Shown: positions 1 to 64,000 of the stretch, piece by piece
Position numbering within the stretch: the stretch's first letter is position 1
Layout of the letters: each line of letters opens with the position of its first letter
Source of the DNA: Cristatella mucedo
Lineage: Eukaryota > Bryozoa > Phylactolaemata > Cristatellidae
NCBI GenBank assembly: GCA_009760855.2
Contig: WPIO01000002.1
Span: 60,001-124,000 of the forward strand
Reading direction: 5' to 3'
DNA length: 64,000 nucleotides
Position numbers and translations under genes: made by a program
Notes under the pieces: generated by a model
What the model saw: only the letters and a program-made list of their open reading frames with translations
Database searches by the model: none
Told to the model about the DNA's origin: nothing

Positions 1-156
1 TTTACCAGTTCGGCTCAGTGCTTGCCCGGCGATTGGGCTATGTTGTGAACACAGCTCATAATGACAGCATCACCTTTTTGCTAGTATAATCCTACCCTGC
101 CTCAGAACACATAGCTCTGTTCTTAGTCTCTCTCACGCCTCTCCCTCACGTCTCTC

Positions 157-2984
<2,828 letters not shown>

Positions 2985-3260
2985 CTCGCTCACGAAGCAT
3001 AGAACGCCAGCCAATGACCTATACCGGCGGTTTATTCTCCGACGCACGGATCGGAGAGAAGCGCGACTCCATTCGCCTCTCTCTCCCACTCGAGTTCCGC
3101 TCCTCGACTGCGGCCGTGCACCGGCCGACCCCCGATGATTAATCCGAGGCGGACCGTGCACCGGCGGGTGCACCGGCCGACCCCCCACAGTGAACCCAGC
3201 ATCTGCTCACCAGCGGGTTAGCAGAGGAACACCATCCACATGTCTCTGAGCCACGTTGGA
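2985..3260. repeat. Dispersed repeat C, copy 1
   Basis: This stretch shares a series of short blocks, in the same order, with 13610-13960 and 34325-34535: an ACGGTTTAT-like start, a CACTCGAGT block, the TGCACCGGCCGACCC block and the ACCAGCGGGTTA block. The TGCACCGGCCGACCC block occurs twice here. Its class is not recognised; no terminal repeats or coding capacity were seen. Confidence 0.5.
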
Positions 3261-4205
3261 GGTGGTGCAGCAGCCAAGCACGGGCATATCATCGCACTAC
3301 ACCAAGGGCGTCGAGGCATTGCTCGCTGCCCGGCTACCAAGACCCGAGCGCTCCTGCGACATATGGTTGGACAGACGCCGACGCCCCGACGACCCTAGGA
3401 CCGTAGGTCACGCGCGATGCCGGCGTGTTTCGCGCTCTTCCGATCCGCGGCTTTCGCCAAGGCAACCTCGTCGTTTTCGAGCGGGACCGCTACGACGTCG
3501 ATGAAGATTGCGGGGCTGTCCCGTCGTCGACGACGAGATCCGGGCTCCGCGAGATCCGGTCGCTCACCTCAGCGCTTCTCCCCAGCCGTCGTTCATTGAC
3601 GGAATCCGTGGCGATGCAGACCGCGCGTCCGTCCGACGACGAGCGGCTCGGCGGTCGGCGTCTTTGAGCTCTCGGCGGGCCGCGCGACGAGGGTCCTCAG
3701 AGGACAGGTCGTCGATGAGGCGGCAGCGGTCTGTCACGGCGCCCTCGGAAGCGCAGGTAGCAGACCGAGGCCGCCAACACTCGATGAATTCGCGCCTTGC
3801 GTTTCGGTCGGCGGGTGTCGGCCCCAGCTGCAGGTGCCTCGACGGGTCCGCGCCTGCGACGTCGGGCCGCTGCGATTGCCGCGTCCGCTGCGGCGGCGAG
3901 GCGTGGGCTGAACCCGGAGCAGCCCCAGCGTCAATTTCGTCCAATGCGGCACTTATGGCTGACCACGTCGCGGCTGGCTGAGGTACCGAGGGAATAGACG
4001 TGTGGGCTGATGCCATCTCTGTCGCAGCCGGCATGCTCACGTTGGAGTGCGCGTCTAGAAAGCGACGAGTCGGCTCCGGACGACTCTTAAAGAGAGCAGC
4101 GCGCACGTGCTCACGGTCTTGGCCTGCTGACTGCATCGCTAGCCGTGCGGCGCCGGGATTCCAGCGCAGCCGCGACTTGTTGAGCGGCCCACTTCGATGC
4201 GAGTA
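3261..4205. other. GC-rich block, no recognised gene
   Basis: GC- and CpG-rich sequence with overlapping open frames on both strands, the longest 190 codons on the minus strand (3564-4136). None shows a recognisable domain, a signal peptide or convincing splice sites. Stop-free frames in several registers at once are what high GC alone produces. Confidence 0.4.
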
Positions 4206-4549
4206 ATTGGCCCTCGTACGCTGGCTTGTTGTGATTGGATTGGCTTATAAAATCGAGGCAACAACTCAAGCCATCGCGACACCCCGTCGAGCGCTCCGCG
4301 CGAGGACCGTCGCTTGTGAACTTAGTCGACCGCTACGCCTCCCTCGCTGTCAGGGGGTGGGACGGACGGGCGTACAAATATCAGCGACAGCGATCAGCAG
4401 GAGGCGCCTGTACAGCAGTCGGCTTAGGGAGCCGATATTAATCGTCCAGTTCGCTCCTCAAAGAAGAAATCGGACTAACTCTAACGTGGCTGAGCTGCAG
4501 CCGCCGGAGAACAATGCAACACTATTCAGTTGAATGCTCTATCACCAGA

Positions 4550-6560
4550 GAGAGATCCTCACGACTAACTGCGACACAGCTGCCATTTCCGCAGTAGGTG
4601 TCGGAAAACTGTCATTTTCATTTCAAATTATACCGAACGGTGCTACAGGTTTACCCATAAAACGTCATGCGATTACTGTTTCGCGTTCTCATGCCAAGAC
4701 TTGCTATGGCCTGGCATAAATGACAGCCCAAACGTTCGAACCGCAACAAAGCTGCCACTTCCGCCAACAGCTTTAAGCAATAGTGGTTTCGATTTCAGAT
4801 GGTAGAAAATATTGTGCCAGGTTTACCTATTAAATTTTAGCCGATTGTACTGGTGCGTTCTCGGGCTATGGGCCTCCAATGGCCCTGCTGAAGCGGCGGC
4901 CCTAAATAGCCCAACTGCGATGCAGCTTCCATTTCCACAAAAAACATTCGCCAAACTGCAGTTTTTTATTTAAAATTGCAGTAATTATTCCAGGTTGACC
5001 CTCCAAATACCATGCGCTTGCGCCAGGGCACCCTCATGCTATGACTTCCAACGGCCCGCGGCAGTCAGCCTCCGAACACGATCCAACTGCGATACAGCTA
5101 CCATTTCTACGAAAAGCGTCACTCGGCTGCAGTTTTGATTAAAAATTATAAAAAAAAACAGTTTCCGGATTAACCAACCAACTTCCATTCAATGCTGCAT
5201 GGGCGTCCTCATGCTATGGCCTCCGATCGCCCGGGCCAACCTACCTCGCCGCATAATCGAACTGCGATACAGCCGCCATTTCTACAATAAATGTTGCGCA
5301 ACTGCCATTTTGATTCCAAATCATAAAAAGCAGTAATCCTGGTTTACTCACATAACTTTGTGCAATTGCGCATGTGCGTTCTTGTGAAACGGTGTCTGAT
5401 GGCCCGGGCCCGCAGTGCAATTCTGAACTGCTATACAGTTGCCAACTCCATAATAGGTGCCTTGCAACTGCCGTTTTAATTCTACATTATAGAAACACTG
5501 TACCAGGTTAATCAACCAAATTTCATAGCATAGCGCTAATGGACGTTCTAACGCTATGTCCTCCGATGGTCCAAGCTAGCCACAGCCTCCTTATGTAATA
5601 ATATATAATAATAAATAATATAATATATAAAAATAATGCATTTGTATAGCGTCCTAAGATAACTCAACCTCTATTCAGGCGTTTCACACATGCCAAGGAG
5701 CTCGAGCACACAACTTCAGGTTGTCAAATACACTTCACTTTGATCTTGGTCGGCACAACTACCTTGACCACTGGGCTAAACCAGCCATATTTTCGAACGC
5801 CAATAAAGCTACCATTTCAATAATAGGCGTAGCGCAACTTCAGTTCTTATCTGAATTACAGAAACCCGCTTTCCGGGTTCACCTTCTCAAAAATTTATAC
5901 GACTGCGTGTGGGCGTTTTTATGGTATGGCCTTCAATGACCTGGGTCGGCCAGCCTCAATACATAGATTAGAATTGCAGTACAGCTTCTATTTCCACAGA
6001 AGGCTTTCATCAACGGCCATTTTGATTCCACGTTACAGAAAACAGTGCTCCGGGTTAACCCACTAAATTCCTTGACCCGGTACACCGGTTTCTATAATTT
6101 GGAATCAAAATTGCACCTTCGCGACGCTTATTCTGGAAATAGAAGCTGAATCGCAGTTCCAATATATAGGGAGGCTGTCTGGCCCGGGCCACCATAAGTC
6201 ATAGCATGAGAACGCCCGTGGGCAATGTTATAAATTTGGTTGGTAAACCTAGATCCCGTCTTCGATAATGTGAAATTAAAAATCGTAGTTTCGCAACGCT
6301 TGCTGTGGAAATGGCAACTGCATCGCAGTTCGATTAGGCTGGGTGACCGGCTGGCTCAGACCATCTGAGGCCATAGCATGAGAACGCTCGTGGTCTAAGC
6401 TACGAAATTTGGCTTCTTAACCCGAAACACTGTTTTCTGTAATGTGAAATCAGAAACGCAGCTGCATGACTCCTATTATGGATATGGTAGCCGTGTCGAA
6501 TTTCGAAATTTGACGGCCGCCTAAAACCATAGGAGGCCGTTGCGTGAGAACGGGCGTGCG
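4550..6560. repeat. Degenerate satellite array, about 172-bp period, with an inversion
   Basis: Units carry the ordered blocks CTGCCATTTCC, an AACTGC-CATTTTGATT block, a CAGGTTTACCC-like block, a GCGTTCTCATGCTATGGCCT-like block, then CGAACTGCGATACAGC. The CTATGGCCT block recurs near 4705, 4868, 5040, 5214, 5388, 5561 and 5922; spacing is about 163-174 bp except across an inserted SINE. From about 6070 the same blocks appear reverse-complemented (CATAGCATGAGAACG near 6199 and 6374, a diverged copy near 6545), so the array is head-to-head. Units are strongly diverged and no coding was seen. Confidence 0.8.
5595..5785 (-). mobile_element. SINE-B copy inside the satellite
   Basis: Read on the minus strand this has a tRNA-like head with a degenerate B box (GAGCTC-centred) and a tail resembling AGCGCCTGAATAGAG-AGTT-CTTAG-GCTATACAAATG, ending in AT-rich TAATAAT repeats. 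It separates two satellite units and explains the doubled spacing there. The head and tail match copies at 27445-27600, 32806-32945 and 40388-40507. Confidence 0.65.
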
Positions 6561-7862
6561 CAATCGCATGAAATTTTGTGCGTTTAAAGTTGTCAACCAT
6601 GTAGAGTTCCGCAAGAGTCCGTTCGTGCTCGATTGCTGCTCTCCATTAATACTCAGCCGCTCGCGAGAGAACTTCGGGCACCTGATTCGAACTAGTACTT
6701 CTCAGTGTATGCTTCCCAGCTCATTCCAACCACCCGAATCAGCTGCGGCAGCTGATAACTGATCACCTTTACTGATTGTTTGCCTTGCAGAGCCCGGTTC
6801 TGGATGTCTGCCGAATTCATTAAGCTAAGCGAAGATGAACGTGAGGTTCTCCTCATAGAGAACCCTATGCGCATTGGCTGGACCAAACGACCTTGCCCTC
6901 CTAATTGGTTAGGCTGTGGCAGATCGATCGACGAGTGCTTGCAGTCCAGGTGCCCTCTTCGATGACTGCTCGACGTGTAACTGAAAAGACAGCCTTCACT
7001 GCTCACGATCCTGATCGGTCCGTGACTAGGAATAGGGACACATAGTGGGTGGCTAATGATTTCACTAGTACCTCGGTTCTGTCTAGACACGGCTACTGAC
7101 TCGCAGGGCTACCGACCCGTTCAGGCCTCTACATCTGTTGATGATTGTCGGTGTAAACTTGGTTATTAAATACAAGAAGTTACAAGCCGCGTGCTTCTTT
7201 GCTTAGACAGCTGCAATGGCAATCGGTTGATCAAAGAATACAGAATGAAATTGTTACTCAGACACACCGGGCTACTGTCTCATTTTTTCGCGGAGACGTT
7301 TATATGTGTATTGAGGCATTGAGGATTTCGATGACTCCCATTTATAGAAGTGTAAAACTACGATTAAACCAAGGATGAAGCCGATTTGATCTAGCCAGCA
7401 AAGTCAATTGTGAGAGGACTTTTACAATTGTTGAGTTTGCCTCATGCTCACTAGCTCGGATAGCCCCAGAACTCGTGAGATGTGTGCGAAGCCGACACCC
7501 TTACCAAGCTTCGCCGTAAGTAATGAGTGGGGAGCGTCGTAAGTGACGCTGTCAAGAACAATGTCTAACAGAGGTGCAAATAATTGCGAGTATTACAATT
7601 GGCTTGAGCAGCCGCCTTAGGTAGACTCATTATAAACACATAGCAGTGGTAGACTCATCTCAGTGACCCGTTAAACGGCAGATCGCCTCCACATATGCAT
7701 TTTCCTAATAGCTGTACGAATTGTCACCGAAGGCTCGGGCATTTCGGCGACCTGCCCCTATGGCAGGGTACTGGCTTGCCGAATGACTGCTAGGTCGCCT
7801 TCAACCGAGGAGAATGTATCCCCTACCCACATTGCCACGTTTCTCACTATCGCATCGCTGAC
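6561..7862. other. Mostly gene-free; one exon-like segment
   Basis: On the plus strand, a TTTGCCTTGCAG acceptor-like site at about 6789 is followed by an open frame (6790-6949) with several Trp and Cys residues, ending at a CCAG/GTGCCC donor-like site. The frame reads as plausible protein (an acidic SEDEREV stretch, then a TKRPCPPNW stretch), but I recognise no family and see no partner exon. The rest of the stretch shows nothing. Confidence 0.2.
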
Positions 7863-8213
7863 TCAACAGCTTCCGGGAATCGGAGACTGCGGCGGCTGCT
7901 CCGTTGTACACGACGAGCCGCATCGAGGCACTGCACTGGCTGCTCGCTGGGTATGAGGCTCCGAGAGTAGCAGAGCACTGCCGCCGCTGCTGCTGCTGCT
8001 GTTCGTCTCGGCAGAAACTCTTTGCTCGATGCCTGTTCGATACTCGGTGGTCTTTCGGTCTGACGCCTTCTCGAGGTGATCTTCGTCGAAGTCAAACGGC
8101 ATGGCGACTTCTGCGACGATGACCGCCGTCTCGTCTTCGACAACTGGCTCCAGTCGTGAGAGGCTGTCGCTATCCTGCGGGCAGTTGCTAGTAATTGCCA
8201 GTAGCTGCCGCAT
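7863..8213 (-). CDS. Possible small hypothetical protein or exon
   Basis: An ATG-initiated minus-strand frame of about 117 codons. It is acidic in its first half (LEPVVEDETAV, then FDFDEDHLEKA) and has a run of serines and glycines in the middle encoded by AGC repeats. No signal peptide, membrane segment or known domain was seen. It lies just downstream, in its own orientation, of a decayed hAT transposase. The composition looks more protein-like than neighbouring frames, but it could equally be an exon of a larger gene or a chance frame. No homology can be claimed. Confidence 0.22.
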   Translation of the reverse strand: MRQLLAITSNCPQDSDSLSRLEPVVEDETAVIVAEVAMPFDFDEDHLEKASDRKTTEYRTGIEQRVSAETNSSSSSGGSALLLSEPHTQRAASAVPRCGSSCTTEQPPQSPIPGSC

Positions 8214-8520
8214 GTGGTGCGACTGAGCAGAATTCAAACGGTCCAGGAGAAGGTGTCATGCCTGCCCCGGACCATCGGCTTAACTGGATGGCATTGGCAG
8301 AGCGTCCGAGGCTGAGTTTCCTCCCGCTCTAGTCAGAGGCGGTAGCAGAGGCGTAATGAGACCACGCCCGGGGACAAAGATACAAATGGTGCCCTCCATT
8401 TGTCAACAATTGATGCAAATTAGGTCCATCGCAGAAGAAATGCAGAAAACCCCTGCTAGTAGGTATATCGAGTCTGAAAAGTTTGATTAACTTCAGTATA
8501 GTGAAGGTACAAGGTAGCTA

Positions 8521-9630
8521 TCACAGCTTCAAGTTATTGACTTTCAAACAGTAATAGACCAGTTTGCCACGTTCTATGCCAACAAAATTCACCCAAGTTT
8601 TTCCAGCTTTCCGGTTTTTCATTTTCCGGTGTTTCTCCCCTTCGCTTAGCAAGGCCTGGTCGAAGAGTCGATCTTGCCTCATTGGTGCACTCAGATAAGA
8701 CAGGATCATCTTCAGCTTGCTAACGGAACGTTTTCAACTGGCAACTGATAGAGCAATGGTGAGAAAAACTTGCAAAGCAACTCTAGAATTAGGAAACACA
8801 TCTTCACCGTAACTGACAATGAAAGACACGAGTTCTGGTGATATCTTTAGTGCAAAGTCTCGACGTGTGGCAAAAAGCACTTTACAGTAACATATTTCAT
8901 TGTACAGCTCTGTTTTACCAACGTCTGAACAATTGAAGCCTTCAAGATCTAGACATTGCTGGCGGAGTTTGGTCTGGTCAAGTGTCTTCAAAAGCTTCTC
9001 AGGTTCCAACAAGAAACCTAATTTGGCATCAAGATCTGTGAGCCGGGAAAACCTAGCTGTAATTTCTTGTCGGAGATAGTCTAAGCTGTCATTCATTATT
9101 CTTGAAATCTCCTCCTCTGCCGCGAGACCAATATCTTTTGAGAGTTCTTCAGAAATCCGTGTCCTTCGGCAGATTCTTCGTTCAACTGCAATTTCCCACA
9201 ATTCACATCTCTTTTGGTATCTAGTAGTGATTATTGGCACGGGTCTTCTCGAAGCCTTGACAACACAATCTCAAGAGAGTGGAGGTCACAAGAGGCGTCT
9301 TTTTTGAAGATCATCTTTCGACCCTGGAGTCTTTTCTGAACGCGGTCAATCTTCCTTAAGATGTTGTACCAAAATGGCAACCGACCCATAAAGTTCTTTT
9401 CAAAATACAATGTAGGAGACTGCCAGCTTCCCTTTTGTTTTCAAGTGTTCCTATTTGTGTCCTCAGACATTTGCTTCAAGAAACCTACAATGCTGTTCGA
9501 TCCATCATTGATAGCCTTCGGGGCCTCCACTTTTGCACACCACGCTGATGCAGAGTCACGTTTGACCGTGATGGCTAAGACTTTCTTCAGTTCTTACCAC
9601 CTCGGAGTTGGTCTTGAAAAGAATAAGTAG
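8521..9630 (-). pseudogene. Decayed hAT-type transposase (ZMYM1-like/DUF4371 group)
   Basis: Read on the minus strand from about 9630, the pieces follow the C-terminal half of hAT transposases of the ZMYM1-like group: a VEAPKAI-like piece, FLKQMSEDT, FWYNILRKIDRVQKRLQ, then a long piece with EEISRIMNDSLDYLRQEI and FPNSRVALQVFLTIALSVAS. The last is the start of the hAT C-terminal dimerisation motif. An in-frame TGA at 8734-8736 follows SVAS, where the family has Cys. The same frame then continues with SKLKMILSYL and APMRQDRL, the rest of the dimerisation motif, to 8521. At least one frameshift lies near 9245. No zinc-finger N-terminus or terminal repeats were located. It cannot encode active transposase. 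Confidence 0.8.
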
Positions 9631-11294
9631 GTGCTCAGAAGGAGGGGTGAACGGCCGTGTGTTTGTTGCGCTATGAGCAACAGCCGAATACACTGCGGTA
9701 AAAGCCCCCGTCGATGTTTCCGTGTTTCGGCGTGTATGCCGCTATAGCATTAAGCTACAGCTTGGTCTAAGTCTGTAAACATGCTCAACTAGCTCAGCCA
9801 GCAATAGTAATGTCCATTGAAACAAGGACTTGCTTGAAATCAAGATTGTAATCTCACGTGAAATTTTTTGTTAAATATGCACAATCCATTTTGCTTTCGG
9901 TGTCCCCTTGACCTTGGCGCCCGGGGACATCTGTCGCGCCGTGCCCACCCTTCGCTATGCCTCTGGGCGACAGGCTTCCGACTGGGTGGAATCAGAGCGA
10001 TGGCCCTGCGCTTGCATGAACAGCAAGTTCTATTTCTTATGCTGAACAAGGCGTCAAGTTTTGAAAGTCATACCAAGGGGATTCGGAAGAAATGACTGTG
10101 TGCGACAAAGCTCGTTTAAGGTTTTTGCTTTACACGACAGTAGGTCGGAAGTCATTAATAAGTCCACTCGACTGAGAGGCCATCTCCTCAGGGCTACTCT
10201 AGGAAAGGACCCAGTGTGCAACCAGGTTTTCGAGACATTGATACTGTATGTTTAAATTGGTATGCTGGCACAGCTTGTTAAGCTCACGATGCTGTCGAAC
10301 GAGGAGGGGCACGTTAGGCAGAGCCGTCGGCAGGCCAACCGACCAATGGCCTACCGACGACGCTATATGCAAATGAGACTGGTGCTCGTTCGGCATCTCA
10401 TCGGAAGTGAAGGTGTTAGGTCGGATGGTCCTGCAAAGGCTCCTCCTTTGGAGAACGGAGAGCCCGTGAATTCCGTACTCTCTTCGGGGCCACTCTGGGT
10501 GGGCCAGCTTGACCGCTAGCTCTCTCGTAGCTCCCTGAGATATTCGATTAACGTCCGCGTTGTCTGAACGGTCTTCTGGCAGGTGCGACTGCTCGCACGC
10601 ATACGTACATTAATGCAACAGTTTCGAAGCTTGAACGTCGCTCTTCCCACAAGTCTGTTTAGCGTGAACTATTTCACAAGCAGCCACTAGTTCAAAGCTA
10701 GTGGCCAAGATCAAAGGTCGACACTGCAGTATGCCGGCGCTCATTCAGAAGCATTACTCCCTCGCTTCGGTACATTCACACGGTCAGCTCACAAGTTAGA
10801 GTACGCAAGCAGTCATGTCAAGGAAACAGCTGCGACCGATGGTGTAAGTTCTAGAAATCTGTCTATTGAAGGGCTATCGCATATTCTCAGCGAAGGGTCG
10901 AGATGGCCACAAAACTGAGATCCGACTAAACCGGCCACACAGCCGTACCAGCTCCAATAGTTGCTCTGGATCTTGACCTTGGTGCTGCAATGCTTGCGGT
11001 AGCTCTACCGGTCTCCCAACCACCAAACACCACTTTGGATGTCATACTGAGGAACAGATCGAGATACATTCCTCAAAGGGGGCCGAATTCGCCAAGCTTC
11101 GTCACTGGTGAAAGCATACATCATGTTTTGTATCAACAAACACCATCTGATTTAGGCATTTCGTCATGCTGCTTTAAAAGCATGTTACATTAGTTGTACC
11201 CATGCATCACAAAAGTTATTACGGCTGATAGAGCGATTTCCGCATCGGCGGCAGTATGCTACTGCTAGGTTGCATCAAATATTGATGCCGACTC
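9631..11294. other. Nothing recognised
   Basis: Moderate-GC sequence with only short, overlapping frames (under 90 codons). No domain, repeat family or strong splice pair was seen. Confidence 0.4.
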
Positions 11295-11381
11295 CAATCG
11301 TGCTGCCTTTGCAGCAAACGCAAAGTGCCTAGAAAGAGATTAAGTTCTCCGAGGATGCTATACAAATGTATTATTATTGTT
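11295..11381 (+). mobile_element. L2/CR1-like LINE 3' tail
   Basis: A short copy of the 3' end of the window's main LINE family: TTTGCAGCAAACG, then the AGTGCCTAGAAAGAGATT - AAGTTCTC - ATGCTATACAAATG hairpin segment, then ATT repeats. Confidence 0.75.
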
Positions 11382-12219
11382 AAACTTAAACGGCAGGATG
11401 GCTGCTTTTCTTATTTTTTTGCCTTTTGTTGGTATCTTATTTTACCTCAGCAATACATGTCGGTGAAAGCTCCCTGTTTTTAGCAAATGGTGTAGTAGGG
11501 ATGGGGCCATCTGGCCGTTGCCCCTTTGGACTGGCCAAAGCTGCGTCTGGCGACTTGCCGTCTGACGTGCCCGGGCAACATATCCCTATGATTGGCTGCC
11601 TCCAGCTGGCACTTGGCTTTATCCTAGCTCTACCCTGTGCTATTAATTCACGAGAGAATACTTTTACCCCATCGCCAAGCAGCAGTGTGATTGCCTGCAG
11701 GTGCATTCTTGTAACCGGTGTTGCGGCTCTTGTGGATGTGCAATGTCAGCACTTGACATAAAAGCTAGCTCGGCACACCTTGCAAAGCTGCGAGTATTAA
11801 CGCACCTGGTATTCAAATCTGTTCAGCTGGACACTGATCAGTCAGTTAATGGCCATTACGTCGGTCTGGCTATCGTTAGTAATCTGGTCTGCGATTTCGG
11901 AGTCGTGGGTTTGACTGCCAACGACCTGTCAGGACATTCATCTTCCTTCCGATCGACCTCGACCTTCCAGTGAGGTAGCGAGTGTTTTGTAAACGTGGCA
12001 GACGGTTAGCTGCATAATTCTACTATTACTTGGGGGTATTTCAGGCTTGCAGCCTAGGAACCAGCATTTGTCTTTACGGCAGTTCACTCCAAAGGTGTAT
12101 AACTACCTCAGGACAGCGTTAGCATACTTATCGACAACGTTTTCGCACTCGTGATGAGCAACGCGTGACGGCTGGTTGACCCGGCACCATATAATGCATT
12201 CCATATATAATAAATCCGT
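11382..12219. other. Unrecognised; overlapping ORFs on both strands
   Basis: An ATG-initiated minus-strand frame (11437-11706, 89 codons) and two plus-strand frames overlap here. None carries a motif I know. Confidence 0.3.
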
Positions 12220-12920
12220 CTTAACTTCTGTTAGGCACTGCTTGCTGGCCTAACGGCCTGTGCACTCAGCCGCTTACAGCTGGTGTAAAACTCTGCAGCT
12301 AGGCTTGTCTGTCGTGAGCGTCGCAGTTGCCTCAGCACACCACTTCTGCCGATCTGCACTGGCTCCCAGTCAAGCAACACATCGACTTCAAGATTTTATC
12401 GCTCACTTTTAGGTCACTTCATTCTTTGGCTCCAGCCTACCGATCAGATCTACTCCCCCACTAGGCTAAGCATCGTACCACCCACTTTTCAGAATCTAAC
12501 TGTTTAACCATACCTTGTACAAATCCCAAATCCTTTGGAGACCGTGCATTTACTTCGTATGCTCCCAAAGCCTGGAACTCACTCCTGACCTGCATCTCGA
12601 CATCTCCTGAATTGTCCATATTTAAAAGAAACTAAACATGGATCTATTCATGACAGCATTTAGTGGGTCCATGCGATTCGTCCTTTATGTGCGTCCTTTA
12701 TAAGCTTAAGTGCTGACACTGTTGCATGCTGCCGATAACCACACTTGCATGCTGACCCTGTGCATGTCACCCCTAACCATGTTATTCTTGCTGTTTACTG
12801 AGCGTACTACCATTAATTATTCGATCGTGCTTCCTTTGCAGCAATTGTAAAGCAGCTAGAAAGAGATTGAGCTCTCTGAGGGTGCTTTATCAAACGTGTT
12901 ATTATTATTATTATTATTCA
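12220..12920 (+). mobile_element. LINE 3' fragment with RT C-terminus relic
   Basis: Nucleotide blocks correspond to the C-terminal region of an L2/CR1-like reverse transcriptase: a GLPACAIRR-like piece, LHWLP-like (GATCTGCACTGGCTCCCAGT), RSLHSLAPA-like and APKAWNSL-like segments. The family 3' UTR, the AGAGATTGAGCTCTCT hairpin segment and (ATT)n follow. Frames are broken. Confidence 0.8.
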
Positions 12921-13609
12921 TTATCATCTTTTGACGTTACCGAAATCAACTATTTGTGGTTCAAATGGCTAGAAGGGCCCGGGAGGACCAACAGCCCACC
13001 AAACCAGCTTGAATGGCTCTAGAGTTCCCTTTGGCCTGCGACAGTGTAGCAGGACAGGTCTTGGTGGGAGGAGGGGCCGACGTCAGCATTGTGTTCAGCC
13101 AGGAGCTTCATCAGTTCTACGTTTGCTTTGACGATTGCCATCATTGGTAGGAGGAACGGAGCTTTGAAATGCTGATTCGGCACCTAGGCTCACCGGGTCT
13201 TTCCATTTTTTCGAGGCCGATAGGCATCTACAAGTCGGCCATCACGAATACACCAGGATGCTGCCAATGCTGGTAGCCATTCATGATCTAGTCAATAGCA
13301 GGACATAGGAGTCTCGGCAAGTCGCAGGCAGCAGCTGCCAGTCTGCGAGAATGCTGATAGAATGCCTGGGCCCGACTTCAGCCCCTGACATATGCACCGG
13401 CAACATGCAAATGGAAGTCGTAGACAGAGACAGAGATACAAGATAAGCATTATCGCTGATAGGGCACCTCCCGACCATTCCACTAGGAAGGAAAGAAAGG
13501 AAGCCAGTGGGGATTGTCTAACTATTATCTTACTTCAAAGATCATCCAAGAGATTGCATGAAGGATATTGAGAGAATATTCATAAGTATATTCTCCAGAA
13601 AAATAGCAT
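12921..13609. other. Nothing recognised
   Basis: Short frames only. A GAAAGGAAAGAAAGGAAG purine tract lies near 13488. Confidence 0.4.
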
Positions 13610-13960
13610 TATGTGGCACACAGAACGTAGTTCGGCATACAGAACGCTGGCCCAGATGAGCAACGCCAACGGTTTATGGCACAAGGCACGGAGCAGCAAG
13701 ACGCACGACTGCCTTCGCCCCCTTCTCACACTCGAGTCTCGCCTCCTCCACTCCTCCAGTCCACCATCTCTCCACCAGCAGGTTACTGGCCTGTCTCCAT
13801 CCCACATCACAGGCGGGCCACAGCTGTGCACCGGCCGACCCTGATGGTGAATCCACGATCTGGCCTCCAGTGGGTTACTGGCCTGTGCCCACGCCACATC
13901 ACAGGCTCATCAGAGGAGCCGGCATACAATAGATACATACAGACGTACATACGAACTACA
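13610..13960. repeat. Dispersed repeat C, copy 2
   Basis: Shares ordered blocks with 2985-3260 and 34325-34535, including ACACTCGAGTCT, TGCACCGGCCGACCC and CAGTGGGTTACTGGCC. It ends in GGCTCATCAGAGGAG and an ATACATACAGACGTACATACG stretch. Internal partial duplication of the GGTTACTGGCCTGT block is visible near 13781 and 13873. Confidence 0.55.
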
Positions 13961-13984
13961 ATGGGCAAAAAAAGTGTGATTTAG

Positions 13985-14776
13985 AAATGGGAACACTGAC
14001 GCTCGAAATCTGCTCCGCCAACATAGCTGCTGTTAATCTGCATGTAATCTTGGTGTCCTGTTCCAAAGTGACCATTCATTAGACGATCACATCAGCTCCA
14101 CAGTCAAGTCTGCATTCTATCAGCTGCATTAATTGCTAAAACTCAGGCTTGGTTAGGTAGGGATACTACATTGAAACTGGTCCATGAATTTGGGATATCA
14201 CTTCTCGGTTTCTGTAACTTTTTGCTTACTGGTCTACCGGCCTATGCAATCAGGCGCTTACTGTTGATGCAAAACTCTGCAACTAGGCTTGTCCCTCGTG
14301 AGCGTCGCCGTTGCCACATCAAGCCACTTCTTTCTGACCTGCACGGGCTCCCAATCAAGTGGCGTATTGACTTCAAGGTTCTATCACTTGCTTTTAGGTC
14401 CCTTCATTTTTTGGCTCCAGCCTAACGATCAAATCTACTCCCCCACTAGACTAAGCATCGTACCACCCACTTTTCGGAACCTAACTGTTTAACCATACCT
14501 TGTACAAACGTCAAATCCTTTGGAGACCGTGCATTTACTTCATATGCTCCCAAAGCCTGGAACTCACTACCGACGCTCGTTACCACGTCCCCTGACATGG
14601 CGATATTTAAAGTCTTTGCGATTCGTCATTCGTGTGCATATGCGTGCTTACACTGCGCCTGCTGCTTGCGGATGTTACCCACAATCATTTGATAATAACT
14701 TCGATACAGCATCTATACAGTGCTCAAAAAGAGATTAAGTTCTCTAAGGGTGCTATACACATGTATTATTATTATT
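13985..14776 (+). mobile_element. LINE 3' fragment with RT C-terminus relic
   Basis: Begins with decayed codons matching the SISPVESARNLGV / DDHISSTVKSA part of the RT region seen intact at 58431-58859 on the other strand. It continues through [26 protein letters not shown] and RSLHFLAPA, then the family 3' UTR and TATTATTATT. It is closely similar to 12220-12920. Confidence 0.82.
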
Positions 14777-15245
14777 ACCGGCACAATACCAGGCGGTTGA
14801 ACCTACCATGGCGGCTTTTGATTCGACCACTCACCGCGAGCATGCTCACAGAGGTGGTAGTTCTGCTTGGAAGGATTCGCCAGAGCAAAAGAAGAGCCAT
14901 CTAATGGTAGCCAGCAGAAGAAGAAGAGGCGTCTTCCGGTAAAAATTACCGGGTATTTCCTTTAACGTCGGAGAAAGTTATTAGCACTAACCCTGCTTTA
15001 GTCCTTCGGTGTTGCACCGCAATAGGATGCATTTCTCTCTTCTTTCATTGTTGAGCAAAACAAAAAGACACTGCAAAGAGGCCCAAGAGGGAGCTGCTTC
15101 GACAGCACAGCAAATGCCGCTGCTGCAGGTTTAGCTGACGTCTCCAAGTATTCAATAATTGCGAGCAGCGAATTCCCCCTTCCCACCCTGCGTCTCCTCG
15201 ACTCTTTAACTATGGCTTCTTGAAAACGTCTGAGCTATCGGCCGA
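14777..15245. other. Nothing recognised
   Basis: Short spacer between a LINE end and the AT microsatellite; no motif seen. Confidence 0.4.
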
Positions 15246-15446
<201 letters not shown>

Positions 15447-15604
15447 CCGCCGAACTTGAGGTGTTTGGTCGGTTTTTTGGCCCTCTTCCTCATTCTCACG
15501 AATGCTGCATGCAGTATAGATGCATTACTTCCAGCTAGGATGCGGTAAGATTCCTTAGCTTCCAAGTTACCGTTGACTACAGAAACTAGTATGCAATTAG
15601 TATG

Positions 15605-16108
15605 CGTGCCTCTAGTTCGTATGCTCCCAAAGCCTGGAGCTCACTTCCGACCTGTGTCATGACAACTCCTGACTTCTCCACATTTAAAAAGAAACTAAAA
15701 ACGCATCTATTTATCACAGCGTTTGGTGGTTCCCTGTGACCCGTTCTTTATGTGCTTGTGCGTGCTGACACTGTTGCATGCTGCCACCAACCACATTTGC
15801 AAGCTGACACTGTGCATGTCACCTCTAAACATGTTATTCTTGCTGTTGATTGAGCATGCTACCACTAACCATTTTATCGTACTTCTTTTGCAGCAATTGG
15901 AAAGCACATAGAAAGAGATTGGATTCTCTGTGGGTGCTTTATTAAATGTATTATTATTATTACTATTATGCAAGCGACCTGCTACGGAGAGACCAAAACC
16001 AGGACCTAGCCACTCCTCTCGATCATGCTTCATTTGCGGCAAAAGTGAAGTGCCTAGAAGGAGATGACGTGCCCTGGGAGATCTATACACATGTATTATT
16101 ATCATTGA
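15605..16108 (+). mobile_element. Two adjacent LINE 3' tails
   Basis: The first copy (15605-15960) runs from the TCGTATGCTCCCAAAGCCTGG block through the 3' UTR and hairpin segment to an ATT repeat. A second, shorter tail (about 15990-16108) follows: CATGCTTCATTTGCGGCAAA, AGTGCCTAGAAGGAGAT, CTATACACATG and ATT. Confidence 0.78.
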
Positions 16109-18229
16109 TGAAAAAGCTGAAGCGTCAATACTACTATAGCCGTTAGGCTGTGGCTTAGTGGATTTTGAAGTTGATAGATTAGATTGCCTGTCTGCCCGAG
16201 GGACAAACCATTAGTTTCAAACTATTCAAGTACTCGGAAACACAATTCAGGCTACAGACAGGATTACATTTTGGAGATTGCATTACGAAGTGACTATAGT
16301 TACTCGCAAGAGTTTCTTCATCTTGCAATGTTATGGCAATGCCGAACGCCAACTGAAGCACCACTTTCGATTATTTCAGCCACAAAATAATAAGGCTAGG
16401 TAATCTCGAAAGCAAAGCTTTCAAACTCAGTAAAATACACGTTCGTAATCGTCGTGCTAATACCGGAACCTTCTCCATTCATACAAGAATTTCCTTACGA
16501 TAGCATTTATCTCAAAGCTTCCGGTCAAAGAAACCAAGTTGGGGGCGCACAATGCCAAGCCAAGGGTGTGGGATACCAAGGGTGTGGCCCACGGCGGTAC
16601 GAAGGGTGTGGTCGGGCAGCGGGGAGGGGGGAGGAGGGGCAGCAGCTCACCTTGCACCTCAGCGACTTCTTAATGACTAGCGGCTTCCTCTTCGGATAGA
16701 GGCGCTGCGTGCTCTCAGGCTGGCTATCGGGAGCCCGGTGCCGCTGCCATGGCGCGAGACTCGAAGAGAAGCCACAAAAGAGTTGCCGACGCGGTTGCAT
16801 TCGCATTGGGTGCAGTTTGTTTTAATGCGATCGTACGCTCATGTTTATATTTATGCTGCTACCGATCTCAGAAGCGCCTCCTTTGAGCCCACGTTTCGTG
16901 ACCGTTCAGCCTTAAGTTTTTCTAATATAGCTCAAAGAACCAATTACATTTAATGAACCGCAGGTGTCAAGCTATCCGTCGCCGACTTATACAATTAATC
17001 GCTGGTAAATTTAATGCAATTAATAAACGCTGTTTTCTGTCTAAGCTCTCCGATCTAACAGCAGCGAGCACGGGAACCGTTGCGTTTCTCGATTTGAAAA
17101 AAATGTCAGCTTTATTCTGTATTTCTTCGAAACGACGCTGCTTTAGTCTCTTAAAATCAGAAGATGTCAAAGCTGCGCTAGACGTTGTTTTTTAAAAGCT
17201 AAAGAGATTACAATAAAGATCGAGCAACTCCTCATCTGCCACATTGCTTTATGGACACACTACATATACAACAGTTGAAATAGCACGAGAAGATAACAAT
17301 GTGCTTGCATCCGGAAGCATCTTTGAGGACGAGATTAGGGAATAAATTATGCAAAATCCTCATTCGGCGTTGGTAATAAACTCATAACAAAGTCCTCTTG
17401 TTCAATGAAAGGCAACTCGATGAGCCGAAGATGGTCATGTCACGGCCGAATGGAGTACCCGCCGAACTTCCGCCCTCCAGCACGTCCGAGCCACTCACTC
17501 AGGCAGCGTACTGCTGTTGCATCCTGTAGAATCCCTTGTATTTGGTGTTTATAGACGCTGGTTTATGCGAGCATATATCAGGTACTACAAGAGATGGGAA
17601 TTTGTTCTCGCGTTTTGAATGAAATACCGCCGCCCAACCAGAGAAGAACAGACGCTGCAGCATTTCAAGTCATAAAAAGGGATGCAGAACCTCTTCTTGT
17701 AGGTTTCGCCCTTTGATTTTATACAATTTTTCACTAGATTTATTTGCTAGCATCCTAAACACTATAAATTGGTCACAACTGCACTAAGTACAATGTTCCT
17801 ACACTCGATAACTGAGTGTAACTAGCATTTGACTGTGATTTGCACTCTGATCTTGTTCCTCAAGCATGTGCACTTGCTCCTCAAGTCGGTGGATAGCAGT
17901 ATGTCAAACTTTCTGATTGGTGGGTTAAGTGTTCAATTGGAGCAGACAGTTACGCGGTTGGTGTCTCAATGACAGCATTGAAGTGCTAGTGGCAGGAAGA
18001 CACCTGTTTCGCCTAAGTAGCTGAGGCGAAGCCTCCATCGTATCTTGTGCTAAGTGCAAACGCTTTACAGCTTGCATTACCTCTACGCCCTAGACCTCAT
18101 AATCCAGAAAATATGTCAGGAAATATTTGGAAACAGAATAACCATACAAGTGCAGATCCCGCATGCATAAAAAATATTGACATAATAATAGAATTAGTAA
18201 TAATAAGAGTGAAAATTAAAATAGAGCCC
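16109..18229. other. No recognised gene
   Basis: A short imperfect AAGGGTGTGG repeat lies at 16563-16617. An ATG-initiated 80-codon basic frame lies at 16953-17195 (many Arg, Lys, Leu), with no recognisable family and an open frame on the opposite strand over the same span. Nothing else supportable. Confidence 0.35.
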
Positions 18230-18470
18230 TAGGAGATCTACATCGCTTTCGAGGAGCGTCTCATTTGCTCGAAAGGGAGCACGCCCCGTGGCTAGTGGTA
18301 ATACGCTCGACTTTAGCTTGGATAATCAGACAAAGAACTGTTGATATGGACGTAACACATGCACTAAGGGAACAGGTGGGTTTTATTTTCTTTTTAAATG
18401 TTATGAAGTCGGGGGATTTGGCGATTCTCTTTCCGTTTGGCTATGAAGCGAAGGCTCCATCCATTTGACC
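18230..18470 (-). mobile_element. Degenerate LINE 3' UTR
   Basis: Contains the reverse-complement block AGGTGGGTTTTATTTTCTTTTTAAATG followed by a TCGGGGGATTTGGCG-like block, as in the better-preserved minus-strand copies at 23545, 55378 and 57785. Highly diverged. Confidence 0.45.
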
Positions 18471-19529
18471 ATCTAATATTGATAGCTCAATTAAGTAAGA
18501 GGGCTTAATGAATCATAAGCGACCGCATTATTCCCTCGAGTCCTGCCAGAGTTTTTGCAGGGAAGGGGCTCAGCCTTGACCTTCAGGATAAATGTTGAGA
18601 AATTACTTAGGCTGGTCCTACAATCAAATAATTGTATAGGGTAACTTTCAGAAGACACTTTACTTAAGAAATAGGATCTGAAGTTTGACGATTTTCACAT
18701 ACAATTAAACATTAAAACGATAAGGCAAATCCTACCTAACCCGGAAGTAAACCGGAAGCCACATATCTACAAACAACAAATTCACCGATCTTGGCATCAT
18801 ACACGACTTTTGTTCCAACTTTGTCAACCTTGGTAGACCGAGGTACTTGTGTGCAGCTTGCTGAGATACACAATTGAGAATTTTAAACAGCTTCATTTAA
18901 AGTCTACATGTGTGCCTTGCCAATTCCATAATTCGATTCGAAAAATGCCAATGCTGGACGGATCAACATGAAACTTCAAATGCAAGTTTAGTTCTACTAG
19001 CACATCACAGCAGCAGTTCATTTCTGATTTCGGTAGGATAAGTTTTGCTATGTGTCCGTGATTGCATTGAATGCGTTTCATGAACGTTTGATGACATGAA
19101 CACCACATTTTGCTGCAGGTCTAGGACCAACGACCTAGGTAGTTTAGTGAGAGCACCTTACCTCTAGGCTGGGAAAAGTTTCAAGAGTCGCTCTCTAAAA
19201 GTCTTCTACCTCCTCCCTGGCTTTTAGGGGTGGGCCAAAGGCTAAATAAAGCTGTCTCAATTCTTCACACTTCGATCTCGTGCAAGAAGGACTGGGGACG
19301 ACGTGGCTGAATGTAAACATGCTTATTCGACTTATTGTAGACAGTGGCAGCAGGCCGTTTTGCCGTTTAGGAGTCAACAGTCCTAATTTTCTCATGTCTG
19401 CTTTCCAGCTAGTTCTTAGCCAGATAAGCCCATGGCTTAACCCCAACAGACCGACTTACGGCTAGAGCTCCAAACCAGAGCTACAACGTTATAGCTGCAC
19501 TCCGACGATGCACCGTCCGACAAGACAAA
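18471..19529. other. Nothing recognised
   Basis: AT-rich sequence with short frames only. Confidence 0.4.
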
Positions 19530-19690
19530 AAGATTACATATTAGCGGATTTAACAACCTCATTTATATAGCGGTAGAAGAGCTTTTGTGGCTATTAGCCC
19601 GCTTGCAGCAGGCTACGGCATAATCGAACCCGAGACCTGGGTCGCAAGGAGCAAGCACGTTTCGCTGAGACTAAGACCTAGACAAGCCTC
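19530..19690 (-). mobile_element. SINE-A, degenerate copy
   Basis: On the minus strand it shows a tRNA-like head with a diverged B box (GGTTCGATTATG in place of GGTTCGAATCC). The SINE-A body follows: GGCTCTTCTGTCGCTATA-like, then GTTAAATC. It matches copies at 21905, 24425, 26325, 41603 and 42081. Confidence 0.6.
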
Positions 19691-19989
19691 GGGAACCACT
19701 CTCTAAGAATGGCAGCCCCTCCTTCGAAGCTTTGCAGCCATCCAGGGTGGGGGAAGCGCTGAGAGCTTCCAAGGTGGCCTAAGCTGGTGTTCTCGGCAAA
19801 GGGGAGCTTGAACGGTTGTTGCAGCCCGATCCGCCCCTTCAACCAAATGTATTAGGATGTCGTATCCTCCACTGCCTCCTTGCGTCCATGTGCCCTTGAC
19901 CACTTATGCCCTTGACCACTCCAGCCTATTGTTACATCTAACCCCGGCATTGAGAGTTCGCGTTTCTGCAAAGGCGGATATAAGATTGT

Positions 19990-20005
19990 AATATATACAT
20001 ACACA

Positions 20006-20044
<39 letters not shown>

Positions 20045-20045
20045 G

Positions 20046-20110
<65 letters not shown>

Positions 20111-20112
20111 CC
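19990..20112. repeat. TA microsatellite
   Basis: Alternating TA interrupted once by GTACGT near 20041. Confidence 0.95.
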
Positions 20113-20499
20113 AACGTTGCCACATTGAATTTCGTGACGAATTTACGCAGGCCTGCCGATTCTAATAATAGGATTGATCAGCCCACGATATGTGATTCTA
20201 TTACGTTTGGGTCATCTCTCTCTCGCTCTCTCTCCATGCAAATTTTTTGAATATGCTTCTTGATTTGTGCAAAGTCTGTATCCTAGCTTGTTTTACAATA
20301 AATCCAGAAGATATAATGACTGTGAACGTCTAAACCAAAGTTTAATTGATCTTCAGCCGTCCAGAGGCAGCTAGAGCAACTGTTGGCTTGTATCATGCTC
20401 ATAAATAATACGACCGCAAAAGCCACACTGCTGGTACACCCAGACCGCATCCATTCTTGGTAAATAGTTTCTGATCTTAATAACTCCAAAGGCCTTCGT

Positions 20500-20580
20500 C
20501 GGCTTAATAATAATAATAATAATAATAGTAACACTACATTTGTAAGGTGCCCACAGCGAACTTGACCTATTTCTAGGCAT
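20500..20580 (-). mobile_element. LINE-type 3' tail
   Basis: On the minus strand it reads TGCCTAGAAATAGGTCAAGTTC, then a GGGCACCTTACAAATG block and ATT repeats. This is the 3' end of the LINE family, possibly carried by a SINE. It lies just downstream of the four-exon minus-strand gene. Confidence 0.6.
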
Positions 20581-20657
20581 TATACTTACGATTTAAGGAA
20601 GCGTCGTCAAATGGTTTGCACGCGGCTCCTTCTAATCGAAACAATATAAAACAACTG

Positions 20658-22325
<1,668 letters not shown>

Positions 22326-22589
22326 GTCTTAGCCAGAACCTCCTTGAGACGGGAGCTCGAGGAATGTGAATCCGCCCCTCCGATTTATACGTGGCTTATT
22401 AAAATCACTTGCTCGCAAGAGCTTAATAGATTGCACTGCGACGGACCTCCGCGCGCGACCTGCTGTCGGGCTGGGTAGAGCGACCGAGCAACGAGTTTCC
22501 TGGCTCCAACACCGAGCACTTGGGTAACGCAAATCACGCCGGCCAAGCCCAGTCTACGAACTCTAGGCGGCTACCTCCGTGGAGGGATC

Positions 22590-22820
22590 TAATATAATAA
22601 TAATAAAATTAATAAACCTGATAAAGCACCTTCAGAGAACTCAATCTTTCTCTAGGTGCTTTACATGGGCTGCAAAGGAAACACGATCGAATGGTCAGTG
22701 GTAGCAAGCTCAACAAACAACAAGAATAACATGGTTAGGGGTGACACGCACAGGGTCAGCATGCAAGTAAAGTTAGTGGCATCGTGCCCAATCTCAGCAC
22801 GCATAAGCACAATCTAGCCC
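22590..22820 (-). mobile_element. LINE 3' UTR fragment
   Basis: Reverse orientation: TAATAATAATA, the hairpin segment CACCTTCAGAGAACTCAATC-TTTCTAGGTGC, then the GTTAGGGGTGACA-GCACAGGGTCAGCATGCAA 3' UTR blocks. Truncated at about 22820. Confidence 0.8.
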
Positions 22821-23094
22821 TCTCCCTCCTCTTCTCTCTTCTCGCTTTGCTCCTATGGCAGACCTTGCAGTCCATGCATGCATCGCTTTTTGCGCGTTTG
22901 AGCCATTGTTCGTTGCAAACCCGCCCGACAGCTAGCGACTGCTCGTGTTAGGCGGATGTCCCCACAGATGCCACCGACGCATGGATTTGAACCGGGCTGC
23001 CGAATCATCCACCGCCAGCAGGCCCCTCAACCGCTCGACAGTCTGCGGCTGCTTACGGAGTCCGATCCCTCACTAGGCTTTGTTTCTCAAGCAC
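22821..23094. other. Spacer with one tRNA-like block
   Basis: The minus strand carries an A-box-like GAGCGGTTGAGGGG and a perfect B box GGTTCAAATCC (near 22980-23035), resembling a tRNA-Leu or tRNA-Ser head. I could not pair an acceptor stem or T stem, so it is more likely a SINE head or tRNA relic than a working tRNA gene. Confidence 0.3.
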
Positions 23095-23225
23095 GATATT
23101 ACTCACCGTTCAATTGAATTTCCTTTTGCAGCCAATGTAAAGCGCCTAGAAAGAGATTTAGTTCTCTGAGGGCGCTTTATCAAGTGCATTATTATTATTA
23201 TTATTATTATAATTATTATAATTAT
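23095..23225 (+). mobile_element. LINE 3' tail
   Basis: A clean copy of the terminal segment: TCAATTGAATTTCCTTTTGCAG, AAAGCGCCTAGAAAGAGATT, GTTCTCTGAGGGCGCTTT, ATCAAGTGC and (ATT)n. The AAAGCGCC/GGGCGCTTT arms can pair around inner AGAGA/TCTCT arms. Confidence 0.85.
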
Positions 23226-23544
23226 ATTAGTAGGCCTTCGTCCAATGCTCGCGGGCTCCTAAGTCCCTCACATGTACGCAATGAAAACTCAGCATTGTTG
23301 TCTCTGGAATTAGCTAGGTTGCAATCGAGAGTAATCTGCCAGCATTTCAATCATTTGACTGCAGCATATCTTAAGGGTAAGAGCAAGTGCTTTTTTCTAA
23401 ACAATATGAAACGCCACGACTGACTCGGTACCACAACTCTGAGAAACTAACGAGCTGCTTTACATCTCGGATCAGCCTGCAGCCACAATTGCATCAGTTA
23501 AACAAACTCGGGAGCAAGGCAGAATAAAAAACAATGGTGAGAAC

Positions 23545-23790
23545 AACTTTCTTTAGCGCCTAAAAGAGCTAAATCTCTTTCTAGGCGCTGGAGATATGCA
23601 GGAAAGGAAGCAAGTCAATTGGTCAGTAATAACATGGACAGTGTCAGAATGCATGAGCTACCAAAGAACAATTCACGTGGATCTAGCAAATGCTTCGATG
23701 AGCAGGTGGGTTTTTACTTTCTTTTTACATGTAGTCAAGTCAGGAAATGTGACGTCGGTCGGGATTGAGTATTAGGACTCGAGCATAGTG
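23545..23790 (-). mobile_element. LINE 3' UTR fragment, degenerate
   Basis: Reverse-orientation blocks: TTTAGCGCCTAAAAGAG, AAATCTCTTTCTAGGCGCT, CAATTGGTCAGT and AGGTGGGTTTTTACTTTCTTTT, as in other minus-strand copies. Confidence 0.65.
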
Positions 23791-24224
23791 ACGTTCACGA
23801 CAGACAAGACTAGGTACACAGTTTTTTGGACTAACTATCAGCACCTTACTACACAGGCAGAAAGACTTGTGAGAAAAGGCAATGAAACAGTGCACATGGA
23901 TGCTAAACAGTCAGAATGCAATCTGAACGAAATCTTCAATCACCATGCTCTTCATGATTGCCTTCTAACCTTGCCAGAGAATCACTGAAATTGGCCTGCC
24001 ATGGCATACGCCCTATCTTCGCGAGATTTCAGAGCGTAGATTTCAACTGCCTGCGATTATTAGTTGAATCCTTAAAGTACGCGGTACCCCCACGGATCGG
24101 CTTCTGGTCTACTTCATTTCACAGTGTATACTGTCACTCGTGGCGATTTGATCTTCACGCACAATCTGGGCGTCCCCCTCCACGAAGATGGCGCACTGTA
24201 ACTGTGCTTTGACAAACTTAGAGT

Positions 24225-25235
24225 CAATCGGAAGCTGGAAAGCCTCGCCCTCGAAATTTACTCATATACTCATCATCTATCCTCTGCTTGGAGTCCGATG
24301 TCTTGTTCCAAAATTGACCTTTCGCTGAAAGACCACAACTCGTTTCCACAGATAGGTCTGCCGACTATAAACTATGCGGTAGTAAAAAAAATTGGGCATG
24401 CTTAGGTAAGGATATCGCCGCCAACTTAGTACATGGTGAGCCGTGATGGCACACTAGGTAAGGCGGTTACTTTTACGACCTGATTCACGACCTGACCGGT
24501 CCCAAAGTCGTGGGTTTGATTCCTGCGGTGGAGGATCCTTTATAGCCACTGCAAGCGGTGGTGATAGCCGTAAAGGCTCTTCTGTCGCTATAAAAAAGAG
24601 GCAGTTTAATCAGCTAGGATTTAAATTTAAATTGTTTCATGCATTTGTGACGTCCTGCCTAGACTTATCTCACTTTCTCTTTGCAAATGCCTTTGCCATA
24701 AAAGGCTTGCAGATAGTGCAAAGCTCTGCAGCTAGGCTTCCCAGTCCTGACCGCTCCAACGTTCACATAACACCACTAATGACCGACCTGCACTAGCTAT
24801 TCGTCAAACAGTATCGACTTCCAAACCTCACGACTCACGCTAAGGTCTTTTAATTCTGCTCTGGATGATCTATCTGTAATACTTTCTCCCCATATTTCCC
24901 TTCTTACCATTCGTTTCCCTTATGTTTGTCCGTTAGCTTTGCCTCTAACCAGCCTCTAACCCTTTGGAATCCGCATCTTTAGTTTTTCATGTTCCCCAAA
25001 CCTGGAACTCGCTATCGACTGACCTCACAGCCTTCCTTTACTTAAAGGCAGTTAAAAACTAACTTAAAGCCTAACTATTCGTGTGATTTTTTTCTTCTAT
25101 GCTCATGCGTGCTAAAATTGCCCATGTAACTAGAAAGAATTACTTGACAGACATCTTCTTCAGCAGGTATAAAAGTATCGCAGAAGAGATTTATTTCCAT
25201 ACGGCTCTATACAAAACGTTATAATCATTATTAGC
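24225..25235 (+). mobile_element. LINE RT/3' fragment split by a SINE
   Basis: Decayed codons corresponding to the LKIGSAS-NLGV region start near 24230. They resume after the SINE-A insertion with CATGCATTTGTGACGTCCTGCC (the HAFVTS-LDF region), GGCTTGCAGATAGTGCAAAGCTCTGCAGCTAGGC ([10 protein letters not shown]) and the APKAWNSLP region, ending in the family tail near 25200. All frames are broken. Confidence 0.7.
24425..24630 (+). mobile_element. SINE-A copy inside a LINE
   Basis: Starts GTGAGCCGTGATGGCACACT with an A-box-like TGGCACACTAGGTAAGG and a B-box-like GGTTTGATTCC. The GCAAGCGGTGGTGATAGCCG block, GGCTCTTCTGTCGCTATA and AATCAGCTAGGATTT follow. It interrupts the LINE at 24225-25235, so it is younger than that copy. 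Confidence 0.75.
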
Positions 25236-26324
25236 CCATACTGAAATCTGTGCAAGCTGGTTCAGAGATTTAAGTATCTATCCAATTAACTCTCTGTCTG
25301 ATTTAACTTTATTCAGTAGTCAGTAGTGCTCGAACATATTCAGCAGGCGGTCAGGTCGGCAGGAACGGCGCACGGGTCGCACATGCTATTTACGAAGTAG
25401 AGACAGAGACTAATCATTAGAAACTGATGTAGCCCGTTATGATTATCAGGCGACATATTTTTGCTTTCACAGCACGCTTAGAGCTATCTAGGTCCTTAGA
25501 TCTACTAGAATATGTATTACAGTATCTTGGAAAAAAGCTTCATTGAAAGCGAGATGCTGAGAAGCATACAAGCGGACTATTTGCCCTAAATACTTTGATC
25601 GATACTTGGATTTTGCAATCCGTCACCAGTGCAATGCCCAGCAATTAAGAATTAAAAGCTTTGCTGCTGACTTTCAACTGGGGGCCGATTAGGAGGAAGC
25701 TTCGATCAGCAGGCTTGTGAGCAGTGAGATCTTGATTTTCGTAATCCGATTTACGCATGACATCCAACCTTGCCGGATGTGAGGCGAGACCCTGACCTTG
25801 CAATAGACCTCTTGGGGTGACGGTCTGACAATCGGTGGCTACTCGTTCGGCAAGCCACTGCCGAACCAAAGGGACGGGACGTTCCAGCTTCCGTGACTTT
25901 GTAAACATTGTACATAACCATTCGATAAACGAATGTTTGAGCATGAACCCGCTATAAGCCAGCAACGCGACTGCCCGAAGTCGCTAGCCGTAACGGCTGG
26001 AGAAATGTGCAGGCAATTCTCGGCGCTTTTGCTGAGAGTTCGGTGTCGCTAACAGCAAAGGTGTGGAGCTTGCGGAACTTCGGGCGCTCACCGTTTCTCG
26101 TTGGGCGCGTTACGAGCGCCAGGTGTGTGCAGGTTGCAAGAGCTGTGCCGCTAGCTGAATTGTTGAGGGTTATTGGGACAAAACAAAAAGATTCTGGTGG
26201 CAAGGGCTATCGAAGGGCTGGCTGCTGGGTTGTGCAAGAAAAGCCGGCATGCTTTTTCAGCCAAGACACATACAGGAAATGAGCACCGAGTCGACGTAGA
26301 AATAGACAACCCCATTTGTATGCA
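25236..26324. other. No recognised gene
   Basis: A 106-codon minus-strand frame (25645-25965) and a 91-codon plus-strand frame (26007-26282) overlap other frames and have no recognisable motif. Confidence 0.35.
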
Positions 26325-26512
26325 CATCTTCATCCTCGAGAATCCTATCTTGGCACACTGGGTAAGTTGGTTGCTTTTTACGACCTCAGTCCAGAGGTCG
26401 TGTGTTCGAATCTTGCGGTGGGCGATCCTTTATTGCCGCTGCAAGCGGTGGTGATGACCGTAAGGCTCTTTTGTCGCTATACAAAAGAGGCTGTTAAATC
26501 AGCTAGTACTTT
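26325..26512 (+). mobile_element. SINE-A copy
   Basis: Head TTGGCACACTGGGTAAG, B box GTTCGAATCTT, the GCGATCCTTTATTGCCGCT block, CAAGCGGTGGTGATGACCG, CTCTTTTGTCGCTATACAAA and tail GTTAAATCAGCTAGTA. Confidence 0.78.
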
Positions 26513-27179
26513 TTATCTTGCCAATGCCCATTGTTTGCAAGCCCGCTCTTTCTTCAGCGGATCAAACATTGATTGGCTGGCCGCGAGGAACCTTCAACCG
26601 CCGAACAAGCACCTACAGAAATCCGAGTGTGGCTGCCGTCCCTCGCCTCGCTGAAGCCATTGATGAGCGGCAGTTAGTTGCACTCAAATTGTGCTCTTAA
26701 GCTCAATTTTCATTAAACTTTGTAGCAAAATGCAATCTCCCGTAAGCAAGTTAAGCCACTTCAGTTTTACAGGTGGCAGGATACGAGTGGGAGTCAGAGA
26801 ATCCGCATCGTTCGAGATCGAAGCAACGTGGATCAATCTGAACGTCCGGTTGTCGAACGTGGAGCTTAACTAATCCCGAATTAAAGTCAGTGCTCCGCAA
26901 GCAGCTGCGAGAGGTCCGTGCACGAGGCTGAGCGTGAACTGCACTGCTCAATCTGTTGGCTCGAATCGAGAGGACCGGTGATATTGGTCAAATCTCGAAA
27001 TCTCTTAGGGAAGGCAATCGGACCTGAATTCTGCTTAAAGCTGTCATAAAAAATCCTCAATTCTTCAAGATTTCTGTCCTTAATTAAGATTTCTCTTGAA
27101 CAGCAATGAACTATTGTGAAAGAAAGATGGTTAATGCTCTGTATATAGTCTAAGATTTATTTAGCACAGCTGACGATAC
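26513..27179. other. Nothing recognised
   Basis: No motif, repeat family or splice pair seen. Confidence 0.4.
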
Positions 27180-28200
27180 AAACCAGCTTATTAGTTATGG
27201 GCAAACCTGGTGTTACACAAAAATTGCAAAACCTAACCGACAAAAAATGGTCCCGGCACTAGCCTCAGCATTTAATCTGTGTGTCACGTCCCTAAAGGAT
27301 ATTTCACTAGATCACCACATCAGCTTTACAGTCAAGTCTGCCTACCTTGATCTACGTAACGTAGAAAAAACTTGGGCTTGCTTAGCTATGCATATCACAG
27401 CTAAGCTGGCCCATGGATCCTTGACATTCCATCTACTTCGCGATGATTTGGCACAGTAGCTAAGGTGCTCGCCGAGACCAAGGTCAGAGTGAATGCATAT
27501 GATGACTGAGGTCGTAGGCTCGAGCCCCGTGGTATAGGTGAAGCGCCTGAATAGAGAGTAAGTTCTCTTAGAGCATTATACAAATGAATTATTTACTTAT
27601 TTTACCTCTTTGACTCACTACTTAGAGGTATTTCTGCCTGCGTAATAAGATTCTTACACTTGGTGCAAAAATACACAGCTAGCCTGTCTGGCGAAAAAAT
27701 TGAAACTGCTTCGTGACACCACTTTTCATCAATATGTATTGGCTACCCATCAAGCAGCGTATCAACTTCAGGGTGCTTCCTTTGCATATGTAAAGGGCCG
27801 CATGAGATTAGGTTCTCTAAGGGCGCTATACAAATTATTATTATTAAGGTTGTCGCTCACCATAAGAACCCTTTATTCTCTTTGTCCTGTCTGCGTATCT
27901 ATAACACTTCCTAATCACGCTTCCACCAGCACCCACAGCTCTTTTAACTCTAGTCATTTGATTATTCCGTTTTCCTCAAACGAACTTAAAATTCTTTGGG
28001 GACCGTACCTTCAATTTTTATGCTCAAAAAACGAGAAACTCACTACCGACTGACCTCACTCCATTCCATGATTTGACGATTGCTGAGATTATGCAGATTA
28101 AAAATGACTTATTGACATGCAGTATTTTTAATGCGTAAAGTGCATGGACAGAGATTTAATGATTCTTTTGAGCACTTAGTACATGTCTGATTGTTATCAT
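27180..28200 (+). mobile_element. LINE RT/3' fragment, heavily decayed and split
   Basis: The 5' part still reads DISLDDHISFTVKSAYL and TWACLAM, the same RT region as at 58431-58859. After the SINE-B insertion (27445-27600) come broken RT C-terminal codons and a nested tail near 27780-27845 (GTAAAGGGCC, TTCTCTAAGGGCGCTATACAAA, TTATTATT). A further decayed 3' portion runs to about 28200. Confidence 0.65.
27445..27600 (+). mobile_element. SINE-B copy
   Basis: tRNA-like head (GGCACAGTAGCTAAGGTGCT), B box GGCTCGAGCCC, then AAGCGCCTGAATAGAGAG, AAGTTCTCTTAGAGCATTATACAAATGAATT. The tail resembles the LINE 3' end (see findings). Confidence 0.75.
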
Positions 28201-28807
28201 AGTTTTAATATTTTAACTTAAATAATGTGTGATTGCTACTGTCGCTTAATGTTATTCTCGAAATTTCCACAAGAAAATGAGACAAAATTGACCTGTAAAA
28301 AATACACCTAAGTGCTCAAAGCTTCTGTAATGCTGCCGTAAGACCTACCATGTAATTGCATTAAAACCTAATGAGCATTTGTGCGAAAGCCCGCAATTCG
28401 GAGAGCTGGTCTGTTGTCATACGATCGGCACGTTGCTTTCCCGAAAGTACCAGCAGGAAGTAACTGCATACTGAAAGTCGTCGCTTAGGCTTTGAGTGCG
28501 CTAAAAAAACTTTCCTGCATAACGCCCACTTAGTATTTGTGGACTTACAAACGGAGATACAGTGCATTGCATCCCTGAATCAAATGAAGCACAAGTAAAT
28601 AATAATCGAACGTGTAGCAAACAGCTTTCATTGCATTATCCTGCAAGTCCAATTTTTGTGGACCAATAGGTTATTTAGCTCTTAAGACTGACTCTTACAT
28701 AAATTTAATATGTTCAGACTTTATCGTCAAATGTTAAGTTCTATAACATCCCCGAATTCCATGGAGCACAACCGTTATTGCAACAATTATTGAGCCTTCA
28801 CTAGTTT
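28201..28807. other. Nothing recognised
   Basis: AT-rich with short frames only. Confidence 0.4.
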
Positions 28808-28983
28808 ACTTGCTGATGATGCAATTTGTTCTCTTTTATGCTAGGACACTTAGTTACCGGAGAAAACTGCCCGTCTGAGAAGTGCGACTTGCCCTACTTG
28901 CTGATGATGCAATTTGTTCTCTTTTATGCTAGGACACTTGGTTGCCGGAGAAAACTGCCCGTCTGAGAAGTGCGGCGTGCCCT
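28808..28983. repeat. 88-bp tandem duplication
   Basis: Two copies with a period of 88 bp starting ACTTGCTGATGATGC at 28808 and 28896, differing at only a few positions. The first bases of a third copy (ACTTG) follow at 28984. Confidence 0.92.
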
Positions 28984-29001
28984 ACTTGAAAGACGACTTA
29001 C

Positions 29002-29331
29002 CTGGCGAGCTCGAATAATCTTCCAGTCGTTAGCCGTGTAGCCGTTGGGCAGAGTCGGCGGCGCCGCTGCAGGCGCAGCCTGAGACCGACTGCCGCCATG
29101 AGCAGCCCACTCCGAGAATCCGGTGTGCTCGCGGCTGAAATTACGTAAGAAAAACTCATCAGCTGGCTCATTGCTTTGTAGAATTTCGGTCCATAAAATG
29201 GCCACCGGAAGCGAAGTCAGCAGCACGAGCTGCGGCTGCCGGTCGAAATCGGAAGGCGTGTTCGCTTGTAAAAGCGCCGGATCGAAGCTGGGAGGCGATT
29301 GAGATAAAAGCGGACGACGGCCGGCAAGGGC
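29002..29331 (-). CDS. Possible exon of an unidentified gene
   Basis: A minus-strand frame stays open for 110 codons from just after a TGA (29334-29332) to a perfect donor CAG/GTAAGT (exon end 29002). It contains DFDRQPQLVLLTSLPVAILW, then NEPADEFFLRNFSREHTGF and LPNGYTANDWKIIRARQ. There is no in-frame ATG, so an upstream exon or an acceptor inside the frame would be needed. The 88-bp duplication starts immediately beyond the donor. I considered tektin-like or other ciliary proteins because of the W-R-R end but could not support it. Chance is a real alternative. Confidence 0.3.
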
Positions 29332-30223
29332 TCACTGTTATGCAGTGACTAAAATGCAATGTCACATCCTGATGGTTTATATTCTTCTGAGTACTGTGAA
29401 CAACAGAGTAACATTAACTGAACTTGAAATACGCCTCACCGGTCACGACCGTCAGGCTCCTAAAGTGCTGAAAAGAAGAATCTTGCTATCGTGATATTAA
29501 TAAGCATTTAGTTTCTCGCATTGCACGCTTATTTTCCGCTAGATATCGAAGTAGGGTGCATGTAAATATCCTCCTAGCTGACGGATTTGAACCTGAAACT
29601 TAAGCCTAACGCTACATTAAGCCTCGGTGTTCATCAGCTCGACCTTTTCCTATGGCAGCATATTTTAGTAGCTTACTGCTGAAACAGTTTGCTGGCCTAG
29701 GATTCTGCTGCTTAGTGCGTTGTGCAGATGTGGGCTTCCTTTTGCAATCTGGGAAAGATCGTTCAATTACACGACAGCCACTATAATTGTTTTGGATACA
29801 TTATGCAATTGTATCGTGTTTGCTTTATTGGCTGTTTGCCTAGCAAATTCATGCCTACATTCCTTCCTAAATTTATTCTTGGATGTCACCAAATTCGTTA
29901 AAACTAACCTAATTTCAAAACAGAGCCTCTGCTGGCACTTACACTTCTAATGATAGTGAAGCTCTGCAACGTTAGTTAGTGAATATGCGACTTGCTTCCT
30001 CCCTCATTGAACCCACGCTTGGCATGACAATTTGGCATAATTTTGGATCGCAACCTAAATCCTGAAAGTTTCACTAAAAACGCAACCTGATGCACGACCG
30101 TCTTGACTTGTAACATTTGCCATATCCTGCTTATGTTGAATTTATGCTTTTTGGTCATTTTTATGCTTTTCGCGTGGTCCAGCAAATGTCTGATTTTTTT
30201 TCGATGGTCGTATCTGCTCTCAA
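29332..30223. other. Nothing recognised
   Basis: AT-rich, short frames only. Confidence 0.4.
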
Positions 30224-30523
30224 TCACCGCCGTCTACCCAAAGCCTTGGAGCCACGTGCAACCTGCAAGAGGCGTGTCTTCAAGTCCGTGGCGACGTTAG
30301 CAGGGGCGCTATCCTGACGAGCACGCTCAAGCAGGGAACCAAAACGCATAGCGGCCCTAGAAACAAAAGACTTGTTTCCTTCGAGATGGCGGGAGAGAGA
30401 GGTGCTTTGTCCAGAAAGCCACAAACTGCTAATCTTTCCGGACCCTAAGAATCCAAGGCAGTGAATTTCATCTAGGGTTGGCCAGACCTGCAAATTTTTT
30501 ATGTAGGGGTGCAAGATTCGCAA
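30224..30523 (-). mobile_element. Possible C-terminal tail of a second LINE family
   Basis: A 99-codon minus-strand frame with a SRAAMRFGSLLERARQ / ATDLKTRLLQVA pattern. This resembles the aromatic-x-SLP-x(2)-R ... LKTHLF ends of L2-type reverse transcriptases but differs from the window's main LINE. Assignment rests on this pattern only. Confidence 0.3.
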
Positions 30524-32189
30524 GATTTTAATGTAGGCGGGCTATACCCGCAATTAATGAAAAACCTAGCGCAAAATCATAAGTGCTTATTCGACACGAA
30601 CTCGACGGTTGCTCATCGAGTGGAATTAAGACATAATTTCGTCGTCGGCGACGGTCGGGGCGTAGGAATAAGGGCAGCCCAAGGTCGCTACCCGCACAAT
30701 GTCGGGACCATTGCCTCACCCTGCCCCCCACCGGCTCCGCGACCGATTCGAGGGACTTACTCAAGTTAAGTTTTCTACCAAGCCAGAAAGATAGGAGGGC
30801 CTGAGACGAGCGTGGTTCAAAGAATTCAAGCAGATGTTTATCTCGAAGAGACGCACGTCGATTGGTTAGCGGAGACGGCAAATGGACGGCGTAGGCTATC
30901 AATGTCTGCCGCAATGGACTTCGACTCTGGCTTCGACGGTCGCGGTTCCAATTCCTGATGCACGCGAAACGTAATTTAAATCCTTTTCTTGTCTCATGCA
31001 GACCTCGGAGCTGTGCATGGCGCAATGCGAATCCTGACCCTGGCTGTGTCTGTATTTGCGATCCCGACGTCGGTAAGAGTTTTCGCCGCTGGATACGTTG
31101 CACGGATGTCGGACGATTTGGAGGCCGACTTGGGAGGGGGCACTCGTCACCGCCCCTTGCTACGTGACCTGCCACGCTATTGGCCGAGCAAGATAGCTTC
31201 GTGTATCGGCATTCCCTTCGAAAAAACTCGCGTCGGCGAGACTTCTTCTTTCACGGCTCTCATTATTGAGCTGCAAATCGGTGGATGGGAAACGCTTCGA
31301 GTCCGCCCTCCCACTCAGCACGATAATGGCGCAGAATGTTGGCGAACTGCCGCTCGAAGTCGAGGCTTTGCGTTTGAAAAAATGGTTTCTCGAGAACCTA
31401 TTCAGCGTGCGCTGCTTTCGCTTCATGACTTCAATTCAATCGTACACTATGCTCAAAATGGCGGGACCGCGTACCGTAAGCTGACCGTGCGGGCGAGCTT
31501 GGCGGCTTCGCGCGCCGACGCGCTGCCTACCGCAGCGGCCTACTCTTTCTCTCTCAATCTGCCTCTTCGGCAAAGCCTCCGGTCCACCGGCTCCTAACAG
31601 CGAGCACATCGCTCGCGCCAGTCGTCCTCTTATAGGCGCACGCACGCTACAGCTGCGCATGCCAGCCAGTTTCACTAATCTGATTATGTGTTTCGCTTTC
31701 ATCCTGTGCGAGGTGCCTAGAGTGAGACAGGTTTTCTTGGAGTGCCTTACAGCTGCTACGCCATCGTCAACGCCGACACCACGCCGCTCTCGCATATCGG
31801 CAAGCATCCTCAACAGGTTCGCGGCAACGGACCGAGCCGGGCTCGGATTCGCTCACGACTCTAAATCAAATTGCCAGAGACTGTCAGTACGACTCTCAGT
31901 ACGAGCCTCAGTTCTCATATTCTTGATCAAGCATCGCCGAGGCTAAGCTTCGCCACATGCAGACGAGTTTCCGTAGCAAGCCATTCACTGCCCTGGGTTC
32001 TCAAAGGAAAAGCCGTGACTTCTTTTTACTCCTCTACACTTCTTGGTACTGAGAGACTATCGGCGATCGATGGAGCATTTGCTCAGCAGCCACGCAGCTC
32101 GTCGCTGAGCAACGCACCGTCGCACTTCTAACGCAGCAATGATGACTTGATTCCTGCTATCGGTCGTGGCGTTCCTCTTTCTGACGATG
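30524..32189. other. Overlapping ORFs; one exon-like block
   Basis: Long frames on both strands overlap (30528-31175 minus, 30989-31597 plus), as expected by chance in balanced-GC DNA. At 31002-31072 a 71-bp block lies between a strong acceptor (CCTTTTCTTGTCTCATGCAG) and a donor (CG/GTAAGAG). One frame gives a Cys-rich peptide (GCVCICDPDVG); another gives a signal-like MRILTLAVSVFAIPTS. No partner exon was identified. Confidence 0.25.
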
Positions 32190-32670
32190 CACGCCACAGT
32201 ACCGCGCAAAATACTTTACTCCTTTACTTACGCTCTCCACCTTCCTCTACAAATTTTTAGAACCCTTCATTTTCTTGCCGCGGCCTACCGGTCTGATATA
32301 CTTCCAAGTCAGGCTTACCATCACAACCAACTCGCTCCTTGTACGCAAGCCGAACGGCTATGCCTCATAACTTTTAGAGACCTTGCGTACATCTGCTCCC
32401 AAAGCCTCTGACCCACTCTCGACAGACGCCGCAACATATCCAGCCTTGACCTTCAAAAAATTGCTAAAAATCCGCCCGCTTAACACGGCGTTTACCCCGT
32501 CTCTCTGAATTTTTTGTTCTACAGGTACGTGCGTTGGTACGCACTAAAAAATATGTGCACGTTATCATTAGCAAGTGAACACGATTCCTTTCTAGCGAAT
32601 GTAGAGTGCTTAGGTAGAGAAGTAGTTCTCTTGTGGCGCTATCTGAAATTGCTACCATTATTATAAAAGC
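32190..32670 (+). mobile_element. LINE 3' fragment
   Basis: Decayed RT C-terminal codons (RTLHFLAAAY, SDILPSQAYHH), the CCTTGCGTACATCTGCTCCCAAAGCC block and a tail with GTAGAGTGCTTAGGTAGAGA and TTGTGGCGCTAT, ending near TTATTAT. Confidence 0.65.
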
Positions 32671-32805
32671 AGTTCTTAAAATGTACTGAATGGGCTAGAA
32701 AATGGCTGTCAATCATCTAGCGGAATGCCTGACCAGGCTATGAGTGCGCTACTACAAACTCTCCAAGCATTACACTCGCGCGATCTCTGCGATCTTGGAT
32801 ATATA

Positions 32806-32945
32806 TAATTTATTAGTATACCACCCTATGAGAACTCAATCTCTATTCAGGCACTTCAGATATGCCACGGGGCTCGAGCCCACCACCTCGGCCTGACCTT
32901 GGTCGGGGCGAGCACGTTACCCACTGGGCCAAGCCAGCACACTAG
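32806..32945 (-). mobile_element. SINE-B copy
   Basis: Reverse orientation: CCCTATGAGAACTCAATCTC-TATTCAGGC tail, then B box complement GGGGCTCGAGCCC and the tRNA-like head CTTGGTCGGGGCGAGCACG ... CTGGGCCAAGCCAGCA. Confidence 0.75.
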
Positions 32946-34324
32946 GCCGAAGAAAGAAACCGTGGACGTGACACCTGGCGAAAAAAACTTCCCGCCCTTT
33001 GGAGCGAAGAGAACGCGGATGCACGAGCTTCGACGAGGTAGCACATCCCCCTCCCTCCCCCCAACGTTTGGTTCGCAGCCCAATTTCTGTCCCTAAAAGA
33101 CCTCGGACGCACACTAACCGAGCTCGCCGTCTTTAAGTCGTAAGGGTTAATTAGCGCAGCGACTGGACGGCTCGCGCGAGACATTCGCCGTGGCGAGCGG
33201 CGGTCAAACGGCGTCGAGGTTTGCTCGCGATCTCGGAAGCGCGGCCTCGGGTCAGAGCCGGACAAGGCCGAGGCTCTATCCGCCTCCCGGCGTCACCGCA
33301 CACCTCCGGCGGCATACCGACTGCCGGCCGGCGCCCTGCAGCTCGCGCCCGCGACCGCGCATTCCTAGCAGAGCCGTCTGCCCGCACGCACGCTCGCTCG
33401 CTGGCCGGCCGGCCGGCGCGGGATCGCGCGGGCCGTCGGCGCAGCTCCGCGCTTGCGAGATCGATCGTCCTCGCTGCAAGGCGGCCGCGACCGACCGACC
33501 CAATCGCGCGTAGCTTAAAAGCAGGCAGAGCGCTAAACGGTGGCTGCTGCTTATTTGTCTAGCCCGATTGTTTATTTTCGGCGCGGCTGACAAACAATCA
33601 TTGCTTTCTCGCGTCGATGCGCCTCTGTTAGAGCGCGAGCGCGCCTGTAGCGCGCCGCCGTCATTGCTTGGCCGCGTCTCCGCGCTCGCGACGAATCGTC
33701 ACATCAATTGACGAGATTGAGCGCACATCGGATGCACGAGAACACCAAGGGGGAAACGCGACATACGCCGCTGCGAGGGCGGCCATTGTATAGCTTCCGG
33801 CGCCCGATCGTCGCCCACCTCCCCGCCGCCGCCGCCGCGGCTGCTCGCCCGTCCGAGGCGCGGCCTCATGCCGACGCTCTTCGTGCTTCGCGAGCACCGG
33901 ACGCCGACGCCTGGCGGCCAGCGTCGATCTGCGCCGGGGTGCAGCGCCGGTCCTGCAACCGAGGCGCATCCGCTGCCGCCCCAGCGCCGCCCGCCGCCCC
34001 AGCGCCGCCCGCCGCCCGAGCGCCGCCGATCGGAGCGCTAGGCCGCCGGCTCCTACCTGGTTCGCGAGAAGGGTCGCGCGGGTGCCTGAGCGGCAGCGTC
34101 GCTGGCCATGGCGCTCGTTCGACTGACGATCGTTCAGCGGCCGCTCTCGTCGCCTGCGCACGCTACCCGCGCACGCCGCTCTCTCGGCGGACGCTGCAGG
34201 TCGGGCGCGAAATCGCGCGGCTGGCTAATAATGGCTCCCTGGCAACGCGGCTGCCGGAGCCCGGCGGATCGGTAACGACCGGGGGGGGGGGGGAGGTGGT
34301 GGTCAGGCGCCGGAACTGATTGGA
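32946..34324. other. CpG-rich island-like block, no recognised gene
   Basis: Very CpG-rich from about 33150 to 34280 (GGCCGGCCGGCCGG near 33402, GCC/CCG-rich tracts near 33820 and 33985, a G10+ run near 34280). Long frames exist in several registers (for example 33708-34319) but are low-complexity Ala/Arg/Pro and match nothing. It could be a promoter or first-exon region of an unseen gene. Confidence 0.35.
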
Positions 34325-34535
34325 GCGCAAGCCTTATTAAATAACCGCCGCTACGTGGACTGAACGGTTAGGAGTCTTAGCGGGGCGCCCTCGACGTGAA
34401 CTCGCGTAACCCGCCTTCCACCAGCGGGTTACGGTGGCGGCATTAGTCGCGGCTGTGCTGCACGAACCGACTCGCCGGAAAAACGCACCGGCTCATCGAA
34501 TGGATGTGCTTATATAGGTACATAAGTACTTGATT
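34325..34535. repeat. Dispersed repeat C, copy 3
   Basis: Shares TGAACGGTTAGGAG, CACCAGCGGGTTA, ACCGGCTCATCG and a TATATAGGTACATAAGTA end with the copies at 2985 and 13610. Partial. Confidence 0.45.
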
Positions 34536-35173
34536 TCGCTAAGATATCCTCTCGCTACGTTGAGACCCACCCAGTAACCACCGGAGGTACCCGCAGAGAG
34601 CTTGGAGGCCCGATCCCGGCGCGCTCGGAGCGCGAGGCGCGGCCGAAACCGTAGGACGGGTGGCGCCGCTTTCGGGCAGACTGGGGAGGGGGGAAGTGGT
34701 TGGCGCGGCCGTCCGCTCCAGTCTGCAGCTGCACGCTGCGTGGCCCCCTAGAGCTAATGGCCCGCGTAGCTCCTCGGAAGTAGCAACGTCTTGAGCAAAA
34801 GCGGCAGCCGTACTAATATTAGGAGCGCGACACGGTGGAGCTCGGTGAGCCGATGCGCTTCGATCGCGTCGGTAGGCAGCGCCGACCCGGATGCGAAAGG
34901 AGACTGGCCGCGCGATCGCCAGAGCAAGCCGCAAGGCTGAGCCGCCTGGAGTGCTGGAGTGCATCCATAGCCTCGGAGAACGGGTTGAGATCGAAAACCG
35001 CCATTGCGGCATAATGGCGGCTTACCACTCACGAATGGTCAGCCATACTTGGTCGGCCAGTGATCGTCGTTGCTTTTCTACGACCATTAGAAGCTACAGG
35101 TCAGCTTCCCGGAGGCCGACCGCTGACCGCGGCTTCCTCAGCTTTAAAACTGCAACTTTTCAGGATGAATATA

Positions 35174-35400
35174 TTGTCGTCCCTCGTTTATCGCGGTTAT
35201 TCAGCTTCATATATTCTACCGCGATAAGCAAATTTCCGCGAAGTAGGATTCTTTATTTATAAATAAATTATTTTAGTAGTTAGAGCATCAAAAAACTTGT
35301 TCATGACCCTCTAAATATAGTTTTTAACATTCACAGAGCTCTATGGATATAAAATTACACCCCTTAAGTCTCCATTAAACTCGTATTACCCAATATGTTT
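35174..35400 (+). mobile_element. Fragment of the TIR element seen at 54137
   Basis: Starts with TTGTCGTCCCTCGTTTATCGCGG and follows the reverse complement of 54420-54626 through the TTCCGCGAAGTAGGATTCTT, TTAGTAGTTAGAGCATC and TTTTTAACATT blocks. The second terminal repeat was not found, so this copy looks truncated. Confidence 0.6.
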
Positions 35401-37554
35401 GACAAAGGAAGAGAAATTAAGACATGTTAGACGTTATAAATATCCTATTAATATTATAAATTTAATCCTCTTTCCTCGCCTGTTTTATCCAAGCGATGAA
35501 TGAGCTACGCTACGGGCAACGTAAATTATGGAACGGCAGCGTTCGATAGGGCTAATGAAGTCATCAGGGGCTGGTACAGAGCGTATGCGTAGGCGACTTT
35601 GAAGGCGCACAAAGTACCGGTCGATACTCTTCCAGTGGGCTCTCGCGCCACCCAAATAAAATCTTCAGCATCTCGCTACCTGGCCGCTCCTCGCGATAAA
35701 TTGAATCTTTGGGGAATCGAGTCTTCAACTCGCGAGCTACGTAGAGAGTCAAGTATCCGGATGGCGATTGAGCTCTCTTAGGGTGCTCTACAAAAGACGC
35801 ATCGCTATTATTCTTAGCGGCTATTCGCATCGTCTGTGACCTGCAAACAATGAAAGCACTTTGCGCATGTTAATGTCACGTTTTCGCTTGGACGATCGCG
35901 CAGAACAGCTGCAGCTGGTCCTGGTGATAGGGTAACATCGAAGGGCCTTAATCACACCAAGGGGCACGGCCCGCGGTGCGCTGCCCGAGCACTCGCATTG
36001 CTGCTGAGCAGCCAATAGCCTTGAATTGTTCCGATGCTACAGCTGGAAAATTAGTCTGACTAACCGGAAGCAACCGTAATAGAGATGTCCGAAGATCTCT
36101 TTTCTGCCGTGGCGTAACAAGCCGAGAGCTGATGCACTTTGCCTGTCTATAAACTCTAAGAATACTATCGCCTCCCTTCCATAAAATGGAGGTGCCACCT
36201 TTAGAAGCCGATCCCAAACGCGCTCTTCAAAGGGGCACCGCTCCGCCAGTCTTTCTCGGCCCCGCTAAAGGTACTTGTTCCGTCGCTTCTCCTGCAGAAG
36301 TATGTTGAAGCTGAGCTTCAAAGAGCCGTCCAAAAAGTTCTTCACGACCGGAAGCCCACCCAGGAAGCCTAGCAGTCCCCCGTCAGGGGTTCACCGGGCT
36401 CCAGATGGTTAGTTTGAAGGGAGCATTCTCGGCGGCGGCAGGCAAGTTTCGATCCGCCCGAGGTGGGATCAAAGCCAACCATTCACCGTGCTCATGTCTG
36501 TGCCGCTGAGGCGTCCCTCCTACTCGGATCCACGTGCCTAGGCGTCTCTTGTTCGCAAACAAGCGGAATAATAACTGCGTAACGCAGCAACTCCTTCGCT
36601 AGCAACGCTTTCCGATGGCAGACCAACGACCTCGCAACTGATGTGAAGCATGATGCTAAAGGTCGAAAGTCATACATTGGGATTTCGCATTTTTGTGTAT
36701 GCAGATTTGTTAAAATATTGAACGCGCGTATGCACATTAGCCGGCGGTACCCTGGCCTTTCGGGATCGCGGATACTACCCGCGCCTCCCAGTTCAGGAAC
36801 AGGAACCGCGCGGCGTCCGAGTCGGTAATGGCGTCAGAGACGCAGAGCCGCCGCAATGCCGTCCGCTCCATGCGTGGAATACCCGCAAGGTCCTCCAGGC
36901 AAGCTTTATTGCTTGGCCACCAGCTGCCGAGAACCCCGACCACGGAGGACCTCACCGCCGCCGACCGGTTGCTAGCGGCCAGGAAAGACTTTGCAATGGG
37001 GCCACCTGCTTTAAGCCTGGTTTAGACAGCGAGTCATGCTTCCTACCTGCTTCCTCAAGTCTTCTATGTATACGTCATCAACACGGTGGGGGCGGTCCAG
37101 ACTTAGGGAAGGCTTGGTGAAGACTCGGCAGCCAAAACCGGTTCTACTTTTTCAGCCAACACTGAGCAAGCGACCGACCAGTCAAAGGCGCCGTTCAGGC
37201 CACGCCTACTGCATAGCTTCGAAAGGAATGGCGGGAGGGAGGCCGACTTGACCGGTGAACTCATCGAGGCGTTCCGCGCGTGAGTCCCTGTTTATGGGAC
37301 ACTCTGAGCTCGGAGTTTTAACAATCAGATTTTGACTCGGCGAGTGTTAAAGGCTATGGTGGGCATGTTTCTTTCTATCGGTAATTGCGTTAGCGAAGCG
37401 TGGCCGTAGAGAAATGCTGAAGCTATCCCAAGAACGTTCAGTGGGGCAGAGCCAGTAGGAAGCAAGACTTGGAGCAAGAATGCCGCCTAAACCAGGCTGT
37501 ATAGGCCTTGCTCCGGGCCACCACCACCAGGACATCCTCGCTGCCGTCGAAAGA
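35401..37554. other. No recognised gene
   Basis: A LINE-type tail relic (GAGCTCTCTTAGGGTGCTCTACAAA) lies near 35767. Around 36737-37025 open frames on both strands read fairly protein-like (the minus strand has DLAGIPRMERTALRRLCVSDA), but I know no family and see no convincing exon pair. Confidence 0.35.
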
Positions 37555-37612
<58 letters not shown>

Positions 37613-37719
37613 GCACACACACACACACACACGCACGCACGCACGCACGCCCACGCACGCACGCGCACACACACACGTACACAAATACACACACACACTT
37701 ACAGACACGTGTGTGTGTG

Positions 37720-37765
<46 letters not shown>

Positions 37766-37770
37766 TAGGA
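37555..37770. repeat. CA microsatellite followed by GT microsatellite
   Basis: An imperfect CA/CG-A run (37555-37680) is followed by a GT run (37710-37765). The two are complementary and could fold back. Confidence 0.95.
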
Positions 37771-38784
37771 GTGATATAGGCTGGCTGACTGTGAAACGAG
37801 AAGACCTTTCGAGTTACCAATCGCTCTGATGCATCAAAGACAAGTCTTTGGAGCTGCCGGTATAGCTAGAGTGTCACGGCAGTGCGGTATCTGAAATTTC
37901 ACCCCAATCCACTAAATTGGTCGCCGCTGTTTAGTTGAGCTCTGGAAGACTCCAGACTATTTTAGCCTGAAACAGTGTAACCTAAGGAGTAAGAATAAAC
38001 TCGTAAGAGAGATGTCTACTACAGAACACTGCGGATGGATTTTGAAGTAATTCTATGCAGTATGGAGTTTACTCTTAGGGATGCTTCTTGTCACGGAACC
38101 TGAAGAGGCGGAGGCTCGAAGGGTTACATGAATCACGAGTTGCTTGAAATCAACAGGAACTACCAGAATACACCTGAGATTGTAACGTGGTCCGTTCTCT
38201 GGGCTGCTGCTGCTCGCAGCGGGCGACACACTGCCTTGGGGAAAAGGTTTTTGTGCCCGGCTTAGAGGCTTTCAAACCTCACTCAGTAATAGTTTTTACA
38301 CAAATTTATAATTGTAATCGTTCTAATGGGTATTATTTGAGTATGAAAACTCTTGCTGAAATGTCTACGTACGGCATAACCGCAGCTAGGTCAGAGGAAC
38401 AGCGAAGTAATCTTCTGCGGCATGACAGGCCCGCACCTTACCGTCGGCAGGTCGAAATTCAACTCATTAAAAGAATGATCATGAAAAACTGTGCACCTAA
38501 CGTCAATAGCCTGCTACACCGGTCAACGTTTGTTCTCAGCAAAGTAATTGGCCATCGCACAAAATGCGCGCCACGACCGGCTTGGATTCGGTTATTGGGT
38601 GCGACTCGTTAGAATTCACCGAGACGGCACAACGGTCGAACTGCTCTGCCCGAGCAGCGCGGATAGATCAAGTTATTTTCCGGGCATACTGTCCAGCAAG
38701 TAGCGTGCACGAAGTGCTGCTGCGGAGGAGGCGAGACGGCGACGAATCGAAATCGTGCGGCCTCCCAATGTCGAGACCGCTGCC
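37771..38784. other. Spacer upstream of the kinase cluster
   Basis: No motif-bearing frame. Immediately upstream of V1 there is a CCCAATG (CCAAT-like) at about 38764. Confidence 0.4.
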
Positions 38785-38802
38785 GGATAATAAATGACGT
38801 CA
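38785..38802 (+). promoter_or_regulatory. V1 promoter box with CRE
   Basis: GGATAATAAA directly followed by the palindromic cAMP-response element TGACGTCA (38795-38802), 123 bp before the V1 ATG. The same composite occurs before all five V exons. Confidence 0.75.
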
Positions 38803-38925
38803 CGAGATGTAGTTCATGGCCGCGGTGTGATTTTTTTGCAAACATGTCGATCCCACTTTAGAGGCGCGCGCACGGGGACAAAAGTGACGACCGCTGCGCG
38901 AGATTGGCGCGCCACCTAGCGTGGC

Positions 38926-39301
38926 ATGCCGGTTCCCCAGCTGGCTTCCTGCTCGAAGAAAGAGGTCGCCAAGCAGTCCGTACTCGAGGCGTTCGGCTAC
39001 GTGCTGCAGGAGGCGCTCGGCAGCGGCAGCTTTGCCGTCGTCAAATCGGCCTTCTCGTCGAGGCACAACCGGCGAGTGGCGGTCAAGATCATCAAGAAAA
39101 AGGCGGCGCCCGAAGGCTACATGGAGAAGTTCCTGCCGCGAGAGATAAGCATTCTGCGCGAGCTGCGGCACCCGCACATGGTCTGCTTCCTGCAGTCCAT
39201 CGAGACGACCAACGCCATGTACTTGGTCATGGAGATGGCCGAGAACGGCGATCTCCTCTCCGTCCTAAACCGGGTCAAATGCGTCAAAGAGCAGCAGGCA
39301 G
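38926..39301 (+). CDS. TSSK: TSSK-like kinase, variable first exon V1 (N-lobe)
   Basis: Encodes the ATP-binding N-lobe of a testis-specific serine/threonine kinase: a short 30-residue lead, glycine loop LGSGSFAVVK (residues 31-40), VAVK with catalytic Lys54, helix-C glutamate in FLPREI (Glu73), and hinge YLVMEMAENGDLL with Met102 as gatekeeper. The ATG (GGCATGCCG) is the only in-frame start before the glycine loop. The frame ends at donor G/GTGAGG after 125 codons plus one base (phase 1); reading on past the donor soon meets a stop. No C-lobe exon follows before V2. Joined to 52834 and 60165 it would give a 294-residue kinase, a normal TSSK length. V1 resembles V3 most in the LQSIETTN stretch. 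Third codon positions are strongly GC. Confidence 0.9.
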
Positions 39302-39690
39302 GTGAGGGCGTCGCGCCTCGCCAGCCGCCGCGGCTTGCTTTTCATTGGCGCGCGCGCGCGGCGACAGCGGCGACGGCGAGCGAGCGAGTTTTTCTCCCAA
39401 GCTTCGATCGCATTGAGCTCGACTGACCGGCCGGAGCGCGCTGCTGCGCCAAGAGACAAAGGCCGTCGCTCTCGCCCTTCGCTGCGCGCGCGCGCGTGAG
39501 CGTGAGCGAAATCTTTTCGTCATAATGCGCACGCCAGCGGGCTCAGCTGCAAGTGTCGAACACGCGCCGCGCACGCGACGAATGCGTTCGCGCGACTTAT
39601 CACCGTTTCGAATTGCCACCGGCGCAGCGCGGCGACCGAGAAAGCTCAAGCGATCGTGCCCTTGCTTTATCAAGCGGTCGTCCACTTCTG

Positions 39691-39783
39691 GTTGAAAATC
39701 CTGTTGTTTTAATATAATATATTTAATATTATTATAAGTATACACATACTATAATATAATATTCCAACAACAGGCTTTTCAAC
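39691..39783. repeat. 93-bp inverted repeat (hairpin)
   Basis: GTTGAAAATCCTGTTGTT at the left end pairs with AACAACAGGCTTTTCAAC at the right end, and the AT-rich interior is also partly self-complementary. It resembles a small palindromic MITE; no target duplication was identified. Confidence 0.75.
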
Positions 39784-39790
39784 GAGGCGC

Positions 39791-39936
<146 letters not shown>

Positions 39937-40387
39937 ACTTAGGCCGTCCGATGAAGTTGTAGAGCGGTTGTCACTAGACTACCTTTTCGCCGTGCACTCG
40001 CAGAGCGAGTGCAGTTCAAATACTGCCGCAAGCCCGACATTTTGGTGCTTTCACATATTATTTTATCGCCTATTTCCGCGGGATTTGAACTCCAAACTCG
40101 GATGTCTCGCACTGCTGCCGAAGCCAGACAGTCGCTTGCGAGGCCGGCCGGCGACGCTATCGCGCACTGCGGCTAGCCCTAGCGAGGGCATTGAGAGCTC
40201 AGCTTCCGCTGCTGGCTCCTCCTTGGTCACCGGCACTAGCCCAAGGAAATTGTACAACTAGAATTAGCATTATTACTATTAATTGTGTTAGGAATTGCAG
40301 GATCTCGACGAGCCAAGCGGAAACTAGTCGTAAACTTGGGCTGGGACGTTGGGGTGCTGTCGCACTTTAATTGCACGCCGCCCGAGG

Positions 40388-40507
40388 GTTGGCTCAGGAG
40401 TAACGCGAGCTCGCCTTTGACGATCAGAGTCGTGGGCTCGAGCCGCGAGGCGTAAACGAAGCGCCCGTATAGGGACTAGCTCCTGTTAGGTTGCTGTACA
40501 AATGAAT
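40388..40507 (+). mobile_element. SINE-B copy
   Basis: Head TGGCTCAGGAGTAACGCGAG, B box GGGCTCGAGCC, then AAGCGCCCGTATAGGGACTAGCTCCTGTTAGGTTGCTGTACAAATGAAT. Located in the V1-V2 interval. Confidence 0.7.
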
Positions 40508-40746
40508 CTTGTGTACTCGTTCAACGTCGGTCTTGAGAGTGCATCCGTGACCTAGTGGAAACTCTTACGCGGACGCAGACGGACAACTCTTGCTCTTAGC
40601 AACGGCAAAAAGACACATACTCGACAGCATTGACTTGATTATTGGCTAAGCGCACGGCGTATTGAACGTTCGCTGCTCGAAAAGTTCGGCCGCCTGGTCG
40701 CGACGATCAAAAGCTTCCAGTATCGGCGGGTGGCACACAGAGTATA

Positions 40747-40764
40747 GGATAGTGCGTGACGTCA
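40747..40764 (+). promoter_or_regulatory. V2 promoter box with CRE
   Basis: GGATAGTGCG followed by TGACGTCA (40757-40764), 102 bp before the GTG that occupies the expected start position of V2. Confidence 0.7.
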
Positions 40765-40866
40765 CACGGCGTAGCGCCGCGGGAAGCGGCGGAGCCGAGG
40801 CGGCGGAGGGCGCCCTCCGCTGGAGCGAACCCAAAAAAGCGCAGCCGCTGTTTGTTGCCGGCAGCC

Positions 40867-41350
40867 GTGGCGGCTACGGAAGCGGCTAGGCGCGCCGCCT
40901 CCCCTGCCGGGGCGCCGGCGAGGCACCGCGAAAGCGAGTCTGGCCACGCCCACAAAGATGGCGAGCCGGCGGCCAAGGAGGGCGGTAGCGAGGCTAGGAA
41001 AAGCAGCGCGGGCGATAAAGGGCAGACCATCTTGGAGCAGTACGGCTACCAGATCCACCAGACGCTCGGCAGCGGCTCGTATGCCGTCGTCAAGTCGGCC
41101 TACTACGCGCCGAAGAAGTGCAAGGTCGCCATCAAGATAATACAGAAGAAGAAGGCGCCGGACGACTACATCAAGAAGTTCCTTCCTCGCGAGATCGACG
41201 TCGTCAAGCAGCTCAACCATCCCAGCATGATCTGCTTCATGCAGCTCATCGTCACCGTGAACCGCGTCTACATCGTAATGGAGCTGGCGGAAGGCGGAGA
41301 TTTGCTGGACGTGATGAACAAGACGAAATACGTCAAAGAGCCGCAGGCGG
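40867..41350 (+). CDS. TSSK: TSSK-like kinase, variable first exon V2 (N-lobe), start codon doubtful
   Basis: Kinase N-lobe with glycine loop LGSGSYAVVK, KVAIKIIQKKK (catalytic Lys), FLPREI (helix-C Glu) and hinge YIVMELAEGGDLL, ending at donor G/GTAAGA in phase 1 like the other V exons. The frame opens after a TAG at 40750-40752 and has no ATG before the kinase core. At 40867 a GTG stands in the context gcagccGTGGcg, 102 bp after the CRE, where V1 and V3-V5 have ATG; I use it as the nominal start. An ATG at 40958 is in the wrong frame by one base. Options are GTG or other near-cognate initiation, an unseen upstream exon, an assembly error, or a dead copy. The kinase core itself shows no damage. 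It resembles V5 in the CKVAIKI and KKKAPxDYI stretches. Confidence 0.75.
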
Positions 41351-41460
41351 GTAAGAGGTCGCGGCGGCGGCGGGGCCGGCTGGCTGCCTGGCGCCCCGAC
41401 GAGCAGGGCTCTCCTGGCTCTGCAGACGAGCGCTTCGACGGCGATACGTGCCCATACAGC

Positions 41461-41524
41461 TCAGGGTCTAGGCGACGACCAGGGGTCAGCGGTCAGGGTC
41501 TAGACGACGACCAGGGGTCAGCGG
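41461..41524. repeat. 32-bp tandem duplication
   Basis: TCAGGGTCTAGGCGACGACC... is repeated once at 41493 with one difference, just downstream of the V2 donor. Confidence 0.85.
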
Positions 41525-41602
41525 TCAGCAGGCGATACGAAGCGACACCGGCAGAGCTGCGGCGGAGCGTGCTTGTGGGCAGAGATCAAATGCCCCCTCA
41601 AA

Positions 41603-41752
41603 AAAATCCTAGCTGATTTAACAGCCTCTTTTGTATAGCGATAGACGAGCCTTTACGGTGGGCGATAAAGGATCGCCCACGACAGGATTCGAACCCACGA
41701 CCTCGGGGCTGAGGTCATGCAAAGCAACCGCCTTGCCTAGTGAGCCATTAGA
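41603..41752 (-). mobile_element. SINE-A copy with target-site duplication
   Basis: Flanked by an exact 11-bp direct repeat GCCCCCTCAAA (41592-41602 and 41753-41763), which fixes its ends. On the minus strand: head TGGCTCACTAGGCAAGGCGG (A-box-like), perfect B box GGTTCGAATCC, AAAGGCTCGTCTATCGCTAT and tail GTTAAATCAGCTAGGATTTT. Confidence 0.88.
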
Positions 41753-41763
41753 GCCCCCTCAAA

Positions 41764-41978
41764 GAGCCGGGGGCAGAGACCCGGGCCACCCCTATATTGC
41801 ACACGGCAGATGCTGGGACGGGGGTCAGCCTGTTAGAGACATGTGCATAAGGTTTTTTGTTAAGACAAAAAATATTGCCTATCACGTATCGACTAAGGAC
41901 TAGGATTTCTCGCTAGTTTTCACTACTTGTGGGTTTTGACACCCGCTCAAAAATTCTAGCTCCGCTCCTGCTGCGGAG
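41764..41978. repeat. Possible non-autonomous hAT-type element end
   Basis: The minus strand near 41978-41935 reads CAGGAGCGGAGCTAGAATTT then TTGAGCGGGTGT, resembling the CAGGGGCGGA(T/G)CTAG ends common in hAT-type MITEs. The opposite end is not clear. Confidence 0.3.
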
Positions 41979-42080
41979 TAAGTATTTTAGATAGGCAAGC
42001 CGGAGCAAGAGAACGAAGGGACCTAAAAGTGTGAGCGACGGGTCCTCGAAATCGATGCGTTGCTTACTGAGGAATACTTG

Positions 42081-42262
42081 CTACCGGTGAGCCGCGATGG
42101 CTCACTAGGTAAGGTGGTTGCTTTTCACGACCTCGGCCCCGAGGTCGTGGGTTCGAATCCTGTCATGGGCGATCCTTTATTGCCGCTGCAAACGGTGGTG
42201 ATAGCCGTAAAGGCTCTTCTGTCGCTATACAAAAAGAGGCTGTTAAATCAGCTAGTATTTTT
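42081..42262 (+). mobile_element. SINE-A copy
   Basis: The best-preserved plus-strand copy: head CCGGTGAGCCGCGATGGCTC, A-box-like TGGCTCACTAGGTAAGG, perfect B box GGTTCGAATCC, the CAAACGGTGGTGATAGCCG block, GGCTCTTCTGTCGCTATAC and tail AAATCAGCTAGTATTTTTTTT. Opposite in orientation to 41603-41752. Confidence 0.88.
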
Positions 42263-44245
42263 TTTAACGGTCGGAGTGCGTCGGCCCTAAGCCTGGGCGA
42301 CTAAAGAAAGGTCGTGAACTCCGATGGCGGACCCGCGGAGCGTGCGGGCGGGCGGGGATCCGTATTTCCGCTGCGCTGCCGCTGCCGTGAATTTTCGCTC
42401 GCGCGCCCTCAGGCCGTGTCCACGCGTGGCCCCGCTCAGGCTATTTGAGCGCCCATTGCTACCACCGCGTGGCTCGTCTTCGTGCTCTCGGGTAAGGCCA
42501 CGATGACTTGAGATTCCTGTTGCGGGCCAACGCCTACCCGCGTCGCGCGGTGACGGTCACGTGCACGTGCTCGAGTTTCGCTGCTACGCGCGGCGCTCCG
42601 ACGACACGACGGCGACGACGAGAGGGGGGGGACCGAAGAAGCCGTCCGCCGCTAAATGCTGCTCAGAGTGTATACAATCGCTGGAGCGGCGGCGGGGGGG
42701 GGGTGCGATCCACATCGGGCTTCAGCTGCAGTCTTCTATGGCCATAGATCTCGGGGTGGCGGGGCATTAGGATCATTTACGAGGCGAGCCAATTGAGCCG
42801 TCGGAGGCGAGTAGCTGCCAATCGAGAGAGCGCGCGGCGAGCGTCTTGGCCCGACGCTCGCGTGTGGTGCTAGCATTTGACGGCCCGATCGTGGGCTCGA
42901 TTAGTAGCAGGAGCAGCAGCAGGAGGAAGCTCTTTCCGTTCCGTTGCCTGCTGCAAGCACGGCGAAAGTTGCCAAGGAGTCGCAGCTGACCTCCCTACCG
43001 TCTGCGTGTGAGGGTGCAGCGAGCCCATCGACGACCTTTCTTGTGCAAAAGCGGGCAGAAAATCGAGACGCCTATCGAGAAGCGCCAGCAGCTCCAAGCG
43101 ATAGTCGATAGGTCAAGGCGACCCATGCCGACTTCGACAACCCGGTCGCGGCTGCCGTTGCTGCAGCAGCAGAGGAAATCGGGGGTGTTTGCGCGAGGAA
43201 GCCGGGTATACTTTTCCGCGACGACGCGCAGCGATGGCGCGATCGGCGAAGGGCTGACCTTAACCTTACGTGACTCTCCATACCGTGCGAGCGCACGCGA
43301 TAGCGCTGGATTTCAGTTAAGTAACGACAGCCGAGCCTGAGGCCACGATCCTTACCTCGCGGCCGCCAGGAGGCACTGCTTGCTGACGAGTGGGACGGCC
43401 GTGCGAAAGAGTTTCTCCCTATTTATCTCTCTCGCTACACAGTCAGAGCTATAAGGTTATCTAAGTGAGTTTCTGACACCACTGGTTGGTAACCTCCAGG
43501 GTGAGGGTAGGAAATCGGTTGCAACGAACGAATGTTAATTAGTCGTGAAGCATCAGACTTGTACTTTGACACTTGGCGCCATTCTTCATAATGGGGAGAG
43601 TTAGAAACTTAATTAAGTAAACTCAGATATGAATTTAGAAACAATTTAAAAAAATAGCTACCCGCTAAAATAGGTTCAGACGCCGTCAAATGCTACGAGA
43701 GTCAATCGCAATATGTGTGAAAACCGTGCGAAGCACGCACTTCGTTAGACACCACCGCTGTATGTGCGACAGTGGCAGCGGGGTACGCGTCAGCGGGGTA
43801 CCCGCGAAATAATCGCTGGCGCCGCTGCGATGTCTCAAGAGCATTTTTGTTCCGACAAAAGACTGTCCGAAAAACTCAGCAATATCAGGGTCAAGCGAAG
43901 CACCGCCATTGCCCGACGACAAGACTGAGAGATCATTCTGCGACAGGCGTCCTAGGCAAGGATGACGTCAAAGAAAATGACGCGTGGTAGCGGCGCTCTC
44001 GGAGGGCCGCTTAACATAGTTTTGGTTATAGATTCAAAGCGAGGGAGTGTGAGTTCAGCCACAAGCTATCGGCTCTCGAAATGGCTGATCGAGCTGCGCG
44101 TCGCTTCTGCGACGAGGACGTCGCATCCGGGTCTTGTGATCCAAGCGCGGTTGCATTTTCGAACTTCGGATGGGCAAATTGGGTTCTTACCCGCGCATTA
44201 CTCTCGCTGCTGCGCAGAGAACAGATGCCTATCCTCCTTCCAAAC
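42263..44245. other. V2-V3 interval, no further exon recognised
   Basis: CpG-rich from 42320 to 43340. An ATG in good context at 42324 opens a 60-codon frame (MADPRSVRAGGDP) and a GTAAGG donor-like site lies near 42491, but nothing identifies it as a gene. A second TGACGTCA lies at 43963. Confidence 0.35.
43963..43970 (+). promoter_or_regulatory. Additional CRE upstream of V3
   Basis: Perfect TGACGTCA 285 bp upstream of the V3 composite box, without the GRATAAT-type neighbour. It may be a second CREB/CREM-type site for V3 or chance. Confidence 0.35.
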
Positions 44246-44263
44246 GAATAATAAGTGACGTCA
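44246..44263 (+). promoter_or_regulatory. V3 promoter box with CRE
   Basis: GAATAATAAG followed by TGACGTCA (44256-44263), 75 bp before the V3 ATG. Confidence 0.75.
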
Positions 44264-44338
44264 GCCGGCGGATCCAAACGGAGAGCGGCGACATACCCGT
44301 ACGGATGGGCTGACAGCTAGCGATCGCGGCAGCCATCC

Positions 44339-44756
44339 ATGGCAGCAGGCTCCACGGTCGAAACGCAGCATCGCCTTTCCGCCGATGAACTGCGAAAAGG
44401 CGACGCGAGCGCTCCTGGCGACAAGAAGAAAACCGTGCTCGAGGCTTTCGGGTATCAGGTGCAGCAAACGCTGGGCCACGGCTCTTACGCGTCGGTCAAG
44501 GCGGCCTACTCTAGCACGATGAAGAAAATGGTGGCCGTAAAGATCATCAAAAAGAACCAGGCACCGAAGGACTACCTGGAGAAGTTTCTACCCAGAGAGA
44601 TAAGCCTGATCAAGCTGCTCGACCATCCCAATCTCGTGCTCTTCCTCCAGTCGATCGAGACGACGAACCGGATGTACCTGATCATGGAGGTCGCCGAAGG
44701 CGGCGACCTGCTGGGCGTGATGAACAAGTGCCAGTACGTCAAGGAGCCTCAAGCCG
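44339..44756 (+). CDS. TSSK: TSSK-like kinase, variable first exon V3 (N-lobe)
   Basis: 139 codons plus one base. A polar 44-residue lead (MAAGSTVETQ...) is followed by VLEAFGYQVQQ and glycine loop LGHGSYASVK (45-54), VAVK with Lys68, FLPREI with Glu87, and hinge YLIMEVAEGGDLL (Met gatekeeper). His replaces the usual Ser or Lys between the two loop glycines. Start ATG at 44339 is preceded by CCATCC; donor G/GTGAGA, phase 1. If joined to the shared exons it gives a 308-residue kinase. As with the other V exons, no acceptor is needed at its 5' side: it carries its own ATG and an upstream CRE box. It is closest to V1 (LQSIETTNxMYL, KIIKK). Confidence 0.9.
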
Positions 44757-45842
44757 GTGAGACGGGGGCGGGGCTGGCCGTCGCGAACGCATAACGCTAA
44801 CTGCGCGGGACGCTCTGGCGCGTCTCGCTGCGTCGACGCAGGGACGCCCGTCGGGTCGGATGCCACAGGAGCAGAGCGAACCGGCGGGCTCGGGGTCACG
44901 ATGATGAGACGCGGTTAAAAGCCGGTCAGAAAATGCAGCCAGGAAATTTCCCTCGCCGCCGCCTTCCAGGTCCCTGCGACCCCAGGGCGGTGGCTATATA
45001 ATTGTGAGGCGGCGGAGCCTTCTGGCGGCGGCCTTGGCTCAGGGCACTTAAGCTGCCGCGGGCCTAATGGACTTTTGCGGGCCAGTGCGTACGAATTGCT
45101 CTGCATCGCTGCCGCCGACCGCGCTAGAAACGAAAGGGGGCACGACGCGCGGCCTCATTCGCACTCGAGGACGCATTTCGCAAGGCCTTCTGCATTGATT
45201 TATCGAGTCGGTCCGAGTTTTTTATCACTTGAATATCTAAGCCTCCAGCTTAGCGTCTCCGGGCATGTAAAAAAAATCTGGAATGCTCTCGAGCAGGCAA
45301 AGCCTTTTCGGTGGTACAAAAACAAAACAAATGCTGCGCTCGGCAGACGAGCTGCGGAGGGGTTGCTCGCCGAGCATCCGCTCACCGTGCGTCGTGCATT
45401 GGAATCTTTAGCATGGCCGTCGGAAGCTCGCGCCCTGCGCCGGCGTAGTAACCGATCGTAGTAATCAATCGCACCGCTCTCGCTCTGCGGCAGGAGCTGC
45501 AGGTGACCAATCGCATCGCTCTAAGATCCCAAATTGTGAAACTCGTGGCCAGCACATTGGCGCCGAGGAGGCGTCACCACCCATAACGGATGTGAGGGCC
45601 GTTCTTCATTAAAAAAAAACCCGACGATTCCATTTTAACAGAAAATTGAATATCAAAGTCTTGCTTCTTCGCACGCCCTTCTCTTTAGCGTTATCCGAGG
45701 CAAGAAACGCGGGCTGACTGCGGTCGGATGACAATTTGTCAATTAAAGAAGAAAGTCTTGAGGTTAAGCCCACAGTGGCTTTTGGAAATAGATATTCCTA
45801 GCTAAATGATCCACCAATTAAGGTATTTTTCTCTTCTGTGAT

Positions 45843-45887
<45 letters not shown>

Positions 45888-46609
45888 CTCTCTGTATGTT
45901 TTTCCTGCTCTCTATCTTGCTCTCTCGTTTCGCCCTGCTGACTTACCTCATAAACTAGAGCAAGAGCGAGATGACGCGAAGCGAGGGTCTCATTGCATTG
46001 GCTGAACAGTAAGCAGGAAGCGTCGCGCCTCCTGCCCCGCGTAGGGAAGCGAATAGGCCGAGCCCCGGTCGGAATTGAGGTAAGCACCATTTCAGTGCCA
46101 AGCCAGCGCCCCCGTATACATTATCTCACCATAAGGCGGCCGGTAATCTCATCGCGTGATAGAGAGGAAGGAGGCGCGGCGACTAGTCGCTCGAGCTCGA
46201 TTGTGCGACATCGAGGCTTGGGTACTGACCAAGCTGCGCAGGCTCGCGATTAGTCCAGACTAGCATCTTAACCCGACGGCTGTATTTCATGTGGACGGCT
46301 GAATTCTTAGGGACTGGCCAATTATGCACTCAAAATGACAAAATTTACAAGTGAGATCAGTCGGACGATAGCAGCCGGCAGGCAAAATTCCCATGACCTT
46401 GACCCAAGATTCAAATGATCATAGTTGCCAACTTCTGTCGGCTGACTTAACGAAGAATCAGAGAAGGCCGCCTCAGACAGAGACCAATACCATGGACCAA
46501 TTCTTCAGAACCACGTGGCGTCGATGTTGGTCGCTGCCGAGACAGTTCACTCTTGTGTGCAAACCAGTGACCAGATTAGAAAGACTCCTTCGCACTATTG
46601 AGTCGTTAT
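44757..46609. other. V3-V4 interval, no gene recognised
   Basis: Contains a TC microsatellite (45846-45896). A 128-codon frame at 45075-45461 lacks motifs and an ATG start. No extra kinase N-lobe or C-lobe sequence was seen. Confidence 0.4.
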
Positions 46610-46845
46610 CATTTATATAGCCTCATTGGCTTCGAGGTCGCCCTGCGGCCATGCGACGGGCACCCCAGAGGCGCCATTCGAACTGCCGCTCCGGCCAAGT
46701 GCCTCGTAGCGGCAGTCCTGCATCGTGTCCGTCTGTCAATGTCTGCCCTGTCAATACACCGGCGCAAGGTTCTGACACCGGCAGGCTTCGAACCGAAGAC
46801 CTCAGCGTCCAGACTCTACAGCGCTCGCACCTCATCGCACCGGAA
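46610..46845 (-). mobile_element. tRNA-derived SINE, third family
   Basis: The minus strand carries GTGCGAGCGCTGTAGAGT followed by a perfect B box GGTTCGAAGCC, then about 170 bp ending ATGAGGCTATATAAATGATAA. It differs from SINE-A and SINE-B; only one copy was noticed. Confidence 0.45.
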
Positions 46846-47049
46846 GGGCTCACGCCGCACCCTCTCGGACGAGGGACGTTCGGGCGCGTGAGCGGTCCAG
46901 TCTGGGGCCTCGGTTCCTCAGCTGCGTCGGCCGTCTACCAGAGCGGCGCGCGGCCCGATCGCCGCCGCCGCAGCCGCCGCAGCATCGCGCCGCTCCCGAC
47001 GCCGGCGCCCGTGCGGCAGTACACTCACCCAAACAATTCGCTTCGTCGG

Positions 47050-47067
47050 GAATAATTCGTGACGTCA
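47050..47067 (+). promoter_or_regulatory. V4 promoter box with CRE
   Basis: GAATAATTCG followed by TGACGTCA (47060-47067), 74 bp before the V4 ATG. A related AAACAATTCG block lies just upstream. Confidence 0.75.
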
Positions 47068-47141
47068 CGGACGACTCCTTTGCTGGCTCGCATGGTCTCT
47101 CGCCGCGAGCGCCAGCGAATCTCGTCGGTCGCTGCCTGTCG

Positions 47142-47598
47142 ATGGCGGACGATGGTCACGACGTGGATGGCGGCGGCGGCGGCCGGACCGACGCAGCGCC
47201 AGCGGAGAAAGACGCAGGCGGCGGCGCGAAGGGCGCCTTCGCCGTGGAGCCGCCGAGCGGCGCCGAGGCGAAGCCGGTGCTGGAGAGATTCGGCTACGTC
47301 GTCAAGCAGACGCTCGGCTCGGGATCGTACGCCGTCGTCAAGCTGGCGCTCGACACCAGCACGGACGAAATGGTGGCCGTGAAGATTATACAGAAAAAGA
47401 AGGCGCCCTCGTCGTACATCAAGAAGTTCTTGCCTCGCGAGCTGGCCATCATCCGAATGCTCAAGCATCCCAACATGGTGTGCTTCCGGAAGTCGATCGA
47501 GACTGAGAACCGCATGTACCTCGTAATGGAGCTGGCCAGCGGCGGCGACCTGCTCAACTTGGTCAACAAGGAAAAGTACGTCCAGGAGCGCCAAGCCG
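47142..47598 (+). CDS. TSSK: TSSK-like kinase, variable first exon V4 (N-lobe)
   Basis: 152 codons plus one base, the longest V exon because of a 45-residue Gly/Ala/Asp-rich lead. Then VLERFGYVVKQ, glycine loop LGSGSYAVVK (58-67), VAVK with Lys81, FLPREL with Glu100, and hinge YLVMELASGGDLL. The start is ATG at 47142 (tcgATGGcgg). Donor G/GTGAGG, phase 1. Joined to the shared exons it gives about 321 residues. The linker before the splice is KYVQERQA, equivalent to KYVKEPQA in V2 and V3. The antisense frame of similar length is a shadow. Confidence 0.9.
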
Positions 47599-49062
47599 GT
47601 GAGGCCCCGCCCCCTCGGCTCCGTGCCCTTCCAACCTGCCGTCGCCACCGCCGCTCCCGTCGCCGCTGCTCTAGTGCACGGTGGCGGCGGCGGCGGCGAG
47701 CAGGTTGAGACCAAGTTGAGCTCTGACCCGACGGAGCTCTCGTCGCCGTTCCATCGTCTCTTCCGGTCGTTCTCCTGCAGCTCAGCTGCGAGTGCGCGCA
47801 GAGACCGAGCGGGGCGGCGCAGGCGCGATTGGCTCCTCCGGAGGACGTGCGAACGATCGAGCGCGTCCCGGGTTGCGTGGCGGCGGGCCTGGGAGCGAAC
47901 TAGGTGGGGAAATCGCGGCTCGACCGACTGTGGGCCGGCATCCTGCGCGCGTGCATGCTATTCAGTTCGATGGGCACTCCGCCTCCTTCCCGGTCCAGCA
48001 GTGATCCAGCGGTCGCCGCTTTACGCCTGCTACGCGCGCGAGGGTGCGCCCCGATTCATCGCTCGTTGCGTCTCCGCGTCGACTTGTTGTCGGACGTAAA
48101 TGCGTAGATCTGTTTGCGGCATTTTTTGCGCATGCGCCAGCCTAGCATGGCGGCTGCTGGTGGCGATACAACGAGGAGAAGCTTGATTCCTTTCTTTGAT
48201 CCGTAGCGCTTGCGCTTTGCCCTACCTTACCGCTAGAGGCGAGCAACTGCGAGCGTGACCCGACCGCGCTCGCAGCGCCTCGACGGGGCTATTTTGTGAC
48301 AAGCTACCGGGCGCATCGTCCAATCGGTGGTTCCGAATGGGGCGGCTGTCTGCTGCGGCGGCGACCGGCCTACGGGTTCGCTACGGGTCCGGCCGGTACA
48401 GTGCACGAATGGCTTCTATGCGCCACTCGAGGTCAGTCTCGCAGCCGAGGCTCCATTTAAATTCAAGCGACAAGGGCTCATACCTGCCAAGGTCAGAGGC
48501 GATGAATTGTAGACTCAGAACGTAGCGACAGTGACAGTATGTCGATGTATGCCGGGCATTATGAAGCCGCTACCCCGAAGTTACTCGGGGACGTACCCTC
48601 GGATCTCGCACCGGCTGAGGACACCAACAGCGAGAATTGCTGCATTTCCATCACCCGAGTATCCGCTACGCAAACTCCGTAGCAGACGGCGAGGATCGAC
48701 TACAAAGTAGAAGACGCGTCTACGCGAGTGTGACTGCCAACATCGACGCAAGCAAAAAAATGTTCGGAGATGAGAAACAGCAGCGAGGGATGCAGGAGCT
48801 CAGACGAGTAATGTGCGGCGTATGTGCGCTCACGCACACGCGCGCGCGAGTCTGCTGCACTGGCGTACGGATATCCAGGAGTTGGCCGGTAGATCGATGA
48901 GGGTGTGCACGGAGCGCAGTCGCTCCGCGACGTACAGCGAGGAGCCCGCGCGAAGTGCGCAGTCCGGAAGGCGAGGAGCCGTCGGTGAAACGTCCGCCAG
49001 CTGCAACGATTTCGATCCCTGAATGACAGGCGGCCGCCGCTACGAATATTGAATGACAAGGA

Positions 49063-49099
<37 letters not shown>

Positions 49100-50323
49100 G
49101 GGAAGTCACTTCGCCAGAGCGTGAAGTGGTGAACAGCCCGCCTCGACCCGCAGCTTTACACTGCAGGTCGAGCGGCGGCGACTGCCGCCAGCAACTGACT
49201 CGCTCCCGTCCCGGACGTGGAGGCGCTGCGGCCTTGTGCGCCCAGATGCAGCGGCCAACCGGGGTGTCGGAGTAGCCTCTTCAGCTAGACGGCGGACGCC
49301 AAGTACGCAAGACTGCAGGCGCAGGCGCCGTTGCAGCGGTTGGGCCGAATGCTGCTGCATGCTTGCCTGCAACGCCTGCACGCGAGTGATCGGAGACGAC
49401 AGTGGTCGGGACCAGGCCGTGGACCGTGGACCTGAGAAAAACCAGGGAAAGTCTGGGAAAAGCAGGGGCCTTCGATGCCAAGGATCCCCCTCCCCTCCGC
49501 GCACCGGTCGGCCCGCGAGGTAATCGTCGGACCGCGTGGGTGACAAAAAAAATTACGGCAAGCGCTCTGCGAAGCCAAATCTCGGCTCTAAAAGAGGGCA
49601 TGCAATTTTATACAATTCCTCGCTGCAGCACGACTCGGCGCGCTAGATTGTGGAAAGCGCACGTCGATTGATTACTTGCGCGGATTTAGCCCCAGCATCA
49701 ATTTAACTTCTCAACAGTACACGATAAGATAACCCGGCTTATCCCCCGCGCCAAATTGTCCTGCGACGAATTGTCCTAGAACCCATTAGGCGGACGTTCG
49801 GAGCTCAGTTGCATTCACACGTGCGACGTTGCGCGTCGTCAAGCTGGCAGTCTCTACGTTTCCCGTTATTCCGTGCAAAGAAATTTTAGTTGCGAGGAGT
49901 TCGGTTTAATTCAGCGATCGTTGAATATGAAAAGCGTCCTCCTCGTGCTCTCCTCGTCGTAATGAATGACTGCAACTTGACATCAGAACAACGAATCTAA
50001 TCTTTCGTAAAATTGTAAAACCATTTTCTTGTCGCCGAAGCAGCAATTGTAAAGCAATCGAGAACTTCTTGAATGGCGCCCACTTATCCGAGTTGTAGAC
50101 TCTGCTGTCGCCCCTTCCGTTTTCGTTAGCAGCTGCCCTTTTTAGCTCCCGCGGGCTTTGGATTCTGGACATACAAAAACGGGACTAAACTCGTCATCAT
50201 TTATCAGTAAGGCCCCTCCCTTGCTTTACCCTTTCGCCGCCTCTCTTGTCGCCCACCGAAACTAGCGGTGCCACAGCCGCTGGCACCTACGCACGTCTTC
50301 TCACGCCTGAAGCCGGAACGGCG
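47599..50323. other. V4-V5 interval, CpG-rich, no gene recognised
   Basis: Long overlapping frames on both strands between 47600 and 49600 reflect high GC. A (CCG)n run lies at 49066-49097. No kinase remnants were seen. Confidence 0.4.
49066..49097. repeat. CCG trinucleotide run
   Basis: About ten GCC/CCG units. Confidence 0.95.
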
Positions 50324-50341
50324 AAACAATTCGTGACGTCA
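50324..50341 (+). promoter_or_regulatory. V5 promoter box with CRE
   Basis: AAACAATTCG followed by TGACGTCA (50334-50341), 87 bp before the V5 ATG. Confidence 0.75.
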
Positions 50342-50428
50342 GCTCTGAGATCGCTTCAGCCATGTTGGACGCATAGCCTGAATCCGAATGGCTGAAACTG
50401 CGGACCGAATTTGAGCTCGCGGCTCGCA

Positions 50429-50861
50429 ATGGCGCCCAAAGGGGCGGCGGTTAAGGACGGACCGCAGGACGGGAGTCAGACCGGAAGCCAGACGAACGTA
50501 GCGGCGGCGAGCAAGCGGGAAGAGCACGCGCCGCAGAACATTCTCGAGTCGTACGGCTACGAGGCGAAGCACACGCTCGCCAGCGGCTCCTACGCGGTAG
50601 TCAAGGAGGGCTACTCGGCGTCCAAGCAGTGCAAGGTCGCCATCAAGATTGTGCAAAAGAAGAAGGCGCCGAAGGACTATATCGACAAGTTCCTGCCGCG
50701 CGAGATCAAGATAATCAAGGACCTGCACCATCCGCACATGGTGTGCTTTAAGGAGCTCATAGAGACGAGCAACCGCGTGTACATCATCATGGAGCTGGCC
50801 GAGCGCGGAGACCTCCTGGACGTGATGAATCGCCGCAAGTACGTCGACGAAGCCCAGTCCG
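50429..50861 (+). CDS. TSSK: TSSK-like kinase, variable first exon V5 (N-lobe)
   Basis: 144 codons plus one base. The lead is 40-odd polar residues (MAPKGAAVKDGPQ...), then LESYGYEAKHT and an altered glycine loop LASGSYAVVK (50-59) in which Ala51 replaces the first glycine. KVAIKIVQKKK has catalytic Lys73, FLPREI has Glu92, and the hinge is YIIMELAERGDLL. Start ATG at 50429 (cgcaATGGcg); an upstream TTG in frame is not needed. Donor G/GTAAGG, phase 1, 1,972 bp before the first shared exon, the nearest of the five. Predicted spliced product 313 residues. Closest to V2. The glycine change could weaken ATP binding, but the catalytic Lys and Glu are present. Confidence 0.9.
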
Positions 50862-51061
50862 GTAAGGCGGCAGCGGCGGCGGTTCGCTGCTTCACGCCCA
50901 CGTCGCCGAGCCTCGGAAAGCCAGACCGAATAGAGGACGTCTGCTCTGCCGTCACCGCTAGCCGACAGCCAGTTTGACGTCGCGCCTAGTCGACGAGTAC
51001 TGTAGAAGTCGGCGGGTCTGCGGCGGCCGTGAGCACGTATCCTTCTCGATAACGCCGACTA

Positions 51062-51073
51062 CCGCTCTCCCTC

Positions 51074-51109
<36 letters not shown>

Positions 51110-51112
51110 CCA
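51062..51112. repeat. TC microsatellite
   Basis: CTCT-rich run with a few CCC interruptions in the V5-C1 intron. Confidence 0.9.
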
Positions 51113-51637
51113 CTATCACTCACTCTCACTCACCCTCACTCACTCACACGCTCACACAGGCTTTCTTGCCACGACCTGATCTCGAGCGGGCTGCACTAGG
51201 CAAACACTCGGCCCTGCCGTGCGGTTGCACTTGGCAAAGGCGTTTCCGGAAGCCACGCTCGCATTTCGCAATAAAGCGGAGAAACCCGTACCGTCGTTCT
51301 CTCCGTCTGCGGTTGCCACCTGTAAACTGCCACAATTATTCTTACTTGTTGTACTGCTGGTGTTGCGGGTCGGTGCCGCAGCGCCGGCACTAACGTCGGT
51401 GCTCACAGTGAAAAGCGTATACGATCTGGGTGTCGGTCCAAATGTGCGACTGGTATGACCCCAACCCTTGCGCTCGGGGTTCAAAGGCCGTAAGTTTATG
51501 TAACTTTATGATGGTGGAATGCAGTGCCGTTGTTTCAAGCGCCGCGGCATACCTAGGGATTGCCTGACGCTACTGTCAATGCCGCTCCGCGTTCTCTCAC
51601 TTCCATTTGGTATCTAGGTAGAAGTAAAGCCATTGCA

Positions 51638-51704
<67 letters not shown>

Positions 51705-51758
51705 GATTGCACTTCATTTATATATGTGTGTGTGTGTTTGTGTCTGTGTGTGTGTGTA

Positions 51759-51803
<45 letters not shown>
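51638..51803. repeat. TA run followed by TG run
   Basis: TA alternation (51638-51701), a short unique piece, then TG alternation with TTTGTG interruptions (51722-51803). Confidence 0.95.
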
Positions 51804-51806
<3 letters not shown>

Positions 51807-52833
51807 ATGTGCAAGCCTTCTTACCCTCCGGTTCAAGTTGGACTGACTTTGCGAATGCTCTCTAGCAATATATAACGTGCCTCACGATGTACTTGTCAAT
51901 ACACTTTGCTGGAATGGAGACTCATTGAAGCTCGAACCTAAGATGCCCTCATCACGTGGAGCAAAGATCGTCTACTGGCTGATGTTTCGGCTGCAGCCGC
52001 GCGAGCCCCTTCTGTGCGCTATAATGCGATCTCAAGGCGGGAAGCGGGGTGGGGGAAGTATCGCTATGGTGGCTTAAGCTGACCATTTTGTCTTACGGCA
52101 AATAATCAGCAAGGAAAGGTGGCACGAAGCGTAACGACGATAAGGGCATCGAGCAGAACTTTTTCAGATACACTGCACTGTGGTGGCAATCGAGCAAGTG
52201 GTACGACGGAGTCTACTCTTCATGTAAACCAAGTGCTGCGGCAGACATGTGTTTTGTGCATTCTTTTCCTTCAGCCGAATCATAAGAGTTTCGATACTGA
52301 TAAGGCCACTACACAATTAAAAGTCCTTTCATAAACGTGGAGTTAAGCTCAGCACAAAAAAGGCGACCCAGTCGTTCCACGCCAAATGCAAACGGGTTCA
52401 ACTACTAGCGTTCACTCTACTTTAAAAACCGTCATCGTTGCTATTGAGTCCGCCCGTTTCGAGTGGTCACGTGTGCCCTTCGCGAGCTCCTCTGTCCTGA
52501 GCAAGCATTGATGAGCTACTCACAGTGAGAACATTTAAAAAAAATGCAAGGCATGTGAGCCTCGGTTGCTCCAGACTCGTGCGACTCGTGCAGAAAAGAG
52601 CGAGGCTCAAATCCTAGTAACGAGCCCACGCTTTGCTAACGCCGCCCGCGGCACGTCCGACGCCGGCACGTACAACTGCAAAGCGTAATCCAGTGTTCGC
52701 ACCAAGCTGGTAAATTCTCAATGGCGACCAACAGCAGGGCTAAGGTTTGGAGGACCTAGACTCCTTAGATATTCAGGTCCAGGTGCTCGGCGCCAGAAGT
52801 GAGCGGCTGCAAATGATGCGGCGACATTTGTAG
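51804..52833. other. 3' part of the V5-C1 intron
   Basis: Nothing recognised. The acceptor GACATTTGTAG ends at 52833. Confidence 0.5.
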
Positions 52834-53120
52834 GCATTTGGTACGGTCAGATGGTAGACTGCATCGCCTACATCCACAGTAAGGGCATCGTGCATCGCGA
52901 TCTGAAGTGTGAGAACGTTCTGCTGGACAGCAAAAACAACATCAAAGTTACCGACTTTGGCTTCGCGCGAAGCGGTCTCATCAAGCCAGACGGGACCATC
53001 TCCTACAGCCAGACGTACTGCGGCAGCTACTCGTACGCGGCCCCGGAAATCCTCACTGGCACTCCGTACAATCCATTCAAGAGCGACATATGGAGCTTGG
53101 GCGTCATTCTGTTCATTATG
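52834..53120 (+). CDS. TSSK: TSSK-like kinase, shared exon C1 (catalytic and activation loops)
   Basis: Starts after acceptor CATTTGTAG. Its first two bases complete the Gly codon begun by any V exon; 95 codons follow and it ends at ATG/GTACGA in phase 0. It encodes helix E ([13 protein letters not shown]), the catalytic loop [12 protein letters not shown] (HRD Asp22 of the exon), DFG (40-42, in VTDFGFAR), a TSSK-type activation segment with a Thr in [13 protein letters not shown] (69-71) and [21 protein letters not shown] and the xT(Y/F)CGSxxYAAPE signature point to the TSSK family. This is the only copy of these motifs in the window. Without splicing at 53120 the frame reads on into a 21-bp repeat and stops at 53309. 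Confidence 0.92.
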
Positions 53121-53153
53121 GTACGACTGCAGCAGCTGCAGCAGCGGCGGCCC

Positions 53154-53306
53154 GCGGCGGCGCGTATAGCAGCAGCGGCGGCGCGTATAGCAGCAGCGGT
53201 GGCGCGTATAGCAGCAGCGGTGGCGCGTATAGCAGCAGCGGCGGCGAGTATAGCAGCAGCGGACGCCCGCGGCGGCGCGTATAGCAGCAGCGACGGCGGC
53301 GGCGCG
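53154..53306. repeat. 21-bp GC-rich tandem repeat
   Basis: About six imperfect units of GGCGGCGCGTATAGCAGCAG(C), five in direct tandem and one after a short break. They begin 34 bp after the C1 splice donor. The unit is a multiple of three, so the C1 frame stays open (Ala-Arg-Ile-Ala repeats) until TAG. Confidence 0.9.
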
Positions 53307-54136
53307 TAGCGCTCGCCTTTTGAAGCCTTTGAGGCTGCGATCGCTTCGCTGCAGTCGCTGCGCAGCGATCGAAGCGATCCCTGCGCAGCCGCCATTTCGC
53401 AACGTCAGCTCTTGCTTCCATCTGAAGCTTCGGCTTTTCGATGCTGGATGTATGACTTCGGAGAGGCAACGCGCAGCAACTTCAGCGTTCGAGCCCGAGA
53501 GCTTACGAAATCGCCTCATCCTCCAGAGCGCTTAGCCGCTGCTGGCGATCGTAGCTGTCATGGCGGCCAGAGCGGACGACCTTTGCCTTCGGCATTTCTC
53601 AGCCGTCGAGGCGTGGCTGAGCTCTGAGCACGTGCGACGCTCGGGCGGCACTGTTTGCTATCTGCGTCAGCGGACGTGTCTGCCTCGGGGTCACTAGATC
53701 TCGGATAGTTAGGCCCGAGCTTGGATTGCTTCTGCTCCTAGCGCTCGGCCGAGAGCGTTCGTGTGACACGCATGCGCCAAGGCGCTACCTCCGAAAAGCC
53801 CCGACCGCCAAGCTGTTAGTACACCAGAGAGATTCGCACGAGATGCCATAACCCTTCGCTCCCAATCTTCCTTTGAGGTCACAAAGCGGTATTGGCGCTA
53901 GTAATGTTCACAGTAAAAATATCCGCTCCTCGCGTGCTAAAACGTCCAAGACAGAAATGGCGTAGACTCGTCGTACTGCGACCGAAGGTGAAATAGGAGC
54001 CTGTCTGAGTAATTAGCGCTATAGAAGCACTGCGTATTGCTATGAAGGCGCTGTGCAGCTGCTTAACTTATCCTTTGCAAGAAACACGTCGGCCGTTACG
54101 GATGTTGGTCACTGCAGACTAGTAACTAATAATGCA
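53307..54136. other. Intron sequence
   Basis: A hairpin-capable pair GATCGCTTCG (53339-53348) / CGAAGCGATC (53370-53379) lies here; otherwise nothing recognised. Confidence 0.5.
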
Positions 54137-54626
54137 GTCGTCCCTCGACGCTTCTCGCTACGACTTTTGCGGCTCCACTCTCTCGCGGTTTTTTCAATTC
54201 TATCCATTAAAAAGTTGGAGATAGTTAAAAGGATACAGCTCGCGTTCGGTTATCTGAGTCAACTATGCACCCCTGTCTGTATTACAATTAAAATTAAAAC
54301 GACTGTACGTATGGACTGTGTATTCGAGCACCCCGAAAACCCTTCAATGCCATTGCAGCAGCGCGACCGCTCCTTGTGCGTTGGCAAGAATTTTTTAATT
54401 TTGTCTTAATATATTGTGTAATAGGTAATGGTGACTGAAGGGTTGTTATTTCATGTCCAGAGGGCTCTAATAATGTTAAAAGCCGTATTTAAAGAGCCGT
54501 GAACATATTTTTTATGCTCTAACTACAAAAATATTCAATTCATAAATAAAGGATCCTACTTCGCAGAAATTTAGTTATCGTGGCAATCTAGAACTGATTG
54601 ACCGCGATAACGAGGGACGACTGTAC
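54137..54626. mobile_element. Non-autonomous TIR DNA transposon (pogo/Tigger-like ends)
   Basis: Perfect 13-bp terminal inverted repeats CAGTCGTCCCTCG (starting about 54138) and CGAGGGACGACTG (ending about 54625) enclose about 490 bp without coding capacity. Internal TTATCG / CGCGATAACG blocks extend the repeat. The right flank is TA; the left flank is TG, possibly a decayed TA duplication. A related fragment is at 35174. Confidence 0.75.
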
Positions 54627-54829
54627 TGAGAGAGATAGCCCCCTCAACCATTGCTAATGATTATTAAATGCAGCACACCTGTCTGCAGGAATGCTGACGG
54701 TAGCAGAGCATGGCAGCTGCTGAGAACGTCGATACCTCAGTCGGAAGCTCTTGTGGTCAACGTCGAGAAGTCTATCCAAATCCATCGAGGCTACCCTTCA
54801 CCTGCCGAGCCATAAAGCATGCTACTACG

Positions 54830-54960
54830 AATTTAATGAGCGTGCTACCACTAACCATCCAATCATGCTTCCTTTGCAGCAAATGTAAAGCGTCTAGAAA
54901 GTGATTGAGTTCACTGAGGGTGCTTTATCAAGTGTGTTATAAATTATTATTATTATCATT
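54830..54960 (+). mobile_element. LINE 3' tail
   Basis: GAGCGTGCTACCACTAACCAT, CCTTTGCAGCAAATGTAAAG, CGTCTAGAAAGTGATTGAGTT, GAGGGTGCTTTATCAAGTG and ATTATTATT. Confidence 0.8.
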
Positions 54961-55377
54961 ATAAAGCACTACTTCTGTTCGACTCAAATCCTAAACTACA
55001 ACTCAGTTCGAAATTGCAACTCGGAGCCTGAAGTACAACCGATAGACCATAATGTATCTCCGTCTGTAACTCCACAAAGTCATAAAGACCATGTGGGTGT
55101 TACGCAGGAGAGTTTTGTATAGCGCACTCACAGCCTAAGCGGCTTTCGGTACGCATTCGGTAGCCAACAGACTTCGTCTCACGCAACAAAGAGAAAGTGG
55201 GAGGCATAGCAGAGTCAGGAGAGCAGTTTAGGTAGTGAGTAGCATAGAAGTAGCAGCTTAGGACCGCTGAAAAAGATGTGCCATAGTCGGCAGTAGTAGA
55301 CCATCATGACAGATGTCGAGTTACTTTACAAAACTTTTGCTTATGCCATGCCTGGTTCCTAAAGCTTATAATTCAGG

Positions 55378-56130
55378 AATAATAATAATAATAATAATAT
55401 TGCACTTGATAAAGCGCCCTCAGAGAACTTAATCTCTTTCTAGGCGCTTTACATTTGCTTCAAAGTGATATGCAATAGAATAGTAAGTAAAATCATGCTT
55501 GAAAAAACAAACAAAATGAATAATATGGTTAGGGGTGACATGCACAGGGTCAGCATGCAAATGTGGTTAGTGGCAGCATGCACAGTGTCAGCACGCATAA
55601 GCACATCAAGGACGAATCACAGGGACCCACTAAATGCTGTCCTAAATAGGTGTGTTTTTAAGTTTCTTTTAAATGTGGTCAGGTCATGGGATGTTCTGAC
55701 GCAGGTCGGGAGGGAGTTCCAGGCTTTGGGAGCATACGAGCTAAATGCACGGTCTCCAAAGGATTGAAGGTTTGTACGAGGTATTTCCAGACTGTTGGAT
55801 TCCGAGAAGCGGGTGGTACGATGCTTGGCCTGATGGGGTAGTATATCTGAAAGATAGGCTGGAGTCATAGAATGAAGAGACCTAAAAGTGAGCGACAAAA
55901 CCTTGAAGTCAATCCGTTGCCTCACTGGTAGCCAGTGCAGGTCGGCGAGAAGTGGAGTAATGTGGCAACTGCGACGCTTACGACAGACAAGCCTAGCTGC
56001 AGAGTTTTGCACCAGCTGCAATCGCCTGATCGCACATGCTGGTAGGCCAGTAAGCAGTGAGTTGCAGAAGTCAAGACGGGATTTCACGAATGCATGGACC
56101 AACTTGGACGTTGGTATCCCTACCTAAACA
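55378..56130 (-). mobile_element. LINE fragment with RT C-terminus, well preserved
   Basis: On the minus strand a 161-codon open frame (56102-55617) covers the C-terminal reverse-transcriptase region: [67 protein letters not shown] and LKTHLF. The 3' UTR and a (TTA)n end at 55378 follow. These motifs are typical of L2/CR1-group LINEs. 5'-truncated; no endonuclease. Confidence 0.88.
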
Positions 56131-56930
56131 AGCCCTAACAAGGAACCACTCATAATCTTAACACTTTCATAACCTAGCAGATTTTTCATATCAGCTTTTT
56201 ACCGCTTTCTCCTTTCTCCTTCTCCCTGTGCTGAGCTCTTCCAATAAATTTGATGATGGCACCGGTTGTGTATAGGATGATTTTATATCCATTAAAATGC
56301 TTACAAACAGATTCTATCAGCTTTTTGCCGCTTTCTCCTTACATTACACACACATTACATAATAAAGAAATCTAGCACAAACGCCAATGGTAGGTGTCTA
56401 CTTTCTTCGCTTCTGCCACCTCGGAAAGCTCTTTAACATTAATTGCTACCGAGGATTTTCGGACGCCGTGCCCCCTTTGCTGCTATCTTCGCTGTGGCGT
56501 ATCGTCTCTTGCCCTTCGGTTAAAGTGCACGCCTTTGAGAGGTCGTGGGATTGAGCGGCCTATGCGAAGCGCCTGGATGGAGATTCAGTTCTCTCTGGGT
56601 ACCATGCAGCATAAGTTGTATTTATATTATATTTTCCCCGCCGACAGCCGTCGCCATCGAGCCGATCTTTAACTCATCTTTAGGGGCCCATGTCTTTCCC
56701 TGAAGGCCGTTCAGGCTACCAGCACTTCACTTGGCTGGAGACAGACAGGCGAGCATATTTGGCCTTAGCCCTATATCATTAGATACCTACGACGATCTCA
56801 TAGCCTAGAGAACGATCGGTGCACGCGGCACATAATCAGGACGAGCGGCGCGTCAGCGCTTCACTGCGCCCAGGCGTATGCTAGAGGATGAGAATGCTCC
56901 CGCACAGATAGTGATGGAGAGTGAGGAGAA

Positions 56931-57126
56931 ACGCACCTGCTTACTACAGCGTTTGATGGGTCTCTGCGATTCGTCCTTCGTGTGCATGCACCTGCTGACT
57001 ACGCCTGCTGCTTGCGCACGTTACCGCAAAACATTTGGTCATGCTTTATATGCAGCATTTATAAAGCGCCTGGGGAGAGATTTAGTTCTCTGAGGGCGCT
57101 ATGCAAATATCATAACTACTATTATT
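56931..57126 (+). mobile_element. LINE 3' tail within a short tandem repeat
   Basis: From GCTTACTACAGCGTTTGATG through GCGATTCGTCCTTCGTGTGC to AAAGCGCCTGGGGAGAGATT, TTCTCTGAGGGCGCTATGC and TATTATT. Flanked by copies of an approximately 38-bp unit (CCGCACAGATAGTGATG-like) at 56891-56930 and 57127-57163, with a further partial unit after that. Confidence 0.75.
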
Positions 57127-57784
57127 AATGCTGCCGCATGGATAGTGATAGGGAATGAGGAGAATGCTTCCACATAGATAGTGATAAATGTGAGCCACGG
57201 TGAGCTCACCGAGCCGGCCGGGGGGGGGGAGGGAGGGCGGCCGCTGACCGAGAGCCATAGAAGAACCTACCTGTAGGCCGGCGACGGGGAGGAAAGGCGT
57301 AATGCCAGCAGTCGCTGCTGCTGCTGCCGAGCCTATTACCGCCCGCAAGTAGGCGGACCCGCTCACGGACTCGCTGCGCCGGCCGCAGCGACTTCCTCGA
57401 GCGCCGCACAAGCGGATCCTCGCGGGATTCTCGTCGCGGAATGCTAGGTTTACAACTTGGCCGAAGACTGACCATGCCGCTGGACTTGGAGCGAAAGCAC
57501 GCATACGCAAAACGCAAAAGCGGTACGCAAAACCAATCGACCTCGAGGTCTTTGGTCAATTGACCCCGAGGTCCGGGTCAGAGGGGTCGAGCGGCTCGTC
57601 GTCTATCGAGACTCGGTTGTCCATCTCTCGATGCATAGCATACAGGCTCGGATGCCTCTAACAGCCACTGAGTGAAGCGTCCGTCGAGCGGAATCGCCGT
57701 CGCTCGCAGTCGTAATGCATTTGCTCATTTCCCGACTGTATCTGGGAGCCTTGCTGCAACGACTGGGTTCGCTCGCACTGCGGA

Positions 57785-59260
57785 GATAATAATAATAAAA
57801 ATAATAATAATAATGCACTTGATAACGCGCCCTCAGAGAAGTCAATCTCTTTCTAGGCGCTTTACCTTTGCTGCAAAGGGAAACACAATTGAATGGTGAG
57901 TGATATTATGGTTGATAAACAACATGAATAACATGGTTAGGGGTGACATGCACAGGCTCAAAATGCAAATGTGGTTAGTGGCAGCATGCACAGTGTCAGC
58001 TCGCATAAGCACATGAAGGACGAATCACAGGGACCCACTAAATGCTGTCCTAAATATGTGTTTTTAATTTCTTTTTTAATGTGGTCAGGTCAGGGGATGT
58101 TCTGACGCAGGTCGGGAGGGAGTTCCAGGCTTTGGGAGCATACGAACTAAATGCACGGTCTCCAAAGGATTTGAGGTTTGTACGAGGTATTGGTAAACTG
58201 TTGGATTCCGAAAAGTGGGTGGTGCGATGCTTGGCCTGGTGGGGGAGTAGATCTGAAAGATAGGCTGGAGCCAAAGAATGAAGTGACCTAAAAGTTAGCA
58301 ACACAACCTTGCAGTCGATCCGTTGCTTGATTGGTAGCCAGTGCAGGTCAGCGAGAATTGGTGTGAGCAAATGTAAAGAGCCTAGAAAGAGATTGAGTTC
58401 TCTGAGGGCGCTTTATCAAGTGCATTATTATTATATTATTATTACAATGTGGCAACTACGACGCTCACGACAGACAAGCCTAGCTGCAGAGTTTTGCACC
58501 AGCTGTAATCGCCTGATTGCACATGCCGGTAGGCCAGCAAGCAGTGAGTTACAGAAGTCAAGATGGGATGTCACAAATGCATGGACCAACTTAGACGTGG
58601 TATCCTTATCTAAACAAGCCCAAATTTTAGCAATGCTATGTAGCTGAAAGTAGGCAGACTTGATTGTGGAGCTGATGTGGTCGTCCAACGTGAGGTCACT
58701 TAGGAACATGACACCTAGATTTCGAGCTGATTCCACAGGAGATATGCTGGCAGAGCCAATTTTGAGCATCCGCCTTTCCAATTTCTGAATCACACTGGGT
58801 TTGCCCATAACTAGTAAGTTGGTTTTATCATAGTTTAGTTTTAGAAAATTTGCTGCCATTCATGTCCGGATGTCATCAATACATGCAGCAAGTGAGTTGA
58901 GAGAATTTGAGGTGCTCGAAGGCTGTGAGGAATCAAAGCAAAGGTACAACTGAGTGTCATCCGCATAGAAGTGAAAGCCTAGATTGTGCTTGGCAATCGC
59001 ATCAGCAAGAGGGAGAGTGTAAACCGGAAACCGTGAAAAGAACCGGACTTAGCACGGAGCCTTGAGATACCCCATATTTCAGAGGTACCTCGGATGATCT
59101 TTGTCCGTTCGCGTCAATACTCTGGAGTCTCTCACTGAGATAGGACCTGAACCTTTGCAGAGCAGTGCCAGTGATGCTCAGGCGAGATGAGGGGCGCTCA
59201 AAAGAACTTTGTGATCGATAGTATCAAAAGCTGCCGAAATGACGACGAGATCAGCAAGAG
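57785..59260 (-). mobile_element. Longest LINE copy, with RT palm motifs
   Basis: Minus-strand order: SAAFDTIDHKVLL, LQSIDANGQRSSEVPLKYGVSQGSVLSP, FHFYADDTQLYLCF (the YADD catalytic motif), KLNYDKTNLLVMG, a SISPVESARNLGV region, [20 protein letters not shown], then [29 protein letters not shown], the 3' UTR and (TTA)n at 57785. Frameshifts and stops break it, and a plus-strand LINE tail is inserted at 58365-58445. The motifs indicate an L2/CR1-group non-LTR element. No endonuclease domain was seen, so it is 5'-truncated. Confidence 0.9.
58365..58445 (+). mobile_element. LINE tail nested in the opposite-strand LINE
   Basis: GAGCAAATGTAAAGAGCCTAG, AAAGAGATTGAGTTCTCTGAG, GGCGCTTTATCAAGTGC and ATTATTATATT interrupt the RT frame of the surrounding copy between the LADLHWLP and RRSCHI codons. 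Confidence 0.85.
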
Positions 59261-60164
59261 ACCGCATCCGTAGCTCGTATCGAATCGAATTGGCTGACCC
59301 AGTGCTGCTGGCCATGGCTCCGCACGCCCGGTCCGCTGCTGCCGCCGCTGCCTGGGTGGATGCGCAAAGTATCGTTGTAATTATTGTTACTATGATTTTA
59401 ATTGGTCAGGACGCGACCGGATACCGTCGGACTGGGCGGTCTAGATCGTGGATCTAGCGAGAGATCCGAAGTGGCGTAGAATCCTGCTGGCGTCCGCTCT
59501 GCTGGCCCACTTAGCCGGAGGGCGCCCCAGCAGGACCGCGGGGCACCGTCGCCGGACTAAGCGCCAGACGAGCGGCAGGCGGCGAGAGCTGACCGCAGGT
59601 AGACCGCGGCGGTGTGCATACAAACTGGATGCCCTCTGCCCTCCGCCCTCCGCCGCCCCCGATTGGCAGCTGCTCAGCAATGGGCTGGCGAGCTGCTCGT
59701 CGGTGCTGCCGCCAGCGCCAGCTGCCAGTTTCGGCGCCCTCAGTGGGCTAAGAAGAGATCGAGCTATTTTTAAAGCTAGCCGCCGGATATGTGCAGAATT
59801 TTGAAGCGAGGGAGACGCAGCGGCGCTAAGCGAATCTCTGCCGCCACCGCGTACGCCCGCCGCTAGAGCAGACGCGGCATTAAGGGGTATGCCCCCCCCC
59901 CCGCAGTGGGAGTTATCCTCTCAAAATGTCTGCCAGTAGTGGGAGTTATCTCCCAAAGGACATTTTTAAGCGAAGCGTTGCTCGTCCCGAGCGAGAGAGC
60001 TCGTCGAATAAATTCAATTAAACGCAAGCGCCCCATCAGGAGCGCGCGAGTGGTTTCAAAGCCGCGACGGTTGCCATGACGAGCCGCCGCCGCCGACGGC
60101 AGCGCGAGTACGACGAGGCGGCCACGAACGTCTCGCTTCACCTCCGTACGCACTGCATTTGTAG
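59261..60164. other. Intron sequence before C2
   Basis: A GTG-started frame (59448-59804) with a hydrophobic start and RRTKRQ is not supported as a gene. Otherwise nothing recognised. Confidence 0.4.
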
Positions 60165-60386
60165 GTTTTCGGCAGATTTCCGTTCGACGACACAACGCAC
60201 AAGACGCTGCTAAAGCAAGTTCAGAGCGAGGTCAAATTTCCTTCCGATCGCACCTGGGTTTCAGACGAATGCAAGAGTCTCCTGAAGAAGATCTTCCAGC
60301 GCCCAGACAATCGAATGACGTTCGAGGAGATGCGCAAGGACCCGTGGTACCGGAAGCTGTGCAGCGGCGCGCAAAAGAAGGAGTAG
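60165..60386 (+). CDS. TSSK: TSSK-like kinase, shared terminal exon C2
   Basis: Starts after acceptor GCATTTGTAG in phase 0, matching the C1 donor, so LGVILFIM continues into VFGRFPFDDTTHKTLLKQ. It encodes the rest of the C-lobe: the TSSK hallmark PFDDT, VKFPSDRTWVSDECKSLLKK (helix G to H), IFQRPDNRMTFEEM (the conserved Arg before the last helices) and DPWYRKL, then a short tail ending in KKE and TAG (60384-60386); 73 residues. Short tails are usual for TSSK3/6-type members. No close AATAAA follows; the first one I see is at 61216. Confidence 0.92.
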   Translation, partial: VFGRFPFDDTTHKTLLKQVQSEVKFPSDRTWVSDECKSLLKKIFQRPDNRMTFEEMRKDPWYRKLCSGAQKKE

Positions 60387-61224
60387 CACGAGGACTAGGC
60401 CGCGGAGCGGGTTTCGATGTTTTTGTAGGTCATTTGATTTTCTACGAGCTCGGAATTGCGTGCGCCCGCGCGCGGCCGAGCGTGGGCGCTCGCCCGCCGC
60501 CCGACGCGCCGGAAATTAACGGCCAGTCGCGACGGACACGGTTGAAAGCTGGCCGAGGGCGCGCGCGCGCCTCGGCATTTTATTTCTGCACAAAAAAAGA
60601 TAGAGGAAGAGAAGATATAAACTTCTCTGCTTAACGAAAAACACGTTCGAACGACGGCCTACTTTCGCCGCGGCAGAAGAATATCTCTGGGCGAACCGCT
60701 TGCTTCTCTTTTGAGCCGCTTGCTGCCGATTCAGCGATGCCAAAAGCGTTCTGACGCTCGCTGGCGCGACGCATGGTGCCGCTCTCTCACTCGTTCTAAG
60801 CTGGCTGAGATCGGCTTCCAGCGGCGCTAGGCAGCAGCGTGCAGGGAGCGCGCGTACGCCTTCCGCAAACTTGCAGCCCTGGAATAGTCGGTGCGCTATT
60901 CTCTCCGCCCTTAATGGGGCGAAGCGCAGCCAATGGCTTTCAAGGCGCGCGCGTCTCCGATGCCGACGAGAGACGTATTTCTACCTAGCTTTTTGCGAAA
61001 GACGGCGAGAAGCGAAAGGTGCATTAATCCGGCTTGCGTTGTGCGAGCCACGTGAGCCCGAAAACATGGCGCTCGTCGGAACGCGTACGCTGGCTGAATT
61101 TGAATTTTTTCCGGCTACCTACCGCAACTCCGCTGCTCGCCTTTGGAACCGCCATTGCGCGATGGACGGCATTGCGACCGTGCCATAACTTGTGTATACA
61201 CGAAGCGAGACTTGAAATAAAAGA
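60387..61224. other. Downstream of the kinase locus; possible 3' UTR
   Basis: No gene recognised. An AATAAA at 61216-61221 could be a poly(A) signal for the kinase, giving a 3' UTR of about 830 bp, but it lies at the edge of a LINE copy and may belong to neither. Confidence 0.25.
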
Positions 61225-61545
61225 GTCGTCAGAACATCCCGTGACTTGACCACATATAAAAAGAACTTAAAAACACACCTATGTAGGACAGCATTTAGTG
61301 GGTACCTGTGGTTCGTCCTTAATGTGCGAATGCGTGCTGACACTGTGCATGATGCCACTAACCACATTTGCATGCTGACCCTGTGCATGTCATCCCTGAC
61401 CATACTATTCATGTTGTTAGTCAAGCATAATATTACCATTCAATTGCATTTCCTTTTGCAGTAAATGTAAAGCGCCTAGAAAGAGATTAAGTTCTCTGAG
61501 GGCACTTTATCAAGTGCATTATTATTATTATTATTATTATTATGA
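61225..61545 (+). mobile_element. LINE 3' end
   Basis: AGAACATCCCGTGACTTGACC, AAAACACACCTATGTAGGACAGC, the 3' UTR blocks, TGTAAAGCGCCTAGAAAGAG, TTCTCTGAGGGCACTTTATC and (ATT)n to about 61543. Confidence 0.88.
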
Positions 61546-63168
61546 CGCGCGAGGACCGCTTAACGCCGAAGACCTTAATTAGGATTCTTCGCGTCTCCGT
61601 AATATGAATTGGCGCGGCTGCACAGGATAAGATGTGCTTTTGCCCCACACGCGCACTACGATAATGTCACCACGCCTTTTTTTTAAGTGTATTTACCAGC
61701 TCAAAAGAACTCGCTGCTCGATTCGCCGTTTGCGTCTGGGCTGCGTCGGTAGGCGCCGAAAGAGGGCGACTTTCTCCCGAGCACCCTTACGAACGTTGTG
61801 GGCAAACTGGCTTCATTGATGACTGTAGGGCCCGCGTGGGCGTTGCGACCGGCACGGCCGGGTCGCCTCGCCCGCCGTCCCCTCGCTAAACAGAGGCTGG
61901 CCAGCCAGCCAGCCAGCCAGCGGCCAGGCGTAGGGTGCACGTCGTGCGAGCAGATCTGCTCAGCTTTTTATCACCAAGCTGGGAAGGCGAGCGGTCGCTG
62001 CAACCCGACCTCCAGTCCAACTCTGATCGCCAAAAGACCGGCCTCCATCGGTGGCCGCACCGACTGGCTTGCGCGGGCTCTGCCGTCGAGTCGGACGCTC
62101 GTCCCACACTCGCTTCTTCCACTGGTCGACTGCGCAGGCTCTAGGAAAGAGGTCAAGCACAGCGTGCAGCGTCCACAGTCCGCTGCCACCAACCAGCACA
62201 GCACCCGCTATCCACGCGACGTTCCCCGCTCTGCTCCCGACGCTCTCTCGGCCTCTACGGCCGGCGAGCGTCGGGGCCCGGGCGAGAGGCGTGCGCGGCG
62301 GCGCGTCGATGCCCCTCGCGAGGGATTGGTCTGCCACCCCCGCCCAAGCGCCGGCGTTCGAGGCATGGGCGGGTCTTCCGTTCAGCTGGGTAAGCACGCC
62401 GTCATAAAGGAGGCGGAGACATACCGAGTAAGTAGTTCATTAATTTAAGGAATGCCATCCTTTAGTGGACGTGCTATTCATAAATTTGCTTTAAGAAAGT
62501 AATGTTGTGACAGCTTGAGGCAGCCGATACTAGATCGAGCCAGAGCGGCTGCGAGTTTTGAGGTCTTCCGCCAGGTGGCGCGGTATTTGGCCGTAGACGC
62601 CGTCTCGTTCTTCCTCCCCCACCCCCAAGCGGCCTACTTCCCATGTGTTGTGGCGACAGCGGTGTTACGCAAGGCCGCCGCCGCCTCCCCTGCTGCCGCC
62701 GCCGCTGCTAGGGCTACTCACGTCGCTCAGACTCGTGGCTCCTGATATCGCCGACTACATGAGCCTGGCGCTCGCGGTGCGGTCAAGCGGTAAGCCGCGA
62801 GCAGCCCTCGCCGGCCGGCGCCCCGCGTGCGCGTCGTCCCCCGGCTCTGCCTTGTCTCTGTCGCTGTCTGTCTGTCTCTCGCCTGGCCGCCGGCGCCTTG
62901 CGCCCTGCCCGTAAGCGTTCGTCCGCTGGGGGTGGCATGAACCGACTAAGTCTGCGCCCAGCGCCATCGAGTCCCCGTGCTGCCGGTGCTGGGGGCCGCC
63001 TGTGCGTACCGGCTGGCCGCTCCTGCCGAGCCGTTAGAAGTAGAAGTCCAGCGTTTGTGCGGCCTCGGTCACGTAGGCTAACGCTCTGCCGCTACCGGCA
63101 GTGGAAATCTGAACGAAGAGTGTTTTTCGCGTTTCAACGGCCTTTTCTTTCTCCCCAATTCTGTCCAG
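61546..63168. other. Upstream region of the PAQR gene
   Basis: GC-rich with a CCAG run at 61899-61921 and a poly-Ala-type GCC run near 62671. Donor-like GTAAGC sites at 62390 and 62790 could end untranslated first exons of the PAQR gene. Long frames here look like GC shadows. Confidence 0.3.
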
Positions 63169-63320
63169 CGTCGTGGCGAATTTCTCATCTAGGTCGAAGG
63201 GTGCCCCGAGTTCGAGGTCACCCGAGCCGAGCCACCGACGCTGCCGCCGTCTAGCCGCCCGCCGTCTTCACCGGCGTCGTCGTCGTTGTCCCCGCGGCGG
63301 CGGCAGCGGCAGCAGCAAGA

Positions 63321-64000
63321 ATGTGGAGCCTGAGCGGGCGGCTGTACCGGATAGACCAGGTGCCGCTGGTCTTCCGCGAGACGGGCATCACCGAGGGCTA
63401 TCGGCATCCGCAGAGCACCGTCAAGGAGTGCCTGCTCAGCCTGTTTGCGGCCACCAACGAGACGCTCAACGTCTGGACGCACTTCGTCGCCGCCCTCTAC
63501 TTCGCCTGGCTCTCGCTCGGCATCGCCGAGCAGGTGGACTTTGCTGGCGACTGCTCGACGTGGCCGCTCGCGGCACTCCTGGCCACGGCCGTGCTCTACC
63601 CGCTCTGCAGCGCCGCGGCGCACGCCTTCAACTCCATGTCCGAGAGCGCGCGGCACGTGTGCTTCATGGTCGACTACTCGGCGATCAGCCTGTACAGCTA
63701 CGCCAGCGCCGTGGCTTACTGCGCGTACTCAGCGCCGGAAGCCTTCAGGCGCGGCGGCTGGGCGGGAGAGCACCAATTCGTCGTGGGCGCGCTGGCCAAC
63801 GCGGTCGGCTGCGTTGTGGTGGCTTGCCACACGCGCTTCATGAACGACGAGGCAGTCGAGGGCAAAGGGCGCAAGAAGCTGCTGCGCACGGCCGCCTTTG
63901 TCGTGCCTTACGTGTACGACAACGCTCCACTGTTCGCGCGCCTGCTTCTTTGCGGCGACGGCTGCATCGCCGGCGAGCACGCCGTGGAGGCAGAGCGTCT
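63321..64000 (+). CDS. PAQR: PAQR-family membrane receptor (mPR-like), 5' part
   Basis: Open from ATG at 63321 to the window edge (226 codons, incomplete). The protein starts MWSLSGRLYRIDQVP, then GYRHPQS (26-32), the PAQR motif NETLNVWTH (46-54) and SAAAHAFNSMS (97-107) with the conserved zinc-site His101. RHVCFMVDYSAI (111-122) follows with the conserved Asp. At least four hydrophobic segments are visible. GYRHPQS and the N-terminus match the membrane progestin receptor branch (PAQR5-9) rather than adiponectin receptors; the exact paralogue is unclear. Members act as seven- or eight-helix membrane receptors or hydrolase-like proteins. A strong acceptor (CTTTCTCCCCAATTCTGTCCAG, exon start 63169) precedes the ATG, so a spliced 5' UTR is likely. 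The coding part is uninterrupted here, as in several vertebrate mPR genes. Confidence 0.9.
   Translation, partial: MWSLSGRLYRIDQVPLVFRETGITEGYRHPQSTVKECLLSLFAATNETLNVWTHFVAALYFAWLSLGIAEQVDFAGDCSTWPLAALLATAVLYPLCSAAAHAFNSMSESARHVCFMVDYSAISLYSYASAVAYCAYSAPEAFRRGGWAGEHQFVVGALANAVGCVVVACHTRFMNDEAVEGKGRKKLLRTAAFVVPYVYDNAPLFARLLLCGDGCIAGEHAVEAER

What the first reader, a model, noticed from the sequence alone, without database searches (positions are those of the whole stretch)
38785..60386. Kinase locus with five alternative first exons, each encoding a full N-lobe, sharing one C-lobe
V1 (38926-39301), V2 (to 41350), V3 (44339-44756), V4 (47142-47598) and V5 (50429-50861) each encode a complete, different kinase N-lobe. 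Each stops at a consensus donor in phase 1 at the same alignment position, just after the hinge and helix D (KYVKEPQAG-type end). Only one HRD-DFG-APE exon (52834-53120) and one terminal exon (60165-60386) exist downstream, and every V exon joins them in frame. Protocadherin and UGT1 clusters work this way; from memory I know of no kinase locus described with swappable N-lobes. The result would be five TSSK isoforms with different ATP-binding and regulatory faces but one activation loop and substrate lobe.
Basis: partly seen in the sequence, partly recalled or inferred. Interest (0 to 1): 0.95.

Follow-up and report, generated by a model that had tools for sequence, protein, structure and literature searches.

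The report
Kinase gene with five interchangeable N-lobes
An invertebrate genome, probably a bryozoan's, has five different first exons in a row, each coding the upper half of a sperm-type protein kinase and each with its own promoter-like element, but only one copy found of the lower half, so one gene seems able to make five chimeric kinases by choosing its start site.

Summary
Five + strand exons (V1-V5) each encode a different TSSK4-like kinase N-lobe and end at a GTRAG donor in phase 1 at the same alignment column. One C1 and one C2 exon follow; all five V-C1-C2 joins stay in frame. A search of the 572-Mb assembly (128 of 289 candidates scored) found no second C1 or C2 and no sixth V. New evidence: each V start lies 82-131 bp below a perfect CRE (TGACGTCA). 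That site occurs 6 times in the 12.2-kb cluster and 0 times in 130.7 kb of other sequence. The CRE and about 10 bp upstream are conserved between units; the remaining flank is near the misaligned control. V1 has an 82-86% identical counterpart elsewhere (P0128). The five cores have no stop and no gap. Best reading: a UGT1-like variable-first-exon cluster in which promoter choice selects the N-lobe. Limits: no RNA evidence; V2 has no in-frame ATG (a GTG sits where one is expected); no counterparts of V2, V4 or V5 found elsewhere; species not identified. I rate it a new variant of a known kind.

The parts
38795..38802 (.). Palindromic CRE TGACGTCA, 131 bp above V1 start
38926..39301 (+). V1 exon: ATG, N-lobe, hinge and helix D, donor GTGAGG after phase 1
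40757..40764 (.). CRE TGACGTCA, 110 bp above the V2 GTG
40867..41350 (+). V2 exon: no in-frame ATG before 41227; read here from the GTG at 40867 (frame open from 40753); donor GTAAGA
43963..43970 (.). Extra CRE TGACGTCA, 376 bp above V3 start
44256..44263 (.). CRE TGACGTCA, 83 bp above V3 start
44339..44756 (+). V3 exon: ATG, N-lobe; closest of the five to the bryozoan type found elsewhere (73-75%); donor GTGAGA
47060..47067 (.). CRE TGACGTCA, 82 bp above V4 start
47142..47598 (+). V4 exon: ATG, N-lobe; donor GTGAGG
50334..50341 (.). CRE TGACGTCA, 95 bp above V5 start
50429..50861 (+). V5 exon: ATG, N-lobe; glycine-rich loop begins LASGS where the others have LGxGS; donor GTAAGG
52834..53120 (+). 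C1, only copy found: helix E, HRD, DFG, activation loop, APE, start of helix F; acceptor CATTTGTAG, donor GTACGA, ends in phase 0
60165..60386 (+). C2, only copy found: end of C-lobe and stop TAG; acceptor CATTTGTAG
61216..61221 (+). AATAAA, the only one in the 1.6 kb after C2; candidate poly(A) signal

Best explanation
This is one TSSK4-like kinase gene organised as a variable-first-exon cluster. Each V exon is a first exon with its own CRE-containing promoter (inferred). A transcript starting at any V uses that exon's phase-1 donor, skips the downstream V exons, and splices to the single C1 and then C2 (inferred from phase and from the lack of any other partner found). The result is up to five full-length kinases. 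They differ in the whole N-lobe, hinge, helix D and N-terminal tail, and share catalytic loop, activation loop and substrate lobe. In mammals TSSK4 phosphorylates CREB and CREM, and several TSSK genes fall in CREM-null testis. The shared CREs therefore suggest co-ordinated spermatogenic expression, possibly self-reinforcing (hypothesis). The array probably arose by tandem duplication of promoter plus exon 1, once an intron lay between the two lobes; among the sequences read here, an exon break at exactly that place was seen in the bryozoan-type ones only.
For: Anatomy and frame. One C1/C2 and five V in the assembly: (128 of 289 candidates scored); none in the two 10-kb flanks. CREs at 82-131 bp in 5 of 5 units; 6 in the 12.2-kb cluster against 0 in 78.9 kb from 15 other loci of this genome and 0 in the other 51.8 kb of the window (the remaining 12 of 27 loci overlap these or the window). 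A CRE appears in 27-70 of 20,000 shuffles of each 200-bp upstream stretch. Anchored on the CRE, 15 of 18 columns from -10 to +7 have at least 4 of 5 identical, against 14 of 112 other columns; a misaligned control gives 8.7 of 130. Constraint: 109 codons without gap or stop in all five; differences at codon positions 1/2/3 of 26-38/12-25/38-50% in the 10 pairs. If unconstrained, the chance of no stop is 0.02-0.11 per exon. V1 and P0128 group at 100/100; V1-V5 with Bugula and P0121-P0128 are split at 100/99 from 15 other TSSK4-like sequences. P0121-P0128 leave the family right after QAG, 8 of 8; Bugula P0003 continues there into a C1 counterpart 76% identical. CREB/CREM link: passages of PMC10454534 and PMC7401350.
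Against: No RNA evidence at all. V2 lacks an in-frame ATG. Counterparts of V2, V4 and V5 were not found in other species in the listed best 120 hits of two profile searches, so they may be lineage-specific. My acceptor filter could not show that V exons lack acceptors, because it also missed the real C1 and C2 acceptors. An AATAAA at 51270 lies between V5 and C1. First-position differences are high (26-38%) and third positions are GC-biased (0.83-0.89), so the codon-position contrast is modest. The simulation is crude (substitutions only). CREs are not testis-exclusive (general knowledge), and of five Tssk genes listed as reduced in CREM-null testis only two (Tssk2, Tssk6) are listed as bound by CREM. 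The genome-wide frequency of the extended CRE motif could not be measured.
Confidence: 0.8

Rival explanations
1. Only one or two V exons (V5 as the nearest, or V3 as the one most like other bryozoans) are used; the others are relics of exon duplication.
For: No transcripts seen; V2 has no ATG; no V2, V4 or V5 counterparts found elsewhere.
Against: All five cores are intact at 54-70% pairwise identity; no-stop chance 0.02-0.11 each if unconstrained; donors and CREs kept in 5 of 5; V1 has a counterpart elsewhere.
Confidence: 0.12
2. V exons are mutually exclusive internal cassettes behind a common 5' exon rather than promoter-driven first exons.
For: V2 lacks an ATG, so it could be fed from upstream; V4 and V2 frames are open well upstream (46776 and 40753). 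Absence of acceptors could not be shown.
Against: V1, V3 and V5 have in-frame stops 6, 18 and 33 bases above their ATG; each unit carries its own CRE.
Confidence: 0.07
3. V exons (or some of them) also make stand-alone N-lobe proteins through read-through and intronic polyadenylation, acting as decoys.
For: Open frames run past several donors; an AATAAA at 51270 and an ATTAAA at 52316 lie between V5 and C1, and two ATTAAA between V3 and V4.
Against: No AATAAA in the four stretches from a V donor to the next V (9.4 kb, but only 1.0 expected by composition); consensus donors kept in 5 of 5.
Confidence: 0.05
4. Assembly artefact: complete tandem genes collapsed so that C1/C2 copies were lost between the V exons.
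For: Tandem duplicates are prone to misassembly; raw reads were not available.
Against: 15.8-Mb contig, no N in the window, flanks of the units not alike beyond the CRE, and no stray C1/C2 found in the assembly.
Confidence: 0.03

Closest known systems
UGT1 (UGT1A) cluster of vertebrates
   Same: Tandem variable first exons of like length and phase, each with its own promoter and a conserved motif at about the same upstream position, one set of constant exons; the variable part is half of a two-domain enzyme (PMC1885805 passages).
   Different: Different enzyme; there the variable half binds the acceptor substrate, here it is the nucleotide-binding N-lobe and the substrate lobe is constant. Here the seam lies inside a protein kinase domain.
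Clustered protocadherins; GCNT2; chelicerate sDscam 5' cassettes
   Same: Variable 5' exons with own promoters joined to constant exons (passages; abstract and outline).
   Different: Adhesion proteins or a glycosyltransferase; not kinases.
Mutually exclusive catalytic-domain exons in MAPK14, MAPK9, MAPK10
   Same: Alternative versions of part of a kinase domain from one gene (PMC1431701 passages).
   Different: Internal segments chosen by splicing, not a whole N-lobe chosen by promoter (segment size and C-lobe place from memory). Aplysia PKA-C alternative exons are similar, from memory only.
TSSK4 of other animals
   Same: Most named close hits are called TSSK4-like or TSSK3-like; the second intron position (...MV) looks shared.
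   Different: In 12 unnamed genomic ORFs that I read (P0036, P0086, P0129-P0132, P0237, P0239, P0241, P0244-P0246) the N-lobe runs into the C-lobe without a break at QAG; the five of these used in the tree fall outside the bryozoan clade.

Membership tests
UGT1-type variable-first-exon cluster | Tandem, same-strand, homologous variable 5' exons | tested here: met
   V1-V5
UGT1-type variable-first-exon cluster | One set of downstream constant exons, all joins in frame | tested here: met
UGT1-type variable-first-exon cluster | Own promoter for each variable exon | tested here: inconclusive
   CRE at 82-131 bp in 5 of 5; no start-site data
UGT1-type variable-first-exon cluster | Variable exons lack a 3' splice site | tested here: inconclusive
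   crude filter found none but also missed the real C1 and C2 acceptors
UGT1-type variable-first-exon cluster | Transcripts joining each variable exon to the constant exons | not testable with these tools
   no RNA data for this genome
TSSK family kinase | Closest relatives by sequence are TSSKs | tested here: met
   named close hits mostly TSSK4-like or TSSK3-like; best solved structure TSSK6, 8iyj
TSSK family kinase | Active kinase motifs (Gly loop, VAxK, alphaC Glu, HRD, DFG, APE) | tested here: met
   V5 has LASGS in the Gly loop
TSSK family kinase | Testis expression | not testable with these tools
   inferred from family and CRE only

The most novel reading that the evidence does not exclude
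All five N-lobes are made, each from its own CRE promoter in the male germ line. The kinase's own phosphorylation of CREB/CREM feeds back on the cluster. The N-lobe swap gives one substrate lobe five different partner-binding and activation faces: combinatorial variation inside a kinase domain by promoter choice.
Probability: 0.35. Interest if true: 0.88.

Novelty: new variant of a known kind. Interest (0 to 1): 0.74.

Why it matters
Protein kinases are usually diversified by whole-gene duplication or short alternative segments (general knowledge). A cluster that exchanges the entire N-lobe while keeping one catalytic and substrate lobe would be a natural lobe-swap experiment. It would separate what the N-lobe contributes (activation, partner binding) from what the C-lobe contributes (substrate choice). 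It would also extend the UGT1/protocadherin gene design to a signalling enzyme and link it to a CRE-driven germ-line programme.

Tried and rejected
Hidden C1/C2 copies: none in the window or among the scored candidates of the assembly. More V exons in the 10-kb stretches either side of the window: none. Other TSSK-like loci as donors of a C-lobe: L024 (C683) and L025 (C507) carry their own N-lobe exons, and no CRE was seen there, though 1400 bases of L024 read N. Acceptor scan above V exons: uninformative, since it also missed C1 and C2. Counterparts of V2/V4/V5 elsewhere: not seen in the listed best 120 of 393 and of 550 hits. Two N-lobe ORFs on contigs listed with the same length (P0239, P0244) looked like another cluster, but each continues into its own C-lobe. 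Is the break at QAG special? My pattern found 268 of 272 proteins with FLPRE, of which 203 run on to HRD. By my reading of the other 65, 25 also pass the seam, 8 (P0121-P0128) break at QAG, 29 break earlier inside the N-lobe (about FLQ), and 3 break or diverge otherwise, two of them (P0151, P0250) just before the seam. Many of the 203 are spliced annotations and say nothing about introns. Genome-wide count of the extended CRE pattern: not completed. Literature: searches showed no kinase with alternative N-lobe first exons (listings of an open-access library; one search returned 0 papers). In the tree 3 of 19 chosen reference sequences were dropped because my trimming pattern missed them, and 15 of its 26 inner branches are unresolved; one reference was dropped the same way.
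Full report
Where it lies. The window is G000:C222:60001-124000 in a 572-Mb assembly of 688 contigs. The contig is 15.8 Mb long and the window has no N. The closest relative of the constant exon C1 among 272 fetched proteins is a Bugula neritina protein (P0003, 75.8%; the next eight listed are 61-68%). The N-lobes form a clade with it (100/99). I therefore take the organism to be a bryozoan or a near relative; the species is unknown.

The observation. Five exons encode complete TSSK-type N-lobes: V1 38926-39301, V2 to 41350, V3 44339-44756, V4 47142-47598, V5 50429-50861. Each ends at a GTRAG donor after phase 1. C1 (52834-53120) and C2 (60165-60386) follow. All five V-C1-C2 joins are in frame. 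In alignment with TSSK6 the seam falls before the helix that precedes HRD, that is, between helices D and E (helix names from general kinase knowledge). V1-V5 match Pfam PF00069 positions 1 to 98-100 and C1 matches 104-190. C2 gave no Pfam hit on its own but aligns with TSSK C-termini.

Is the C-lobe really single? tblastn on the window shows one C1 and one C2; their other hits have E above 1. In the assembly (128 of 289 candidates scored) V1-V5 are the only N-lobes above 50% identity, and C1 and C2 occur once. The next C-lobe pieces by identity (59% and 58%) belong to loci C507 and C683, which have their own N-lobe exons. The 10-kb stretches on either side of the window hold no V-like exon.

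Promoter evidence. TGACGTCA occurs six times in the window, against 0.75 expected, and 0 of 100 shuffles reach six. Five of the six lie 131, 110, 83, 82 and 95 bp above the V1-V5 starts (V2 measured to its GTG). The sixth is at 43963, above V3. None occurs in the other 51.8 kb of the window or in 78.9 kb from 15 other loci of this genome (the remaining 12 of 27 loci overlap these or the window). Shuffling each 200-bp upstream stretch gives a CRE in 27-70 of 20,000 trials. Anchored on the CRE, 15 of 18 columns from -10 to +7 have at least 4 of 5 identical (by eye RRAYARTDMR-TGACGTCA). Other columns reach that in 14 of 112; misaligned controls give 8.7 of 130. Mean identity outside the CRE is 2.66 of 5 against 2.5 in the controls (range 2.32-2.82). 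This is a footprint inside otherwise diverged sequence. I could not count the extended motif genome-wide (search did not complete).

Constraint on the exons. The 109-codon cores of all five align with no gap and no stop. Differences at codon positions 1/2/3 are 26-38/12-25/38-50% across the 10 pairs; third positions are 83-89% G or C, which hides changes there. A substitution-only simulation gives a 0.02-0.11 chance of no stop per exon at 20-50% divergence. V1 has a counterpart in a metagenome protein, P0128: 82% over 127 residues, 86% over the core, with a similar start, MPV...SKKEV, tree support 100/100. V2 and V5 are sisters (96/88). Seven other clusters (P0121-P0127) and Bugula P0003 form one very conserved type, 73-75% identical to V3; its place relative to V3 is not resolved in the tree. 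Counterparts of V2, V4 and V5 were not seen, so part of the array may be lineage-specific.

Where the seam came from. P0121-P0128 depart from the family directly after QAG, 8 of 8, and Bugula P0003 continues from QAG into a C1 counterpart. By contrast, 12 genomic ORFs of unnamed organisms (P0036, P0086, P0129-P0132, P0237, P0239, P0241, P0244-P0246) run through QAG and break later, at the C1-C2 position (...MV). Others break elsewhere: P0240, P0242 and P0243 after the HRD stretch, 29 earlier inside the N-lobe, and P0151 and P0250 just before the seam. A break at exactly the lobe seam was seen in bryozoan-type sequences only. This is an inference from ORFs, not from DNA.

V2. It has no in-frame ATG from 40753 to its core. 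A GTG at 40867, in the context GCAGCC-GTG-GCG and 110 bp below the CRE, marks the expected place. V2 may start at a non-ATG codon, receive an upstream exon, or be disabled in this individual.

Mechanism. The best-supported model is promoter choice plus splicing of the cap-proximal V donor to C1, as in UGT1, where each variable exon has its own promoter with a conserved motif at about the same position (PMC1885805, passages). Shown: anatomy, phase, no other partner found, CRE footprint, constraint. Inferred: transcription from each V, skipping of downstream V exons, germ-line expression. No AATAAA lies in the four stretches from a V donor to the next V, but only 1.0 is expected; one lies between V5 and C1 (51270) and one 830 bp after the C2 stop (61216). 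The CRE link is attractive because a review states that TSSK4 phosphorylates CREB Ser133 and, in vitro, CREM Ser117, with in-vivo proof still wanted. Its table lists Tssk1, 2, 3, 5 and 6 as reduced in CREM-null testis, Tssk2 and Tssk6 as bound by CREM and the other three as not (PMC10454534, passages; CREB also in PMC7401350, passages). A feed-forward loop is a hypothesis.

Comparison with the known. The gene design is known: UGT1, GCNT2, protocadherins (passages) and chelicerate sDscam (abstract). Alternative exons inside kinase domains are known for MAPK14, MAPK9 and MAPK10 (passages). I found no report of a kinase with a set of alternative N-lobe first exons in searches, which cover open-access papers only and of which I saw listings. 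I rate it a new variant of a known kind.

Weak points. No RNA. The second species is represented by one short metagenome protein. The acceptor scan was uninformative. The organism is inferred.

Noticed in passing
window 63321-64000 (+): Open frame MWSLSGRLYRIDQVPLVFRETGITEGYRHPQ..., HlyIII family (PF03006, E 1.1e-26), like a PAQR membrane progestin receptor (from memory), running off the window end about 3 kb below C2.
   Followed up: partly
window 55617-56123, 58050-58859 (-), also 14072-14425 and 24458-24796 (+): Repeated fragments of a LINE-like reverse transcriptase tail ([28 protein letters not shown] type, recognised from memory; no Pfam hit); the first two stretches lie in the C1-C2 intron.
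   Followed up: partly
window 40867: V2 has GTG where the other four V exons have ATG; possible non-ATG start in an animal gene.
   Followed up: partly
window 53154-53304: GC-rich 21-bp and 31-bp tandem repeats from 34 bases after the C1 donor; the C1 frame stays open through them to 53309, so intron retention would add an Ala/Arg-rich tail.
   Followed up: no
window 43963: A sixth perfect CRE, 293 bp above the V3 CRE, with no exon of its own found.
   Followed up: no
window 39802-39927, 51639-51702: Long pure TA repeats between V1 and V2 and between V5 and C1.
   Followed up: no
L024 (G000:C683:354000-363900): Another TSSK-like gene with the N-lobe split over at least two exons; 1400 bases read N.
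   Followed up: partly
P0183-P0271 (29 of the 65 proteins): Many N-lobe ORFs from unnamed contigs break at about FLQ, which suggests a second, widespread intron place inside the N-lobe of TSSK4-like genes.
   Followed up: no
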